Below, in pieces: positions 1 through 64,000 of a stretch of 64,000 bases of DNA. The notes beneath the pieces are model-generated. The model did no database searches. It had not been told where the DNA came from and was given only the letters and a program-made list of their open reading frames with translations. This stretch comes from Cellulosimicrobium terreum (GTDB lineage Bacteria > Actinomycetota > Actinomycetes > Actinomycetales > Cellulomonadaceae). The stretch covers positions 1,157,258 to 1,221,257 of the forward strand of contig JACYFD010000001.1 in NCBI GenBank assembly GCA_014803435.1, in the 5' to 3' direction. The position numbers and the translations under genes were made by a program. How positions within the stretch are numbered: the stretch's first letter is position 1; each line of letters begins with the position of its first letter.

Positions 1-78
1 TTCCCGCTGCTCACGGCCGGTCGCACGACGTGGCTCTCAGGTCGCACCCAGGGTCCACGGGCAGGGTGCCCCACGTGA
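1..78 (+). other. Possible 3' end of an upstream gene
   Basis: Frame 1 is open from the window edge to a TGA at 76-78, eight bases before the resA-like start. In related genomes a gene often precedes this cytochrome c cassette, so this could be its last 25 codons. The fragment has no recognisable motif and may be chance open frame. Confidence 0.2.
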
Positions 79-85
79 TGCTGCC

Positions 86-685
86 GTGACGTCCCCGCGC
101 GCCCGAACCGCCCGTGCCGCCCGGGCCGCCGCCACCCTCGCCGTCGGCGCCGTCCTGCTCACCGCGTGCACCGCGGAGTCGGGCGCGGGCGACACGGACG
201 TCGTCGGGCAGGGGTACGTGTCCGGGGACGGGTCCGTGCGGACGTGGGACGCGGGCGACCGCGGCGACGCCGTGGTCCTGACCGGCACGGACTACGAGGG
301 CGAGGACGTCGACACGAGCGACTGGTCCGGGGACGTCGTCGTGCTCAACACCTGGTACGCGGCGTGCGCGCCGTGCCGGGCCGAGGCGCCCGACCTCGTC
401 GCCCTCGCGAACGACCGCGCCGCCGACGGCGTGCACGTGCTCGGCATCAACACCACCGACGAGGCCGGGGCAGCGCAGGCCTTCGAGCGGACCTTCGACG
501 TCCCGTACCCGTCGATCGACGACCGCGACGGCTCCGTCGTCGCGACCCTGTCCGGGACCGTGCCGCTGCAGGCCGTCCCGTCGACCGTGGTCCTCGACCA
601 GGAGGGCCGGGTCGCGGCGCGCGTCATCGGGATGACCGAGGCCTCGACGCTCGACGCCCTCGTCGACGACGTCCTGGCCGAGTGA
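86..685 (+). CDS. resA: TlpA/ResA-family thiol-disulfide lipoprotein
   Basis: This 199-aa thioredoxin-fold protein probably reduces the CXXCH haem-binding cysteines of apocytochrome c outside the membrane, using electrons from CcdA encoded next door. The N-terminus has arginines, a hydrophobic stretch and a lipobox (LLTAC, lipid-modified Cys28). The thioredoxin active site is CAPC at Cys94-Cys97 after the typical NTWYA strand, and the cis-Pro loop VPSTVVLD follows near residue 170. The start is a GTG, the first start available in this frame. The stop overlaps the ccdA start (GTGA), so the two are probably translated together. Length and motifs fit ResA/TlpA. The exact partner cytochrome is inferred from the neighbouring ccdA, resB and ccsB. 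Confidence 0.9.
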   Translation: MTSPRARTARAARAAATLAVGAVLLTACTAESGAGDTDVVGQGYVSGDGSVRTWDAGDRGDAVVLTGTDYEGEDVDTSDWSGDVVVLNTWYAACAPCRAEAPDLVALANDRAADGVHVLGINTTDEAGAAQAFERTFDVPYPSIDDRDGSVVATLSGTVPLQAVPSTVVLDQEGRVAARVIGMTEASTLDALVDDVLAE

Positions 686-1518
686 GCGTCGTGCCCCTCG
701 CCCCCGCCGCCGCGCTCACGCAGCTGGCCCCGCTGACCCTCGCGGCCGACGTCGGCGAGTCCTTCGCCACGACGGTCTTCAGTGGCTCCATGCTGCTCGC
801 CGTGCCGGTCGCGATCCTCGCCGGCCTCGTGTCGTTCGCGTCGCCGTGCGTGCTGCCGCTCGTCCCGGGCTACATCGGCTACGTGAGCGGGATGGCGGCG
901 GCGACCGCGGGCGACGCGAACGGTGTGCGCACGGCGCCCAGCCGCGGCCGCGTCCTCGCGGGCGTGGGCCTGTTCGTCGCCGGGTTCACGGTCGTGTTCG
1001 TCGCGATGGCGGTCGCGGTGGGCGCGGTCGGCTCGACGCTGGTGCGCTGGGAGGACGTCATCTCGCGCGTGCTCGGCGTCGTCGTGATCCTCATGGGCCT
1101 CGCGTTCATGGGCGCCGTGCCGTTCCTCCAGCAGGAGCGTCGCCTGCACCTCAGCCCGCGTGCAGGGCTGTGGGGCGCGCCGCTGCTCGGGTTCGTCTTC
1201 GGTCTCGGCTGGACCCCGTGCCTCGGCCCGACGCTCGTCGCGGTCCAGGCCCTCGCCCTCGACGAGGCCTCGGCCGGACGGGGCGCCCTGCTCGGCGTCG
1301 CGTACTGCCTCGGGCTCGGCGTGCCCTTCCTGCTCATCGCGCTCGGCCTGCAGAGCTCGCAGCGCATGCTCGGGTTCCTGCGCCGGCACCGGCTCGCCGT
1401 CATGCGCATCGGCGGTGGGATGCTCGTCGTCATCGGCCTGGCCCTCGTGACAGGGCTGTGGACCACGTGGACGACGGCACTGCAGGGTTGGATCGGCGGA
1501 TTCGTGACGGTGGTGTGA
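682..1518 (+). CDS. ccdA: Cytochrome c biogenesis protein CcdA (DsbD-like transmembrane thiol transporter)
   Basis: This 278-aa polytopic membrane protein moves reducing equivalents from cytoplasmic thioredoxin to the extracytoplasmic ResA-like protein. The two family half-sites are visible: SFASPCVLPLVPGY around residue 55 and GWTPCLGPTL around residue 180. Each holds one of the redox cysteines of the DsbD beta/CcdA fold. About six hydrophobic segments follow the Pfam DsbD pattern. The GTG start at 682 overlaps the resA stop by four bases, and the stop overlaps the resB start by one base. The gene sits second in the system II cytochrome c operon, which supports the assignment. Confidence 0.93.
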   Translation: MSVVPLAPAAALTQLAPLTLAADVGESFATTVFSGSMLLAVPVAILAGLVSFASPCVLPLVPGYIGYVSGMAAATAGDANGVRTAPSRGRVLAGVGLFVAGFTVVFVAMAVAVGAVGSTLVRWEDVISRVLGVVVILMGLAFMGAVPFLQQERRLHLSPRAGLWGAPLLGFVFGLGWTPCLGPTLVAVQALALDEASAGRGALLGVAYCLGLGVPFLLIALGLQSSQRMLGFLRRHRLAVMRIGGGMLVVIGLALVTGLWTTWTTALQGWIGGFVTVV

Positions 1519-3302
1519 TGACGGAGCAGACGCGCTACCACCCCGAGGGCATCGACGACGCCTTCGCCGAGGGCCGGTCCGGCGAGGCCGGCGCCTCGCC
1601 GGCACGCCCTGCCCTGCCCCGGCTCGGCTGGCGCGGCACGCTGCGCTGGACGTGGCGGCAGCTCACGAGCATGCGCGTCGCGCTCATGCTGCTCATGCTG
1701 CTGGCCGTCGCGGCCGTGCCCGGGTCCGTGTTCCCGCAGCGCCCGCAGGACCCCGCCGCCGTCCTGCGCTACCTCCAGGAGAACCCGACCGCCGGCGAGT
1801 GGCTCGACCGGCTCGGCTTCTTCGACGTGTACATGTCGGTGTGGTTCTCCGCGATCTACATCCTGCTGTTCGTCTCCCTCGTCGGATGCATCCTGCCGCG
1901 CAGCAAGGCCCACCTCCAGGCGCTGCGCGCCCGACCGCCGCGCACCCCGCGGCGCTTCGACCGGTTCCCCGCCCAGGGCGACGCCACGACCGACGCCGCG
2001 CCCGACGACGTCGTCGCCGCCGCGGCCCGCCACCTGCGCGGGCGCGTGCGCTGGCTGCCGACCTTCCGGGTCGAGTCGGGCGACGAGGCCGCGGTGACGG
2101 CGTCGGGCCGGAACACCGCCCGGCCCGCGGCGCGCACGGTCGCCGCCGAGCGCGGATACCTGCGCGAGACCGGCAACCTCGTGTTCCACCTGTCGCTCGT
2201 CGGGCTGCTCGTCGCCGTCGCCCTCGGCCAGCTCCTGCACTACCGCGGGCAGGCGATCGTCACCGAGGAGCGCGGTTTCGCGAACGCCGTCGTCGACTAC
2301 GACACGTTCGAGAACGGCGCCTGGTTCCGCCCGTCGTCCCTCGTCCCGTTCTCGATGACGCTCGACTCCTTCGAGGCGGAGTTCGCCCAGGACGCGCTCG
2401 CGTTCGCCCAGTCCCGCGACTTCACCGCGAACGTCACCGTGCGGGACCCGGACGGGACCGCGCACGACGAGACCATCAAGGTCAACCACCCGCTCACCGC
2501 GGGCGGAGCGAAGATCTACCTCCAGGGCAACGGCTACGCGCCCGAGGTCACGGTGCGCGACGCCGACGGCGAGGTCGCGTTCTCCGGCCGTGTCCCGTTC
2601 CTGCCCGAGGACACGATGTACACCTCCCAGGGCGTCATCAAGGTCCCCGACGTCTCGGCCGGGCTGGACCAGATCGGGCTCGTCGGGACGCTCCTGCCGA
2701 CCGCCGAGGTGAACGACGACGGAACCGCGCAGTCGGTCTACCCGCAGCCGCTCAACCCGCTGCTCGTCCTCGAGGTGTACAGCGGCGACCTCGGCCTCGA
2801 CGAGGGCCTGCCGCAGAACGTGTACCGCCTCGACACCGAGAACCTCGACGCGGCGGTCGGCGACGACGGGGAGCGCGTCAAGCTTCTCGTCGCGCCCGGC
2901 GAGACCGTCGACCTGCCCGACGGCATGGGGTCGATCACGTTCGAGTCGCTGCCTCGCTACGTCGCGCTCGACCTGCGCCACGACCCGTCCCTCGTGTTCG
3001 TGCTCGTCTTCGCGCTCGGGGCGCTCGGCGGGCTCGCCGTGTCCCTCTTCACGCCGCGTCGGCGGGTCTGGCTGCGCACATGGCGCGAGGAGGCGCCGGG
3101 TGAGGGCGACGACGCGTCGACCAGCCGGACCGTCGTGCAGGTCGCCGGGCTCGCGCGCGGCGACGACGCCGGCCTGCAGGGCGAGGTCGACGCACTGCTC
3201 GCCGCGCTCCCCGGCGTGGCACCATCGGGTGAGGGCGACCTCACCCCTGCACCCAAGCAGGACCGGACCGCGCGCCAGCGCGCACGAAAGGCTGATCGAT
3301 GA
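1518..3302 (+). CDS. resB: Cytochrome c biogenesis protein ResB
   Basis: This 594-aa protein is the ResB (Ccs1) half of the system II haem-handling and ligation complex, working with CcsB/CcsA. It has paired N-terminal transmembrane segments (around residues 54-75 and 108-128), a third near 225 before a large extracytoplasmic region, and a last segment near residues 495-515. This is the ResB topology. The WFSAIYILLF and NLVFHLSL stretches are typical of the family. The ATG at 1518 shares a base with the ccdA stop, and its stop overlaps the next start (ATGA). The ~80-residue charged cytoplasmic tail is of low complexity. Confidence 0.93.
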   Translation: MTEQTRYHPEGIDDAFAEGRSGEAGASPARPALPRLGWRGTLRWTWRQLTSMRVALMLLMLLAVAAVPGSVFPQRPQDPAAVLRYLQENPTAGEWLDRLGFFDVYMSVWFSAIYILLFVSLVGCILPRSKAHLQALRARPPRTPRRFDRFPAQGDATTDAAPDDVVAAAARHLRGRVRWLPTFRVESGDEAAVTASGRNTARPAARTVAAERGYLRETGNLVFHLSLVGLLVAVALGQLLHYRGQAIVTEERGFANAVVDYDTFENGAWFRPSSLVPFSMTLDSFEAEFAQDALAFAQSRDFTANVTVRDPDGTAHDETIKVNHPLTAGGAKIYLQGNGYAPEVTVRDADGEVAFSGRVPFLPEDTMYTSQGVIKVPDVSAGLDQIGLVGTLLPTAEVNDDGTAQSVYPQPLNPLLVLEVYSGDLGLDEGLPQNVYRLDTENLDAAVGDDGERVKLLVAPGETVDLPDGMGSITFESLPRYVALDLRHDPSLVFVLVFALGALGGLAVSLFTPRRRVWLRTWREEAPGEGDDASTSRTVVQVAGLARGDDAGLQGEVDALLAALPGVAPSGEGDLTPAPKQDRTARQRARKADR

Positions 3303-4318
3303 CCGTGGCCGAGCTGAGCCAGGACCTGGTGTGGGCGGCAGCGACCGCGCTGACCGTCGCGCTCGTGGCGTTCGCGATCGACCTGTCGCGCCTCGCGGGG
3401 CGCCGGGACGACGAGGCGGTGGCCGAACGCGCGGCAGCAGGCGAGCGTGCGCTCGCGGCCGCGACGAGCGGGACGTCGTCGTCGCCGTACGGTCCCGACG
3501 GCGCGACGGACGGGCCGCCCACGGAGGCGGCCGAGCCCCGGCCGGTGTCGCGCAGGGCCGCCAACATCGGCGTCTCGCTCACGTGGCTCGGCACCGGGCT
3601 CCTCCTGCTCGCGATCGTCACCCGCGGCGTCGCGGCCGGGCGCACGCCGTGGGCGAACATGTACGAGTTCACGCTCGTCGGGAGCTTCGTCGCGCTCGCC
3701 GTGTTCCTGGGCGTCTCGCTGCGGCGCGACGTGCGCTTCCTCGGGTCGTTCGTGACCGGCCTCGCGGTGCTGTTCCTCGTGCTCGCGCAGAACGCGTTCT
3801 TCGTCGTCGCGACGGGCGTCCAGCCCGCGCTGCAGTCGTACTGGCTCGTGATCCACGTCGGCGTCGCCATCACCGCGACCGGCATCTTCACCGTCTCGTT
3901 CGTCACCTCGGTGCTGCAGCTCCTGCGCGACTCGCGCGACGGCGGCAACGCCTACCTGAACGCGCGCGGCTGGGGATTCCTCGACTCGACGCCCACGCCC
4001 ACCCAGCTCGAGGCGCTGAGCTTCCGCCTCAACGCGTTCGCGTTCGTGCTGTGGACCTTCACGCTCATCGGCGGCGCGATCTGGGCCGAGCACGCCTGGG
4101 GCCGCTACTGGGGCTGGGACCCCAAGGAGGTCTGGAGCTTCGTCGTGTGGGTCGTCTACGCGGCCTACCTGCACGCCCGGACGACGCGCGGCTGGTCCGG
4201 CCGTCGCGCGGCGTACTTCGTGATCGTCGGCTACGCGTGCGTGCTGTTCAACTTCACGGGCGTCAACCTGATCTTCAACGGCAAGCACTCGTACTCCGGC
4301 CTCGACACCGGCGACTGA
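3299..4318 (+). CDS. ccsB: Cytochrome c biogenesis protein CcsB/CcsA family (haem handling)
   Basis: This 339-aa polytopic protein carries the tryptophan-rich haem-binding signature of the haem handling proteins (WGRYWGWDPKEVWSF, near residues 265-280). Histidines in flanking helices (for example in LVIHVGVA) could serve as haem ligands. Together with ResB it presents haem to apocytochromes c outside the membrane. A long Ala/Gly-rich cytoplasmic loop separates the first helix from the remaining seven or so. The ATG overlaps the resB stop by four bases, so this is the last gene of a tightly coupled four-gene operon. Family membership is clear. The choice between the names CcsA and CcsB is only nomenclature. 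Confidence 0.94.
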   Translation: MTVAELSQDLVWAAATALTVALVAFAIDLSRLAGRRDDEAVAERAAAGERALAAATSGTSSSPYGPDGATDGPPTEAAEPRPVSRRAANIGVSLTWLGTGLLLLAIVTRGVAAGRTPWANMYEFTLVGSFVALAVFLGVSLRRDVRFLGSFVTGLAVLFLVLAQNAFFVVATGVQPALQSYWLVIHVGVAITATGIFTVSFVTSVLQLLRDSRDGGNAYLNARGWGFLDSTPTPTQLEALSFRLNAFAFVLWTFTLIGGAIWAEHAWGRYWGWDPKEVWSFVVWVVYAAYLHARTTRGWSGRRAAYFVIVGYACVLFNFTGVNLIFNGKHSYSGLDTGD

Positions 4319-4331
4319 CGCCCGCACCCGG

Positions 4332-4372
4332 CCGCGACGTAGTACCCGGGTCCCGTGGGGTAGTACCGCACT
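4332..4372 (-). repeat. Two inverted copies of a 20-bp TACTAC-centred repeat, 21-bp period
   Basis: Read on the minus strand, 4332-4351 and 4353-4372 each have the layout seven bases, TACTAC, seven bases. The first reads ACCCGGGTACTACGTCGCGG. The starts are exactly 21 bp apart, and the units are inverted relative to the four direct copies at 4495-4577. They lie in the intergenic gap after ccsB. Confidence 0.7.
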
Positions 4373-4494
4373 CCCGTTCGTGGGGAGCGTTCACCGCGGC
4401 CGGACGGCCGGCGGCGACCCGTCGTGCCCGACGACGGAGCGCGCGTCCCCGACGCGGGGGCCTCGCCTCGTCGGGCATGGAGGAGACCTGGCGG

Positions 4495-4577
4495 ACCGGG
4501 GTACTACCTCGGCGAACCCCGGGACTACCTCGCGGGGCCCGGGTACTCCGTCGAGAGACCGGGGTGCTGCGTCGGCG
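4495..4577 (+). repeat. Four direct copies of a 20-bp repeat with exact 21-bp period
   Basis: Units start at 4495, 4516, 4537 and 4558. The first is ACCGGGGTACTACCTCGGCG. The others keep the CCGGG..ACTnC(C/G)TCG core with scattered changes, and the fourth is the most diverged (GTGCTGC). The strict 21-bp step is two helical turns and also seven codons. The array sits between the convergent ccsB and PLDc_N genes, so it is not an obvious promoter. Confidence 0.75.
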
Positions 4578-4584
4578 GGTCGGG

Positions 4585-5037
4585 TCAGCGGGTTCCAGGC
4601 TCGTCGCGGCCCGGGCTGTTGCCCGTCGTGCCGTTGTCGTCCTCGGTCGTGCCGTCGGTGCCCGGCTGGTCGGCGTCAGGGGCGTCCGCCGGACCGTCCG
4701 CGGCCCCGGTCTCGCGCGACTGGCGGCGCTGCTGCTGGTCGAGGCGCCACAGGAAGTCGGGGTCGTCGTCGGGCGCGACGGGTGCCCCGCGACGTCGTCC
4801 GGGACCGGAGCCCGACGGGCCGGACCCACGCCCGACGCCCGATCCGCCCGTGCCGCGCGACGCCGCCCGGCTGACGAGGATCCACGCGATCGGGCCGAGG
4901 AACGGCAGGAGGATCACGAGGACGACCCACAGGGCCTTCGGCACCCCGCCGCGACGCTCGTCGTCGCTCGATGCCAGGTCGACGAGGGCGTAGACGGCGA
5001 GGCCGACGGCGAGGAGGACGAGAAGCACGCGGGACAT
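4585..5037 (-). CDS. PLDc_N domain small membrane protein
   Basis: This is a 150-aa predicted membrane protein. It has an N-terminal transmembrane helix (residues about 4-20), a short charged loop and a second helix (about 35-56) containing the PLDc_N-type signature (LLPFLGPIAWILVSR). Two short helices of this kind are the whole domain, which is also found at the N-terminus of phospholipase D/cardiolipin synthases, but no HKD catalytic motif is present. The C-terminal 90 residues are Gly-, Asp- and Arg-rich and look disordered; they end close to the 21-bp repeat array. The gene is divergent from the DUF4229 gene, with only 31 bp between the starts. Its function is unknown. Confidence 0.75.
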   Translation of the reverse strand: MSRVLLVLLAVGLAVYALVDLASSDDERRGGVPKALWVVLVILLPFLGPIAWILVSRAASRGTGGSGVGRGSGPSGSGPGRRRGAPVAPDDDPDFLWRLDQQQRRQSRETGAADGPADAPDADQPGTDGTTEDDNGTTGNSPGRDEPGTR

Positions 5038-5056
5038 GGCTCCACCCTATGCGCCG

Positions 5057-5062
5057 TACCCT
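5057..5062 (+). promoter_or_regulatory. Candidate -10 box for a leaderless DUF4229 transcript
   Basis: TACCCT lies six bases before the GTG at 5069 and there is no Shine-Dalgarno sequence, so transcription would begin at or next to the start codon. Confidence 0.4.
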
Positions 5063-5068
5063 GGACTC

Positions 5069-5431
5069 GTGCCTCTGCTCGTCTACTCCGTCCTGCGCCT
5101 GCTCCTGTTCGTCGTCGCGCTCGGCGCCCTGTGGCTGCTGCAGATGCGCGGGTGGCTGCTCGTGCTCGTCGCAGCGGTCCTCGCCCTCATGCTCTCCTAC
5201 CTGCTGCTGCGCAGGCCGCGCGAGGCCGCCGCGCGCTACCTCGCGGATCGCGCGGAGCACCGCGCACGGACGGGGGAGCGGTTCTCGCGCGAGATCGAGG
5301 ACGACGCGGCCACGGAGGACGCCGTGGTCGACGCGGCCGAGCGGACCTCGTCAGAGCGCGAGACCGACGCCCAGCAGGACACCGTAGGCGAGCTCGAAGA
5401 ACCCCGTCCCCGCCAGCACCGGGACCAGTAG
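5069..5431 (+). CDS. DUF4229 family membrane protein
   Basis: This 120-aa protein has two adjacent transmembrane helices (residues about 5-22 and 26-46), the RRPREAAARYLADR motif and a charged cytoplasmic tail. This is the DUF4229 arrangement, a family found beside menA in many actinobacteria. I chose the GTG at 5069 because a TANNNT box lies six bases upstream and it begins directly with the first helix; an in-frame start at 5036 would add eleven residues. The last 81 bp overlap the 3' end of menA on the opposite strand. The function is unknown. Conserved proximity to menA hints at a membrane role linked to quinone metabolism, which is inference. Confidence 0.75.
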   Translation: MPLLVYSVLRLLLFVVALGALWLLQMRGWLLVLVAAVLALMLSYLLLRRPREAAARYLADRAEHRARTGERFSREIEDDAATEDAVVDAAERTSSERETDAQQDTVGELEEPRPRQHRDQ

Positions 5432-6220
5432 CGGCCCGCGCGCCCCGGCGATCACGGGGAGCGTGAGCAGGACCGCCGGGAGCAGCAGCACGAGCACCAT
5501 CAGCACCCAGGGCGACGCGAACGCGCACACCACCGCGAGCGCGAGCGGCACCCAGACCATCAGGACGTACACACGCCGTGCGCGCCAGTCCCCGAGCCGC
5601 ACCGCGAGCGTGCGCTTGCCGGCGACGACGTCGGTGGGGATGTCACGGATGTTGTTGACCATGAGGATCGCGCACGCCAGGAGGCCGACGGCGACCGCGG
5701 CGACGACCGACGGCCACGTCACGACGCCCGCCTGCGTGTAGGTCGTGCCGAGCGTCGCGACGAGCCCGAAGAACACGAAGACCCCGACCTCGCCGAGCCC
5801 GCGGTAGCCGTAGGGGTTGCGTCCGCCGGTGTAGTACCAGGCGGCGACCTTCGCGAGCGCACCGACGGCGATCAGCCACCACTGACCCGACACCGCGCAC
5901 AGCGCGAGGCCGAGCACCCCCGCGACCCCGAACGCGGCGAATGCGGCCGCTCGCACCTCGCCCGGCCGCGCGGCACCGGTCGCGGTGAGGCGCATCGGCC
6001 CGACCCGGTCGACGTCGGTGCCACGGATCCCGTCCGAGTAGTCGTTCGCGTAGTTGACCCCGACCTGCAGCGCCAGGGCGACGCCCAGTGCGAGCAGCGC
6101 CGGCCAGAACGTGAAGCCGTCGACCTGTGCCGCGGCGCCGGACCCGACGATGACGGGGGTCGCGGCGGCGGGCAGGGTGCGCAGGCGCGCGCCCGCGACC
6201 CACTCGGTGGTGCTGGCCAT
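5351..6220 (-). CDS. menA: 1,4-dihydroxy-2-naphthoate polyprenyltransferase MenA
   Basis: MenA attaches the polyprenyl tail to 1,4-dihydroxy-2-naphthoate, giving demethylmenaquinone, in the membrane. The 289-aa product is a UbiA-superfamily prenyltransferase with about eight or nine helices. The first Asp-rich motif is NYANDYSDG (near residue 55), and the second is DIPTDVVAGKRTLAVRLG (near residue 190). The first binds the Mg-diphosphate of the prenyl donor. I chose ATG 6220 because GGAG lies about seven bases upstream on the minus strand; a start at 6250 would add ten residues. The 3' end overlaps the DUF4229 gene convergently. menE is 26 bp upstream on the same strand. Confidence 0.95.
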   Translation of the reverse strand: MASTTEWVAGARLRTLPAAATPVIVGSGAAAQVDGFTFWPALLALGVALALQVGVNYANDYSDGIRGTDVDRVGPMRLTATGAARPGEVRAAAFAAFGVAGVLGLALCAVSGQWWLIAVGALAKVAAWYYTGGRNPYGYRGLGEVGVFVFFGLVATLGTTYTQAGVVTWPSVVAAVAVGLLACAILMVNNIRDIPTDVVAGKRTLAVRLGDWRARRVYVLMVWVPLALAVVCAFASPWVLMVLVLLLPAVLLTLPVIAGARGPLLVPVLAGTGFFELAYGVLLGVGLAL

Positions 6221-6246
6221 GGTGCTCCGTTCTCGTGGGCGACCGA

Positions 6247-7443
6247 TCACTCGTGGACGGCCGGCTCGCCGGCGAGACGGGCCACCGCCACGCGATCCAC
6301 CTTGCCGGGACCGCGCCGGGGCAGGTCCGCCACGACGAGCACGCGGCGCGGTGCAGCCGCGCGGCCCAGCCTATCCGTGACGTGCGCACGGACCGTCGCG
6401 AGCAGGCCGTCCGTGCCGGGTCCGGTCCTGGTGCGGCGCGTCGTCACGACGGCGACCAGCGCCTGTCCCCACTCGGGGTCCGGGACGCCGACGACGCACA
6501 CCTCGCCGATCCCGTCCAGCTCCGCGACGGCGGCCTCGACCGCGGCGGGTGCGACGTTCACACCGCCCGTGACGACGACGTCGTCGGCGCGGCCCAGCAC
6601 GTCCAGGGCCCCGTCGCGCAGCGTCCCGAGGTCGCTGGTGCGGAACCAGCGCGTCCCGTCCGCGTCGGACCGGAACGCTGCCGCGGTCGCGGCGGCGTCG
6701 TCCACGTAGCCGGCCGCGAGGACGGGTCCGGAGATCTCGACGACGCCCGGGCCCGACGGCCCCGACGGCCGGTCGGACCCCGGCCCCGGCGCGAGGCGGA
6801 CCCGGACCCCGCCCAGCGGGACGCCGTCGTACACGCACCCGCCGCACGTCTCGGTCATCCCGTAGGTCACGACGACGCGGGCCCCCGCTGCCCGGGCGCG
6901 CCGCAGCAGCGTGGGCGACGTCGCGGCACCGCCGACGAGCACCGCGTCGAGGGCACGCAGGGCGTCGAGGCCGACGGCGTCGCCGCCCTCGGCAGCGGTC
7001 ACGAGGCGGTGCAGCTGGGTCGGCACGAGCGAGACGTAGCGGCGCTCCCGTGACGGCGACCGCGCGACCAGGGCGGCGAACGAGGCCGGCGTGAACGGCT
7101 CCCCGTCCGGGGCGACCGTCAGACCGAGCCCGGCGGCACGGGACCGGGCGACGACCTGGATGCCGGCGACGTGCGTCGCGGGCAGCGTGAGGACCCAGTG
7201 CCCGGGTCCGCCGAGGCGCTCGTGCGTCGCGTCCCCGGACGCGCGCAGGGCCGCGGCGGTGAGGGCGACCTCGCGGGGCTCGCCCGTGGAGCCCGACGTC
7301 CGCAGGAGGAGGGCGGTGCCGGGCGGCAGGGGCGGCCCGTCCGAGGTGGGTGCCGTCGCGACGGGTGGTCCGGAGCCGTCCAGGGCCGCACCCACCGCGG
7401 TGACGAGCGACTCGAGATCGGCGGGGACGGCGGCGCGGGTCAC
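6247..7443 (-). CDS. menE: o-succinylbenzoate--CoA ligase MenE (AMP-forming)
   Basis: MenE activates o-succinylbenzoate with ATP and CoA, the step between MenC and MenB. This 398-aa protein has the adenylate-forming enzyme motifs: the phosphate loop LLRTSGSTGEPREV, the acyl-adenylate motif TYGMTETCGG, the hinge Asp region RTSDLG, LGRADDVVVTGGVNV, and the C-terminal lysine in RGPGKVDR. It is shorter than typical acyl-CoA synthetases, as is usual for actinobacterial MenE. The GTG start at 7443 has no Shine-Dalgarno but has TACGCT six bases upstream, suggesting a leaderless message. It lies 26 bp upstream of menA, so the pair may be co-transcribed. Confidence 0.92.
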   Translation of the reverse strand: MTRAAVPADLESLVTAVGAALDGSGPPVATAPTSDGPPLPPGTALLLRTSGSTGEPREVALTAAALRASGDATHERLGGPGHWVLTLPATHVAGIQVVARSRAAGLGLTVAPDGEPFTPASFAALVARSPSRERRYVSLVPTQLHRLVTAAEGGDAVGLDALRALDAVLVGGAATSPTLLRRARAAGARVVVTYGMTETCGGCVYDGVPLGGVRVRLAPGPGSDRPSGPSGPGVVEISGPVLAAGYVDDAAATAAAFRSDADGTRWFRTSDLGTLRDGALDVLGRADDVVVTGGVNVAPAAVEAAVAELDGIGEVCVVGVPDPEWGQALVAVVTTRRTRTGPGTDGLLATVRAHVTDRLGRAAAPRRVLVVADLPRRGPGKVDRVAVARLAGEPAVHE

Positions 7444-7449
7444 CCGGTC

Positions 7450-7455
7450 AGCGTA
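7450..7455 (-). promoter_or_regulatory. Candidate -10 box for leaderless menE
   Basis: TACGCT on the minus strand is six bases upstream of the menE GTG, with no ribosome binding site between them. Confidence 0.4.
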
Positions 7456-7539
7456 GGTCGCGGCGTAGGGTGTGCGCGCGCACGCAGGTCGGACGACGTG
7501 CGGGAGCGGTGCCGGGGACGGTCGGGACGGGGAGGCTGC

Positions 7540-8640
7540 ATGGCGGCGATGGCGAGTGGTCGCGGGGCGCACCGATCGACGCGCGCCCGGGTCGTGCGGG
7601 GCGTGCTGCCGGTGCTCGTGGCGGCGGCCGCGCTCGCGTGCGCGTCGTGCACGGGGGAGCCGGCGGACCCGGTGACGCAGACGGTGTCGCCCGACGTCGG
7701 TGTCGACAAGGGCGGCGTGCCCTCCCCGGACGTCCCGGTCGTGTGGCCGCTCACCGGCCTCGAGACCGACGAGGTGGCGCAGCGACCGGCGCTGGCCGTC
7801 AAGATCGAGAACTCCCCGCAGGCCCGGCCGCAGACCGGGCTGGAGCAGGCGGACGTCGTCTGGGAGGAGGTCGTCGAGGGCGGGATCACGCGGTTCGTCG
7901 CCGTCTACCACTCCCAGGAGCCGGAGCTGGTCGGTCCCGTGCGGTCGGTCCGGCCCATGGACCCGTCGATCACGGCGCCGCTGCACGGGGTGCTCGCGTA
8001 CACGGGCGGCCAGCGGCCGTTCATCGACGCGGTCGGCGCCGCGGGCGTGCAGTCGGTGATCATGGACGACGGCGACGACGGGTTCGAGAAGACCCCGAAC
8101 CGGCGTGCCCCCCACAACGTCTACGGCCGCCTCGCGGACTTCTGGGCCCAGGCCGACGACGACCGGACGTCGCCCCCGCCCGCGGAGCTGGTGCACGCGC
8201 GCGAGAAGGGCGAGGGCACGGCGACGACCGACGGTGCCACCGCGCCGACCCTCGACGTGGCGCTCACGTTCGCGAGCTCGGCCCGCTGGGAGTGGAGCGG
8301 TGACGAGGGGGCCTACCTGCGCAGCGAGGGGAGCGTCCCGGCGGTGTCCTCCGACGGGGTGCGGGTCGGTGCCGAGAACGTGGTCCTCGTGCGCGCGCCG
8401 ATGGTGAACACGTCGTTCAAGGACCCGGCCGGCGCGCCGGTGCCGGAGACCAAGATCGTCGGCTCCGGCGAGGGCGTGGTCGCGAGCGGGGGCAAGCAGG
8501 TCGCGGTGACATGGTCGAAGCAGGACGTCGACGAGCCGTTGGTGCTCACCGGGCCGGACGACGAGCCGGTCGAGCTCGAGCCGGGCCGCACGTGGATCGA
8601 GCTGGTGCCGGAGGGCTCGGGCAGCTGGGACGTGGGCTGA
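7540..8640 (+). CDS. DUF3048 domain-containing secreted protein (YerB-like), probable lipoprotein
   Basis: This 366-aa exported protein has an Arg-rich n-region, a hydrophobic segment and a Cys-containing cleavage region (ALAC and CASC, residues about 28-33), so it is probably a lipoprotein. The rest matches DUF3048/YerB: WPLTGL, RPALAVKIENSPQARPQTGL near residues 80-105, a conserved GPVRSVRP region near 133, and a C-terminal DUF3048_C domain with TWSKQD and a GRTWIELVP ending. The biochemical role of the family is not known. ATG 7540 is preceded by a good GGGGAGG. It is divergent from menE; the inverted repeat at 8657-8672 just after the stop may help end transcription. Confidence 0.82.
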   Translation: MAAMASGRGAHRSTRARVVRGVLPVLVAAAALACASCTGEPADPVTQTVSPDVGVDKGGVPSPDVPVVWPLTGLETDEVAQRPALAVKIENSPQARPQTGLEQADVVWEEVVEGGITRFVAVYHSQEPELVGPVRSVRPMDPSITAPLHGVLAYTGGQRPFIDAVGAAGVQSVIMDDGDDGFEKTPNRRAPHNVYGRLADFWAQADDDRTSPPPAELVHAREKGEGTATTDGATAPTLDVALTFASSARWEWSGDEGAYLRSEGSVPAVSSDGVRVGAENVVLVRAPMVNTSFKDPAGAPVPETKIVGSGEGVVASGGKQVAVTWSKQDVDEPLVLTGPDDEPVELEPGRTWIELVPEGSGSWDVG

Positions 8641-8656
8641 GGTCTCACCCCGAGGG

Positions 8657-8672
8657 CGCACCGCACGGTGCG
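8657..8672 (+). terminator. Short inverted repeat after the DUF3048 gene
   Basis: CGCACCG-CA-CGGTGCG is a perfect 7-bp-arm inverted repeat 16 bases after the stop, with no T-run. It could be a weak terminator or a protein site. Confidence 0.3.
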
Positions 8673-8760
8673 GCGGGTCCTCCTGAGGGCGGACACGGCG
8701 AGCAGAGGTGCAGCCGACGGGCCGATGCGGCGCGGGGCCCCCCGGAGCGAGGGTGGAGCC

Positions 8761-9012
8761 ATGACGACCTACGACTCCCACGCCGCACCCCGCCACCCCG
8801 ACGGCGGCGTGCCCGCCGACCACCGCCCCGCCGCTGCTCGGTCGACCACACAGCCCCCGTCGTTCCCGCCCGCGCAGGGCCGCGAGCCCGGCGCCGCGCG
8901 CTCCGCCGTCCCGGTGGTCGTCTCCGTCGGCCTGCTGTTCGGCCTCGCGGTCGCCGCGGCCTTCGTCGGGCGCGGACTGATCGAGATGCTCTCGGCGCTC
9001 GTCGCACCGTGA
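8761..9012 (+). CDS. Small single-pass membrane protein, unknown function
   Basis: This 83-aa protein has a Pro/His/Ala-rich cytoplasmic N-terminus and one transmembrane helix near residues 48-72 (SAVPVVVSVGLLFGLAVAAA), with few residues after it. I do not recognise a family. ATG 8761 follows a good GGTGGAG. The gene converges with menB, whose stop is 13 bp away. It is probably a real small gene, given its start signals and actinobacterial codon bias, but I can assign no function. Confidence 0.6.
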   Translation: MTTYDSHAAPRHPDGGVPADHRPAAARSTTQPPSFPPAQGREPGAARSAVPVVVSVGLLFGLAVAAAFVGRGLIEMLSALVAP

Positions 9013-9025
9013 TCCTGCTGCCGGC

Positions 9026-10078
9026 TCAGAACGCGTAGCCGAACCCGCTCCAGTCCGGGTCCCGACGCTCGAGGAACGCGTCGCGGCCCTCGACGGCCTC
9101 GTCCGTCATGTACGCGAGACGGGTCGCCTCGCCGGCGAACACCTGCTGGCCCATGAGCCCGTCGTCCGCGAGGTTGAACGCGAACTTGAGCATCCGGATC
9201 GCCTGTGGCGACTTCGTCGCGATCGTCCGCGCGTACTCCAGCGCGAGCGGCTCGAGGTCCGCGTGGTCCGCGACCTCGTTCACCGCGCCCCACGCGTACG
9301 CGTCCTGCGCGGAGTACTCGCGTGCGAGGAAGAAGATCTCCCGCGCCCGCTTCTGCCCGACCTGCCGCGCGAGGTAGGCCGACCCGTACCCGCCGTCGAA
9401 CGAGCCCACGTTCGCGTCGGTCTGCTTGAACCGCGCGTGCTCGCGGCTCGCGACGGACAGGTCCGCGACGACGTGCAGCGAGTGCCCGCCACCCGCGGCC
9501 CAGCCGTTGACGACGGCGATCACCACCTTGGGCATCGTCCGGATGAGGCGCTGGACCTCGAGGATGTGCAGGCGACCGGCGCGCGCCGGGTCGACGGCGT
9601 CCGCGGTGACCCCGAGGGTCTCGCCCCCGCCGGCGGGGTCGTCGACCGCGGTCGTGTACTGGTAGCCGGAGCGCCCGCGGATGCGCTGGTCCCCGCCGGA
9701 GCAGAACGCCCAGCCACCGTCCTTGGGGGACGGGCCGTTGCCGGTGAGCAGGACCGTCCCGACGGCGGACGTCTGGCGTGCGTGGTCGAGGACCCGGTAG
9801 AGCTCGTCGACGGTGTGGGGCCGGAACGCATTGCGGACCTCGGGCCGGTCGAACGCGACGCGCACGACCGGCAGGTCGCGCAGGACCTCTCCGGGCTCGC
9901 CGCCGGTGCCGTCGGGAGCACGCTCCACCCCGCGGTGGTACGTGATGTCCGTGAGGTCATCGAAGCCCGCGACCTCGCGCCACGCGCGTGGGTCGAACGT
10001 CTCGGAGACCTGGCGCGGGAGGTCGGGCGTCCGGTCGGCGGGGGCGGGGACGGCTGGGGTGGGTCCGGTGCTGCTCAC
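9026..10078 (-). CDS. menB: 1,4-dihydroxy-2-naphthoyl-CoA synthase MenB
   Basis: MenB is the crotonase-fold enzyme that closes the second ring of the menaquinone head group from o-succinylbenzoyl-CoA. The 350-aa product shows family hallmarks: DPRAWREV near residue 30, FCSGGDQRIRG (oxyanion-hole region), RSGYQYT, a GWAAGGGHSL segment, and the C-terminus RRDPDWSGFGYAF. It is longer than the commonest MenB (about 285-310 residues) because of a Pro-rich N-terminal extension and a small insert. The GTG start has TACCGT six bases upstream. The divergently derived EamA frame runs through the first ~120 bases of this gene on the same strand. Confidence 0.95.
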   Translation of the reverse strand: MSSTGPTPAVPAPADRTPDLPRQVSETFDPRAWREVAGFDDLTDITYHRGVERAPDGTGGEPGEVLRDLPVVRVAFDRPEVRNAFRPHTVDELYRVLDHARQTSAVGTVLLTGNGPSPKDGGWAFCSGGDQRIRGRSGYQYTTAVDDPAGGGETLGVTADAVDPARAGRLHILEVQRLIRTMPKVVIAVVNGWAAGGGHSLHVVADLSVASREHARFKQTDANVGSFDGGYGSAYLARQVGQKRAREIFFLAREYSAQDAYAWGAVNEVADHADLEPLALEYARTIATKSPQAIRMLKFAFNLADDGLMGQQVFAGEATRLAYMTDEAVEGRDAFLERRDPDWSGFGYAF

Positions 10079-11021
10079 GAGGCCACGGTATCCGCGACCC
10101 CGCCCGCGGTGCGACGCCGCCGGGCCGCGCGGGCGAGGCCAGCCCGAGCACGAGCCCGGCGCCGACGACGAGGGCCCCGGCCGCGGATGTCGGCGCGAGC
10201 TCCTCGAAGCCGAGCGCGACCGACACGACGAGGGCGGACACGGGCATCAGGCCCGCGAAGAGCCCGGCGCGCGCGGGGCCGACCGCGGCGAGGCCGGAGT
10301 ACCAGAGCAGGAACGCGACCGCGGTGACGGCCACGGCCAGGTAGGCGAGCGCGACCAGCTCGCCGCCGTCGGGCGTGGTGAGGAACGGCCGGTGCGCCAC
10401 CAGCTGCCCGACGAGCCCGAGCAGCGCGAGCTGCGGGACGGCGAGCACGCACGCGTACGCCGAGACGCGCAGCGCGCCCAGGGTCGGCAGCAGCGGGACG
10501 GCGAGCAGCGAGAAGCACACCTCGCACGCGAGCGCTCCGAGGGCGATCACGACGCCGACCGGGTCGCCCCCGCCACCGCCCTCGACGAGCACGACGCCGC
10601 CCGTGACGACGAGTGCTGCCACGACGGTCCGCGCGGCGACCCGGCGCGAGCGCAGCGCGGCCGACACGGCCAGCACGACGGGCGTCGCACCGACGACCGC
10701 CCCGACGAACGACGGGTCCGCGCGGCCCGCGCCCTCCACGACGAGCACGCTGAACAGGACGAGCCCTGTCGCCGAGAGGGCGAGCAGCCGGAGCAGGGCG
10801 CGCGGCGAGGGGACGACCCACGGCACGCGCCGCCACGCGAGGACGGCGAGCAGGACGAGGGCTGCGACCGCGTAGCGCACGGCCTGCCCGCCGAGCACGG
10901 GGAAGTCGGCGAGCGCCGCGGACGCGACGAACGACGAGCCGACGATCACCATGGCGGCGGCGCAGCGGAGGTCGGCGGTGGCGGTCCGGGGGAGCGGGGG
11001 CGTGGGGTCGTCGGTGGGCAC
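9957..11021 (-). CDS. EamA-family (drug/metabolite) transporter
   Basis: This 354-aa protein has ten predicted helices in two EamA repeats, for example VIVGSSFVASAAL in helix 1, AVRYAVAALVLLAVLAW in helix 2 and SALVVSVALGFEELAP in the second repeat. EamA proteins export amino acids or other metabolites, but the substrate cannot be read from sequence. The frame stays open about 45 residues past the last helix and overlaps the start of menB by 122 bp. A basic tail of this kind is unusual, so the true end deserves a check. It is divergent from a MocR regulator, a pairing seen for metabolite exporters, so local control is likely. The GTG start has TACGGT six bases upstream. Confidence 0.82.
   Translation of the reverse strand: MPTDDPTPPLPRTATADLRCAAAMVIVGSSFVASAALADFPVLGGQAVRYAVAALVLLAVLAWRRVPWVVPSPRALLRLLALSATGLVLFSVLVVEGAGRADPSFVGAVVGATPVVLAVSAALRSRRVAARTVVAALVVTGGVVLVEGGGGGDPVGVVIALGALACEVCFSLLAVPLLPTLGALRVSAYACVLAVPQLALLGLVGQLVAHRPFLTTPDGGELVALAYLAVAVTAVAFLLWYSGLAAVGPARAGLFAGLMPVSALVVSVALGFEELAPTSAAGALVVGAGLVLGLASPARPGGVAPRAGSRIPWPREQHRTHPSRPRPRRPDARPPAPGLRDVRPTRVARGRGLR
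10085..10090 (-). promoter_or_regulatory. Candidate -10 box for leaderless menB
   Basis: TACCGT on the minus strand is six bases upstream of the menB GTG. No Shine-Dalgarno is present. Confidence 0.35.
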
Positions 11022-11027
11022 ACGTCG

Positions 11028-11033
11028 ACCGTA
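11028..11033 (-). promoter_or_regulatory. Candidate -10 box for the EamA gene
   Basis: TACGGT on the minus strand is six bases before the GTG start. It lies next to the first CTGGACCAG repeat, so a bound regulator would cover this promoter. Confidence 0.4.
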
Positions 11034-11041
11034 GGAAACCA

Positions 11042-11087
11042 CTGGACCAGTCGACAGTGCCAGAGCGGTTCTGCTTGACTGGGCCAG
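11042..11087. promoter_or_regulatory. Direct-repeat operator candidate for the MocR regulator
   Basis: CTGGACCAG (11042-11050) and CTGGGCCAG (11079-11087) are near-identical, nearly palindromic 9-mers 37 bp apart. They fill the 66-bp divergent gap between the EamA and MocR starts. MocR regulators commonly bind direct repeats in such gaps. Confidence 0.55.
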
Positions 11088-12566
11088 ATGGTGACGAGGC
11101 TGGAACCCGACGCCCTGCTCCTCGTGCTCGGGCCGCGACCGGCGCGCGGCGTCGGGCGCTGGCTCCACGAGAGCCTGCGGGCGGCGGTCGTCGGGGGCCG
11201 GCTCGAGGCGGGTGCCGTGCTCCCGTCGAGCCGCGACGCGGCGTCGGCCCTCGGCGTCTCGCGTGGGACGGTCACGGCCGCGGTCGACGACCTGGTGGGC
11301 GAGGGCCTGCTCGTGCCCCGGCCGCGGTCGGGCGTCGTGGTCGCTGCACTCCCGGCACCTCTGGCACCTCTGGCACGGTCGGCCCTGCCCGAGGCCTCGG
11401 CTCCCGACGGCGCCGCCGTCGTCCGGCGGCTCCCGAGCGTCGGCACGCCCGACCCGACGCTCTTCCCGCGCGGCGCGTGGACGCGCGCCTCGCGCGATGC
11501 CGTCCGCGGGCTCGCCGACGCCGACCTCGGCTATCCGGACCCCCAGGGTCTGCCCGCGCTGCGCGAGTCGCTCGCCGTGCACCTGCGGCGCAGTCGCGGC
11601 GCGCAGGTCTCGGCGCGCGACGTCGTCGTCGTGAGCGGTGTCGCGCAGGCGCTCGCGCTCCTCGGCCGGCTGCTCGCGGAGGGGACGGTGGGGGGTCGTG
11701 GGCCTGCCCCGCTCGCGCCGGACCCAGAGGTCTCGACCGGCGTCGTCGCGGTGGAGGACCCGTCCTCGCCGGGCGCGCTCGAGGTGCTCCACGACGCCGG
11801 GCTGCGCACGCGCGCGGTCCCGGTGGACCGCGACGGCCTGCGCACGGACCTGCTGCCCGACGATGCGCGCGCGGTCCTCGTCACGCCGGCGCACCAGTTT
11901 CCGCTCGGTGTCGTGCTGGCGCCGGACCGGCGCCGGGACCTGCTGGCATGGGCGGCGGCGGGGGACCGTCTCGTCCTCGAGGACGACTACGACGCCGAGC
12001 TGCGGTACGGCCGTCGTCCCGTGCCCTCGGTGCAGGCGACCGACCCGGACCGCGTGGTGCTCCTCGGTTCGGTCTCCAAGCTGCTCTCGCCGGCGCTGCG
12101 TCTCGGCTGGGTCGTCGCGCCACCGCACGTCGTGGGTCCGCTCGTGGACGCCAAGCGGCGCGCCGACCTGGGGTGCTCGGTGCCGGAGCAGGCGGCACTG
12201 GCCGAGCTCGTGTCCTGCGGCGCGTACCAGCGGCACCTGCGGCGGACACGGCTCGTGTACCAGGGTCGGCGGCGCGCGCTCCTCGACGCGATCGGCCGGG
12301 AGCTTCCCGGGGCGGAGATCGAGGGGGTGGCCGCGGGGCTGCACCTCGTGGTCGGCCTCGGCTCGCACGCCGCGGAGGGGGTGGCGGTCCGGTCGCTGCG
12401 TGCGGCGGGGGTGCCGGCTGACGCGCTGAGCGACGCCGCCGCGCACCGCGACCGGTTCGGGGTCGTCGTGGGGACCGCGCGGGTGCGCGAGGGCGTGGTG
12501 CCCGTCGTGGTCAGCGCGCTGCGAGCCGCGCTGGAGTCCGACGTCCCGGAGGGCCCGGGTCAATAA
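11088..12566 (+). CDS. MocR-family transcriptional regulator (GntR HTH + aminotransferase-like domain)
   Basis: This 492-aa protein has an N-terminal GntR winged helix (residues about 20-85, with LPSSRDAASALGVSRGTVTA as the recognition region). A fold-type I aminotransferase-like domain follows (about 125-490). The PLP lysine motif is SVSKLLSPALRLGW, and the upstream DYDAELRY aspartate is conserved, so PLP binding is likely. MocR proteins sense PLP-linked metabolites and control neighbouring genes. The closest target by position is the divergent EamA exporter. The gene is not next to pdxST, so calling it PdxR would be unsupported. The TAA stop shares its last base with a palindrome that precedes the SMR gene. 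Confidence 0.88.
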   Translation: MVTRLEPDALLLVLGPRPARGVGRWLHESLRAAVVGGRLEAGAVLPSSRDAASALGVSRGTVTAAVDDLVGEGLLVPRPRSGVVVAALPAPLAPLARSALPEASAPDGAAVVRRLPSVGTPDPTLFPRGAWTRASRDAVRGLADADLGYPDPQGLPALRESLAVHLRRSRGAQVSARDVVVVSGVAQALALLGRLLAEGTVGGRGPAPLAPDPEVSTGVVAVEDPSSPGALEVLHDAGLRTRAVPVDRDGLRTDLLPDDARAVLVTPAHQFPLGVVLAPDRRRDLLAWAAAGDRLVLEDDYDAELRYGRRPVPSVQATDPDRVVLLGSVSKLLSPALRLGWVVAPPHVVGPLVDAKRRADLGCSVPEQAALAELVSCGAYQRHLRRTRLVYQGRRRALLDAIGRELPGAEIEGVAAGLHLVVGLGSHAAEGVAVRSLRAAGVPADALSDAAAHRDRFGVVVGTARVREGVVPVVVSALRAALESDVPEGPGQ

Positions 12567-12585
12567 GTGGTACAGTAGTACCACT
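12566..12585. promoter_or_regulatory. Perfect 8-bp-arm palindrome, probable TetR operator
   Basis: AGTGGTACAGTAGTACCACT has AGTGGTAC and its exact complement separated by AGTA. It starts on the last base of the MocR stop codon and ends 53 bases before the SMR pump start. The SMR gene is followed directly by a TetR gene, and TetR proteins usually bind such palindromes at their own operon. Confidence 0.65.
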
Positions 12586-12638
12586 ATGACGCGCGACGGC
12601 GGACCTGCCACCCGGCGCGTAGACCCACGGAGCACACC

Positions 12639-12968
12639 ATGGCCATCGCCTGGATCGTCCTCGTCCTGTCCGGCATGCTGGAGGCCGGCTGGGCGCTCAG
12701 CCTCAAGGCCTCGGAGGGGTTCACCAAGCTCTGGCCGAGCGTCTCGTTCGTCGTCCTGCTCGTCCTGAGCATGGCCGGGCTGAGCTATGCGCTCAAGACC
12801 CTGCCCGTCGGCGTCGCGTACGGGGTGTGGGTGGGGATCGGCGCGTCGCTGACCGCCGTCCTCGCCGTCGCGCTGTTCGGCGAGGCGGTCTCGGTCCTCA
12901 AGATCGTCTCGCTCGTGCTGATCATCGCGGGTGTGGTCGGGCTCAACCTGTCCGGCGGTGGTCACTGA
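12639..12968 (+). CDS. Small multidrug resistance (SMR) family transporter, Gdx/SugE-like
   Basis: This 109-aa protein has four helices and the conserved membrane Glu in helix 1 (GMLEAGWALSLK, Glu14), which couples proton and substrate movement. KTLPVGVAYGVWVGIGA and GLNLSGG match the SMR fold. The LPVG..YGVW..IGA pattern is closer to guanidinium exporters (Gdx/SugE), while SEGFTKLWPS is also seen in EmrE-type pumps, so the substrate class is open. CGGAG lies eight bases upstream of the ATG. Its stop overlaps the TetR start by one base, and a palindromic operator precedes it. SMR proteins act as antiparallel dimers; a single gene here suggests a homodimer. Confidence 0.9.
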   Translation: MAIAWIVLVLSGMLEAGWALSLKASEGFTKLWPSVSFVVLLVLSMAGLSYALKTLPVGVAYGVWVGIGASLTAVLAVALFGEAVSVLKIVSLVLIIAGVVGLNLSGGGH

Positions 12969-13543
12969 TGACCGAGGTCCCGCGCCGCCAGGCGCGCGGC
13001 ACCGCCCGCCGCGACGCGATCGTGCGCGGTGCGGCGGACCTCATCCTGAGCGAGGGCCCCGCGGCCGTGACGCACCGCGCCGTCGCGGCGCGCGCCGGCG
13101 TCCCGCTCGCCGCCACCACCTACTACTTCACGGGGCTCGACGAGCTCCTCGCCGCCGCCGGTCAGGTGATCGTCGCCGGCTGGGCCGAGCACGCCCGTGC
13201 TGCTGGTCGTGGCTCGACCGCGGACCGGGACCGTCCCGACGCGGCGGACCTCGTCGTCGGCGCCGTGCTGCCGCCGGGCGGTGCCGACGACGTCCGCGGC
13301 TTCTACGAGCACCTCGTGAGCGCGGGCCGGCACCCGGCGCTCGCCCGCGCGTACGCCGACGGCCGCGACCTGATCGACGAGGCCGTCACCGAGCTCCTGC
13401 GCGAGCTCGGCCATCCCGACGTGACGGCGTCGCTCGTGGTCGCCGTCGTCGACGGCGCCGCCGTGTCCGCGCTGAGCGAGGGCCGTGACGTCCGCGCCCA
13501 CGCCGTCCGGCTGACGGACGAGCTCTTCTCCGCCACGCAGTAG
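12968..13543 (+). CDS. TetR-family transcriptional regulator
   Basis: This 191-aa protein has a TetR helix-turn-helix at residues about 12-58 (GAADLILSEGP, THRAVAARAGVPLAATTYYFTGLDEL), with YYF replacing the usual YYHF. A helical ligand-binding region follows. Translation is coupled to the SMR pump (TGATG overlap), so it most likely represses this two-gene operon through the palindrome at 12566-12585. The inducer would be a pump substrate. The target is inferred from position. Confidence 0.88.
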   Translation: MTEVPRRQARGTARRDAIVRGAADLILSEGPAAVTHRAVAARAGVPLAATTYYFTGLDELLAAAGQVIVAGWAEHARAAGRGSTADRDRPDAADLVVGAVLPPGGADDVRGFYEHLVSAGRHPALARAYADGRDLIDEAVTELLRELGHPDVTASLVVAVVDGAAVSALSEGRDVRAHAVRLTDELFSATQ

Positions 13544-13562
13544 CCCAGTCGAGCATGTGGCA

Positions 13563-13568
13563 TAGCCT
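13563..13568 (+). promoter_or_regulatory. Candidate -10 box for leaderless menC
   Basis: TAGCCT ends seven bases before the menC GTG at 13576, with no Shine-Dalgarno. The same layout recurs at several men genes here. Confidence 0.45.
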
Positions 13569-13575
13569 GGGACGC

Positions 13576-14613
13576 GTGCCCGACCCCCGCGAGACCGTCG
13601 TCTACCGCACCCGCCTCACCACCCGGTTCCGCGGCCTCGACGTCCGTGACGGCGTGCTCCTGCGCGGTCCTGCGGGCTGGGGCGAGCTGTCGCCCTTCTG
13701 GGACTACGACGACGCGGAGTCCGTCGCCTGGCTGCGCGCCGCGCGCGAGGCGGCCGACGACGGGTGGCCGGCCCCCGTGCGCGACGTCGTCCCCGTGAAC
13801 GTCACCGTCCCCGCGGTCGGCCCGGAGCGTGCTCGCGAGATCGTCGCCGCGTCGCGCGGCTGCCGCACCGCCAAGGTCAAGGTCGCCCAGCGGGGGCCTG
13901 ACGGCACCCCGGAGCCGCTCGCCGCCGAGGTCGCTCGGCTCGAGGCCGTGCGGGACGCGCTCGGCCCGGGCGGGCGGGTCCGCATCGACGCCAACGGTGC
14001 GTGGGAGCCCGACGACGCGCTGCGACGGCTGCCCCACCTCGACCGGGCCGCCGGGGGGCTGGAGTACGTCGAGCAGCCGTGCGCGGACGTCGCGGGGCTC
14101 GCCGCCGTACGCCGCGGGCAGCGCGGCGACACCGCCGTCCCCGTCGCCGCCGACGAGTCGATCCGGCGCGCGAGCGACCCGCTCGCCGTCGTGCGCGCCG
14201 ACGCGGCGGACGTGGTCGTGCTCAAGGTCCAGCCGCTCGGGGGCGTGCGCGCCTGCCTCGAGCTGGCCGCCCAGGTCGGGCTGCCCGTCGTCGTCTCGTC
14301 CGCGCTCGAGTCCTCGGTGGGCATCGCCGCCGGGGTCGCGCTGGCCGCGGCGCTGCCGGAGCTGCCCTACGCGTGCGGTCTCGCGACCGTCCAGCTCTTC
14401 GCCGCGGACGTCACCGACGACCCGCTGCTGCCCGTCGACGGTGCGCTGGGCGTGCGTCGGCCCGTGCCCACCCCTCGGGCGCTCGCCGCGACCGCGCCCG
14501 ACCCGGACACCGGTCGCCGATGGCGCGACCGGCTCGCGCGGCTCGAGGCGCTCGCTGCCGCGGGGTCGGGTGCCGGCCTCGACGCGGGCACCGCGGCCGG
14601 GAGGGCGTCGTGA
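13576..14613 (+). CDS. menC: o-succinylbenzoate synthase MenC
   Basis: MenC dehydrates SHCHC to o-succinylbenzoate. This 345-aa enolase-superfamily protein carries the catalytic lysine motif KVKVA near residue 96, the first metal Asp in DANGAW near residue 138, a Glu in YVEQPC, and Asp/Glu in AADES near residue 193. VLKVQPLGG supplies the second lysine. I chose GTG 13576 because of the upstream TAGCCT box; an ATG at 13555 would place that box inside the gene. The stop overlaps the menD start (GTGA), so the two are translationally coupled. Confidence 0.93.
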   Translation: MPDPRETVVYRTRLTTRFRGLDVRDGVLLRGPAGWGELSPFWDYDDAESVAWLRAAREAADDGWPAPVRDVVPVNVTVPAVGPERAREIVAASRGCRTAKVKVAQRGPDGTPEPLAAEVARLEAVRDALGPGGRVRIDANGAWEPDDALRRLPHLDRAAGGLEYVEQPCADVAGLAAVRRGQRGDTAVPVAADESIRRASDPLAVVRADAADVVVLKVQPLGGVRACLELAAQVGLPVVVSSALESSVGIAAGVALAAALPELPYACGLATVQLFAADVTDDPLLPVDGALGVRRPVPTPRALAATAPDPDTGRRWRDRLARLEALAAAGSGAGLDAGTAAGRAS

Positions 14614-16394
14614 CGCAGCCCCCCGCCGTCGTCGCCGCGTGCGCGCTCGTCGGGCGGCTGGTCGAGGCCGGCGTGCGCGACGTCGTCCTCGCACCCGGGT
14701 CGCGCTCCGCACCCCTGGCGTACGCCGTCGCCGCCGCGGCGGACGCGGGCCTGCTCACGCTCCACGTGCGGGTCGACGAGCGCACCGCCGGGTTCCTCGC
14801 CCTCGGGCTGGCCCGGGGGAGCGAGCCCGTGGAGGTCGCGGGCACCCGTGTCCCGCGACCGGTCGCGATGGTCACGACCTCCGGCACCGCGGTCGCCAAC
14901 CTCCACCCGGCCGTCCTCGAGGCGCACCACGCAGGCGTCCCGCTCGTGCTGCTCACCGCGGACCGCCCCCACGAGCTGCGCGGCACGGGCGCCAACCAGA
15001 CGACGGACCAGGTGGGGATCTTCGGGTCCGCCGTCCGCCTCGTCGTCGACCATCCCGCGCCCGACGGCCGCGACGGCGAGGCCCGCGACCTCCTCTCCGC
15101 GGCCACGCGGGCGCTCACCGCCGCGCAGGGGACGCGGACGGGGGCGCCCGGCCCGGTCCAGCTGAACCTCGCGTTCCGCGAGCCCCTCGTGCCCGCCGGC
15201 CCGCTCGGGCCGGGCGACCTCGCCGCCCCGGACGCGACCGGTCCCGACGCGGTAACCCGCAGCGCCGTCGTCGTGCCCGCCGTCGTCTCGTCGCCTCCGC
15301 AGGAGCCACCCGCGGAGCGCGCCGTCGTCGTCGCGGGCGACGGCGCGGGGCGGGTCGCGCGCGAGCTCGCCGAGGCGCGCGGCTGGCCGCTGCTCGCGGA
15401 GCCGTCGTCCGGTGCGGTCGGGGGGCCGAACGCCGTGACGGCGCACCCCCTCGTCCTCGGTGTCGAGGAGCTCGTGGGTGACGTCGAGGTCGTCGTCGTC
15501 GTGGGTCGCCCCACGCTCTCGCGTCCCGTCCAGCGGCTGCTCGGCCGCCCGGAGGTCTCGGTCGTGGTCGTCGCGCCCGCGGGCGCACCGTGGCCCGACG
15601 CGGCACGCAACGCCAGGTCGGTCCTGCCCGCGGTTCCCGAGCAGTGGCTCGGCCCGGTCCCGGGCGATGGCGGGGCTCAGGCCTGGCTCGCGCGGTGGCG
15701 TGCGGCCGGGGCAGCGGCAGCACGCGTCGTCGGCGCCGCGACAGCGGGCGACGGGGCGCCCACCGGGCCGGCGGTCGCGCGCGCCGTGGCCGCAGCCGCC
15801 GCGCCGGGCGACGTGCTCGTCGTCGGGTCCTCGAACCCCGTGCGCGACCTCGACCTCGTCCTCGGCGCGACGGACACCGCCGAGCCACCGCGCGTCGTCG
15901 CCAACCGCGGCCTCGCCGGGATCGACGGGACGGTGTCGACGGCGCTCGGGGTCGCGCTCGCCGCTGCGCGCCGCGGCGGTCGCACGCGCGCGCTCGTGGG
16001 CGACCTGACGTTCCTGCACGACGTCGGGGGCCTCCTGCGCGGCCCCGGCGAGCCGCCCGTGGACCTGCAGGTGGTCGTCGTCAACGACGACGGCGGCTCC
16101 ATCTTCGCCGGCCTGGAGCCCGGGGGCCTCGGGACCGCGTCCGAGGCCGCCGGCCGCACGTTCGAGCGCGTCTTCGCCACCCCCCACGGCGCGGACCTCG
16201 CCCACCTGTGCGCGGGCTACGGCGCCGGGCACCGGCTCCTTCGCGACGTCGCGTCGTTGCGCGCCGCGCTCGGCGACCCCGGTCCCGGGGTGGAGGTGCT
16301 CGAGGTGCGGGTCGCGCGCGACTCGCGCCGCGCGGACGGGCTCGAGCTCGCGTCCCGGGTGCGGGAGGCGGTCCGCGCGGCGCTGGGCGACTGA
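14610..16394 (+). CDS. menD: 2-succinyl-5-enolpyruvyl-6-hydroxy-3-cyclohexene-1-carboxylate synthase MenD
   Basis: MenD is the ThDP-dependent enzyme that adds a succinyl-semialdehyde unit from 2-oxoglutarate to isochorismate. The 594-aa protein starts with the family signature APGSRSAPLAYA near residue 30. It has the conserved DERTAGFLALGLA with the ThDP-activating Glu, the NQTTDQVGIFG stretch, NRGLAGIDGTVSTALG, and the ThDP/Mg motif VVNDDGGSIF near residue 493. Length is normal. The GTG start overlaps the menC stop. Its product in most pathways needs MenH, which is not seen in this window. Confidence 0.95.
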   Translation: MTQPPAVVAACALVGRLVEAGVRDVVLAPGSRSAPLAYAVAAAADAGLLTLHVRVDERTAGFLALGLARGSEPVEVAGTRVPRPVAMVTTSGTAVANLHPAVLEAHHAGVPLVLLTADRPHELRGTGANQTTDQVGIFGSAVRLVVDHPAPDGRDGEARDLLSAATRALTAAQGTRTGAPGPVQLNLAFREPLVPAGPLGPGDLAAPDATGPDAVTRSAVVVPAVVSSPPQEPPAERAVVVAGDGAGRVARELAEARGWPLLAEPSSGAVGGPNAVTAHPLVLGVEELVGDVEVVVVVGRPTLSRPVQRLLGRPEVSVVVVAPAGAPWPDAARNARSVLPAVPEQWLGPVPGDGGAQAWLARWRAAGAAAARVVGAATAGDGAPTGPAVARAVAAAAAPGDVLVVGSSNPVRDLDLVLGATDTAEPPRVVANRGLAGIDGTVSTALGVALAAARRGGRTRALVGDLTFLHDVGGLLRGPGEPPVDLQVVVVNDDGGSIFAGLEPGGLGTASEAAGRTFERVFATPHGADLAHLCAGYGAGHRLLRDVASLRAALGDPGPGVEVLEVRVARDSRRADGLELASRVREAVRAALGD

Positions 16395-16430
16395 CCACGC
16401 GTTCGGAACTCGCAGACAACTCCCAGGTTG

Positions 16431-16449
16431 GTTCAAGGGTCGTTCAAGC
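16431..16449 (+). promoter_or_regulatory. Tandem GTTCAAG direct repeat upstream of the HtrA-like protease
   Basis: GTTCAAG at 16431 and again at 16442 gives an 11-bp period, 41-60 bp before the ATG. OmpR-family response regulators bind tandem half-sites spaced about one helical turn, and actinobacterial HtrA genes are often under envelope-stress two-component control. Confidence 0.45.
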
Positions 16450-16489
16450 GTGGTGGTGTGAAGTAGTGGGCAGAACCGAGGAGGCCCAC

Positions 16490-17989
16490 ATGAGCACCAA
16501 CGCCGACCAGACCACCGGCACGACGCCCCAGGCGCCCGCGCACCCCAGCGTGCACGAGACGCAGCCGATCCAGGCCCCGCAGCACGTCCAGCAGGTCCAG
16601 GCGCCGCAGCCGGCGAACCCCTACGCCTACGCCGGGTCCGCCCACGGCGGCATCCCGGTGCCGCCCCCGCCGCCCGTCCAGGGCATTCCGGCCGAGCCGA
16701 ACCGCAACCGCCGCAAGGGCTGGGTGCCCGTGGTCAGCGCGGCCGCCATCGCCGCCGTGGTCGCGAGCGTCGGCACAGCCGGGCTCGTCACCGCGCTGGA
16801 CGACCCGGGCTCGGCGTCGACGTCGCTCGCCGACGTCGCGCAGCCGGAGCAGTCGACCGCGGCACCGGTGTCGAGCTCCAGCTCGCAGAACCCCGACTGG
16901 GAGGCCGTGACCAAGGCGGTCGCGCCGTCCGTCGTCGCGATCCAGGTGCAGACCGAGCAGGGCGGCGCCGAGGGCTCCGGTGTCATCGTGGACGACCAGG
17001 GTCACGTCGTGACCAACAACCACGTCGTGGGCGACGCGGCCGACGGCACCGTGCAGGTCACCCTGAGCGACGGTCGGCTCTTCCAGGCGAAGATCGTCGG
17101 GACCGACCCGACGACCGACCTCGCCGTCGTGCAGATCCAGGACGCGCCGAAGGACCTGACGCCCGCGACGCTGGGCGACTCGGACGCCGTGACGGTCGGC
17201 GAGTCCGTCCTCGCGGTCGGCAACCCGCTCGGCCTCGCCAACACGGCCACGACCGGGATCGTGTCCGCAGTGGACCGCCCCGTGTCCGCGTCGGGCGAGT
17301 CCGGCGGCACCTCCGTCGTGACCAACGCGATCCAGATCGACGCCGCGGTCAACCCCGGGAACTCGGGCGGTCCGCTGTTCGACGCCCAGGGCCGGGTCAT
17401 CGGCATCACGTCGTCGATCGCCTCCCTGTCGAGCGGCGGGGGCCAGGCCGGCTCCATCGGGCTCGGGTTCGCGATCCCCGTGAACCTGGCCAAGAACATC
17501 AGCGAGCAGCTGATCGACAACGGCACCGCGGAGCACGCCTTCCTCGGGGTGACGCTGTCCGACGCGACCGCGACCGCCGACGGCGTCTCGCGCCGTGGCG
17601 CCGAGGTCCAGGACGTCACCGAGGGGTCGCCGGCCGCCGAGGCCGGTATCCAGTCCGGCGACGTGATCGTCGCGATCGACGGGCACTCGGTCGGCGGCGC
17701 GGAGTCGCTCACCGCGTTCGTCCGCGAGCGGACCGCCGGTCAGGAGTCCACCGTGACGGTCGTGCGCGACGGTTCCGCGCAGGACCTGACGGTCACGCTC
17801 GCCACGAAGCCCGCGGACGACACGACCGGCTCGCAGGGGTCGCAGGACGGTCAGGGTCAGCTTCCGGACCAGGACTCGCAGGACGGCCAGGGTCAGCTCC
17901 CGGGCCAGGAGGACGGGTCGCAGGGCGACCAGACCGACCCGGGCAACGTCCCCAACCCGTTCGACTGGTTCTTCGGGGGGAACGGCTGA
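16490..17989 (+). CDS. HtrA/DegP-like membrane-anchored serine protease with PDZ domain
   Basis: This 499-aa envelope quality-control protease has a Gln/Pro-rich cytoplasmic N-terminus (1-75), one transmembrane anchor (about 79-101), an extracytoplasmic trypsin-like domain and a PDZ domain (about 335-430). The triad is visible: His178 in TNNHVV, Asp210 in TTDLAVV and Ser292 in GNSGGPL. The C-terminal ~70 residues are a Gln/Asp/Gly-rich repeat tail (a QDGQGQLP unit occurs twice) ending in an aromatic FDWFFGG. That end resembles a PDZ ligand, which would allow self-regulation, though this is inference. ATG 16490 follows a strong GAGGAGG. The orthologous class in mycobacteria is PepD/HtrA. Confidence 0.92.
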   Translation: MSTNADQTTGTTPQAPAHPSVHETQPIQAPQHVQQVQAPQPANPYAYAGSAHGGIPVPPPPPVQGIPAEPNRNRRKGWVPVVSAAAIAAVVASVGTAGLVTALDDPGSASTSLADVAQPEQSTAAPVSSSSSQNPDWEAVTKAVAPSVVAIQVQTEQGGAEGSGVIVDDQGHVVTNNHVVGDAADGTVQVTLSDGRLFQAKIVGTDPTTDLAVVQIQDAPKDLTPATLGDSDAVTVGESVLAVGNPLGLANTATTGIVSAVDRPVSASGESGGTSVVTNAIQIDAAVNPGNSGGPLFDAQGRVIGITSSIASLSSGGGQAGSIGLGFAIPVNLAKNISEQLIDNGTAEHAFLGVTLSDATATADGVSRRGAEVQDVTEGSPAAEAGIQSGDVIVAIDGHSVGGAESLTAFVRERTAGQESTVTVVRDGSAQDLTVTLATKPADDTTGSQGSQDGQGQLPDQDSQDGQGQLPGQEDGSQGDQTDPGNVPNPFDWFFGGNG

Positions 17990-18004
17990 CGCGTCGCTGA
18001 AGCT

Positions 18005-18036
18005 CCCCGCCGTCGTCCCGCCGGACGGCGGCGGGG
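18005..18036 (+). terminator. Strong GC hairpin, terminator between convergent genes
   Basis: CCCCGCCGTCGTC pairs with GACGGCGGCGGGG (13 pairs, one G-U) around a six-base loop, 16 bases after the protease stop. It has no T-run, as is common in high-GC actinobacteria. Confidence 0.7.
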
Positions 18037-18075
18037 TCGGTGGTAGCGGGCCCGTCCCCGCCCGCCGCCACCAGG

Positions 18076-18110
18076 CCGGTACGGAGATCTGCAGAGATCC
18101 TCCGTGCCGG
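18076..18110 (-). terminator. Second hairpin, probable terminator for menF
   Basis: CCGGTACGGAG pairs with CTCCGTGCCGG, and the inner ATCT/AGAT continues the stem with one bulge. It lies 33 bases beyond the menF stop on the minus strand, so the 153-bp gap holds one hairpin for each convergent gene. Confidence 0.6.
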
Positions 18111-18142
18111 TCGTCGTCGTCCCGAGGTCGTGCTGGCCCGGC

Positions 18143-19498
18143 TCAGGAGCCGAGCGCGTAGCGCATGGGCTCCAGCTTCGCGTCGGACTCCGCGACCTCG
18201 GCCTGCGGGTCCGACGCGGCGACGATGCCGCACCCGGCGAACAGGCGCACCGTGCGGGGGTCCTCGGCCGACAGCTCGGCCGAGCGGAGCGCGATGCCCC
18301 ACTCGCCGTCGCCGTCCGCACCCAGCCAGCCGACCGGGCCGGCGTACCGGCCCCGGTCCATGCCCTCGATCTCGCGGATGAGCTCGCGGGCGACCCGGGT
18401 GGGCGTCCCGCAGACCGCGGCGGACGGGTGGAGCGCGGCGGCGAGCGCGAGGCTCGTGGGACCGGTGCTCCCGCCCGCGCGCGCGAGGACGCCCGTCACG
18501 TCGGACGCGAGGTGCATGACGTTCGGCAGGTGGAGCACGAACGGGGCGTCCGGCACGTTCATCGACGAGCAGAACGGTGCGAGAGCGTGGGCGACGGACG
18601 TGACGGCGTACTCGTGCTCCTCGAGGTCCTTGGACGAGCGAGCGAGCTGGGCGGCGCGCAGCAGCGCCTCGTCGTCGGACAGGCCCGCGCGGCGGATCGT
18701 CCCCGCGAGGACGCGCGACGTGACCAGGCCCTTCTCGCTGCGGACCAGCAGCTCCGGCGTCGCCCCGACGAGACCGTCGACGGAGAACGTCCAGCACGCG
18801 TCGTAGGCGGCCGCGAGCCGCCGCAGGAGCCAGCGCGGGTCGACCGGCTCGCTCGCGTGCGCGACGACGTCGCGCGCGAGCACGACCTTCTCCAGCGATC
18901 CCGCGCGGATGCGGCCCACGCCCTCGCGCACGACGTCGGCCCAGTCGTCCGCCCCGAGCGAACCCTCGCGCCAGGTGATCGCGCCCGGTCCGCGCACGGG
19001 CGTGCGCGGGGTGGCGGAGAGCGCGTCGAGGGGGGAGGACGACAGGGACCCGGCCGTGTCCACGGTCGTCAACCAGCTCCGCCCGTCCCGCCGACCGACG
19101 ACGACCCGCGGCACAACGATCACGCCGCCCGCGCGGACCGGCTCGTGCGCGTCGTCGCCGGGCGCCGAGTCGTCGAACGCGAACGAGCCGAACGCGACCG
19201 GTCCGGTTCCCGGCAGACCGACCTCGTCGCGCACGACGGCGTGCTCGAGCGTCTCGCGCCAGGCGGCCTCGGCGTCGGCGAAACGGCCCGGACCCCAGGT
19301 CTCGAGGCGCAGCGCCTCGCCCCAGCCGACGATCCCGTCGCCGCGGCGGATCCAGGTGAGCGGCCGCGCGTCGGGCAGGAGGTCGACCAGCGCGGCAGGA
19401 CCGCCGGGCAGGTCGTCGATCGCGGTCGTGCGCACGACGAGGGGGTGCGGCTGGGCGCCGGGTCGCGGCGTCGGGGGTGCCGAGGGTTCTGCGGTCAT
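18143..19498 (-). CDS. menF: Isochorismate synthase MenF
   Basis: MenF converts chorismate to isochorismate, the first committed step to menaquinone. The 451-aa product has the chorismate-binding domain in its C-terminal 260 residues: [13 protein letters not shown], the AGTIRR motif, [24 protein letters not shown] and a C-terminal [10 protein letters not shown]. Normal pathway context (menD, menG nearby) favours menaquinone synthesis over siderophore or salicylate synthesis. The ATG at 19498 has TACGCT seven bases upstream and no clear Shine-Dalgarno. It is divergent from menG, with 54 bp between starts. Confidence 0.93.
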
Positions 19499-19505
19499 CC
19501 GTCTC

Positions 19506-19511
19506 AGCGTA
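19506..19511 (-). promoter_or_regulatory. Candidate -10 box for leaderless menF
   Basis: TACGCT on the minus strand is seven bases upstream of the menF ATG, within the 54-bp divergent menF/menG gap. Confidence 0.4.
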
Positions 19512-19552
19512 AGCGCGCCGCGGCGGTGCCGCGTCCGTGGAAGCATGAGGCC

Positions 19553-20251
19553 ATGCCCCGCGCCAGCCTGGACAAGCAGCCCACCGAGGTCGCGTCGATG
19601 TTCGACGGGATCGCCGCCCGGTACGACCTGACGAACGACATCCTCTCCCTCGGGCAGGACCGGGCGTGGCGCCGTGCGACCGTGCGCGCCGTCGGCGCGA
19701 TGCCGGGGGAGAAGGTGCTCGACCTGGCGGCGGGCACGGGCACGTCGTCCGAGCCCTTCGCGGACGACGGCGTGCGCGTCGTGCCGTGCGACTTCTCGAT
19801 CGGGATGCTGCAGGTCGGCAAGGAGCGTCGACCGGACCTGCCGTTCGTCGCGGGCGACGCGACGCACCTGCCGTTCGCCGACGCGACGTTCGACGCCGTG
19901 ACGATCTCGTTCGGGCTGCGCAACGTCGTCGACACCGAGGGTGCGCTGCGCGAGATGCTGCGCGTCGTCCGGCCCGGCGGGCGGGTCGTGATCTGCGAGT
20001 TCTCCACCCCGACGTGGGAGCCGTTCCGCTGGGTCTACCAGGAGTACCTCGTCCAGGCGCTGCCGAAGATCGCCGCGGCCGTGACGCGCGAGGGCGGGTC
20101 GTACGAGTACCTCGCGGAGTCCATCGCGGCGTGGCCCGACCAGGAAGGCCTCGGGCGCCTGCTGCTGCGCGCGGGCTGGTCGACGGTCGGCTACCGCAAC
20201 CTGTCCGGCGGCATCGTCGCGCTGCACCGCGGGACCCGCCCGGCCGCATAG
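19553..20251 (+). CDS. menG: Demethylmenaquinone methyltransferase MenG/UbiE
   Basis: MenG does the last step of menaquinone synthesis, SAM-dependent C-methylation of demethylmenaquinone. The 232-aa Rossmann methyltransferase begins with the MenG-type signature [17 protein letters not shown] (residues 13-29). It has the SAM-binding [11 protein letters not shown] near residue 64, an acidic strand end [16 protein letters not shown] and the UbiE motif [15 protein letters not shown]. The C-terminal [13 protein letters not shown] also matches. ATG 19553 has AGG just upstream. It pairs divergently with menF. Confidence 0.95.
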
Positions 20252-20340
20252 CCCCTGCTCGGGAGGGCGGGCTGGACGGCACAGGTCACGGTTTGGTTAC
20301 ACTGGCGCGGTCCCGTCCACCGACCCCCCCGGAGCGCACG

Positions 20341-21381
20341 ATGTCTCGTGGCCGCCACAGCGCAGCCCCTGCCGCCCCCGCGCGACCGCGGATCCGGGTG
20401 CGTCAGCTGCCCACGGCGCGGTCGCTCGTGTCGCCCCGCTCGCTGAAGATCCCGGCGCTCGCGCTGATCACGCTGCTCGGGGCGGGAGTCATCGGCTCGG
20501 GGACCCAGCAGGCGGACGGCAGCGAGGCGCCGGTCGAGCCGGCCGTCGGGCCGGCGACCGCGGGAGACCGGGCCGCCAGCACCGCGGCCAGCCGGTCGGA
20601 CGGCCGGCAGCCGCTCGCCACCGGTTCGACGTCTGCCCCGAAGCAGGGCGCCGCGGCGCAGGGCGCCTCGACGGACGGGGTCACCCACGAGCACGGGCTG
20701 CCCACGGTCGTCCCCGCCGGCGCCGCGAAGCCCTCGACGGAGCCCGACGCGAGCCCCGACCCGGAGGCGGCCCGCGAGACGCTGCCCGAGGTCACCGGTC
20801 AGCTGTGGACCACCGACGCCGTCAACGTCCGGACGAAGCCGTCCGCGGACGCCGCGAAGGTCACGACCGTGTCGTTCGCGACCGCCGTCGAGGTCACCGG
20901 CGAGGCCGAGGCCGGGTACAGCCAGGTGGTCTTCGAGGGCGCCGTCGCCTGGATCAGCTCCGACTTCCTGTCCGAGTCCGAGCCGGAGGCCCAGGAGCAG
21001 GCGAGCGGTGCAGCCGGGGTCTCGGGCGCGGCGTGCTCCGTGAACCCGGAGATCGAGTCGAGCCTGCAGGGCAACGCGACCGCCGCCTACCGCGCCGTGT
21101 GCGCAGCCTTCCCGCAGGTCACCGCCTACGGGGGCATCCGCCCGGGCGACAGCGGCGACCACGGCACCGGCCGGGCCGTCGACATCATGATCTCCGGCGA
21201 CACCGGCTGGGAGATCGCGCGCTACCTCCAGGCCAACGCCGGCGCGCTCGGCGTCACCTACGTCATCTACCAGCAGCAGATGTGGATGGCCGGCGAGCCC
21301 ACGAGCTCGTGGCGGGCGATGGAGGACCGCGGCGGGACGACCGCGAACCACTTCGACCACGTGCACGTCAGCACGTCGTAG
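20341..21381 (+). CDS. Secreted SH3b-domain protein with M15/ARB_07466-like C-terminal domain
   Basis: This 346-aa protein has a basic N-terminus and a membrane segment (about 36-55, IPALALITLLGAGVIG). A low-complexity linker follows, then a bacterial SH3 domain (about 160-220; WTTDAVNVRTKPSADA), and a C-terminal ~115-residue domain with HGTGRAVDIM and HFDHVHVS. The His/Asp arrangement resembles the D-Ala-D-Ala-carboxypeptidase-like (M15/ARB_07466) metal site, so a cell-wall peptidase or binding role is likely. No active-site proof is possible here. The gene stands alone between menG and the MOSC gene. Its ATG follows CGGAG, and a TACACT box at 20299-20304 could be its -10. Confidence 0.78.
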   Translation: MSRGRHSAAPAAPARPRIRVRQLPTARSLVSPRSLKIPALALITLLGAGVIGSGTQQADGSEAPVEPAVGPATAGDRAASTAASRSDGRQPLATGSTSAPKQGAAAQGASTDGVTHEHGLPTVVPAGAAKPSTEPDASPDPEAARETLPEVTGQLWTTDAVNVRTKPSADAAKVTTVSFATAVEVTGEAEAGYSQVVFEGAVAWISSDFLSESEPEAQEQASGAAGVSGAACSVNPEIESSLQGNATAAYRAVCAAFPQVTAYGGIRPGDSGDHGTGRAVDIMISGDTGWEIARYLQANAGALGVTYVIYQQQMWMAGEPTSSWRAMEDRGGTTANHFDHVHVSTS

Positions 21382-21408
21382 CACCAGGCGGGAACCCGCC
21401 CGGCGTCG

Positions 21409-21960
21409 TCACACCGGCGCGAGCGGCTCGTGCGGCGCGTCAGGCAGCGTGACGACGACGGCGTCGCCCGTCGAGATGGTCCCGCCCTGCTCGACCACGG
21501 ACATGACGCCGGCCTTGCGGACGACCCCGCCCGCGCCGTCGGGCGCCACGACCTCCTTGAGCAGGCCGGGCCGGAAGTCGTTGATCTGCTGGCACGGGTT
21601 GCGCAGGCCGGTGACCTCGAGCACGACGTCCGGCCCGATCGCGAGGCGCGTACCGCGGGGCAGGCCGAGGAGGTCGATCCCGCGCGTCGTGACGTTCTCG
21701 CCCAGGTCGCCGGGGCTCACCTCGAACCCGGCATCCGCGAGGTCGTCGAACAGCTCGGCGTGGATGAGGTGCACCTGTCGCAGGTTGGGTTGCGTGGGGT
21801 CGGCGCGGACCCGGCTGCGGTGCTGGACGGTCGTGCCCGCGTGGGTGTCGCCGACGATCCCGTGACCCGCGACGACCCGCACCGCGGTCGTCGCCTCCTT
21901 GCTGAACCGGTGCTCGGCATCGGTGGCGAGGGCGACGACGTGCGGACGGGGCTCGGTCAT
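21409..21960 (-). CDS. MOSC domain protein
   Basis: This 183-aa protein is a stand-alone MOSC domain (molybdenum cofactor sulfurase C-terminal-like). VRVVAGHGIVGDTHAGT, RQVHLIHAELFDDL, PGDLGENVTTRGIDL and the conserved cysteine in TGLRNPCQQI (near residue 123) are the family landmarks. MOSC proteins act in metal-sulfur or molybdenum-cofactor chemistry or in detoxification of N-hydroxylated compounds; which applies is unknown. The ATG at 21960 has CAGGAT six bases upstream, a possible leaderless promoter. It is divergent from the reductase/nuo operon. Confidence 0.87.
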   Translation of the reverse strand: MTEPRPHVVALATDAEHRFSKEATTAVRVVAGHGIVGDTHAGTTVQHRSRVRADPTQPNLRQVHLIHAELFDDLADAGFEVSPGDLGENVTTRGIDLLGLPRGTRLAIGPDVVLEVTGLRNPCQQINDFRPGLLKEVVAPDGAGGVVRKAGVMSVVEQGGTISTGDAVVVTLPDAPHEPLAPV

Positions 21961-21966
21961 GCCGCC

Positions 21967-21972
21967 ATCCTG
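21967..21972 (-). promoter_or_regulatory. Candidate -10 box for leaderless MOSC gene
   Basis: CAGGAT on the minus strand is six bases upstream of the ATG with no Shine-Dalgarno in between. Confidence 0.3.
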
Positions 21973-22066
21973 TCAGAGCGTCCCGCGCGCGCGTGCTGCC
22001 GGGTCGGGAGACGGTGGTGGGCACAGGGAAGGGTCACCTTGCTACACATCGTTCGGCACGAGTGAC

Positions 22067-22072
22067 TAGAGT
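22067..22072 (+). promoter_or_regulatory. Candidate -10 box for the reductase/nuo operon
   Basis: TAGAGT fits TANNNT. AGTGAC at 22061 and 22070 flanks it as a 9-bp-spaced direct repeat, and AGTGACCACT (22070-22079) is a small palindrome. Start of transcription would fall near 22079, just before the TTGTGA-N6-TCACAA site. No good -35 is visible. Confidence 0.35.
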
Positions 22073-22084
22073 GACCACTGCGTT

Positions 22085-22102
22085 TTGTGACCGACTTCAC
22101 AA
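22085..22102. promoter_or_regulatory. Perfect TTGTGA-N6-TCACAA operator (Rex-like or CRP-like)
   Basis: TTGTGACCGACTTCACAA is an exact inverted repeat. It fits the redox-repressor Rex consensus and also the CRP/GlxR consensus TGTGA-N6-TCACA. It sits upstream of the geranylgeranyl reductase and nuoA-N genes, which fits the known control of actinobacterial nuo genes by NADH/NAD-sensing Rex. Confidence 0.75.
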
Positions 22103-22189
22103 GGGGTGTGGATGCACCGTGCCCGTCATGGGGAGACGGTGTGTACGCAGGCTCCGGAAGTGTTCGACGACGGACGGCGAGGTGAGGAC

Positions 22190-23491
22190 GTGCGCGGCAG
22201 CCAGGATGACGCTGACGTCATCGTCGTGGGCGCCGGCCCGGCCGGGTCGACCGCAGCGCACTACTGCGCCGCCGCAGGCCTGAACGTCCTGCTCCTGGAG
22301 AAGTCGGCGTTCCCGCGCGACAAGATCTGCGGGGACGGGCTCACCCCCCGGGCCGTGGCCGAGCTCGTGCGCATGGGCGTCCCGACCCGTGCGGAGGACG
22401 GCTGGATCCGCAACGAGGGCCTGCGCGTCGTCGCGAGCGGTCGCTCGTGGGAGCTCGCGTGGCCGGACCTCGCGTCCTACCCGAGCTACGGCATGGCCCG
22501 TGCGCGGCACTCGTTCGACCGCACCCTCGCGGAGCACGCGCAGCGCACCGGCGCCAAGCTGCTCGAGCGCACCGCGGTCACGGGCCCGGTGCTCGACGAG
22601 CGGACGGGCCGCGTCGTCGGCGTCACCGCCCGGCCCGTCGACGACCGGGGGCGCCGCGCAGGCGGCGACGTGACCTACCGCGCTCCTGTCGTGATCGCCG
22701 CCGACGGCGTGAGCTCGCGGTTCGCGCTCGCGCTCGGCCTGTCCCGGCGCGAGGACCGGCCCATCGGTGTCGCGGTCCGGACCTACTTCACGACCCCCCG
22801 CCACTCGGACCCGTGGATGGAGTCCCACCTCGAGCTGTGGGACGGCAAGCCCCGCGAGTCCAACCTGCTGCCCGGGTACGGCTGGATCTTCGCGCTCGGT
22901 GACGGGACGGCGAACGTGGGGCTCGGGTCCGTCCACTCCAGCCCGGCACGGCAGTCCGCGGCCAACGTGGACTACAAGGACCTGTTCGCGACATGGATGC
23001 GCAACGCGCCCGCGGAGTGGGAGTTCACCGAGGAGAACCGGCTCGGACCCGTGCGCGGCGCGGCGCTGCCGATGGGCTTCAACCGCACGCCGCTCTACAC
23101 GCGCGGGATGCTGCTCGTCGGCGACTCGGGCGGCATGGTGAGCCCGTTCAACGGTGAGGGCATCGCCTACGCGATGCAGGCGGCACGGACCGCGGCGGAC
23201 GTCGTCGCGCAGTCGCGCGCCCGGGCGACCGACGCCGGCCGCGAGCGCGCCCTGCAGACCTATCCGAAGGTCATGCGCCGCGAGCTCGGCGGCTACTACA
23301 CGCTCGGCCGGTACTTCGTGAAGCTCATCGAGCACCCCGAGATCATGCGGATCTGCACGCGGTACGGGCTGCCCCGCCCGGTCGTCATGCGGTTCGTCCT
23401 CAAGCTCCTGTCCGACTGCTACGAGCCCCGCGGCGGCGACTGGGTCGACCGCGTCATCGCCGGGCTGACGAGGGTGGTGCCATCGTCATGA
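22190..23491 (+). CDS. Geranylgeranyl reductase family FAD-dependent oxidoreductase (probable menaquinone side-chain reductase, MenJ-like)
   Basis: This 433-aa flavoprotein begins with an FAD-binding Rossmann motif (VIVVGAGPAGSTAA). It has the geranylgeranyl reductase signature DKICGDGLTPRAV near residue 45, and a second FAD motif GMLLVGDSGGMVSPFNGEGI near residue 305. Actinobacterial members such as MenJ saturate isoprene units of menaquinone. Clustering with nuo, the men genes and a polyprenyl synthase makes that the best guess. I chose GTG 22190 because GAGGTGAGG lies just before it and it begins right at the FAD fold. GTG 22139 or ATG 22106 would add 17 or 28 residues and move the start near the operator. 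Confidence 0.85.
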   Translation: MRGSQDDADVIVVGAGPAGSTAAHYCAAAGLNVLLLEKSAFPRDKICGDGLTPRAVAELVRMGVPTRAEDGWIRNEGLRVVASGRSWELAWPDLASYPSYGMARARHSFDRTLAEHAQRTGAKLLERTAVTGPVLDERTGRVVGVTARPVDDRGRRAGGDVTYRAPVVIAADGVSSRFALALGLSRREDRPIGVAVRTYFTTPRHSDPWMESHLELWDGKPRESNLLPGYGWIFALGDGTANVGLGSVHSSPARQSAANVDYKDLFATWMRNAPAEWEFTEENRLGPVRGAALPMGFNRTPLYTRGMLLVGDSGGMVSPFNGEGIAYAMQAARTAADVVAQSRARATDAGRERALQTYPKVMRRELGGYYTLGRYFVKLIEHPEIMRICTRYGLPRPVVMRFVLKLLSDCYEPRGGDWVDRVIAGLTRVVPSS

Positions 23492-23543
23492 ACCCCTCTG
23501 GTGGGCCGGTAAAGACGCCGGCACCCGCACCACCTGCTTCACC

Positions 23544-23562
23544 CCCCGGGCGCCGCCCGGGG
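23544..23562 (+). other. Perfect hairpin in the reductase-nuoA gap
   Basis: CCCCGGGC-GCC-GCCCGGGG forms an 8-bp perfect stem with a 3-base loop, 29 bp before nuoA. There is no T-run. It may be an attenuator, an RNA processing or stability element, or a partial terminator that sets nuo levels. Confidence 0.5.
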
Positions 23563-23591
23563 ACTTCGAGCCCCCACTCGAGGAGTATGCG

Positions 23592-23954
23592 ATGACCAAC
23601 CCCTACGTCCCGCTCCTCGTCCTCATGGGCGTGGCCGCCGTGCTCGCCCTCGGGGGTGTCGGCGCGAGCGCGGTCATCGGCCCCAAGCGCTACAACCGCG
23701 CCAAGGTCGACGCGTACGAGTGCGGCATCGAGCCCACGCCCCACGCCGTCGGCGGTGGCCGCTTCCCCATCAAGTACTACCTCGTCGCCATGACGTTCAT
23801 CGTCTTCGACATCGAGGTCGTCTTCCTCTACCCGTGGGCCGTCGACTTCGGGACGCTCGCGCTGTTCGGGCTCGTGGCGATGCTCGGCTTCCTCGCCCTC
23901 ATCACGGTCCCGTTCGTTTACGAGTGGCGTCGGGGTGGTCTGGAGTGGGACTGA
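23592..23954 (+). CDS. nuoA: NADH-quinone oxidoreductase subunit A
   Basis: This 120-aa membrane subunit of complex I has three helices. It carries the [17 protein letters not shown] segment with the conserved Cys and Glu near residue 40 and the [12 protein letters not shown] signature near residue 73. Both sit by the quinone channel with NuoH and NuoJ. ATG 23592 follows a GAGGAG. It is the first of fourteen nuo genes in canonical A-N order. The gap from the reductase holds a hairpin, so a second promoter or processing site is possible. Confidence 0.97.
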
Positions 23955-24024
23955 CCAGGAACCAGGGCACGACGGCGCGACCGGCACCGGGCACGAGCGA
24001 ACGCACCAGGGACTAGGAGACATC

Positions 24025-24576
24025 ATGGGGATCGAGGAGGCTCCCTCGGGCTTCTTGCTCACGAGCATCGAGGACCTGGCCGGCTACTTCCGCAAGGCGT
24101 CGCTGTGGCCCGTGACGTTCGGGCTCGCGTGCTGCGCGATCGAGATGATGGCCGCCGGCGCATCACGGTTCGACCTGTCGCGGTTCGGCATGGAGGTCTT
24201 CCGCGCGTCGCCGCGCCAGGCCGACCTCATGATCGTCGCGGGACGCGTCAGCCAGAAGATGGCTCCCGTCGTCCGGCAGGTCTACGACCAGATGAGCGAA
24301 CCCAAGTGGGTCCTGTCGATGGGCGTGTGCGCGTCGAGCGGCGGGATGTTCAACAACTACGCGATCGTGCAGGGCGTCGACCACATCGTCCCCGTCGACA
24401 TCTACCTGCCCGGCTGCCCGCCGCGGCCGGAGATGCTCATCAACGCGATCCTCGCGCTGCACGAGCAGATCGGTGACGAGCCGCTCGGCGCCAACCGCAA
24501 GGAGGCGGCGAAGGCCGCCGAGGCCGCGGCGCTCGAGGCGACCCCGACGTTCCAGATGAAGGGCCTGCTCCGGTGA
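24025..24576 (+). CDS. nuoB: NADH-quinone oxidoreductase subunit B
   Basis: NuoB carries the N2 [4Fe-4S] cluster, the last electron carrier before quinone. The four ligands are visible: Cys36 and Cys37 (LACCAIEMM), Cys102 (GVCASSGG) and Cys131 (LPGCPPRPE). The product is 183 aa with a short Ala-rich tail. I chose ATG 24025 because AGGAGA lies just before it; an earlier in-frame start would add a non-conserved extension. The stop overlaps nuoC. Confidence 0.97.
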
Positions 24577-25343
24577 CCGGCCCGACGCCGGGCACGCCCG
24601 CCCCGCAGCCCGAGGAGGTGTCCGGACCGCGCTCGGCAGACCTCGTCACGGGTTCGCAGGCACCGCGCACGCTCGAGGTCGTCGAGGTCCGCACCGGCAT
24701 GTTCGGCGCGCACGGGTCGGGCGACACGTCCGGCTACGGCGGGCTGGTCCAGCCCGTGGCGATGCCGGGTGCGAGCGACCGCCCGTACGGGTCCTGGTTC
24801 GACGAGGTCGTGGACGTCCTCGCGGACGTGCTCGCCGAGGGCGGGTCGAGCCTCGACGCCGCGGTCGACCGGGTCGTCGTGGACCCTCCGGGCAAGCACG
24901 CCGAGCTGACGCTGCACGTGCACCGTGACCACCTGGTCACGGTGTGCCGGGCGCTGCGCGACGACCAGGACCTGCGGTTCGAGCTGAGCCTCGGGGTCAG
25001 CGGGGTCCACTACCCGCACGACGTCGGCCGCGAGCTGCACGCGGTCTACCACCTCACGTCGATCACGCACGGACGCAGCCTGCGGCTCGAGGTCGCCGCG
25101 CCCGACGCCGACCCGCACGTCCCGTCGACCACGTCCGTCTACCCGACGAACGACTGGCACGAGCGCGAGACCTGGGACTTCTTCGGCATCGTCTTCGACG
25201 GCCACCCGGCGCTCGCTCGCATCGAGATGCCTGACGACTGGCCGGGCCACCCGCAGCGCAAGGACTACCCCCTCGGCGGCATCCCCGTCGAGTACAAGGG
25301 AGCGACCGTGCCCCCGCCCGACACGAGGAGGTCGTACTCGTGA
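24573..25343 (+). CDS. nuoC: NADH-quinone oxidoreductase subunit C
   Basis: This 256-aa subunit is part of the hydrophilic arm of complex I. The 30 kDa-subunit fold (residues about 100-240) contains the signature [16 protein letters not shown] and the [20 protein letters not shown] ending. The first ~80 residues are a variable actinobacterial extension. It is separate from nuoD, not fused as in E. coli. The GTG start overlaps the nuoB stop (GTGA), and the stop overlaps nuoD. Confidence 0.96.
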
Positions 25344-26722
25344 GCACGTCAGCAGCACAGGAGGCCCCGCGCTCCGCGCCCCGGGCGACCCGGCCGCCCG
25401 TCGGCGACTTCGACCCCTCGATCCCCAGCTTCGAGGCGTCGGGCGGTGACTGGGCGGACATCGCCGAGTCCGCCGTCGCCGCGGCCGCCCTGGGCGAGGA
25501 GCGGATCGTCGTCAACATGGGCCCGCAGCACCCGTCGACGCACGGCGTGCTGCGCCTCATGCTCGAGATCGACGGCGAGACGGTCACCGAGGCGCGGTGC
25601 GGCATCGGCTACCTGCACACCGGCATCGAGAAGAACATGGAGTTCCGGACGTGGACGCAGGGCGTCACGTTCTGCACGCGCATGGACTACCTCGCGCCGA
25701 TCTTCCAGGAGACGGCGTACTGCCTCGCGGTCGAGAAGCTGCTCGGCATCACCGACGACGTCCCGGAGCGGGCGAGCGTGATCCGGGTCCTCATGATGGA
25801 GCTCAACCGGGTCGCGTCCCACCTGGTCTGCCTCGGCACGGGCGGCAACGAGATGGGCGCGACCACGGTCATGACCATCGGCTTCACCGCGCGGGAGGAG
25901 ATCCTGCGGATCTTCGAGGCCGTCACCGGCCTGCGCATGAACAACGCCTACGTCCGCCCGGGCGGCGTCTCGCAGGACGTCCCGCCGGACCTCGTCGGGC
26001 AGGTGCGCGACGCGCTGCCGACGATCCGGCGCTACCTCGCCCAGCTCGGCGACCTCATGCTGGCCAACCCGATCTTCAAGGGCCGCCTGGTCGGCGTCGG
26101 GCACCTGAGCCTCGCGGGCTGCATGGCGCTGGGCGTCACGGGTCCGGTGCTGCGGTCGACCGGCCTGCCGTACGACGTGCGCAAGTCCGACCCGTACTGC
26201 GGCTACGAGACGTACGACTTCGACGTCCCCACCGCCGACGGCGCCGACTGCTACGACCGCGTCGTGCTGCGGCTCGAGGAGTGCTACCAGTCGCTGAAGA
26301 TCGTCGAGCAGTGCCTCGAACGCATCGAGGCCACGGCGGGGCAGCCCGTCATGGTGGGCGACCGCAAGATCGCCTGGCCCGCACAGCTCGCGGTCGGCAG
26401 CGACGGTCAGGGCAACTCGCTCGAGCACATCAAGGAGATCATGGGCACCTCGATGGAGGCCCTGATCCACCACTTCAAGCTCGTCACGGAAGGCTTCCGG
26501 GTTCCGGTCGGGCAGGCGTGGCAGACCATCGAGCACCCGCGCGGCGAGATGGGCGTGCACCTGGTGTCCGACGGCGGCACCCGCCCCTACCGGGCCCACT
26601 TCCGGGACCCGTCGTTCAACAACCTGCAGGCCGTGGCCGCGATGTGCGAGGGCGGGCAGGTGGCCGACGTCGTCGTCGCGGTCGCGTCTCTCGACCCGGT
26701 GCTGGGAGGGGTGGACCGATGA
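25340..26722 (+). CDS. nuoD: NADH-quinone oxidoreductase subunit D
   Basis: NuoD (49 kDa subunit) forms the quinone-binding site with NuoB and NuoH. The 460-aa product has [15 protein letters not shown] near residue 57, the quinone-contacting His in that motif, [11 protein letters not shown], and the C-terminal DPVLGGVDR. The first ~45 residues are variable. GTG start overlaps nuoC and stop overlaps nuoE. Reading is unambiguous. Confidence 0.97.
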
Positions 26723-27653
26723 CCACGTACGACGCCGAGACCGTCGCCCGGCTGACCGACGACGCCGCGCAGATCGTGGCGCGCTACCCGCAGCCGCGCT
26801 CCGCGCTCCTGCCGATGCTGCACCTCGTCCAGTCGCAGGACGGGTACGTCTCGCGGGACGGCATCATGTTCTGCGCCGAGCAGCTCGACCTCACCGCTGC
26901 CGAGGTCTCCGCGGTCGCGACGTTCTACACGCAGTACAAGCGGCACCCCAACGGCACCTACACCGTCGGGGTCTGCACGAACACGCTCTGCGCGATCATG
27001 GGCGGCGACGCGATCTTCGACGAGCTGAGCGAGCACCTCGGCGTCGGGCACGACGAGACGACGGACGACGGGGCGATCACGCTCGAGCGCGTCGAGTGCA
27101 ACGCCGCCTGCGACTACGCGCCGGTCATGATGGTCAACTGGGAGTTCTTCGACAACCAGACGCCCGGCTCCGCGACCGACGTGGTCGACCGCCTGCGCGC
27201 GGGCGAGCAGGTCGCGCCCACCCGCGGCGCCGACAGCGTGTGCTCCTTCAAGCAGATGAGCCGGGTCCTCGCCGGCTTCACGGACGGCCGCGCCGACGAA
27301 GGCGTCGGCGCGGGGGACCCCACCCTCGTGGGGCTGCGCCTCGCGCGCGAGAACGGCTGGACCGCCCCCGGCGCCGAAGGGGACTCGGAAGGTCTTGTGT
27401 CGACGGAGCCGCAGGCGGGGGCGGGCGCGGACGATGCGAAGGGCGTGGAGGGCCTGGCGGGAGCGTCGCGAGGAACGAGCGGCGCGGATGGGAGCCCGAG
27501 CACGTCCGGGCCTGCCCCCGCCGGAGGCGAACCACGCACCGGCGGTGACCAGTCGAGCGCCGAGCGCGCACCGACGACAGACGCCGACGTCGACCCGGGC
27601 GGCAAGCCCGGGACGCCCGGGGCGAAGCCCGACGCGTCGAAGGGGACGGACGC

Positions 27654-27657
<4 letters not shown>
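26719..27657 (+). CDS. nuoE: NADH-quinone oxidoreductase subunit E, with long low-complexity tail
   Basis: NuoE is the 24 kDa subunit holding the N1a [2Fe-2S] cluster next to NuoF. The thioredoxin-like domain fills residues 1-~165, with ligands in GVCTNTLC and ECNAACD. Residues about 215-312 are a Gly/Ala/Pro/Asp-rich tail with no predicted fold, ending in repeated GTPGAKP-like stretches. Typical NuoE is about 160-240 residues, so the tail is an addition. ATG overlaps nuoD, and the stop overlaps nuoF by four bases. Confidence 0.95.
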
Positions 27658-29023
<1,366 letters not shown>

Positions 29024-29024
<1 letters not shown>

Positions 29025-31693
29025 TGACGACGACGACCCCCGCCACCACGGCGTCCGGTGGGGACGCGAAGCTGCCCGTCCCGGCGGACCACGTGACGTT
29101 CACGATCGACGACATCGAGGTCGCGGTCCCCCAGGGCACGCTCGTCATCCGGGCGGCCGAGCAGCTCGGGATCCAGATCCCGCGGTTCTGCGACCACCCG
29201 CTCCTGGCGCCTGCGGGCGCGTGCCGGCAGTGCCTCGTCGAGGTCGCGGCGCCGGACCGCGAGGGCAACGTGCGGCCGATGCCGAAGCCGCAGGCGTCGT
29301 GCACGCTCGAGGCGACCCCGGGCATGGTGGTCAAGACGCAGCGCACCAGCCAGGTGGCCGACAAGGCGCAGCACGGCATCATGGAGATGCTGCTCATCAA
29401 CCACCCGCTCGACTGCCCGGTGTGCGACAAGGGCGGCGAGTGCCCGTTGCAGAACCAGGCGATGAGCAACGGGCGGGCGACGACGCGCTTCGTGGACGTG
29501 AAGCGGACGTTCCCCAAGCCGATCGCGGTGTCGACCGCGATCCTGCTGGACCGCGAGCGGTGCGTCCTGTGCCAGCGGTGCACCCGCTTCTCCAAGGAGA
29601 TCGCGGGCGACGCGTTCATCGACCTGCAGAAGCGCGGCGCGGCGCAGCAGATCGGCCGGTTCGACGAGTCGGTGCTGGACTTCGCGCCGCCTGCGGGCGG
29701 TGATCCGGGGGAGCGGCCTGTCGGCCTCGCGCTCGAGGACGAGTCCGGTCAGCCGTTCGCGTCGTACTTCTCCGGGAACACCGTCCAGATCTGCCCGGTG
29801 GGTGCGCTCACGGGCTCGGCGTACCGGTTCCGCTCGCGCCCGTTCGACCTCGTGTCGACGCCGTCGGTCGCGGAGCACGACGCGTGCGGGTCCGCGATCC
29901 GCGTCGACCACCGGCGTGGCGTGGTGCTGCGTCGGCTCGCGGGGGACGACCCGGTGGTGAACGAGGAGTGGATCACCGACAAGGACCGGTTCGCGTTCGC
30001 CTGGCAGTCGGCTCCGGACCGCCTCACGCACCCGCTGGTGCGCGACCGCGAGGTCGCGGCGGACGGCACCGTGACGCGCGGCGAGCTGCGCCCGGCGTCC
30101 TGGGCGGAGGCGCTCGAGGTCGCGGCGGACGCACTCCTCGCGGCCCGCGACTCGGGCGGCGTCGGGGTCCTCGCGGGGGGTCGGCTCACGGTCGAGGACG
30201 CTTACGCGTACGCGAAGCTGGCGCGCGTCGTGCTGCGGACGAACGACGTCGACCACCGGGCTCGCGTCCACTCCGCCGAGGAGCAGGACTTCCTCGCGCA
30301 CGCGGTCGCGGGGCACGGCGTCGGCGTCACGTTCACCGAGCTGGAGCACGCGCCCGCCGTCCTGCTGGTCGGCCTCGAGGCGGAGGAGGAGGCCGGCGTC
30401 ACGTTCCTGCGGATGCGCAAGGGAGTGCTCCAGCACGGGCTCACGGTCTTCTCGATCGCACCGTTCGCGTCGCGCGGGCTCGAACGTCTCCAGGGCAGGC
30501 TGCTCCCGGCCGCCCCGGGGACCGAGGCGGAGTGGCTGGACGGCATCGCCGCCGGGGACCAGGTACGCACGCTCGACGAGGCGGCCGGTTCCGACGACCT
30601 GCTGGCCGACGTGTCCGACGCGCTCCGCACGCCCGGCGCCATCGTGCTCGTGGGCGAGCGGCTCGCGGGGGTGCCGGGCGGTCTCTCCGCGGTCCTGCGG
30701 GCCGTCGGGGCGACCGGGGCACGCCTCGCGTGGGTCCCGCGGCGTGCGGGCGAGCGCGGCGGGGTGGAGGTCGGCACGCTGCCCGGCCTGCTGCCGGGCG
30801 GTCGCCCGGTGGCCGACGCCGCGGCCCGTGTCGACGTCGCCGCGGTGTGGGGCCTGGACGACTCGGGCCTGCCGGCCGCACCGGGCCGGGACACGGTCGA
30901 GATCCTCGACGCGCTGTCCGTCGGGCAGCTGCGAGGCGTCGTCGTCGGGGGCCTGGAACCGGACGACCTGCCGGACCCGCTGCACGCCCGCCGGGCGCTC
31001 GCGGCGGCGGACGTCGTCGTCTCCCTCGAGGTGCGACGGTCCGTGGTGACCGAGCTCGCCGACGTCGTGCTGCCGGTCGCGCCCCCGGTCGAGAAGTCGG
31101 GGAGCTTCTGGAGCTGGGAGGGTCGGCTGCGGAGCTTCCCTGCCGCGCTCGACTCGACGGCGATGCCCGACCACCGGGTCCTCGACTTCCTCGCGGACGC
31201 GGCGGGCATCTCGCTCGGCACAGCGACCGTCGACGACGTGCGGTCCGAGCTCGCGCAGCTCGGGTCGTGGGACGGTGCGCGCATCGCGCCGCCCGAGGTC
31301 GCGCCCGCAGATCCTCCGGCGGTCGAGCCCGGCACCGCGGTGCTCGCGAGCTGGCGCCTGCTGCTCGACGACGGCCGCGGCCAGGACGGCGAGCGCTACC
31401 TCGCCGGGACGGCGAAGCGGCCGGTGGCGCGCATGTCCGCCGCGACGGCTGCCGCGGTCGACGTGTTCGACGGCGAGCTCGTGCGGATCGGCACCGACCG
31501 GGGCGCGGTCACGCTGCCCGTCGTCGTGACGGAGATGGTGGACCACGTGGTGTGGCTGCCGCTGCGCTCGTCCGGGTCGCAGGTGCACGCGACGCTCGGC
31601 GCCGTGCCGGGCGACGTCGTGACGCTCGCGGCCATCGAGGGCACGGGCAGCACAGGGAGCACCGTCAGCACCCAGACAGGGGAGGACGCATGA
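29024..31693 (+). CDS. nuoG: NADH-quinone oxidoreductase subunit G
   Basis: NuoG is the large Fe-S subunit of the peripheral arm (889 aa). It starts with a [2Fe-2S] ferredoxin domain ([15 protein letters not shown]). His/Cys and [4Fe-4S] ligands follow ([15 protein letters not shown] near residue 130; [16 protein letters not shown] near 185; a third Cys set near 260). The remaining ~600 residues are a molybdopterin-oxidoreductase-like domain without a cofactor site, as usual for NuoG. ATG shares a base with the nuoF stop, and the 3' end overlaps nuoH. Confidence 0.95.
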
Positions 31694-33066
31694 GGTTCGA
31701 GACACCGGGGGTTCCCGGCATCGCCGCCGACTTCTCCCAGGACAACGGCTGGACCTACCTGGTCAAGGCCGTGCTCATCATCGTCTTCCTGCTCACGAGC
31801 GTGCTCCTGGCCATCTGGTTCGAGCGCAAGGTCGTGGCGCGCATGCAGGTGCGCCCGGGACCCAACTGGCACGGGCCGTTCGGGCTGCTGCAGTCCCTCG
31901 CCGACGCGATGAAGCTCCTGCTCAAGGAGGACATCACGGTCAAGGCGGCGGACAAGTTCGTCTACCTGCTCGCGCCGATGATCTCGGTGTTCTGCTCGCT
32001 GCTCGTCTTCGCGGTCATCCCGTTCGGGCCCGAGGTGCGGATCCCGTTCACGGACTACGTGACGCCGGCCCAGCTCACCGACTTCCCCGTCGCGGTGCTG
32101 TACATCCTCGCGTGCGCGTCGCTCGGCGTGTACGGGATCGTGCTCGGCGGCTGGTCGTCGGGCTCGACGTACCCGCTGCTCGGGTCCGTGCGCTCCACGG
32201 CGCAGGTCATCAGCTACGAGCTCGCGATGGGGCTGTCGCTCGTCTCGGTGTTCATCATGGCGGGCTCGATGTCGACGTCCGAGATCGTCGACTCCCAGAC
32301 GACCCTGTGGTGGGCGCTGCCGCTCCTGCCGGCGTTCGTCATCTACGTCATCTCGATGATCGGCGAGACCAACCGGCTCCCGTTCGACCTCCCCGAGGCC
32401 GAGGGCGAGCTCGTGTCCGGGTACATGACCGAGTACTCGTCGATGAAGTTCGCGTGGTTCTTCCTCGCGGAGTACATCAACATGATCAACGTCTCCGCGA
32501 TCGCCACGACCCTGTTCATGGGAGGGTGGCGCGCACCGTGGCCGCTGTCCGCGATCAACGACGGCATGTTCAACGAGGGCTGGTGGCCGCTGCTGTGGTT
32601 CCTCGTGAAGATGTGGGCCTTCATGTTCGTGTTCGTCTGGGTGCGCGGCACGCTCCTGCGCCTGCGCTACGACCAGTTCATGCTCTTCGGCTGGAAGATC
32701 CTCATCCCGGCCGCGCTCGGATGGGTCGTCGTGCTCGCGGTCGTCCAGGGCGTGCGCCAGTTCGGTCAGGTCGACTCCCGCACCGTGCTGATCACGGGCG
32801 GGATAGCGGCGGTCGTGGTGCTCCTGGTCGTCTGGTTCTGGCCGCAGAAGAAGCCGCCCGCAGCACCCTCGCGGGGCCGGCCGGGGACCGCCACCGGGGC
32901 GCCCGAGCCGTTCGACGCCTTCGCGGGCGGGTTCCCCGTCCCGCCGCTCCCGGGGCAGACCCTGCCCCCGTCGCCGCGCCGTCGGGCACTCGTCTCCCAG
33001 ACGCACAGCCCGGGGCCCGACGCCGGCCCCGCACCCGAGCACGACAAGGAGGTCGACCGTGGCTGA
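31690..33066 (+). CDS. nuoH: NADH-quinone oxidoreductase subunit H
   Basis: NuoH is the membrane subunit at the quinone channel (458 aa, eight or so helices). [22 protein letters not shown] near residue 40 and [21 protein letters not shown] near residue 225 are the classical motifs; the latter is rich in Glu on the proton-entry path. The last ~70 residues form a Pro-rich cytoplasmic tail found in actinobacterial NuoH. ATG 31690 overlaps nuoG and the 3' end overlaps nuoI by eight bases. Confidence 0.96.
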
Positions 33067-33778
33067 CAAGCACGAGCATGGCGAGGAGTACCAGCCGCTG
33101 CGGCCGCAGGCCTCGGGCCTGCGTGAAGCGCTCGCGCCCGTCGCCGGGTTCGGCGTGACGTTCTCCTCGATGTTCCGTCCGACGGTCACCGAGCAGTACC
33201 CGCGCCAGAAGGTCCCGACCCAGCCGCGCTACCACGGGCGCCACCAGCTCAACCGCTACGCGGACGGGCTGGAGAAGTGCATCGGGTGCGAGCTGTGCGC
33301 CTGGGCCTGCCCGGCGGACGCGATCTACGTCGAGGGCTCCGACAACGCGGACCTGCCCGAGGGCGCGCACATGTCGCCCGGCGAGCGCTACGGCAGCGTG
33401 TACCAGATCAACTACCTGCGCTGCATCTTCTGCGGTCTGTGCATCGAGGCGTGCCCCACGCGCGCGCTGACGATGACCAACGAGTACGAGCTCGCCGGGC
33501 CGACGCGCGAGGGGATGATCTGGGAGAAGCAGGACCTCCTGGCGCCGCTCCAGCAGGGGATGCTCGCCGCGCCGCACCCGATGGTGCCGGGCACGACGGA
33601 CACGGAGTACTACCGCGGAGAGGTCACGGGACCGGTGGACGAGCAGGTGGAGTGGGTGCGCGAGCACCGGCCCGACGACGAGACGCTCCCGGCCCGGCCC
33701 GCGCCCCCGACGCCCGAGGTCCGGCGCACCACCCCGGCGGAGCGTGCCACCCGGCCGAACCGGAAGGCCGCCCGGTGA
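33059..33778 (+). CDS. nuoI: NADH-quinone oxidoreductase subunit I
   Basis: NuoI is the 8Fe ferredoxin-like subunit carrying clusters N6a and N6b. The two ligand runs are [12 protein letters not shown] near residue 74 and [12 protein letters not shown] near residue 123. The 239-aa product has a Pro/Arg-rich C-terminal tail of about 60 residues beyond the usual end. GTG 33059 lies inside the end of nuoH. Stop overlaps nuoJ. Confidence 0.96.
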
Positions 33779-34578
33779 CCGCGAGCGGCGGCGAGGCCGC
33801 GCTGTTCTGGGTCCTCGCCCCTCTCATGGTCCTCGCGGCGTCGTCGCTGCTGTTCGCCCGCAAGGCGGTGCACGCGGCGATCTCGGTGATGTTCGTGATG
33901 GTCTCCCTCGCGATCCTGTACGTCGCGCAGGAGGCGCCGTTCCTCGGCGTCGTCCAGGTCGTCGTGTACACGGGCGCGGTGATGATGCTGTTCCTGTTCG
34001 TGCTCATGCTCGTCGGCGTCGACGCGTCGGACTCGCTCGTCGAGACGATCCGGGGCCAGCGCTGGATCGGGGTCCTCCTCGCGCTCGGGCTCGGCTCCGT
34101 GCTCGTCGGCGTGATCGCCCGGGCGTCGTTCCCGCCGGCGGTGGGGCTGGTCGAGGCCAACGCCGAGACGAACCCCGTCGCCCTCGCCCGCATCCTCTTC
34201 GGCGACTACGTGTTCGCCATGGAGGTCGTCGGCGTCCTGCTCGTCACCGCCGCCGTCGCCGCCCTGGTGCTGACGCACCGACGCCGGCTCGTGCCGAAGG
34301 TCGGGCAGCGCGAGACCGCGGACGCCAAGGTCGCCGCGCTCCCCGCGGGCGGACGGCTCACCCCGCTCGCCGCGCCCGGCGTGTACGCGCAGAACAACGC
34401 CATGGACACCCCGGCGCTCGACCCGCAGGGCCGGCCCATCGAGGAGTCCGTGTCCCGCATCCTGCGCATCCGCGGCCAGGAGCGGACGGCCGAGTCGATC
34501 CTCGAGGCCGAGCGCGAGGTCCTCGCCGAGCACGAGCCGCGGCGTGTGACGGGCAGCTCGACGAGCAGGGAGGACTGA
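33775..34578 (+). CDS. nuoJ: NADH-quinone oxidoreductase subunit J
   Basis: NuoJ is a five-helix membrane subunit of the proton-pumping arm. The [21 protein letters not shown] stretch near residue 60 is the family signature (helix 3 pi-bulge region). The 267-aa product has a cytoplasmic C-terminal extension of about 95 residues with a short helix-prone end. GTG 33775 overlaps nuoI, and nuoK starts one base after its stop. Confidence 0.95.
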
Positions 34579-34579
34579 C

Positions 34580-34879
34580 ATGGACATCACGAACTACCTC
34601 GTGCTCGCGGCGATCCTCTTCACGATCGGAGCCGCGGCGGTGCTGCTGCGGCGCAACGCGATCATCGTGTTCATGGGCATCGAGCTCATGCTCAACGCCA
34701 CCAACCTCTCGTTCGTGACGTTCGCGCGCATCCACGGCGACCTGACCGGGCAGGTCCTGGCGTTCTTCGTCATGGTCGTCGCGGCCGCCGAGGTCGTCGT
34801 CGGGCTGGCGATCATCGTGTCCATCTTCCGCACGCGTCGGTCGGCCTCGGTCGACGACGTCAACCTCCTGAAGAGCTGA
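34580..34879 (+). CDS. nuoK: NADH-quinone oxidoreductase subunit K
   Basis: This is the 99-aa, three-helix MrpC-like subunit. [14 protein letters not shown] carries the conserved membrane Glu (near residue 34), and [13 protein letters not shown] carries the second (near residue 72); both lie on the proton path. Length is normal. It starts one base after the nuoJ stop. Confidence 0.97.
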
Positions 34880-34892
34880 GGGGTCGGCACCG

Positions 34893-36923
34893 ATGACGAT
34901 GCTCCTGTCCGCCCTGCCGTCGGCCGGCGGTCTGCTGACCGCCACCGACGTCGTGCCGGCGTCCCAGACCGTGCCCGGGCCGTTCCTGGCGGCCCCGTTC
35001 CTCGTCCTGCTCCCGCTCCTCGGTGCGGCGGTCCTGCTGCTCGCCGGGCGCCGCAGCGACCGGTGGGGCGCGTGGTTCGGCGTGCTCATGTCCGGCGCGG
35101 CGTTCCTCGTCGGCCTGTGGGTCTTCCTGTCCATGGCGGGCCTGCCCACCGACGACCGCGTCGTGGACTACCGCCTGTTCGACTGGATCGACGCGGGCAG
35201 CCTCGACGTCGCGCTCGGACTGCGGATCGACCCGCTCTCGATGACCTTCGTCCTGCTCGTGACGTTCGTCGGGACGCTCATCCACGTGTACGCGGTCGCC
35301 TACATGGCGCACGACCGCGACCGGCGCCGCTTCTTCGCCTACCTCAACCTGTTCATCGCGGCGATGCTCGTACTGGTCCTCGCCGACTCCTACCTCCTGC
35401 TGTTCGTCGGCTGGGAGGGCGTGGGGCTCGCGTCGTACCTGCTCATCGGCTTCTGGAACCACAACCGCGCGTACGCGGTCGCGGCCAAGAAGGCGTTCGT
35501 CATGAACCGCGTGGGCGACCTCGGGCTGATCGTCGCACTCATGCTCATGTTCGCGACGTTCGGCGCCGTGGACTTCACGACGGTCTTCGCCGAGGCGCCC
35601 GAGGCGTCGACCGCGGTGCTCACCGCGACCGGTCTCGCGCTCCTGGTCGCCGCGTGCGGCAAGTCGGCGCAGTTCCCGCTCCAGGCGTGGCTCGGGGATG
35701 CCATGGCGGGCCCGACGCCGGTCTCCGCCCTCATCCACGCCGCGACCATGGTCACGGCCGGGGTCTACCTCGTCGTGCGCTCGGCACCGATCTTCGAGGG
35801 CGCGCCGACCGCGCAGCTCGTCGTCGTGATCGTGGGCGCGGTGACCCTGATCTTCGGGGCGATCGTGGGCTGCGCGAAGGACGACATCAAGAAGGCGCTC
35901 GCCGCGTCGACCATGTCGCAGATCGGGTACATGATCCTCGCCGCCGGCCTCGGGCCGATCGGGTACGCCTTCGCGATCTTCCACCTCGTGACGCACGGCT
36001 TCTTCAAGGCCGGCATGTTCCTCGGTGCCGGGTCGGTCATGCACGGCATGGACGACCAGGTCGACATGCGCCGGTTCGGCGGGCTCTCGCGGTTCATGAA
36101 GGTCACCTGGATCACGTTCATGATGGGCTGGCTCGCGATCCTCGGCATCCCCCCGTTCTCCGGGTTCTACAGCAAGGACAAGATCATCGAGGCGGCGTTC
36201 GTCCCGGTCGACGGCTCGCCGTGGCGCGCCTGGGTCTTCGGCGGCGTCGCGCTGATCGGCGCGGGGATCACCGCGTTCTACATGTCCCGGCTGTTCTTCA
36301 TGACGTTCCTGGGCCGACGACGCTGGAACGACGGGCACGGCGACCTGGAGGGCCTCGGCTCCCAGGACGGGCCGGTGCGGCACCCGCACGAGTCCCCGCG
36401 CCTGATGACGTGGCCGATGATCCTCCTCGCGGTGGGTTCGGTCGGGCTGGGCTTCGTCCTCAACGCGGGCGGGCGGTTCGTCTCGTGGCTCGAGCCGGTG
36501 ACGGGGCACGGCGAGCACCACGAGCCGGTGCTGCCGGTCTGGTCGTTGATCACCCTGACGCTGCTGCTCGTGCTCGCCGGCGTCGTGCTCGCGTGGCGGC
36601 AGTACGTGGTCTCGCTCGTGCCGGTCCGCGCCCCGCGCGGTGCGGTCCTCACGCGGGCCGCCCGGCGTGACCTGTACCAGGACGACGTCAACGAGGCGGT
36701 CTTCATGCGGCCCGGCCAGTACCTCACCCGGTCTCTCGTGTACGCCGACAAGGAGATGGTCGACGGCGGCTGGCTCGGCCTGGCCGGCGTCGTCGGGCGC
36801 GTCGGCGAGTGGCTGCGCGGCTGGCAGAACGGCTACGTGCGTACGTACGGCGCGACGATGCTCGGCGGCCTCGTGGTCATCGCCGCCGTCGTCCTCGCCC
36901 TGACCACCGGCTCCGCGAGCTGA
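34893..36923 (+). CDS. nuoL: NADH-quinone oxidoreductase subunit L
   Basis: NuoL is the distal antiporter-like proton pump subunit (676 aa) with the long lateral helix at its C-terminus. [20 protein letters not shown] near residue 165 carries the key Glu, and [34 protein letters not shown] carries the conserved Lys and His residues. A ~60-residue cytoplasmic loop near 470-500 and a longer one near 580-620 are typical. ATG 34893 follows GAGGGGT. Confidence 0.96.
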
Positions 36924-36935
36924 GAGGAACCTCCC

Positions 36936-38594
36936 ATGACTTCAGCTCCTTGGCTCACGCTCCTGGTCGCCTGGCCCCTGGTCGGGGCGGCGGCCGTGTG
37001 GCTCACCGCGACCGCCCGCACGCGCGGCGTCGGCCCCGGCGCGCTGCGTGCCGTGCGCGGCATCGCGCTCGGCGCCGCGCTCGTCGAGGTCGTGCTCCTC
37101 GTCTGCGCCTTCACCGCGTTCGACACGGGCGCGGCCGGGACGCACCAGCTCGCCGAGACGTACTCCTGGATCCCGCAGCTCGGGGTGAGCTACGCCGTCG
37201 GCGCCGACGGGGTCGCGCTCGCACTGGTCGCGCTCGCCGTCGTGCTCGTCCCGCTCGTCGTCCTGGCGGCGTGGAAGGAGCAGGAGGGTGACGTGCGTCG
37301 CCTGCGCCACTACCTGGCGCTCGTGCTGCTGCTCGAGTCGTTCATGGTGGCGGTGTTCCTCGCGCGCGACGTGTTCTTCTTCTACGTCCTGTTCGAGGCG
37401 ATGCTCATCCCGGTGTACTTCCTCATCGGCGGGTTCGGGGTCGGTGCACGACGCCGGTACGCGGCCGTGAAGTTCCTGCTCTTCTCGCTCGCGGGCGGTC
37501 TGATCATGCTCGCGGCGGTCATCGCGCTCTACGTCCAGGTGCCGGTGGACCCGGCGACGGGCGCGCGGCCGGAGGACGCGTTCCTCACGGCGAACCTCGT
37601 GGAGCACTTCGCCGCGAACCCGATGCCCGTCACCACGGAGCGGCTGCTGTTCCTCGGGTTCTTCCTCGCGTTCGCGATCAAGGCGCCGCTCTTCCCCGTG
37701 CACACGTGGCTGCCCGACGCCGCGCAGCACGCCCAGGCGGGGACGTCGACCCTGCTCGTCGGCGTGCTCGACAAGGTCGGCACGTTCGGGATGCTCACGC
37801 TCTGCCTGCCGCTGTTCCCCAGCGCGAGCGCGTGGGCGGCTCCGGTCGTGATCGTCCTCGCCGTCGTCTCGATCCTGTACGGCGCGCTCATGGCGATCGG
37901 GCAGAGCGACCTCATGCGGCTCATCGCCTACACGTCCGTCTCGCACTTCGGGTTCATCGTGCTCGGCATCTTCGCGTTCTCGTCGTTGAGCGTCGCGGGC
38001 TCCTCGCTCTACATGGTCAACCACGGGATCTCGACCGGCGCGCTGTTCCTCCTCGGCGGGTTCCTGGTCGCCCGGCACCCCGAGCGCTCGCAGCGCATCG
38101 CCGACTACGGGGGCCTCCAGAAGGTCGTCCCCGTGCTCGCCGGCACGTTCCTCGTCGCCGGGCTCTCCGCGCTGTCCCTGCCGGGCCTGTCGACGTTCGT
38201 CAGCGAGATCATGGTGCTCGTCGGCACGTTCGCGACGTCGCACTGGGCCGCGCTCGTCGCCGTCCTCGGCGTCGTGCTCGCCGCGCTCTACGTGCTGCTC
38301 ACCTACCAGCGCATCTTCACCGGCCCGACCCGCGAGGGCCTCGAGCAGCTGCCCGACCTGGGCGCCCGCGAGAAGTGGGTCGTCGCACCCCTGATCGCGC
38401 TGCTGCTCGTGCTCGGGCTCTACCCGGCGCCCGCGCTCGACCTCGTCCGGGAGCCCGCCGAGGTCACGATGTCCGACCTGGCGCCGGCCGGCGTCGTCGA
38501 CCCACCGAGCAGCGACCCGTTCGCCGACCCCGAGCCGGCGGCTGACGCCGCCGGCACCGCCACGCGCACCACTGCCGAAGGGAGCGAGTCGTGA
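36936..38594 (+). CDS. nuoM: NADH-quinone oxidoreductase subunit M
   Basis: NuoM is the second antiporter-like pump subunit (552 aa, about 14 helices). Motifs include FFYVLFEAMLIPVYFLIGGFG with the essential Glu, and KAPLFPVHTWLPDAAQHAQAG with the conserved Lys/His. The C-terminal ~50 residues are a hydrophilic tail. ATG 36936 follows GAGAGGAA. The stop overlaps nuoN. Confidence 0.96.
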   Translation: MTSAPWLTLLVAWPLVGAAAVWLTATARTRGVGPGALRAVRGIALGAALVEVVLLVCAFTAFDTGAAGTHQLAETYSWIPQLGVSYAVGADGVALALVALAVVLVPLVVLAAWKEQEGDVRRLRHYLALVLLLESFMVAVFLARDVFFFYVLFEAMLIPVYFLIGGFGVGARRRYAAVKFLLFSLAGGLIMLAAVIALYVQVPVDPATGARPEDAFLTANLVEHFAANPMPVTTERLLFLGFFLAFAIKAPLFPVHTWLPDAAQHAQAGTSTLLVGVLDKVGTFGMLTLCLPLFPSASAWAAPVVIVLAVVSILYGALMAIGQSDLMRLIAYTSVSHFGFIVLGIFAFSSLSVAGSSLYMVNHGISTGALFLLGGFLVARHPERSQRIADYGGLQKVVPVLAGTFLVAGLSALSLPGLSTFVSEIMVLVGTFATSHWAALVAVLGVVLAALYVLLTYQRIFTGPTREGLEQLPDLGAREKWVVAPLIALLLVLGLYPAPALDLVREPAEVTMSDLAPAGVVDPPSSDPFADPEPAADAAGTATRTTAEGSES

Positions 38595-40339
38595 ACGACT
38601 CCTTCGTCGCCCCCACGATCGACTGGGTCTACCTGGTCCCGATCCTCGTCGTCCTCGGTGCCGGCGTCGTCGGGGTGCTCGTCGAGGCGTTCGTGCCGGC
38701 GCGGGCGCGGCGCACCGTCCAGGTGGTGCTCGCGCTCGTCGCGACGGCGGCCGCGTTCGCGTCGATCGTCGTCCTGTGGCAGGACCCGGCGGTGCAGGGC
38801 GACCCCACCAGCGGTGCCTACGGCGTGCGCGTGCTCGGGGGTGCGATGGTGATCGACCCGTTCGGCCTCGCGGTCCAGGGCACCGTCGTCCTGCTCGCGC
38901 TCCTCGCGATCCTCGTGATCGCCGACAAGACCTCGACGGGCCAGGACGCGTTCGCACCGACCGCCGCCGCCGTGCCCGGATCCCCGTACGAGGACCTCGC
39001 GCGCCGCAAGGGGCTCGAGCAGACCGAGGTCTACCCGCTGGTGCTGTTCGCCGTCGGCGGCATGATGATCTTCCCCGCCACCGGCAACCTCCTGGTCATG
39101 TTCGTCGCGCTCGAGGTGTTGTCCTTGCCGCTGTACGTGCTGTCCGCGATGGCGCGGCGCCGGCGCCTGCTGTCGCAGGAGGCGTCGTTCAAGTACTTCC
39201 TCCTGGGCGCCTTCGCGTCCGCCCTGTTCATCTTCGGCGTCTCCCTCGTCTACGGCTACGCGGGGACGGTCGACCTCGTCGGCGTCCTGCAGGCCCTCGC
39301 TGGCGGCGGCACGCCCCTCGCGGACATGCCCGGCCTCGTGCTGACCGGCGTGCTGCTGATCCTCGCCGGTCTGCTGTTCAAGATCGGGGCGGCGCCGTTC
39401 CACTCGTGGACGCCCGACGTCTACCAGGGTGCCCCCACCCCCATCACGGGATTCATGGCCGCGTGTACCAAGGCGGCCGCGTTCGGGGCGCTGGTCCGCG
39501 TCCTGTACGTCGTCAGCGTCGGGTTCGCGCAGTCCTCGCCCGGCACCCGCGAGGACCTGTTCGTCGCGCTCTGGGTCGTCGCGCTGCTCACGATGGTGAT
39601 CGGTACCGCCGTCGGTGCCGTCCAGACCGACGTCAAGCGACTCCTCGCGTACTCCTCGATCGCGCACGCCGGGTTCATCCTCGTGGGTGTCATCGGCTTC
39701 TCCCAGCTGTCGCTGCGCGCGACGGTGTTCTACCTCTTCGTCTACGGGGTCGCGACCGTCGGCGCCTTCGCCGTCGTGACGCTCGTGCGCGAGAAGGCTC
39801 CCGCGAACGTCCCGGTCCCCGTCGCCGCCGGTGCGGTGGGGGAGACCGACAACACGCTCGACCCGGGTTCCTCCGCAACGTCCGGTGGGCCCGACGCCGA
39901 GGTCGTGCTCGGGGAGGCGACCCGCCTCGCGCAGTGGGCCGGGCTGGGTCGCCGCAGCCCGTGGCTCGCCGGGACGTTCTCGCTCTTCCTGCTCTCCATG
40001 GCGGGGATCCCGCTGACCGCGGGGTTCATCGCGAAGTTCTCGGCGTTCGGGGCGGCGATCGCCGGGCCGGACGGGGACGGGAGCGGGGCGACCTGGGTCC
40101 TCGCCGTGGTCGGCGTGGTGGCCTCCGCGGTCGCGGTGTTCTTCTACGTGCGGATCATCGTCCTGATGTTCTTCACCCCTCCCGCGGAGGACGTCGACGG
40201 GGTCGGGGTGACCGTGGTCCGGTCGCGTGGTCCGGCCGCGATCGCGATCGGCGTGTGCGCCCTCCTGGTGCTCGTCCTGGGTGTATTTCCGTCCCCGGTT
40301 CTCGAACTCGCGGCCGAGGCGGTTAAGTTCGTCCCGTGA
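38591..40339 (+). CDS. nuoN: NADH-quinone oxidoreductase subunit N
   Basis: NuoN is the third antiporter-like subunit (582 aa). It has NLLVMFVALEVLSLPLYVL near residue 175 with the Glu, KIGAAPFHSWTPDVYQGAPTP near residue 265, and a ~50-residue polar loop at about 405-445 that is longer than in E. coli. GTG 38591 overlaps nuoM, and the stop overlaps the polyprenyl synthase start (GTGA), tying quinone side-chain supply to complex I translation. Confidence 0.95.
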   Translation: MNDSFVAPTIDWVYLVPILVVLGAGVVGVLVEAFVPARARRTVQVVLALVATAAAFASIVVLWQDPAVQGDPTSGAYGVRVLGGAMVIDPFGLAVQGTVVLLALLAILVIADKTSTGQDAFAPTAAAVPGSPYEDLARRKGLEQTEVYPLVLFAVGGMMIFPATGNLLVMFVALEVLSLPLYVLSAMARRRRLLSQEASFKYFLLGAFASALFIFGVSLVYGYAGTVDLVGVLQALAGGGTPLADMPGLVLTGVLLILAGLLFKIGAAPFHSWTPDVYQGAPTPITGFMAACTKAAAFGALVRVLYVVSVGFAQSSPGTREDLFVALWVVALLTMVIGTAVGAVQTDVKRLLAYSSIAHAGFILVGVIGFSQLSLRATVFYLFVYGVATVGAFAVVTLVREKAPANVPVPVAAGAVGETDNTLDPGSSATSGGPDAEVVLGEATRLAQWAGLGRRSPWLAGTFSLFLLSMAGIPLTAGFIAKFSAFGAAIAGPDGDGSGATWVLAVVGVVASAVAVFFYVRIIVLMFFTPPAEDVDGVGVTVVRSRGPAAIAIGVCALLVLVLGVFPSPVLELAAEAVKFVP

Positions 40340-41415
40340 CCCCAGTGCCTGCAGCGTCCCCCGAGCCTCCCGTGCCCCCCGTGCCCGGACGCCACGCCCG
40401 GCCGGCTCCCGTGACGACCACCGCCATCCCGATCTCCGACCCGGAGCTCGCCGCGGCGCTCACCGAGCGCCTCGCGGGCGTCGAGACCCGGCTGCGCGAC
40501 GCGGTCGCGCACGCCGACCCGCTCGCCGACACCGCGTCCCGGCACCTGGTCAACGCCGGGGGGAAGCGGCTCCGGCCCCTGCTGACACTGCTCGCGGCCG
40601 AGCTCGGCGACGGTGCCCGGGCCGAGGTCGAGGAGGCGGCCGTCGTGGTCGAGCTCACGCACCTCGCGTCGTTGTACCACGACGACGTCATGGACTCCGC
40701 GGCCGTGCGCCGCGGTGCCCCCGCGGCGCACGCCGTGTTCGGCAACTCCGTCGCGATCCTCGTGGGCGACCTGCTCTTCGCCCGCGCCGCGTCCACGGTC
40801 GCGGCGCTCGGTCCCGAGGCCGTGCTCATCCAGGCGCGGACCTTCGAGCGGCTGTGCCTCGGCCAGCTCCACGAGACCACCGGGCCGGGCGAGGGCGACG
40901 ACGCCGTCACGCACTACCTGCAGGTGCTCGCGGACAAGACGGCGTCGCTGCTCGCGACGTCCGCGCGCCTCGGCGCCATGTTCGCGGGGTGCGACGACTC
41001 GACCGTCGACGCGGTCGCGGCCTACGGCGAGCGGCTCGGGGTCGCGTTCCAGCTCGCCGACGACGTGCTCGACCTCGCGTCGTCGGGCGACGAGTCGGGG
41101 AAGACTCCAGGAACGGACCTGCGGGAGAAGGTCCCGACCATGCCGGTCCTGCTGCTGCGCGCGCGCCTCGCCGACGGCACGGCGACGACCGCGGACACCG
41201 AGCTGGTCGCGCTGCTCGACTCCGACCTGTCCGACGACGCCGCGCTCGCGGACGCCGTCCGTGCACTGCGCGCCCACGAGGTGCTGGGGGAGACCCGAGC
41301 CCTCGCGGTCGAGTGGGCGCAGGCCGCCGGGGCCGAGCTCGACCCGCTGCCCGACGGCCCGGTGACGGACGCGCTGCGGTCCTTCGCCCAGGCGCTCGCG
41401 GACCGCGCGTCCTGA
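40336..41415 (+). CDS. Polyprenyl diphosphate synthase (trans-type), probable menaquinone side-chain synthase
   Basis: This 359-aa all-alpha prenyltransferase extends allylic diphosphates with isopentenyl diphosphate. NAGGKRLRPLLTLLA near residue 75 is the substrate-binding motif, the first Asp-rich motif is DDVMD from Asp116, and the second is DDVLD from Asp242. The residues before the first motif (LASLYH) are small to medium, fitting a long-chain product. Chain length is not certain from sequence. Position after nuoN and within a men supercluster makes menaquinone tail supply (MenA substrate) the likely role. GTG 40336 is coupled to nuoN; a GTG at 40411 is an alternative start. Confidence 0.9.
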   Translation: MTPVPAASPEPPVPPVPGRHARPAPVTTTAIPISDPELAAALTERLAGVETRLRDAVAHADPLADTASRHLVNAGGKRLRPLLTLLAAELGDGARAEVEEAAVVVELTHLASLYHDDVMDSAAVRRGAPAAHAVFGNSVAILVGDLLFARAASTVAALGPEAVLIQARTFERLCLGQLHETTGPGEGDDAVTHYLQVLADKTASLLATSARLGAMFAGCDDSTVDAVAAYGERLGVAFQLADDVLDLASSGDESGKTPGTDLREKVPTMPVLLLRARLADGTATTADTELVALLDSDLSDDAALADAVRALRAHEVLGETRALAVEWAQAAGAELDPLPDGPVTDALRSFAQALADRAS

Positions 41416-41784
41416 GCGCACGCTGTGGACATCCGGCAACGGTTGCGTGAGGCGATCGTCGGGTCCGACGGCGACCGAGCCCGCGGACGGGGGCGGACCG
41501 CCGGATGACGTGCGTCCGGGTGCACGGCGGTCGGGACGGTCGCCCTGGGCGGTGACCTGCGTCGTCATCTCGACGACCGGGTGGGCGGGCCGTCCTGGCG
41601 CCGCGCCCGGGAGGTCGGTCGAGGCGTCGTGGGTGGGGAGCGGTCCCCATGAGCAGGGGTAGGGCGAGGCGCGGGAGCCCGCTATTCTCGTGTGCGCGAT
41701 CGGTGTGCGCTCGACCAGGGGCGCGCGACGGCCCGGCAGACGACCGGCCGCGCACCGCACCCGACCCTGTTACCCGGAGGACCT
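41416..41784 (+). promoter_or_regulatory. 369-bp intergenic regulatory region before the giant surface-protein gene
   Basis: No protein or RNA gene is evident. It holds a small GCAAC-G-GTTGC repeat at 41436-41446 just after the synthase stop, the TGGGGA-N4-TCCCCA palindrome at 41634-41649, a TATTCT box at 41693-41698 that is the best -10 candidate, and CCCGGAGGA before the GTG at 41785. If TATTCT is used, the leader is about 80 nt. Confidence 0.5.
41634..41649. promoter_or_regulatory. Palindrome TGGGGA-GCGG-TCCCCA, shared with the WXG100-like gene region
   Basis: The arms are perfect complements, and an extra T follows at 41650. The same core with a different four-base spacer occurs at 63863-63880 before the WXG100-like gene. 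It lies about 44 bp before the TATTCT box, a fitting site for an activator or repressor. Confidence 0.55.
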
Positions 41785-44700
41785 GTGGGTTACCTGTCTG
41801 GCCTGCGCGACCACCGTCGTGCCGTGGCGTCGGTGGGGACGGTGACCGCGTTCTCGGTGGCGCTCGTCGGGTTCGCCTTCTTCTACGAGGGCGAGGCGAC
41901 GGCCGACGTCGACCTGAACGACTCCGGGGTCTGGGTGACGAAGACGTCGTCCGGCCAGCTCGGACGCTTCAACTACGAGTCCCAGGCGATGGACGGCTCG
42001 CTGCTCGCCGGCTCTGCCGCGTTCGACGTGCAGCAGGACGCGTCGCGCGTGCTCCTGGACGACACGGGCTCCTCCGCAGCCTCGCCGATCGACGTCGCGC
42101 ACCTGTCCCTGGACGGGCAGGTCCGGCTCCCCGCGGGTGCGCAGGTCATGTCCGGCGGTGGGGTCACCGCGGTCCTCGACGGGGAGGAAGGCCTCCTGTG
42201 GGTGCTCCCGTTCGACTCCGCGACGTCGTTCGACGCCGAGGAGACGAAGCCGGTCGCACAGCTCGGGGGCGACGGTGCGCTGACCGTGGCGCAGGACGGC
42301 ACGGTGTTCGCGGCGGTGCCGGCGACCGGGACGCTGTGGACCGTGCACACCTCGGTGACGGGCGAGCCCGAGGGCGACGCGCAGACGTCGACGCTGCCGG
42401 TGGAGAAGAGCGCCGAGGTCGCGGTGACCGCGGTCGGCGACGACGCCGTCGTGCTCGACCGCTCGGGAGCTCGTCTCGTCCTGCCCGGGGGGAAGACGGT
42501 CCCGCTCGACGACGCGGGAGCCGCCGAGCTGCAGCAGCCGTCGGCCGCGAGCGAGGCGGTCGTGGTCGCGACGGCGTCGGGCCTGGTCACCCAGCCGTTG
42601 GGCGGTGGTGACGCGCAGGTGCGGCGGGCCTCGGGGGTCCCGAACCCACCGGTCCAGCTCGACGGCTGCACGTACGGCGCGTGGTCGTCGAGCGCGCAGG
42701 TCATCCGTGACTGCGCCGGCTCGGACGACGACGTGGACAAGCAGCTGGAGGGCGTCGACCCGCAGTCCCGCCTCCTCTACCGGGTGAACCGGCACGTCGT
42801 CGTGCTCAACGACCTGTCCGCCGGGACGCTGTGGATGGCCGCGGACTCGTACGAGAAGGTCGACGACTGGGACCGGAAGCAGCCCGAGGAGGCGGCGGGC
42901 GAGGAGTCCGACGCGTCGTTGACGAACCCGGAGCAGGTCGACCAGTTCATCGCCGACCGGTCGCAGCCGAACAAGCCGCCGAAGCCGAAGGACGACGTTC
43001 TCGGGGTGCGCCCGGGGCGGACGACGATCCTGCCGGTGCTGGCCAACGACGTCGACCCGGACGGGGACGTCATGACCGCGACGGTCCTGGGCGAGGGGCC
43101 CGAGGGCGTCGACGTGCAGCAGATCATGGGCGGTGCGGCGCTGCAGGCGGTCGTGCCCGAGGACGCCGAGGGGACCGAGGGGCTCCGGTACGCGGTCTCG
43201 GACGGCCGCGGGGGCGTGGCCGAGGCGGGCGTCTCCCTGAAGGTCTCGCCGTGGGGCGAGAACGAGATCCCCGAGCAGTCCGGCGATCCCGTGCTCAAGG
43301 TCGCCCAGGGCGGCACGGCGAGCATCAAGGTGCTGCCGTACTTCGACGACCCGGACGGCGACGACCTGTACCTCGCGTCCGCCGAGGCGACGTCGGCCGG
43401 CGACCAGGTCCGGTCGCGACCGGACGGGACCGTCGAGTTCCGTGACGGCGGGGCCTCCACGGGCCGCAAGATCGTGGACGTCGCGGTGTCGGACGGCCAA
43501 GGCGGGCTCGCCGAGGGTCAGCTCCTCATCGAGGTGCTGCCGCAGGACCAGCCCCCGATCGCGGTGAACGACCACGTCGTCGTCCCGGCGGGCGAGTCCG
43601 TGACGGTGGAGCCGCTGACGAACGACACGGACCCCGACGGCGACGAGCTGCGCCTGTCGGACGTGTCGGAGGTCGACGGTGCCCAGATCACGGAGAACCT
43701 CGACGCGGGCGAGCTCGCGTTCTCGTCCATGGAGCCCGGCTCGTACGACCTGACCTACCAGGTGACCGACGGCCCGAACGTCACGACCGGGCTCGTGCGG
43801 GTCGACGTGACGGCACCCGACGAGGCGAACGCCCCGCCGATCGTCGTGACCGACACCGCGCTGCTGCCGGCGGGTGGCAAGACCCTCGTCGACGTGCTCG
43901 CGAACGACACCGATCCCGCGGGCGGGGTGCTCGTCGTGCAGTCGGTCTCGGTGCCCGACGACGCCGGGGTGTCCGTCGCGGTCCTGTCGCACCAGATGCT
44001 GCGCGTCACCGAGCTGCGCGCGCTGGACGGCCCCGTGAGCGTCGAGTACACGGTGTCCAACGGGAGCGCGACGTCGACCGGCCAGGTGCGCGTCGTGCCG
44101 GTCCCGGCGCCGACCAGGCTCCAGCCGCCGAACGCGGCGGCCGACGCGGTGACGGTGCAGGCGGGCGACGTCGTGACCATCCCGGTGCTGCGGAACGACA
44201 CGCACCCCGACGGTCTCGAGCTGTTCCTCCAGGACGAGCTCGAGCAGGACGTCGACCCGGCGGTGGGCGAGGCCTTCGTCTCCGAGGACACGCTCCGGTT
44301 CAAGGCGGGATCCGAGGCGGGGACCACGTACGCGATCTACCGCGTCCGGGACGCCAACGGGCAAGAGGACTCCGCGCAGGTCACGATCCACGTGCGCGAC
44401 GACGAGGAGAACGCCGCACCGCAGCCGCGAGCCGTCGAGGCGCGGGTGCTGTCCGGTTCGACGGTGCGCGTCGTCGTGCCGCTCGACGGCATCGACCCGG
44501 ACGGGGACTCCGTCCAGGTCACCGGGGTCGCGTCCGCGCCCGGCAAGGGCACGGCGGAGATCGTCGACGGCTTCCTGGAGTACACGGCCTCGAAGAACGC
44601 GTCCGGGTCGGACTCGTTCACCTACGCCGTGCTGGACACGCGCGGGGCGACGGCGACCGGCACCGTCCGGGTCGGGATCTCCCGTCCGGCCGAGTCGAAC

Positions 44701-47700
44701 CAGTCGCCCGTCGCGGTCGACGACCAGGTCACGGTGCGCCCGGACCGCACGGTCGCCGTGGCCGCGCTGAAGAACGACACGGACCCCGACGGCGACCAGA
44801 TCGCGCTCGTGGGATCGGCGATCGAGGACGCGCAGGGGCTGGACGCCGAGGTCGTCGCGGACCGGGTCGTCGTCACGACGCCCCCGGACGAGGGGTCGTA
44901 CACGTTCTACTACGGCATCCAGGACACCTACGGCGCTCGGGCTGCCGGCGCGATCACGGTCGACGTCGCCTCCGACGCGCCCCTGCAACCACCGGTCGCG
45001 CGCGACGACGCGGTCCAGGTCGAGGACATCCTGGGCAAGACCCAGGTGACCGTGCCCGTGCTCGACAACGACGACGACCCGGACGGCGCCGCGACCGAGC
45101 TGACGGTCGAGGCGGGCACCGCGGCGGCCGGAGGCGCGCAGACCGTGACCGTGGACGACGACGGAGCGCTCGTCGTCACGCTCACGGAGCAGCGGCAGGT
45201 CCTCACCTACACGGTGACCGACCCCGACGGGCTCACGGCGAAGGCGTTCGTCACCGTGCCGGGCCTGACCGCCCAGGTCCCCACGCTGCGGCCCGGGATC
45301 GCCCCGCTCGAGGTGAACGCCGGCGACTCCCTGGACATCGACATCGCCGACTACGTGCTCGTCGTCGAGGGACGCACACCCCGCCTGACCACCGAGGACG
45401 AGGTCACGGCCCTCGAGGGCTCGCGCGAGGTGACCGGCCCGACGACGTTGACCTACACGCCGGATGCGGACTACAGCGGCCCCGCGTCGGTCACGTTCGA
45501 GGTGACGGACGGGACCGGGCCGGAGGACCCCGAGGGCCACGTCGCCCTGCTCACCCTCCCCATCAAGGTCCTGCCACCGAAGAACCTGCCCCCGGAGCTG
45601 GGCAACCCGACGCTGGACGTCGCCGCGGGCGAGGAGGCGTCGGTCGACCTGGCGCGCTTCGCGACCGACCCGGACGAGGACGCGCTCGAGTTCTCGCTGG
45701 ACGGGAGCACCGACGGGATCACGCTCACGCTCGAAGGCGCGACGTTGCACGCGCAGGCGACGCCCGAGGTGCCGAAGGGCACCGTCGTCCGCGTGCCGAT
45801 CTCGGTGACGGACGGTGAGCACCCGCCCGTCCCGGCGGAGGCGACGCTGACCGTGGTGGCCTCCACCCGTCCCCTCGCTCGTGCGAACGAGGACTCGGTC
45901 GACGACGCCCACCAGGGCAAGGAGACGACCGTCCCGGTCCTCGCGAACGACTCCAACCCGTTCCCCGAGACCCCGTTGACGATCGTCGACGCGATCGTCG
46001 AGACCGGGGCGAGCGAGTCCGTCCGCGTCGTGGGCGACTCTGTCGCGGTGACACCCAAGGACGACTTCGTCGGGGTCATGGTGGTGCGCTACCGCGTCCA
46101 GGACGCGACGAAGGACCCGGACCGCGAGGTCGAGGGCCGCATCCAGCTCAAGGTCCTGGGCAAGCCCGACGCGCCGACGACGCCACAGGTCGAGGAGGTC
46201 CGCTCCGAGACCGTCGTGCTGTCCTGGGACCCGCCGAACAACAACGGTGCCGAGATCACCGGGTACACGGTCGCGTCCCAGAACGGGTACACCAAGGAGT
46301 GCGGCACCACGACCTGCACCCTGGACGGGCTGACGAACAACGTGACCTACACGTTCACGGTGTTCGCGACCAACGCCGTCGACGACGGCCCGCCGTCCCC
46401 GGCGTCGGCCGAGGCGCGCCCCGACCAGAAGCCCGACCCGCCGGCCCCGCCGACGCTCGAGTTTGGGGACAAGTCCCTGACCGTCACGTGGGAGAACCAG
46501 ACGTACACCGACCGGTCCCCGATCGAGTGCGTCAACCTCCGCATCTCCCCGCCGCCGGCAGACGCGGCATCGGAGAAGACGTGCGTGAACGGCGTCCAGA
46601 CCGTGTGGGAAGGCCTGGCGAACGGCGAGTCCTACACGGTGCAGGTCCAGGCCACGAACCAGGCACCGGACCCGTCCGAGTGGGGCGACGCGTCCGCGGC
46701 CGAGATCCCGGCCGGGCTGCCCGACGTCCCGGCCGCGCCGAAGTCGGCTCGCAGCGACTCCGAGGTCAACGGCGGCGTCATCGGCGTCACGTGGACCACG
46801 CCGTTCGAGAACGGTGATGCGGTGAAGACCTACCACCTGCAGCGCTACAGGAACGGCAGCGCCGACGGGGCCGCCGTCAGCGTGACCGGGAAGACCTCCT
46901 ACACGGCCACGGGGCTGGACAACGAGTCGACGTACACCTTCGCCGTCGCCGCGGAGAACAAGGCAGGCACGACCGCTGCCAGCGGGGCGTCCAACCAGGT
47001 CGTCCCCTACGGCAAGCCGGGCGAGCCGGGGAAGCCGTCGGCCGCGCTGGTCAACGGCGACACGAGCCGCAAGGCGAGGGTGACGTTCGGCGCGGCCGAC
47101 GCCAACGGCAACGCCGTGACGTACGACGTGCGCGCCAACGGCGGGACGACGAACCAGACCACCGCGACGTCGTACACGTTCACCGGGCTGACGAACGGGA
47201 CCGGGTACACGTTCGACGTCCGCGCGTGCAACGCCGCCGGCTGCTCGGGCTGGACCCCGAAGTCAGGCTCCGTGACGCCCTACACGACCCCGGACGCGCC
47301 GACCGTCGGCTGGGTGCGGAACGGCAACGACGGTCACTTCACGATCAGCAAGAACGGGAACGGCGGCGACGCGATCGACACGGTCGAGTGGGTCATGTCG
47401 GGCGACGCGAGCAAGTCCGGCAACGGGACGTCGAACGTCGGTGTCCCGAGCGCGTGCGGCAAGAGCTACACGCTCAAGGCGCGCGCGAAGAACGCCGCGG
47501 GCTGGGGGGCCTGGGACACCAGGTCGGGGAACACGGACGCGTGCCCGCCGCCGCCCAACCCGGAGCTGCACGTCGTCCACGGGTCCAGCGCGGGCGGTGG
47601 CATGTACTACTTCCGCGTGAAGTACACCGACCTGCCGAGAGGCAACTACGTCTTCGTCTGCGAGGACAAGGACAGCGGGTCGTGGACCAACGTCGGAGGC

Positions 47701-47841
47701 GGCTACCACGAGGCGTTCACGCTCGAGGGCGACGGGACGACGAGCGACCTGGGGTGCTGGTACGGGTGGGCCGGCGAGCTGGTCCGCGTCCGCATGGAGG
47801 GCGCCGGCCAGCAGAGCTGGGTCTCGGAGGTCCCCTGGTGA
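41785..47841 (+). CDS. Giant membrane-anchored surface protein: propeller-like region, ~11 Ig/cadherin-like modules, 5 FnIII modules
   Basis: This 2,018-aa protein has a signal-anchor helix at residues 15-35, so nearly all of it is outside the cell. Residues ~40-400 contain repeated WVL/TLW-type strands like a beta-propeller, with no exact family seen. Residues ~405-1455 hold about eleven ~95-residue modules marked by NDTDPDGD-like Asp-rich loops, as in calcium-binding cadherin-like/VCBS or Ig-like repeats. Residues ~1456-1918 hold five FnIII-type domains (for example SWDPPNNNGAEITGYTV). A distinct Cys-containing ~100-residue C-terminal domain follows. There is no LPXTG or second helix. It is the first gene of the MoxR/kinase/EccC-like locus. 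GTG 41785 follows CCCGGAGGA. Function is unknown; an adhesin or cell-wall-spanning scaffold is inferred. Confidence 0.82.
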   Translation: MGYLSGLRDHRRAVASVGTVTAFSVALVGFAFFYEGEATADVDLNDSGVWVTKTSSGQLGRFNYESQAMDGSLLAGSAAFDVQQDASRVLLDDTGSSAASPIDVAHLSLDGQVRLPAGAQVMSGGGVTAVLDGEEGLLWVLPFDSATSFDAEETKPVAQLGGDGALTVAQDGTVFAAVPATGTLWTVHTSVTGEPEGDAQTSTLPVEKSAEVAVTAVGDDAVVLDRSGARLVLPGGKTVPLDDAGAAELQQPSAASEAVVVATASGLVTQPLGGGDAQVRRASGVPNPPVQLDGCTYGAWSSSAQVIRDCAGSDDDVDKQLEGVDPQSRLLYRVNRHVVVLNDLSAGTLWMAADSYEKVDDWDRKQPEEAAGEESDASLTNPEQVDQFIADRSQPNKPPKPKDDVLGVRPGRTTILPVLANDVDPDGDVMTATVLGEGPEGVDVQQIMGGAALQAVVPEDAEGTEGLRYAVSDGRGGVAEAGVSLKVSPWGENEIPEQSGDPVLKVAQGGTASIKVLPYFDDPDGDDLYLASAEATSAGDQVRSRPDGTVEFRDGGASTGRKIVDVAVSDGQGGLAEGQLLIEVLPQDQPPIAVNDHVVVPAGESVTVEPLTNDTDPDGDELRLSDVSEVDGAQITENLDAGELAFSSMEPGSYDLTYQVTDGPNVTTGLVRVDVTAPDEANAPPIVVTDTALLPAGGKTLVDVLANDTDPAGGVLVVQSVSVPDDAGVSVAVLSHQMLRVTELRALDGPVSVEYTVSNGSATSTGQVRVVPVPAPTRLQPPNAAADAVTVQAGDVVTIPVLRNDTHPDGLELFLQDELEQDVDPAVGEAFVSEDTLRFKAGSEAGTTYAIYRVRDANGQEDSAQVTIHVRDDEENAAPQPRAVEARVLSGSTVRVVVPLDGIDPDGDSVQVTGVASAPGKGTAEIVDGFLEYTASKNASGSDSFTYAVLDTRGATATGTVRVGISRPAESNQSPVAVDDQVTVRPDRTVAVAALKNDTDPDGDQIALVGSAIEDAQGLDAEVVADRVVVTTPPDEGSYTFYYGIQDTYGARAAGAITVDVASDAPLQPPVARDDAVQVEDILGKTQVTVPVLDNDDDPDGAATELTVEAGTAAAGGAQTVTVDDDGALVVTLTEQRQVLTYTVTDPDGLTAKAFVTVPGLTAQVPTLRPGIAPLEVNAGDSLDIDIADYVLVVEGRTPRLTTEDEVTALEGSREVTGPTTLTYTPDADYSGPASVTFEVTDGTGPEDPEGHVALLTLPIKVLPPKNLPPELGNPTLDVAAGEEASVDLARFATDPDEDALEFSLDGSTDGITLTLEGATLHAQATPEVPKGTVVRVPISVTDGEHPPVPAEATLTVVASTRPLARANEDSVDDAHQGKETTVPVLANDSNPFPETPLTIVDAIVETGASESVRVVGDSVAVTPKDDFVGVMVVRYRVQDATKDPDREVEGRIQLKVLGKPDAPTTPQVEEVRSETVVLSWDPPNNNGAEITGYTVASQNGYTKECGTTTCTLDGLTNNVTYTFTVFATNAVDDGPPSPASAEARPDQKPDPPAPPTLEFGDKSLTVTWENQTYTDRSPIECVNLRISPPPADAASEKTCVNGVQTVWEGLANGESYTVQVQATNQAPDPSEWGDASAAEIPAGLPDVPAAPKSARSDSEVNGGVIGVTWTTPFENGDAVKTYHLQRYRNGSADGAAVSVTGKTSYTATGLDNESTYTFAVAAENKAGTTAASGASNQVVPYGKPGEPGKPSAALVNGDTSRKARVTFGAADANGNAVTYDVRANGGTTNQTTATSYTFTGLTNGTGYTFDVRACNAAGCSGWTPKSGSVTPYTTPDAPTVGWVRNGNDGHFTISKNGNGGDAIDTVEWVMSGDASKSGNGTSNVGVPSACGKSYTLKARAKNAAGWGAWDTRSGNTDACPPPPNPELHVVHGSSAGGGMYYFRVKYTDLPRGNYVFVCEDKDSGSWTNVGGGYHEAFTLEGDGTTSDLGCWYGWAGELVRVRMEGAGQQSWVSEVPW

Positions 47842-47917
47842 CCCTGCGCGAGAACCCGCCCGACGAGATCCACCCGAAGACGACACGCACCGACCGAACG
47901 GACGAGAGAGCAGCGAG

Positions 47918-48892
47918 ATGACCACGATGACCCCCGAGCAGGCCGCCTGGTTCGCTCAGACCTTCGACCGGCTCGTCAGCAACGTCGGGCAGGCAGTGCT
48001 CGGCAAGTCGCACATCGTGCGCCTGACGCTGACGTGCATGCTGTCCGAGGGGCACATCCTCCTCGAGGACGCGCCCGGCACGGGCAAGACGATGCTCGCG
48101 CGTGCGATCGCGGCGAGCGTCCAGGGCACCAACAACCGCGTCCAGTTCACGCCCGACCTGCTCCCGTCGGACGTCACCGGCGTGACCATCTACGACCAGA
48201 AGTCGGGGAAGTTCGAGTTCCACGAAGGGCCGATCTTCGCGTCGATCGTCCTGGCCGACGAGATCAACCGTGCCTCGCCCAAGACGCAGTCCGCGCTCCT
48301 CGAGGTCATGGAGGAGGGCCAGGTCACGGTCGACGGCGTCGGCCACTCGGTCGGCCGCCCGTTCATGGTGATCGCGACGCAGAACCCCATCGAGCAGGCC
48401 GGGACCTACCGCCTGCCGGAGGCCCAGCTCGACCGCTTCCTCATGAAGGCGTCCATCGGCTACCCGGACCACGCGTCCACGGTCGAGATCCTCTCGGGCG
48501 CGTCCGTGCGTGACCGCAGCAAGACGCTCCAGCCGCTCATCACCACGCAGGCCGTCACGGAGATGGCCGAGCTCGGGGCGAGCGTGCACGTGGACGGTGC
48601 GGTGCTGGAGTACGTGTCCCGGCTCGCCGAGGAGACCCGCAACGCCGCCGAGGTCCGGGTGGGCGTCTCGGTGCGTGGTGCGCTCGCGCTCGTGCGCTGC
48701 GCCAAGGTCTGGGCCGCCGCGCACGGTCGCAACTACGTGCTGCCGGACGACGTCAAGGAGCTGGCGCCGAACGTCTGGGCGCACCGGTTCGTCCTGGACC
48801 CCGAGGCGGAGTTCGCCGGCGCCACGAGCGAGGCCGTGCTCGGCCGGCTGCTCGCCGACGTCGCGGCACCGCAGGAGCGACGCTCGGCCTGA
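47918..48892 (+). CDS. MoxR-family AAA+ ATPase
   Basis: This 324-aa AAA+ chaperone has Walker A (EDAPGTGKTML, near residue 47), Walker B (IVLADEINRA, near 111), sensor 1 (VIATQNPIEQAG, near 150) and the RLPEAQLDRF signature with the arginine finger region. MoxR proteins with a DUF58 partner help assemble or activate envelope complexes, often with VWA or transglutaminase-fold proteins. The next two genes fit that set exactly. ATG 47918 follows GAGAGAGCAG. The gap from the giant gene is 76 bp. Confidence 0.94.
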   Translation: MTTMTPEQAAWFAQTFDRLVSNVGQAVLGKSHIVRLTLTCMLSEGHILLEDAPGTGKTMLARAIAASVQGTNNRVQFTPDLLPSDVTGVTIYDQKSGKFEFHEGPIFASIVLADEINRASPKTQSALLEVMEEGQVTVDGVGHSVGRPFMVIATQNPIEQAGTYRLPEAQLDRFLMKASIGYPDHASTVEILSGASVRDRSKTLQPLITTQAVTEMAELGASVHVDGAVLEYVSRLAEETRNAAEVRVGVSVRGALALVRCAKVWAAAHGRNYVLPDDVKELAPNVWAHRFVLDPEAEFAGATSEAVLGRLLADVAAPQERRSA

Positions 48893-48939
48893 GCGTCCCG
48901 ACCCCTTCCTCACATCCTCACGGAACGGCTGTACCGCCC

Positions 48940-50211
48940 ATGAGAAGCACACCGACGACGACGGGTCGCCCGTCGTCGGGCTCGGCACTTGCCGGGCTCC
49001 TGCGCCCCGTCACCGCGGCGGTCTCGCGCGCGCTCACCCCGGTCGCTCGCGCGGCCGCGCCGGTGACCGGTGCGGTCAGCACGTTCGGGTGGATCGCCCT
49101 GGTCGCGACCGTCGGCGCGTGGTGGGCCGGGCTGCGGTACTCCTGGCTCGAGCTGCTCGTCGGTGCGGTCCTGCTCACCGTCGCGCTGCTGGCCGCCGTG
49201 GTGTTCGTGCTCGGGAAGTTCCGCTACACCGTGGACCTCGACCTCGCGCAGCAGCGCGTCACCGTCGGTGACCGGGCCGTGGGACGTCTGGACGTGCGCA
49301 ACGACTCCGCGCGCCCCCTGCTGCCGTCGGTGATGGAGCTCCCGGTCGGTGCCGGCACGGCGACCTTCCCGGTGCCGCGGCTGCGCCCGGGCGCCAACCA
49401 CGAGGAGATCTTCACGGTCCCGACGCACAAGCGCTCGGTCATCTCGGTCGGTCCCGTGCGCTCGGTCCGCTCCGACCCTCTCGGCCTGCTGCGTCGTGAG
49501 GTCGTGTGGACGGAGCCGGAGGAGCTGTTCGTCCATCCGCGCGTGAAGAACCTGTCCGGCTCCTCGACGGGGTTCCTCAAGGACCTCGAGGGCCGTGTCA
49601 CCACCGACATCTCGAACTCCGACGTGTCGTTCCACGCGTTGCGCGACTACGTGCCGGGCGACGACCGCCGCCACATCCACTGGAAGACGACGGCCCGCAC
49701 GGGCCAGCTCATGGTCCGCCAGTTCGAGGAGACGCGGCGGTCGCACCTCGCGGTCCTGCTGTCGACGCGCGCCGAGGACTACGCGAACGACGACGAGTTC
49801 GAGCTGGCCGTGAGCGTGTGCGGCTCGCTCGGGCTGCAGGCGATCAAGGAGGACCGCGGCGTGACGGTGCTCGTCAACGACGGGAGCCTGCGCGGCGACC
49901 ACCGCACCCGGCTGCTCGACGACCTCTGCCGGGTCGAGTCCTCGTCGAGCCGCACCTCGCTCGTCGACGTCGCGCGCACCGCGGGCGTGACCATCACCGA
50001 CGCGTCCGTCGTCTCGTTCGTCGTCGGCAGCCGGGTGACGCCGACGGAGCTGCGCGCCGCGTCGGCCCGCCTGCCGCAGGACGTCAAGGTCATGGCGATC
50101 CAGTGCGTGCCGGGGGCGTCCCTGAGCCGGCACGCGATCGCCGAGCTCGTGGTCCTCACGATCGGGGAGCTCGCCGAGCTCCCTCTCGCGCTGCGGAGGG
50201 TGAACGACTGA
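48940..50211 (+). CDS. DUF58 domain membrane protein
   Basis: This 423-aa protein has two N-terminal helices (about 45-65 and 70-92), a beta-rich region and the DUF58 core with YVPGDDRRHIHWKTTARTG (near residue 235). The family is the regular partner of MoxR ATPases. Its VWA-like fold may bind a client protein. The function is not known biochemically. Its stop shares a base with the transglutaminase-fold gene (TGATG), so both are co-translated. Confidence 0.9.
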   Translation: MRSTPTTTGRPSSGSALAGLLRPVTAAVSRALTPVARAAAPVTGAVSTFGWIALVATVGAWWAGLRYSWLELLVGAVLLTVALLAAVVFVLGKFRYTVDLDLAQQRVTVGDRAVGRLDVRNDSARPLLPSVMELPVGAGTATFPVPRLRPGANHEEIFTVPTHKRSVISVGPVRSVRSDPLGLLRREVVWTEPEELFVHPRVKNLSGSSTGFLKDLEGRVTTDISNSDVSFHALRDYVPGDDRRHIHWKTTARTGQLMVRQFEETRRSHLAVLLSTRAEDYANDDEFELAVSVCGSLGLQAIKEDRGVTVLVNDGSLRGDHRTRLLDDLCRVESSSSRTSLVDVARTAGVTITDASVVSFVVGSRVTPTELRAASARLPQDVKVMAIQCVPGASLSRHAIAELVVLTIGELAELPLALRRVND

Positions 50212-52700
50212 TGAGCGCTCCCACCAGCACCACCACGCGCGGCTCGCGCCGGTCGCCCGCCCAGGGCGGCGGGGCCGCCACCGGGACGTCGGGACGCGGC
50301 ACGACGCGTCGGCGCGACGGCGACACGCCCCGCGCGCTCACGCTCCCCGGCGCGATCGACGCCGTCGTCCTCCTCGTCGTCCTGGGCGCCACCGTCGTCG
50401 GTTTCGGTCCCGTGTGGGGCTCGGCCGGCTACCTGGTCCCCGCGGCCGGCGGGGCCGTCGTCGGGCTCGCCGTCGCCTGGCTCGGTGCCTGGCGCCGGTG
50501 GCCGGCGATCACGGTCGCCGCCGTCGCGATCGGTGCGTACGTCCTGCTGGGCGGGGCGCTCGCGCTGCCGCAGGACGCGATCGCCCGCGTCGTCCCGTCG
50601 CTGACCACGATCCGCGGGCTGCTGACGGGCTCGGTCACCGGGTGGCGCGACTTCGTCACGACGGTGCCGCCGTTGCACTCGTTCCCCGAGCTCGCGGTCG
50701 TGCCCTACCTGCTCATGCTCCTGACCGGGCTCGTCGCCGGCACGATCGCCTGGCGTTCGCGGCACGCGGCGTGGGCGCTCGCGCCGGTGCTGGTGGCGTT
50801 CGTCGGCGTGATCCTGCTCGGGACGGTCGTCGCGGCGTACCCCGTCGCGCAAGGGCTCGTGGTCGGCTGCGTCGGGCTGCTGTGGGCCAGCTGGCGCGTG
50901 ACCTCCGCGCGCCTGGGCGCGCACCGCATCACCACGGAGACGAGCCGTGCGGCGAACCGGCGGCTCTGGTGGCACCGCGTGCGCGCGGGTGCTCTGATGC
51001 TCGGCGTCGGCGCGGTCGCCGCGGCCTTCCTCGCCCCGGCGCTGCTGCCGGCCGAGCCGCGGACGGTCCTGCGGGCGACGATCGTCCCGCCGCTCGACAT
51101 GTACGAGTACATCAGCCCGCTCACCTCGTTCCGCAAGTATGCGAAGGACATGAAGGAGGACGAGCTCTTCACGGTGGAGGGCCTCCCCCTGGGCACGCGG
51201 GTGCGCCTGGCGACGCTCGACACGTACAACGGCGTCGTCTACGACGCGTCGAGCGGCGAGGACGGCTCCGGCGTCTACACGCGGGCCGGCGAGGAGATCG
51301 CCACGGTCGCGCAGGGCACCCCGGCCACGATCCAGGTCCAGGTGGGTGACTACGCAGGCGTGTGGGTGCCGGAGGCCGGCGAGCTGGCGGGCATCCGGTA
51401 CGACGGCGGCCGGTCGCGCGAGCTGGACGAGAGCACCTACTACAACGCGACGACGCGCACCGTGCTCGCCGACGCGGGCCTGCGCCCGGGCGACAGCTAC
51501 ACCCTCGACACCGTGGTGACCCCGGTGCCGTCGGAGGAGGACCTCCAGGCAGGTGCGATCGACCAGGGCGTGCCGGTGCCGCAGGTGAACGACGACCTCC
51601 TGCCGACCTCGCTCGGTGGCAAGGCGGCACAGTTCATGGGCGACGAGACGGACCCCGTGAAGCAGCTCTTCGCCCTGCGCGACGGACTCGTCGCGAGCGG
51701 TGTGTTCTCGAGCGGGCTGGAGAACCAGCCGGACTCCCGGCCGGGACACTCCGCGGAGCGCATCGACACGCTGCTCGCGGACGACGAGATGGTCGGCGAC
51801 GACGAGCAGTTCGCCGTTGCTCTCGCGCTCATGGCGAACCAGGCCGGGATCCCGGCACGCGTCGTGATGGGCTTCTACCCGGACGAGAAGTCGCCGCTCG
51901 AGGAGGGCGAGCCGTTCGTGGCCACCGGCGGTGAGGTGCACGCCTGGGCGGAGGTGCCGTTCGTCGGCCTGGGCTGGGTGCCGGTCGACGCGATCCCGGA
52001 CGAGGACAACAAGATCCAGCCGGAGCCGAAGAGCCTGCAGGTGCCGAAGCCTCCGGTGCTCGAGGACCCGGAACCGCCGGAGGAGCCGGCGGAGGCCGAG
52101 GCCGGCAAGGTGGACGACCAGAAGAAGGACGACGTCGACCCCGACGGCTTCGACTGGGGCCAGGTCGTCATCATCGGCGTCGCCGTCGCGATCCCGCTCG
52201 CGCTCATCGCGCTCCCGATCATCGTGATCCTCGCGTACAAGGGACGTCGTCGGCTCCGCCGTCGGACCGCGGCGCGTCCCGTCGACCGGGTCAGCGGCGG
52301 GTGGCGCGAGGTGCTCGACGCCGCGACGGACCTCGGCACGCCCGTGCCCGTCGGGTCGACGCGGCGCGAGGGCGCCGGCGTGATCGCGCAGTCGTTCGGG
52401 GCGACCACGACGATCCCCCTCGCGCACCGTGCCGACGCGACCGTGTTCGGTTCGGGTGACCCCAGCGACGCCGAGATCGATGCGTTCTGGACGGACGTCG
52501 ACTCGGTGGTCGGCGGGCTGCGCGCGACGGCGACGCGTCGTGCCCGCATCCGGGCGGCACTCTCCCTGCGCTCGGTCCGCAGGTCGCGGGACACGACGGG
52601 CTCGACACGGCGCCCACGGGTGCGTGTACCGTGGCGCGATCCCGGCGGGGGAACCGACGGCAGGGACGACCGCGTGACGAAGCGAGGAGATCGAGGATGA
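50211..52700 (+). CDS. Membrane transglutaminase-fold protein lacking the catalytic Cys
   Basis: This 829-aa protein has about six N-terminal helices (residues ~45-275) like TgpA/DUF3488 proteins, an extracytoplasmic region (~280-640) with a transglutaminase-like core, one more helix (~655-680) and a cytoplasmic tail. In the core, the usual G-D-C-E-x-F-A motif reads GDDEQFA at 529-535, so Asp531 replaces the nucleophilic Cys. His577 (EVHAWAEV) and Asp593 (WVPVDAIPD) remain. The protein is therefore predicted to be a non-enzymatic binder rather than an active transglutaminase or protease. Gene overlaps on both sides place it inside the MoxR-DUF58 operon. Confidence 0.88.
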   Translation: MSAPTSTTTRGSRRSPAQGGGAATGTSGRGTTRRRDGDTPRALTLPGAIDAVVLLVVLGATVVGFGPVWGSAGYLVPAAGGAVVGLAVAWLGAWRRWPAITVAAVAIGAYVLLGGALALPQDAIARVVPSLTTIRGLLTGSVTGWRDFVTTVPPLHSFPELAVVPYLLMLLTGLVAGTIAWRSRHAAWALAPVLVAFVGVILLGTVVAAYPVAQGLVVGCVGLLWASWRVTSARLGAHRITTETSRAANRRLWWHRVRAGALMLGVGAVAAAFLAPALLPAEPRTVLRATIVPPLDMYEYISPLTSFRKYAKDMKEDELFTVEGLPLGTRVRLATLDTYNGVVYDASSGEDGSGVYTRAGEEIATVAQGTPATIQVQVGDYAGVWVPEAGELAGIRYDGGRSRELDESTYYNATTRTVLADAGLRPGDSYTLDTVVTPVPSEEDLQAGAIDQGVPVPQVNDDLLPTSLGGKAAQFMGDETDPVKQLFALRDGLVASGVFSSGLENQPDSRPGHSAERIDTLLADDEMVGDDEQFAVALALMANQAGIPARVVMGFYPDEKSPLEEGEPFVATGGEVHAWAEVPFVGLGWVPVDAIPDEDNKIQPEPKSLQVPKPPVLEDPEPPEEPAEAEAGKVDDQKKDDVDPDGFDWGQVVIIGVAVAIPLALIALPIIVILAYKGRRRLRRRTAARPVDRVSGGWREVLDAATDLGTPVPVGSTRREGAGVIAQSFGATTTIPLAHRADATVFGSGDPSDAEIDAFWTDVDSVVGGLRATATRRARIRAALSLRSVRRSRDTTGSTRRPRVRVPWRDPGGGTDGRDDRVTKRGDRG

Positions 52701-54232
52701 CCGACGTGACGTGTGCCGCGTGCGGTTCCAGCCAGGTGTCCGGTGCCGCGTTCTGCGCGGTCTGCGGTCAGCCGTTCCCGCGGACGGGACGACCGGTCGC
52801 GGCTGCGGCGCAGGCCCCGTCGGGACAGGTGCAGCGCACCGCCGGCGGGACCGGTTCGGGCCACGGTGGCGGGCCCGGCCCGGACGCGGTCACGGAGCCG
52901 GAGATCTACGGCGTGACGCAGAAGGCGATGGTCGCCCCCGCGCCACCGAGCGGTGCGACGGTCGCCGACGCCCCGACCGCGGGCGTGGGGCGGCGCTTCG
53001 TCGCCTTCGCGATCGACGTCCTGGTGCCCGGGGTCATCGTGCTGGCCGTCCTGCTGGGTGGCCTGAGCCTGGTCGGCTTCCCGCTGTTCGGCGGGGTGCG
53101 CGTCGTCACCCCCGAGGAGGCGTCGGCGCTGCTGACGAAGGCGGTCGTCGTCTACGTCGTCGCGGGGGTGATCGCCCTCGCCTGGTGGGTCGGTACCTGG
53201 TTCTGGGAAGGGTCCACCGGGAAGACCCTGGGGAATCTGGCCATGGGGATCCGCACGCTCGACGCGACCGCGCGGACCTCGGTCGGGTTCGGCCGGGCCC
53301 TGCTGCGCTGGCTGATCATCGGTGTGAGCGCGATCATCCCCCCGCTCGCGATCGTCGTCGTGCTCAGCCCGGCGTTCGACTCCTCGGGCCGTCGCCAGGG
53401 GTGGCACGACGGGCTCGCGAAGGCCGTCGTCCTCGACGTCCGCGGGATCTCGGCCGACCGTCCGGACGGGGCGTACGGCGGTGTCGAGTCCCTCGTCGGG
53501 CGGCCCGACCTCCAGGGCCGGGCGGCCCCCGTCATCGGCCCCGCCCCCGGCCTCGCGCAGTACAGCGGGGCGAGCTACCCGACGGACGGGTTCTCGCAGC
53601 CCGCCGCGGGACAGCGGTCGCCGGGCGGTTCCGTCCGCTCGTTCGCGCCGCCGACCTCGGCCCCGTCGCCCGGTCCTGGCGTCGCACCCTCTGCCGCACC
53701 GGCACCGACACCCGACCCATGGGCGTTCCCGTCCCCGGCGCCGTCCGGTGGGTCCGACAGCCTGATCACCGGGGTCCCGGGCGCGGCACAGCCGCCACAG
53801 CCGCCACGGCCGGCTCCCGCACCCGCCCCGGTCGCACCGGAGCCCTCGCACGCCGTGCAGGCTGCTCCTGCCAGGAGCGCGCTGCAGCCGGCCCCGGTCT
53901 CCCCGGTCGCCCTCGAGCTGGAGTCGGGCGAGCTGCGGGCGGTCGACGGTCCCACGCTGATCGGGCGCAACCCCCAGGCGCCCGACGCCGGCTCGTGGAA
54001 CCTCGTCGCGGTCGACGACCCGACGCGCTCGGTGTCCAAGACGCACGCGGAGCTCGGGGTCGACGGGGGTGGCCTCTGGGTCACCGACCGCGGGTCGACC
54101 AACGGCACGGTGGTGTCCGCGCCCGGCACCCCGCCGCGGGTGGTGGCACCCGGCACCCGGGTCCGCGTCCCGGTGGGCGGCACCGTCCACGTGGGCGACC
54201 GCCGCGTCGTCGTCCGCGCGGTGACGCGATGA
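52697..54232 (+). CDS. Zinc-ribbon, RDD and FHA domain protein
   Basis: This 511-aa protein begins with a four-Cys zinc ribbon (CAACGSS, CAVCGQ, residues 6-24). An RDD membrane domain follows (about 95-260, starting GRRFVAFAIDVLVPG) with about three helices, then a Pro/Ala-rich linker (~270-415) and a C-terminal FHA domain (~420-511). The FHA phosphothreonine site looks intact: LIGRNPQ, SVSKTHAEL and STNGT supply Arg, Ser, His and Asn. It is probably a membrane-bound reader of phosphothreonine made by the kinase four genes downstream (56840). ATG overlaps the previous stop, and the stop overlaps the phosphatase. Confidence 0.88.
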   Translation: MTDVTCAACGSSQVSGAAFCAVCGQPFPRTGRPVAAAAQAPSGQVQRTAGGTGSGHGGGPGPDAVTEPEIYGVTQKAMVAPAPPSGATVADAPTAGVGRRFVAFAIDVLVPGVIVLAVLLGGLSLVGFPLFGGVRVVTPEEASALLTKAVVVYVVAGVIALAWWVGTWFWEGSTGKTLGNLAMGIRTLDATARTSVGFGRALLRWLIIGVSAIIPPLAIVVVLSPAFDSSGRRQGWHDGLAKAVVLDVRGISADRPDGAYGGVESLVGRPDLQGRAAPVIGPAPGLAQYSGASYPTDGFSQPAAGQRSPGGSVRSFAPPTSAPSPGPGVAPSAAPAPTPDPWAFPSPAPSGGSDSLITGVPGAAQPPQPPRPAPAPAPVAPEPSHAVQAAPARSALQPAPVSPVALELESGELRAVDGPTLIGRNPQAPDAGSWNLVAVDDPTRSVSKTHAELGVDGGGLWVTDRGSTNGTVVSAPGTPPRVVAPGTRVRVPVGGTVHVGDRRVVVRAVTR

Positions 54233-55068
54233 CGACGGACACCGAGGTACACCTGTCCTGGGGCGCCGCGTCGCACCGCGGCGCCAGGCGCCTGCTCAAC
54301 GAGGACCGCTTCCTCGTCTCCCGCTCGGTGTTCATCGTCGCGGACGGCATGGGCGGTCACGACGCCGGTGAGGTCGCGAGCTCGACCGCCGTCGACGTCC
54401 TGCGCTCTCTCGCCGATCTCGACGTCGTCACGCCGGACGACGTCCTCGCCCGGATCCAGGTCGCGCAGGAGCAGGTCCGCGACATCGTCACCGAGCCCGG
54501 CCGGGGCGCCGGGACGACGATCACGGGAGTGGCCGTCTCCGAGCAGGACGGCAACCCGTACTGGCTCGTGATCAACATGGGCGACTCGCGCACCTATCAC
54601 CTGTCGCGCGGTCGGCTCGAGCAGGTGAGCGTGGACCACTCCGAGGTCCAGGAGATGGTCGACGCCGGTCTGCTCACTCCGGCGGAGGCGCTGACGCACC
54701 CGCGCCGCCACGTCGTCACGCGCGCCCTCGGCTCGCACGCGGAGATGCGCCCCGACTTCTGGTACGTCCCGATCGAGCGGCACGACCGCGTCCTCATCTG
54801 CTCGGACGGGCTGACCGGGGAGCTGTCCGACGAGCGGATCACCGATCTCCTGCTCGCGCACCCCGACCCGCAGGCCGCGGCCGAGGTTCTGGTACACGAG
54901 GCCATCGCCGCGGGCGGACGGGATAACATCACGGTCGTCGTCATCGACGCGACCGGGGTGTCGGACGAGACGGGCGGTGGGAGCACAGCACCGCGCGAGT
55001 CCGTCTCGCACGCGGACGAAGATACCCTGCCGAGAGAGGTACGTCTTCAGATGGGGGGCCTGGCGTGA
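54229..55068 (+). CDS. PP2C-family Ser/Thr protein phosphatase
   Basis: This 279-aa phosphatase has the PP2C metal-binding motifs: RLLNEDRFLV near residue 23, VADGMGGHDAGE near residue 38, MGDSRTYHL near 117, ICSDGLTGEL near 190 and GGRDNITVV near 232. These give the Asp residues for two Mn/Mg ions. It has no membrane segment, so it is cytoplasmic. It most likely dephosphorylates the same proteins as the linked kinase, and the pair forms a switch. Start and stop overlap the neighbouring genes. Confidence 0.94.
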   Translation: MTTDTEVHLSWGAASHRGARRLLNEDRFLVSRSVFIVADGMGGHDAGEVASSTAVDVLRSLADLDVVTPDDVLARIQVAQEQVRDIVTEPGRGAGTTITGVAVSEQDGNPYWLVINMGDSRTYHLSRGRLEQVSVDHSEVQEMVDAGLLTPAEALTHPRRHVVTRALGSHAEMRPDFWYVPIERHDRVLICSDGLTGELSDERITDLLLAHPDPQAAAEVLVHEAIAAGGRDNITVVVIDATGVSDETGGGSTAPRESVSHADEDTLPREVRLQMGGLA

Positions 55069-56843
55069 TGCTGCGCTACGAGGCTGGGACCGCGCACACG
55101 CTCGTCCGGGGCGGGGCGGTCGTCGTCCTGCCGGAACCGAGCGGGTCGGCGCTCGTCGAGTCGCTCTGGGACCAGCTCGGTCACGAGCCCGGCGTGGTCG
55201 AGGTCCTGCAGGTCCTCACCGCCGCCTTCGGGTCCGGCCTGCGCACGCTCCCCCCGTTCGCCGTGGCGGTGGTCGTCGACCGCAGGGTGCACGTCGCCGT
55301 GCGCGGAGACCTGGTGGTGGGTCTCGAGCACGAGGGCGACGGGGTGCTGCACGTCGACGGGGTCGACGTGACGACGTGGTCCGAGCGGGTCGTCGACGAC
55401 GTCGTCGAGCTCACGATCCGCACGGGCAGCAGGCAGGGCGCGGTCGCGAGCGCGGGCACGCCCCGGGAGGACCGTCCGTCCTTTCCGCTGGGCGCGGGCG
55501 TGGTGCTCGCGGACTCGGTGTCGTGGGAGCTCGTGGCGCGCCGCGCGCGACCCGTCCAGGCAGCAGCGGCACCGGCAGCCGCGACAGACTTCGCAGCCGC
55601 ACCCGAGAACGCTGCGGTGCCCGACGCCGGGGCGTCCGCGTCTGGTCTGCTCGTGACCGGGGTGCCCGTTCTCGACGCGCTCGCTCCCGCGGTGCCCGCA
55701 GTGCCCGAGGAGGGCGCCGGCGACGACGAGCATCCGCCGCAGTCCGACACGCTCCACGCCTTCGAGGAGACGATCGCTCCACCGCCCGAGCTCGACGGCG
55801 ACCGCTCGACCGACCTCGACGTGCAGCCCGCGGGGGACGACGTCGCGGTGGACGGCGGCTCGGACGCGTCCGACGCGTCCGGCGCGGGCACGGTCGAGGA
55901 AGCCGACGACGACTACGGGCACCTCTGGGGCTCGACGGTCATGCGGACCGTGGAGGACGCCGCGGTGCGGGTCGAGGACGAGGAGGAGCACGAGCCGGCC
56001 GCGGAGCCGGTCGTCCTGCCTCCGCCCGTTCCCGTCCCGCCCGTGCCGGACCCGTCGGCGGCGGGTCCGTCCCCGTGGGAGGCGCCCGGCGTCGAGGACC
56101 CCGCTGACCCCTTCCCGGCGGCGTCCTCCGGGCTGATCGCCGGTGTGCCACGGGAGTGGACCGGGGCGACGCCGGCCGCGGCGCACCGCGCGGCCACGGT
56201 CAACCCCGAGGACGACGCGACTGACGGCACCGACGGCACCGACCACGACGGACACACGGTGCTGTCGTCCGCCATCGCGGACCTGCGGGCAGCGGCCGAG
56301 GAGGCGGAGGGTGAGCCGGCGGAAGCGCCGAGCGCCGAACCCGCCGTTCCCGCACCGCCGTCGTTCGCGTCGCCGCCGGGCCCGGGTCAGCAGATCCTCG
56401 CGCGCACGTGCCCGCAGGGTCACCCGAACCCGCCGTCGCGCGACGACTGCAAGATCTGCGGAGCGCCGCTCGAGGGTGACGCGTCGCTCGCGGTGCGACC
56501 CACGCTCGGCCGGCTCGCGGTCTCGACGGGTCAGTCCGTCGAGCTCGACCGTGGCGTGATCGTCGGCCGTCGGCCGCGGACCCCGCGGACGCAGGCGGCG
56601 GAGATGCCTCGGCTGGTCACGGTGCCGAGCCCGCAGCAGGACATCTCGCGGTCGCACGTGGAGATCTCGCTCGAGGGCTGGCACGTCCTGGTCGCCGACA
56701 TGGCGACCACCAACGGGACGACGCTCATCCGTGCCGGCCAGGCGCCGCGACGGCTGCACCCGTCCGAGCCGGTGCTGGTCACCGACGGAGACCTCGTCGA
56801 CCTGGGCGACGGCGTGACCATGACGTTCGAGGGGATCTGGTGA
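55068..56843 (+). CDS. FHA protein with internal zinc ribbon and novel N-terminal domain
   Basis: This 591-aa cytoplasmic protein has an N-terminal ~150-residue alpha/beta domain that I do not recognise. It is followed by a long acidic Pro/Ala-rich region and a zinc ribbon (CPQGHPNPPSRDDCKICGAPL-like, Cys near 450-470). The C-terminal FHA domain spans about residues 480-590. VGRRPRT, DISRSHVEI and TTNGT keep the phosphothreonine-binding residues. The long acidic linker has several Thr/Ser sites that the adjacent kinase could phosphorylate, which is inference. ATG 55068 or GTG 55065 both overlap the phosphatase stop. Confidence 0.82.
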   Translation: MLRYEAGTAHTLVRGGAVVVLPEPSGSALVESLWDQLGHEPGVVEVLQVLTAAFGSGLRTLPPFAVAVVVDRRVHVAVRGDLVVGLEHEGDGVLHVDGVDVTTWSERVVDDVVELTIRTGSRQGAVASAGTPREDRPSFPLGAGVVLADSVSWELVARRARPVQAAAAPAAATDFAAAPENAAVPDAGASASGLLVTGVPVLDALAPAVPAVPEEGAGDDEHPPQSDTLHAFEETIAPPPELDGDRSTDLDVQPAGDDVAVDGGSDASDASGAGTVEEADDDYGHLWGSTVMRTVEDAAVRVEDEEEHEPAAEPVVLPPPVPVPPVPDPSAAGPSPWEAPGVEDPADPFPAASSGLIAGVPREWTGATPAAAHRAATVNPEDDATDGTDGTDHDGHTVLSSAIADLRAAAEEAEGEPAEAPSAEPAVPAPPSFASPPGPGQQILARTCPQGHPNPPSRDDCKICGAPLEGDASLAVRPTLGRLAVSTGQSVELDRGVIVGRRPRTPRTQAAEMPRLVTVPSPQQDISRSHVEISLEGWHVLVADMATTNGTTLIRAGQAPRRLHPSEPVLVTDGDLVDLGDGVTMTFEGIW

Positions 56844-58585
56844 GCGGCAAGCGGGCACCGTCTCCACCACCTCAGATCGAGGGCTTCGAGTACGTCTCGC
56901 TGATCGGCTCCGGCGGGTTCTCCGATGTCTTCCTGTACAAGCAGCAGCGACCACGACGACGGGTCGCGGTGAAGGTGCTTCTCCAGGAGTGGTCGAGCCC
57001 GTCCCAGCGGGCGGCGTTCGATGCCGAGGCGGACCTGATGGCCACGCTGTCGACGCACCCGTCGATCGTCACGATGTACGAGGCCGACATCGCGGCGGAC
57101 GGGCGTCCGTTCCTCGCGATGGAGTACTGCTCGCGTCCCAACCTGGGCGCCCGTTACCGCACCGAGCGGCTCTCGGTCGCGGAGGCGCTGCGCATCGCGG
57201 TGCAGGTGGGCGGAGCGGTCGAGACCGCGCACCGCGCCGGGATCCTGCACCGCGACATCAAGCCCGCGAACATCCTCGTCACGGAGTACGGGCACCCCGC
57301 GCTCACCGACTTCGGCATCTCCTCGACCGTCGACGACGCGACGCGTGCGGAGGGCATGTCCATCCCGTGGTCGCCGCCCGAGTCGTTCGCCGAGCCGCCG
57401 CGCAGCGGCATCGGCACCGACCTGTGGGGGCTCGCCGCGACGACGTACACCCTGCTCGCCGGTCGCTCGCCCTTCGAGGTGCCCGGCGGCTCGAACTCGA
57501 GCGCCAACCTCATCACACGCATCGAGGGCACGCCGCTCGCACCGACCGGCCGCACGGACGTCCCGGCGTCGCTCGAGCGGGTCCTCGCGACCGCGATGGC
57601 GAAGAACCCGTCGTCGCGCTACCCGACCGTCCTCACGTTCGCGCGAGCTCTCCAGCAGGTCCAGAACGAGCTGTCGCTCGCGGTCACTCCCATCGACCTT
57701 CTCGACGACTCGGGGCACGTGCAGGAGGAGGAGCCCGACGACGACGGCGGGACGCGCCTGCGCCAGGTCGTCTCGATCGACCCTGCAGGTCCCTCGGGCG
57801 GGACGTCCGGTCCCGTGCCCGCCGCGACGTACAGCACCGCGGCGTGGACGGGGACGGCGACCGCGGCGACCGGCGCGCCCACGCAGTACGGCGTCGGGTC
57901 GCCGAACCAGTACGGGGCGACCGCCCCGCAGGCCACGGCGGTCCCGAGCCGCACGGCCCCGACCTCCGCCGTCAGGCCGACGCAGGGTCGGAGCGGGCCG
58001 GCGACGGACACGACCGGGCCGTCGAGGCTCTACCCGACTCCGCCGGGACAGCGCCCCGGGTGGGGCACACCACCGGTCGAGGACACGGTCCACCGTCCGG
58101 ACGCGCCGTCCTCCGGGCAGTCGCAGGCCGTCGAGCAGCCCGCGCGTCGCGGAGCGCTCTGGCCCGTCCTGATCGGCGTCGGTGTCCTCGCCGCGGCCGG
58201 GATCGGTGTGTACGCGCTGACGAGCGGCGGCGGGTCGCCGACCGATCCGGACGAGACGGCGACGACGACCTCGACGACCCCGCCGCAGGACAACCTCGGC
58301 GACCTCGTGCCACCCGTGAACGACCTGGTGGGGGAGTGGGACCCGGATCGCGAGGTCGCGACCTTCACCTGGGCGTACGACAGCGCGGACGCCGAGGAGG
58401 GCGACATGTTCGTCTGGTGCGAGCGGACCGCGGTGGGGGAGTGCGACTACAAGCAGGCGTTCGACGAGACCGAGGTCGAGCTGAGCGCCAAGCCGGACGA
58501 GCAGGTGTGCATCGAGGTCAGGGTGGTCCGGGACGGTCGGCAGTCGACCACGCCGGCGACGGCCTGTGTCGAGGGGGCAGCATGA
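56840..58585 (+). CDS. Receptor-type Ser/Thr protein kinase (PknB-like) with FnIII-like ectodomain
   Basis: This 581-aa Hanks-type kinase has the glycine-rich loop IGSGGFSDV, catalytic Lys45 (VAVKVL), the HRDIKPAN loop with Asp139, and DFG Asp157. The activation segment is short (STVDDATRAEGMSIP) with a PPE in place of APE. A Ser/Thr/Gln-rich linker leads to one transmembrane helix (~440-465). The ~120-residue outside domain starts NDLVGEWDPDRE and carries Cys pairs; it resembles an FnIII fold, not PASTA repeats. That suggests it senses a protein rather than muropeptides. GTG 56840 overlaps the FHA gene, and the stop overlaps the next. Confidence 0.92.
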   Translation: MSGKRAPSPPPQIEGFEYVSLIGSGGFSDVFLYKQQRPRRRVAVKVLLQEWSSPSQRAAFDAEADLMATLSTHPSIVTMYEADIAADGRPFLAMEYCSRPNLGARYRTERLSVAEALRIAVQVGGAVETAHRAGILHRDIKPANILVTEYGHPALTDFGISSTVDDATRAEGMSIPWSPPESFAEPPRSGIGTDLWGLAATTYTLLAGRSPFEVPGGSNSSANLITRIEGTPLAPTGRTDVPASLERVLATAMAKNPSSRYPTVLTFARALQQVQNELSLAVTPIDLLDDSGHVQEEEPDDDGGTRLRQVVSIDPAGPSGGTSGPVPAATYSTAAWTGTATAATGAPTQYGVGSPNQYGATAPQATAVPSRTAPTSAVRPTQGRSGPATDTTGPSRLYPTPPGQRPGWGTPPVEDTVHRPDAPSSGQSQAVEQPARRGALWPVLIGVGVLAAAGIGVYALTSGGGSPTDPDETATTTSTTPPQDNLGDLVPPVNDLVGEWDPDREVATFTWAYDSADAEEGDMFVWCERTAVGECDYKQAFDETEVELSAKPDEQVCIEVRVVRDGRQSTTPATACVEGAA

Positions 58586-59286
58586 CGAGCGAGCTGGCGG
58601 TCGAGTTCTGCGGGGAGTGGTTCCGGCCGGCCGACGACGGCACGGGTTTCGACATCGGCCGCGAGGGCGACCTGGCGATCGAGGACAACCCGTACCTGCA
58701 CCGACGGTTCCTGCGGGTCTCTTACGAGGGCGGGATCTGGTGGCTCGCGAACGTCGGCACCCTCATCTCCGCGACGGTGTGCGACTCCGGGGGCGGCGTC
58801 CAGTCGTGGCTCTCGCCGGGCAACCGCCTGCCGATCGTCTTCCCGACGACGTCGATCGTCTTCACCGCGGGCCCGACGACGTACGAGCTCACCGCCCAGC
58901 TCCTCGGGGCGCCGTACCAGGAGATCCGCTCCGAGGAGGACCCGGACTCCGGCGCCACCACGATCGGCATGATCTCGTTCACGACGAGCCAGAAGCAGCT
59001 CATCGTGGCGCTCGCCGAGCCGATGCTGCGGCGCGACGGGACAGGCCTGTCGGAGATCCCGTCGTCCGCCGCGGCGGCCGCGCGGCTCGGCTGGGCCGTG
59101 ACGCGGTTCAACCGCAAGCTCGACAACGTGTGCGACAAGCTCGACCGGATCGGGGTGAAAGGACTGCGCGGCGGACCGCGCGCCCTCGCGACGAACCGTC
59201 GGGCCCGACTCGTGGAGTACGCCGTCGCGTCGCGGGTCGTGACGTCGACCGACCTGCCGCTGCTCGACCTGACCGACGACTCCTGA
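58582..59286 (+). CDS. Degenerate-FHA plus winged-helix-like protein
   Basis: This 234-aa protein starts with an FHA-like beta domain (~1-115): FDIGREGD is FHA-like, but the usual S-x-x-H reads LHRRF, so phosphothreonine binding is doubtful. The C-terminal part (~130-205) looks like a winged helix: KQLIVALAEPML, a short AARLGWAVTRFNRKLDNV recognition helix, and a GVKGLRGG wing. FHA-HTH proteins of this type occur by type VII-like loci, but their role is unknown. It could be a DNA-binding regulator of the locus or an adaptor for EccC. ATG 58582 overlaps the kinase stop; the EccC gene starts 38 bp later. Confidence 0.75.
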   Translation: MTSELAVEFCGEWFRPADDGTGFDIGREGDLAIEDNPYLHRRFLRVSYEGGIWWLANVGTLISATVCDSGGGVQSWLSPGNRLPIVFPTTSIVFTAGPTTYELTAQLLGAPYQEIRSEEDPDSGATTIGMISFTTSQKQLIVALAEPMLRRDGTGLSEIPSSAAAAARLGWAVTRFNRKLDNVCDKLDRIGVKGLRGGPRALATNRRARLVEYAVASRVVTSTDLPLLDLTDDS

Positions 59287-59324
59287 CGCGGCCCTGCCGC
59301 CGCTGACCCAGCCAGAGGACCTTC

Positions 59325-62300
59325 GTGCGCATCAAGCTCTCCCTGCACCGCCCGGACTCGAGCACGACCAACGTCGCCGTCACAGCGGACGCGACCGCGT
59401 CGGTGCAGGACGTCGCGGAGGCGCTGTTCGCCGGTGACCCGATGCGGGCGGGCGCCGACCTGCCCGAGCGGCTGACGCTCCAGATCACGAACGCGCCCAC
59501 CGGCGCGGGCGCCGTCGGGCAGGGCCGCGTCCTGGCCCCGACGAGCGATCTCGTCGAGGCGGGCCTGCGGTCGGGCTCGACGGTCTCGATCGTGCGGGTG
59601 TCCGAGCAGTTCGACGCGCCGGGCAAGGACCGCGGCGCCGCCATGGCGGTGCTGCGCGTCCTCGAGGGACCCGACGCCGGGACCGAGTACCCGCTCCCCG
59701 TGGGGACCAGCTACGTGGGCCGGGACCGGGACATGGACATCCGGCTGTCCGACCCGCAGGTGTCGAAGCGGCACGCGCGCATCACCGTGGGCGAGTCGAT
59801 CGAGATCACGGACACGAACTCCGCGAACGGTCTGGTCATGGGCGGCCGGCGCATGACCCGGTCGAGCCTGACGTCGGCGGACACGGTGACGATCGGCGGC
59901 ACCGTCGTCTCGGTGGTGGCGCTGCACCGCTCGTCGAGCCTCGCCCCCACGAGCCCGGTCGTGGAGTTCAACCGGTCGCCGCGCGTGGTCGCGCGGTTCG
60001 GCGAGCGCAAGCTCAAGGCGCCCAAGCCGCCGCAGCCGCCGGACTCCCCGCGCTTCCCGTACCTGGCGATGCTCGCGCCCCTCATCATGGGCACGATCCT
60101 CTACGCAGTCACCAAGAACGTCCTGTCGATCGTGTTCATCGGCCTGAGCCCGCTCCTCATGCTCGGCGCGTACATCGACAACAAGGTCCAGGCGAAGCGC
60201 AAGTTCAAGCTCCAGGTCGAGCAGTTCCGCCAGTCCGTCGCCGCGATGCGCGTGACGATCGAGCGCACGCACGCGGTGGAGCGCGCGGTCCGCCTCACGG
60301 AGGCGCCGTCGGTCGCGGACACGGTCGACGGGGTGCGCCGGCTGGGTGGCCTGCTGTGGACGCACCGCCCGGAGCACCAGGCGTTCCTCACCCTGCGCGT
60401 CGGGATCGGGCGCGCGCCGTCGCGCACCCAGCTCGACCAGCTCGGCGAGAACAACACCCTGCCGGAGTTCTGGGGCGAGCTGGAGAAGCTGGCCGCGGAG
60501 TGCGCGACGATCGACGGCGTGCCCGTCGTCGCACGCCTGCGCACCGACGGCGGGCTCGGGATCGCCGGTCCGGGTGCCGTCGCGGACGCGGTCGGGCGCG
60601 GGATGCTCGTCCAGCTCGCCGGCCTGCACTCGCCGGCCGAGCTCGTCCTCGCCGCGATCACGTCGCCGCGGTCCCGCGAGGACTGGGAGTGGCTCGAGTG
60701 GATGCCGCACACCGGCTCCCCGCACAGCCCGCTCGACGGCGACCACCTGGCCGACAACCCCGGGGCGGCGCTGTCGCTGCTGTCCCGGCTCGAGGACCTC
60801 ATCGAGTCGCGCGGGGCGGACCTCGACCGGCGCGCCGAGCTGCGCGGTGCGCTCGACCCGAAGGAGGTCGCCGAGAACACGCCGTCGCCGGTGCTCCCGA
60901 CCGTCGTCGTGCTGATCGAGGACGACGCGCCGGTCGACCGCTCGCGGCTCACGCGCCTGGTCGAGCGCGGACCGGACGCGGGCGTCCACGTCGTGTGGGT
61001 CGCGCCGACGGTGGAGCAGCTCCCGGCCGCGTGCCGGACGTTCGTCCTGGTCGGCGACGACCTGACCGGCGGCCCGACGACGGGTGCGCCCGGTGCCGCC
61101 ACGGGGGCCACCTCGGGCGAGGTGCGCCTGGGTCAGCTGACCTTCCCGGTGACGTGCGAGACCGTCGACCTGGCCACCACGCACGAGCTCGCGCGCATCC
61201 TCGCGCCCGTGGTGGACGTCGGGGCGCCGGTCGACGACGACTCCGACCTGCCGCGCTCCGTGTCGTACCTCGCCCTCGCCGGGACCTCGCTCGCGGAGGA
61301 CCCGTCGGTGCTCGTCGACCGGTGGCGGGAGAACCGGTCGCTCACCCCGCGTGACGGGTCGCCGCCCGTGCGGCGCAGGACGCCGACCAACCTGCGCGCG
61401 CTCGTCGGCCACTCCGGCACCGAGCCCCTCTACCTGGACCTGCGCACGCAGGGGCCGCACGCGCTCGTCGGCGGGACGACGGGTGCGGGCAAGTCCGAGT
61501 TCCTCCAGTCGTGGGTGCTCGGCATGGCGGGGGCGCACAGCCCGGACCGCGTGACGTTCCTGTTCGTCGACTACAAGGGTGGCGCGGCGTTCGCGGACTG
61601 CGTGCACCTGCCGCACACCGTCGGCCTCGTCACGGACCTCTCGCCGCACCTCGTGCGGCGCGCGCTCACGTCGCTGCGCGCCGAGCTGCGGTACCGCGAG
61701 CACCTGCTCAACCGGAAGAAGGCGAAGGACCTCGCGTCCCTCGAGCGCACGGGCGACCCGGACGCCCCGCCGAGCCTGCTCATCGTCGTCGACGAGTTCG
61801 CGGCGCTGGTCAACGAGGTCCCCGAGTTCGTGGACGGCGTGGTCGACGTCGCGCAGCGCGGTCGGTCCCTGGGGCTGCACCTCATCCTCGCGACCCAGCG
61901 CCCCGCCGGTGTCATCAAGGACAACCTCCGCGCGAACACGAACCTGCGCGTCGCGCTGCGCATGGCGGACGCGGACGACTCGACCGACATCCTCGGCATC
62001 CCCATGGCGGCGCACTTCGACCCGTCGATCCCCGGGCGTGGCGCGGTGAAGACCGGGCCCGGCCGGATCACGCCCTTCCAGACCGGTTACGCGGGCGGGT
62101 GGACGACGGCCGAGCCCGAGCGCCCGCGCATCGACGTCCAGGAGATGTCGTTCGGTGCGGCGACGCGCTGGGAGCTGCCCGAGCCGGAGGTCGACGACAC
62201 GCTCGACCCGGGCCCGAACGACATCAGCCGCATGGTCGCGACGATCGCCCGGGCCGCGCAGGACGCGGCCGTGCCCGCGCCGCGCAAGCCCTGGCTGCCC

Positions 62301-63827
62301 GAGCTGGCGCACACGTACGACCTCGCGCGCCTGCCCAACCCGCGCACGGACACCATGCTCCTGCTGGGAGTCCAGGACGAGCCGTCCTCGCAGACGCAGC
62401 CCACGGTGTTCTACGAGCCCGACCGGGACGGGAACATGGCGGTCTACGGCACGGGCGGCGCCGGCAAGAGCGCCGCGCTGCGCACCATCGCGATCTCGGC
62501 GGCGATCACGGCCCGCGGCGGTCCCGTCCAGGTCTACGCGATCGACGCCGGTGCGAGCGGGCTGCGCATGCTCGAGGAGCTGCCGCACGTCGGCGCGGTC
62601 GTCTCGAACGACGACGAGGAGCGGATCTCGCGCGTCCTGCGGATGCTGCGCGACGTCGTCGACGAGCGGTCGACCCGTTACGCGGGGGTCCGCGCGGGAG
62701 ACATCACCGAGTACCGCCGGCTCGCGAACGCCCCCGAGGAGCCGCGCATCCTGCTCCTCGTCGACGGCATCGGCGCGTTCCGCGAGTCCTACGAGTTCAA
62801 GAACACGCCGGGCTTCCCCGTGTGGGGGGCGTTCTCGCAGATCGCCACCGACGGCCGGCAGGTCGGCGTGCACGTGATCGTCGCGGGCTCGCGCGCCTCG
62901 TCGGTGCCCGCGTCGCTGGGGTCGACGATCCAGAAGCGCCTGGTGCTGCGCCTCGCGAGCGAGGAGGACTACCTCTCGCTCGGCGTCCCTCGCGACGTCC
63001 TGTCACTGACGTCGCCCCCGGGCCGCGCGATCCTCGACGGTGACGAGGTGCAGGTCGCGGTGCTGGGTGGCGACGCGAACGTCGCGATCCAGTCGCGCGA
63101 GGTGAACAAGCTGCGCGACGCCATGGCCCGCCTCGGCATCCGCCCGGCGCCGCCCGTCGAGCGGCTGCCGGACACGTTCCGCCTCGCCGACCTGCCGGTA
63201 CGGGCCGGGGACCGGCCCGCGTTCGGCCTCGACGACCTCGACATCGCGCCCGTCGGGCTCCCCTCACGGGGGACGCTCATGCTGTCCGGTCCGCCCGGCG
63301 GCGGTCGCACGACGGCGCTCGTCACCATCGCGCAGGCCGTGCGGCGCGGTGGCGGCAGCCGGGTCGTCTTCCTCGCGCCGCGCCGCACGAGCATCGCGTC
63401 GCTCGACGTGTGGGACACGAGCGCGACGACGCCGGAGGACGTGGTGTCGCTGCTCGAGAACCTGACGCGGGCGATCGACTCCGGTGCGCTGCGCCCGGGT
63501 TCGCTGACCGTGCTGGCCGAGTCGATCACCGAGTTCACGGGCACCCCCGCGGAGCAGCCGCTCGCGACCTTCGTCAAGACGGCGGTCCGTGCGGAACAGC
63601 TCGTCGTCGGTGAGGCGGAGACGTCGACCTGGGGCCAGGCGTGGGCGCTGGCGCAGCCCTTCAAGGCGGGACGGACGGGACTGCTGCTCACGCCCGGCGA
63701 CATCGACGGCGACTCGCTCCTGAGCACCTCGCTCGGGCGGATCCGGCGCGCGGACTTCCCGCCCGGACGTGGCTTCCTGGTCCTGTCGGGACGGCCGCGC
63801 AAGATGCACGTCGCCCTGCCCGACTAG
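59325..63827 (+). CDS. EccC/EssC-like FtsK/SpoIIIE ATPase with N-terminal FHA domain (type VII-like secretion motor)
   Basis: This 1,500-aa protein begins with a ubiquitin-like region (1-95) and an FHA domain (~105-200). The FHA residues (VGRDRD, SKRHARI, SANG) are intact. Two helices (~243-286) are followed by three FtsK/SpoIIIE ATPase domains. Domain 1 has Walker A GGTTGAGKS with Lys723 and Walker B IVVDE with Asp823. Domain 2 has GTGGAGKS with Lys1048. Domain 3 has GPPGGGRT with Arg1328 in place of Lys. This is the EccC/EssC layout that drives WXG100 export, and a probable WXG100 gene begins 145 bp later. GTG 59325 follows AGAGGA. EccB, EccD, EccE and MycP are not in the visible part. Confidence 0.93.
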   Translation: MRIKLSLHRPDSSTTNVAVTADATASVQDVAEALFAGDPMRAGADLPERLTLQITNAPTGAGAVGQGRVLAPTSDLVEAGLRSGSTVSIVRVSEQFDAPGKDRGAAMAVLRVLEGPDAGTEYPLPVGTSYVGRDRDMDIRLSDPQVSKRHARITVGESIEITDTNSANGLVMGGRRMTRSSLTSADTVTIGGTVVSVVALHRSSSLAPTSPVVEFNRSPRVVARFGERKLKAPKPPQPPDSPRFPYLAMLAPLIMGTILYAVTKNVLSIVFIGLSPLLMLGAYIDNKVQAKRKFKLQVEQFRQSVAAMRVTIERTHAVERAVRLTEAPSVADTVDGVRRLGGLLWTHRPEHQAFLTLRVGIGRAPSRTQLDQLGENNTLPEFWGELEKLAAECATIDGVPVVARLRTDGGLGIAGPGAVADAVGRGMLVQLAGLHSPAELVLAAITSPRSREDWEWLEWMPHTGSPHSPLDGDHLADNPGAALSLLSRLEDLIESRGADLDRRAELRGALDPKEVAENTPSPVLPTVVVLIEDDAPVDRSRLTRLVERGPDAGVHVVWVAPTVEQLPAACRTFVLVGDDLTGGPTTGAPGAATGATSGEVRLGQLTFPVTCETVDLATTHELARILAPVVDVGAPVDDDSDLPRSVSYLALAGTSLAEDPSVLVDRWRENRSLTPRDGSPPVRRRTPTNLRALVGHSGTEPLYLDLRTQGPHALVGGTTGAGKSEFLQSWVLGMAGAHSPDRVTFLFVDYKGGAAFADCVHLPHTVGLVTDLSPHLVRRALTSLRAELRYREHLLNRKKAKDLASLERTGDPDAPPSLLIVVDEFAALVNEVPEFVDGVVDVAQRGRSLGLHLILATQRPAGVIKDNLRANTNLRVALRMADADDSTDILGIPMAAHFDPSIPGRGAVKTGPGRITPFQTGYAGGWTTAEPERPRIDVQEMSFGAATRWELPEPEVDDTLDPGPNDISRMVATIARAAQDAAVPAPRKPWLPELAHTYDLARLPNPRTDTMLLLGVQDEPSSQTQPTVFYEPDRDGNMAVYGTGGAGKSAALRTIAISAAITARGGPVQVYAIDAGASGLRMLEELPHVGAVVSNDDEERISRVLRMLRDVVDERSTRYAGVRAGDITEYRRLANAPEEPRILLLVDGIGAFRESYEFKNTPGFPVWGAFSQIATDGRQVGVHVIVAGSRASSVPASLGSTIQKRLVLRLASEEDYLSLGVPRDVLSLTSPPGRAILDGDEVQVAVLGGDANVAIQSREVNKLRDAMARLGIRPAPPVERLPDTFRLADLPVRAGDRPAFGLDDLDIAPVGLPSRGTLMLSGPPGGGRTTALVTIAQAVRRGGGSRVVFLAPRRTSIASLDVWDTSATTPEDVVSLLENLTRAIDSGALRPGSLTVLAESITEFTGTPAEQPLATFVKTAVRAEQLVVGEAETSTWGQAWALAQPFKAGRTGLLLTPGDIDGDSLLSTSLGRIRRADFPPGRGFLVLSGRPRKMHVALPD

Positions 63828-63841
63828 GTCGCCCGGAGGCC

Positions 63842-63856
63842 GGACCAGTAGGGTCC
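63842..63856. repeat. Inverted repeat GGACC-N5-GGTCC in the WXG100-like gene leader
   Basis: A 5-bp-arm repeat just after the EccC stop. It may add to a regulatory or terminator structure with the adjacent larger palindrome. Confidence 0.3.
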
Positions 63857-63862
63857 AGGCTC

Positions 63863-63880
63863 ATGGGGAGGCCTCCCCAT
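63863..63880. promoter_or_regulatory. Perfect 18-bp palindrome ATGGGGAGGCCTCCCCAT
   Basis: This perfect palindrome lies 93 bp before the WXG100-like start and shares its TGGGGA/TCCCCA arms with the site upstream of the giant surface gene. It is a candidate operator for the whole locus. It could also form an RNA stem, but has no T-run. Confidence 0.6.
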
Positions 63881-63972
63881 CGACGCCTCGGGGCGGGCGA
63901 TGGTTGAGTACGTCCATCAGGACACGGACGGGGTCGCACGGTGCGGCTCCCGGCGAGAGAAGGGGAACCACC

Positions 63973-64000
63973 ATGGCTGGACTTTGGGGCGCAAACGTCG
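63973..64000 (+). CDS. 5' end of a probable WXG100-family secreted protein (cut by window edge)
   Basis: Only MAGLWGANV is visible, starting at ATG 63973 after GAGAAGGGGAA. WXG100 proteins downstream of EccC-like ATPases often begin with a very similar short stretch (MAGLWGAD-like). This plus position makes a type VII substrate likely, but the WXG motif itself lies beyond the window. Confidence 0.5.

Follow-up and report, generated by a model that had tools for sequence, protein, structure and literature searches.

The window is a 64,000-nucleotide stretch of the Cellulosimicrobium terreum genome, and its segment from 41785 to 64000 carries eleven genes on one strand (+), for which coordinates and content were confirmed. 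The features are as follows, in window coordinates.

41785..47841, + strand: giant protein of 2018 aa, with a hydrophobic segment near the N-terminus (aa 14-32), Ig/cadherin-like repeats and fn3 domains
47918..48892, + strand: MoxR AAA+ ATPase, 324 aa (Pfam AAA_3, 1.2e-62)
48940..50211, + strand: DUF58 protein, 423 aa (Pfam)
50211..52700, + strand: membrane protein of 829 aa with TgpA_N and Transglut_core (Pfam); GDDEQF at 51795-51812, with a residue other than Cys at the catalytic Cys position
52697..54232, + strand: RDD membrane protein with FHA domain, 511 aa (Pfam); a zinc-ribbon match lies under the cut-off
54229..55068, + strand: PP2C phosphatase, 279 aa (Pfam), with motifs DGMGG, SDG and DN
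55068..56843, + strand: protein with C-terminal FHA domain, 591 aa (Pfam, alignment)
56840..58585, + strand: Ser/Thr kinase, 581 aa (Pfam), with HRD, DFG and VAVK motifs and a single hydrophobic segment at aa 443-461
58582..59286, + strand: 234-aa protein, first half FHA-like and degenerate (alignment)
59325..63827, + strand: EssC-like type VII (T7) motor, 1500 aa (profiles), with Walker A motifs at aa 717 and 1042 and a third P-loop, GGGRT, at aa 1322
59325..59609, + strand: predicted ubiquitin-like (YukD/EccD-type) domain of the motor, about aa 1-95 (model and fold matches)
59712..59897, + strand: FHA domain of the motor, with canonical phosphothreonine (pThr)-site residues (Pfam FHA, alignment)
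63973..64000, + strand: start of a WXG100-type gene, cut at the contig end and continued on contig C9

The original prediction of a consecutive and mostly overlapping gene run is borne out, with six of the ten junctions overlapping (-1 or -4 bp) and the other four being gaps of 76, 47, 38 and 145 bp, and Pfam likewise backs the repeats, MoxR, DUF58, transglutaminase, FHA domains, PP2C, kinase and motor that it listed. The 2,018-aa giant matches Pfam Big_9, cadherin and fn3 repeats and is predicted to span the cell envelope; in a hydropathy scan aa 14-32 is its sole hydrophobic segment, with none at the C-terminus. It is homologous to the PFNA-type giants of Bifidobacterium mellis (G106, 31.4%) and of G044 (31.6%).

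The PFNA operon has been studied in bifidobacteria for cytokine binding, and its published order is pkb2-fn3-aaa-duf58-tgm-prpC-hyp-fha (PMC8430577). The kinase, giant, MoxR, DUF58, transglutaminase, PP2C and FHA half of the window operon is homologous to it, and the set of pkb2, fn3, MoxR, DUF58 and tgm is complete in the window, with homologous blocks in G106 and G044. The fn3-MoxR-DUF58-TGM order is kept and the kinase follows the phosphatase, such that the full published order is found not in the window but in G044, with the first five genes so ordered in G032. The transglutaminase core was predicted to be inactive, and the catalytic Cys position is indeed occupied by another residue (D, S, E or A) in 22/22 aligned rows, among them the window's own protein and the PFNA rows, contrary to the description of this block component as an enzyme. 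As published, in the sections of PMC8430577 available, the PFNA operon is without a T7 motor or WXG100 gene, unlike the window, and the review uses neither 'FtsK' nor 'WXG100' as a term.

Signature residues of the kinase, PP2C and FHA domains are all kept. Three intact FHA readers had been proposed, one of them on the motor, and alignment shows the canonical GR, SxxH and NG residues retained in the RDD-FHA protein, the 591-aa protein and the motor. The kinase had also been credited with an FnIII-like sensor, which was not confirmed, as Pfam returned no fn3 match in the ectodomain. The 234-aa protein, described as FHA-like/winged-helix, has no Pfam match, although alignment shows a partly degenerate FHA domain in its first half; its family is present in 52 of the 149 genomes of the order. 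MoxR has been reported as a target of Pkb2, the homologous kinase in B. longum. Kinase-FHA control through pThr has already been suggested for T7SSd and T7SSe (PMC11217815), and we infer that phosphothreonine may gate the window motor.

Against NCBIfam models the motor scores 525 bits for EssC, 348 for EccCa and 55.6 for FtsK, the first two falling short of the curated thresholds for the EssC and EccC equivalog models, and Pfam finds FHA and FtsK_SpoIIIE domains. A plain FtsK was rejected because the EssC and EccC scores are far higher. It is very improbable that the motor is a DNA translocase or cell-division ATPase rather than a secretion motor. Its FtsK_SpoIIIE domain and names in the source annotation ('cell division protein FtsK', for example) would favour that reading, but these scores and the adjoining WXG100-type gene stand against it, as does another, weaker match on contig C12 that has the size of an FtsK. 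EccB, EccD and EccE had not been seen at the locus, and genome-wide profile searches for EccB, YukD and EccE likewise gave 0 matches in this genome (with 95 of 99 candidates scored for EccE, and EccD covered only through its YukD domain) and none in 16 same-genus genomes. Profile scores and these absences together rule out an ordinary ESX EccC. In a tree from which Olsenella uli TsdC is absent, the clade of the window motor includes neither ESX EccC nor the group in which bifidobacterial T7SSd-type motors fall. A second motor in the same genome (contig C8, ~281-285 kb) sits on a very long branch.

The end of contig C1 interrupts the gene at 63973 and overlaps C9 by an exact 127 bp. C9 (L082) carries two identical 89-aa copies (100-369, the continuation of the cut gene, and 554-823), and we assign the gene to the WXG100 type as had been suspected; the 89-aa protein has a WQG motif and matches the WXG100 profiles of Pfam (21.1 bits, cut-off 27.3, E 3.7e-4) and NCBIfam (23.3 bits, cut-off 44.85, E 5.4e-5), in both cases below the curated cut-off. 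Its position directly after the motor is kept in 14/14 same-genus loci. Type VII secretion in the broad sense comprises an EccC/EssC-type FtsK ATPase, a WXG100-family protein encoded alongside and export of WXG100 proteins; the locus has the first two by sequence, and the third is predicted.

Model and fold matches predict that the first 100 residues of the motor are ubiquitin-like, followed by the FHA domain. Pfam misses this front end, YukD (PF08817) having 0 matches in the genome, and in a sequence-only PDB search the domain is matched weakly (best E 0.038; 0.01 with a bifidobacterial profile), such that the ubiquitin fold is a structural prediction. The same front end is predicted for bifidobacterial T7SSd-type motors. 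For T7SSd no ubiquitin-like protein is reported in the sections of PMC11217815 available, which state this as a puzzle, and a domain fused to the motor would explain the 'missing' protein. A ubiquitin signature regex matched 47 of 80 motor fronts, but is noisy, and an FHA regex 11 of 80; counts by profile versus shuffle are preferred to either. Neither FHA nor YukD is found by Pfam at E<=0.01 in 12/12 bifidobacterial/Actinomyces motors, so reading of pThr is not a general property of the motors. The available parts of PMC1949818 and PMC3482391 make no mention of a fusion to a motor.

The combination of genes had been thought to match no described system, but there are precedents in the PFNA operon and in the kinase/FHA-linked T7SSd and T7SSe described by Garrett, Higginson and Palmer in 2024 (PMC11217815, on whose available sections the following comparisons draw). 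T7SSd is similar in its actinomycetotal host, WXG100 protein, FHA-bearing EssC-type ATPase with conserved pThr residues, kinase, giant Ig-like protein and lack of a free ubiquitin-like gene, as would be expected if the locus were a plain T7SSd member as published. We consider that improbable, since the window motor lies apart from the bifidobacterial motors, the giant's sole hydrophobic segment is N-terminal where TsdI is described with a Sec signal and a C-terminal TM, none of the eleven genes resembles that for the single-TM protein TsdH, and the window adds PP2C, two FHA adaptors, MoxR, DUF58 and transglutaminase. The predicted ubiquitin-like domain also departs from T7SSd as published, although it extends to the bifidobacterial T7SSd-type motors; the T7SSd kinase, TsdD, has a mostly helical C-terminal part, and the window operon also has a kinase. 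T7SSe shares a kinase, PPM phosphatase, separate FHA protein, giant, ubiquitin-like part and WXG100 protein with the window, but is from Bacillota and has a free TseB. T7SSb (Ess/Yuk) has an EssC-type motor with FHA domains, a membrane (pseudo)kinase and a ubiquitin-like component, but EssB is a pseudokinase, the EssC FHA domains are without a pThr site, and YukD/EsaB is free, for which the PF08817 search found no counterpart here. T7SSa (ESX) shares WXG100 and the FtsK/EccC family, and places its ubiquitin-like domain in EccD; unlike it, the window's genome has no EccB, YukD or EccE match.

The words MoxR, DUF58, transglutaminase and fibronectin do not appear in the main text of PMC11217815. 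Literature on MoxR, DUF58 and transglutaminase, in the parts available, names type VII secretion only in PMC8191103, once; a search for type VII secretion in Micrococcales with WXG100 found none, and one for Cellulosimicrobium and type VII secretion a single metagenome paper, seen in part. The window operon links two published gene clusters (T7SSd/e-type and PFNA) that are unconnected in the literature searched, and brings the PFNA operon into connection with protein secretion.

Whether the operon breaks up in relatives has a mixed answer: gene order upstream of the motor is kept in 8 of the 10 loci listed, but across the taxonomic order the block and the motor are often apart. A small gene precedes the motor in G022, G019 and G024. 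These data bear on the possibility that two independent systems share one operon, a PFNA-type adhesin/sensor and a small T7 exporter of motor and WXG100 protein, with the kinase serving the giant and not the motor. Consistent with this, PFNA is a stand-alone operon in bifidobacteria (PMC8430577, in the sections available; G044, G106, G027), 29/149 genomes have DUF58 without a motor match, no signalling gene is called next to the motor of G140 or G156, and sister-clade motors also occur without the block. However, in the DUF58-less genomes G063 and G164 PP2C, the FHA protein, kinase and 234-aa protein adjoin the motor (as do signalling genes, with no kinase among them, in G086, also without DUF58), the motor's own FHA retains its pThr residues, and the block is also seen close to T7 motors of two further kinds: a canonical ESX locus in G023 and, five genes away, a sister-clade motor in G062. 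We therefore regard two separate systems as unlikely, if a good deal less so than plain T7SSd membership.

On balance we favor a distinct type VII secretion system (T7SS) of actinobacteria as the reading of the locus. With a motor in a separate clade that carries, at its front, a predicted ubiquitin-like domain and a pThr-site-intact FHA domain, this T7-like system is set beside a PFNA-type block and probably exports WXG100-type proteins under kinase/phosphatase control. The recurrence of the block in G023 and G062 suggests that it may be a portable T7 envelope/signalling module. More tentatively, and with rather less than even confidence, the PFNA module could be a portable T7SS envelope/phospho-signalling unit that has joined three or more motor types (ESX EccC, those of the window clade and those of the clade with T7SSd-type motors), with the near-universal ubiquitin-like T7 component fused onto the motor in the last two. 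If so, the bifidobacterial 'host-communication' operon would be what is left of a secretion system, or else its partner, and the ubiquitin 'missing' from T7SSd would be found; the same block near three motor kinds is also a natural series for testing kinase-FHA control of T7 export. The predicted motor front, the block near other T7 motors, and proteins elsewhere in the genome that begin with a WXG100 domain were visible only with tools.

In the favored T7-like system, the membrane kinase would phosphorylate threonines on its partners, and FHA domains on the motor and on the two adaptors would then dock a phosphorylated partner, replacing the EssB pseudokinase-FHA contact of T7SSb, with PP2C resetting the phosphorylation. 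The fused ubiquitin-like domain would take the role that free YukD/EsaB or the EccD domain has elsewhere. MoxR, DUF58 and the inactive transglutaminase might assemble or hold the N-anchored Ig/fn3 giant, which would extend through the wall as a scaffold or exit path. The cargo would be WXG100-type proteins and WXG100-headed proteins with a tail like NAxxQExTS. Six more proteins in the genome begin with the same WXG100-type domain and share the tail motif, and by sequence are candidate substrates. A looser form of the motif matches in 45/149 genomes, mostly as background, and only matches <=2 kb from a motor are counted as informative; these are found in 10 genomes and, through contig C9, in this one.

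All genes between 41785 and 63827 lie on one strand, and overlaps of 1 or 4 bases at 6 of the 10 junctions agree with the original prediction that most of them overlap stop to start. The gene content proposed for this region was matched by Pfam: Big_9, cadherin and fn3 domains in the giant protein; MoxR, DUF58, TgpA_N with Transglut_core, RDD with FHA, PP2C, FHA and kinase domains in mid-operon; and FHA with FtsK_SpoIIIE in the EccC-like motor. Two finer predictions, an FnIII-like sensor on the kinase and a winged helix in the 234-aa protein preceding the motor, lack Pfam support, the 234-aa protein having no Pfam match at all.

The envelope and signalling block is of the PFNA type. According to PMC8430577, the bifidobacterial PFNA operon consists of pkb2, fn3, aaa-atp, duf58 and tgm, with prpC, a gene of unknown function and fha added in some species, and its Pkb2 phosphorylates MoxR. 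All eight genes are present in the published order in G044, a genome from the same family as B. mellis, and the first five in B. mellis itself; the kinase, giant, MoxR and DUF58 genes were called in G027. The motors of B. mellis and B. choladohabitans are about 31 kb away from DUF58, which is encoded on the opposite strand.

Signalling residues are largely conserved. The kinases have HRD in 21 of 22 aligned rows (HHD in G044) and DFG in all 22, and the phosphatases have DGMGG and [ST]DG in 21/21, with the DN motif altered in one (L068). The three FHA readers do appear intact, as GR, S..H and NG are kept in every aligned row of the two adaptor FHAs (19 and 21) and in 30/30 rows of the motor FHA, picked for diversity from 119 listed hits besides the window's own. 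Pfam detects no FHA domain in 12/12 bifidobacterial and Actinomyces motors. The transglutaminase fold, predicted to be inactive, has no Cys at the presumed catalytic position (assigned from the family pattern) in any of 22 aligned rows, PFNA rows among them.

The window motor scores 525 bits against the EssC model versus 348 against EccCa, both under those models' cut-offs, and has intact Walker A motifs at aa 717 and 1042, with GGGRT as the third P-loop. In a quick maximum-likelihood tree of 40 rows with SH-aLRT support, it forms one clade with 16 motors from related genomes (support 100), three ESX-type motors form a second (100), and 19 bifidobacterial, Actinomyces, Streptomyces and Actinoplanes motors form a third (98). 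The same genome has a second, very divergent FtsK/EssC-type motor (starting at L072 16562 and running into L073; C8, about 281-285 kb), whose branch is very long and whose placement is unsure; by resemblance, its neighbors are a transporter of the FtsX kind and a gene of the WhiB kind. Of the 432 named loci recovered with bifidobacterial motors, the best 80 (L152-L231) include many from Streptomyces, Actinoplanes and Catenulispora. In G022, G019 and G024 (L065, L066, L067) the motor is separated from the 234-aa protein by a 68-84 aa gene with an apparent hydrophobic stretch, and this small gene may correspond to TsdH or TseK.

EccB, EccD and EccE had not been seen in the 22 kb of the locus, and EccB, YukD and EccE profiles likewise have no match in the whole genome or in 16/16 genomes of the same genus, Cellulosimicrobium; EccE was scored on 95 of 99 own-genome candidates, and in many genomes its result covers only part of the candidates. 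Among 39 genomes (own included), matches were found to EccB in four, YukD in five and EccE in three; G018, among the three with EccE, carries a window-type motor. A weak EccE match (25 bits) inside a DUF58 match at G025:C1:1022108-1023001 is probably due to chance, or reflects a distant resemblance.

Whether the operon breaks up in relatives has a divided answer. Of the 10 upstream loci listed, with genes labelled by resemblance and alignment of family rows, 8 retain the gene order and two, G031 and G032, are rearranged. In an order-wide survey of 149 genomes, own included (motor ortholog, at least 900 bits; DUF58, E<=1e-40), the motor is present in 41, of which 34 have DUF58, on the same strand and no more than 12 kb away in 23, and farther off or on another contig in 11; another 29 of the 149 have DUF58 without a motor match (1e-110), DUF58 paralogs blurring all these counts. 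The 234-aa protein occurs in 52 of the 149 genomes and 35 of the 41 with the motor, 22 times within 2.5 kb of it (odds ratio for co-occurrence 31, kinship ignored). The only signalling gene called next to the motor is PP2C in G091 and an RDD-FHA protein in G107 and G143, and none was called there in G140 and G156. These counts speak against tight coupling of block and motor.

The block also lies near other motors. In G023 two transporter-like genes and about 2 kb separate it (TGM to PP2C) from an ESX locus in which Pfam finds EccB, a YukD-bearing EccD, a pair of WXG100 genes, two subtilases and a motor of the FtsK type; this locus and the window locus share both flanks, genes that we take to resemble NADH dehydrogenase/polyprenyl synthase at one end and FNR/YajQ at the opposite end. 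G062 has the full block and the 234-aa protein, then about 3.8 kb with five called genes (two on the other strand), a sister-clade motor, an FHA protein and a candidate WXG100-type protein of 97 aa at the corresponding position. Signalling genes adjoin the motor in G063, G164 and G086, the last without a local kinase, and no DUF58 is found anywhere in these three genomes at E<=1e-40. In G114 the four envelope genes have all shrunk or diverged, with a giant called at 373 aa and 28-34% identity for the other three. The approximately 40 kb examined in G036 and in G021 contain the block but no motor.

The combination is real and conserved, and its two halves are unconnected in the papers searched. 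The view that it is not a described system needs narrowing: because T7SSd/e already join kinases and FHA proteins to T7 motors, and PFNA already groups the envelope genes, the locus is a T7SS variant and not a new kind. What is added here is the T7SS-PFNA link, the predicted ubiquitin-motor fusion and the occurrence of the same block near different motors.

The window spans C1:1157258-1221257 and its last base is the end of contig C1, whose final 127 bases are identical to the first 127 of C9, and on C9 the gene cut at 63973 continues as an 89-aa protein. It scores 21.1 of 27.3 (Pfam) and 23.3 of 44.85 (NCBIfam) against WXG100 profiles, both under curated cut-offs, so that its predicted WXG100-like character rests jointly on E-values, the WQG motif, length and position. 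The same gene directly follows the motor in 14/14 same-genus loci read downstream. C9 carries two identical copies, both containing WQG, followed by an LpqN-like protein and a further gene whose product we take to resemble ferredoxin-NADP reductase. Both copies lie within a 454-bp tandem repeat (L082 1-876), identical over 422 bases from the first base of C9; this repeat probably broke the assembly and is perhaps a recent duplication. The sole Pfam WXG100 profile match reported for the genome is an orphan 97-aa protein (L003 8907-9200; contig C8:553915), far from any T7 motor.

A 50-aa WXG100 probe found six larger proteins of 342 to 605 aa in the same genome (E <=0.0011 for five, 0.085 for one). 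Each combines a W-x-G head with a tail resembling NADxQExTS and has a Gly/Pro-rich linker in the part inspected. A strict DNA pattern for NAxxQExT[S-like] matched the 4.5 Mb six times, once in each of the WXG100 copies and otherwise in four of these larger proteins, and the reversed pattern, used as a control, gave zero matches. As a sequence feature common to the WXG100 copies and these candidate cargo proteins, head and tail motif is a family signature, not proof of secretion. A cysteine protease domain of the calpain type (E 3.2e-19) is present in one of the WXG100-headed proteins (L085 4627-5712), whose gene is followed by a 97-aa gene without a family match. Proteins of 214 aa (L087 3186-3830) and 265 aa (L048 6057-6854), with no Pfam match, directly follow other WXG100-headed genes and are possibly chaperones or immunity proteins.
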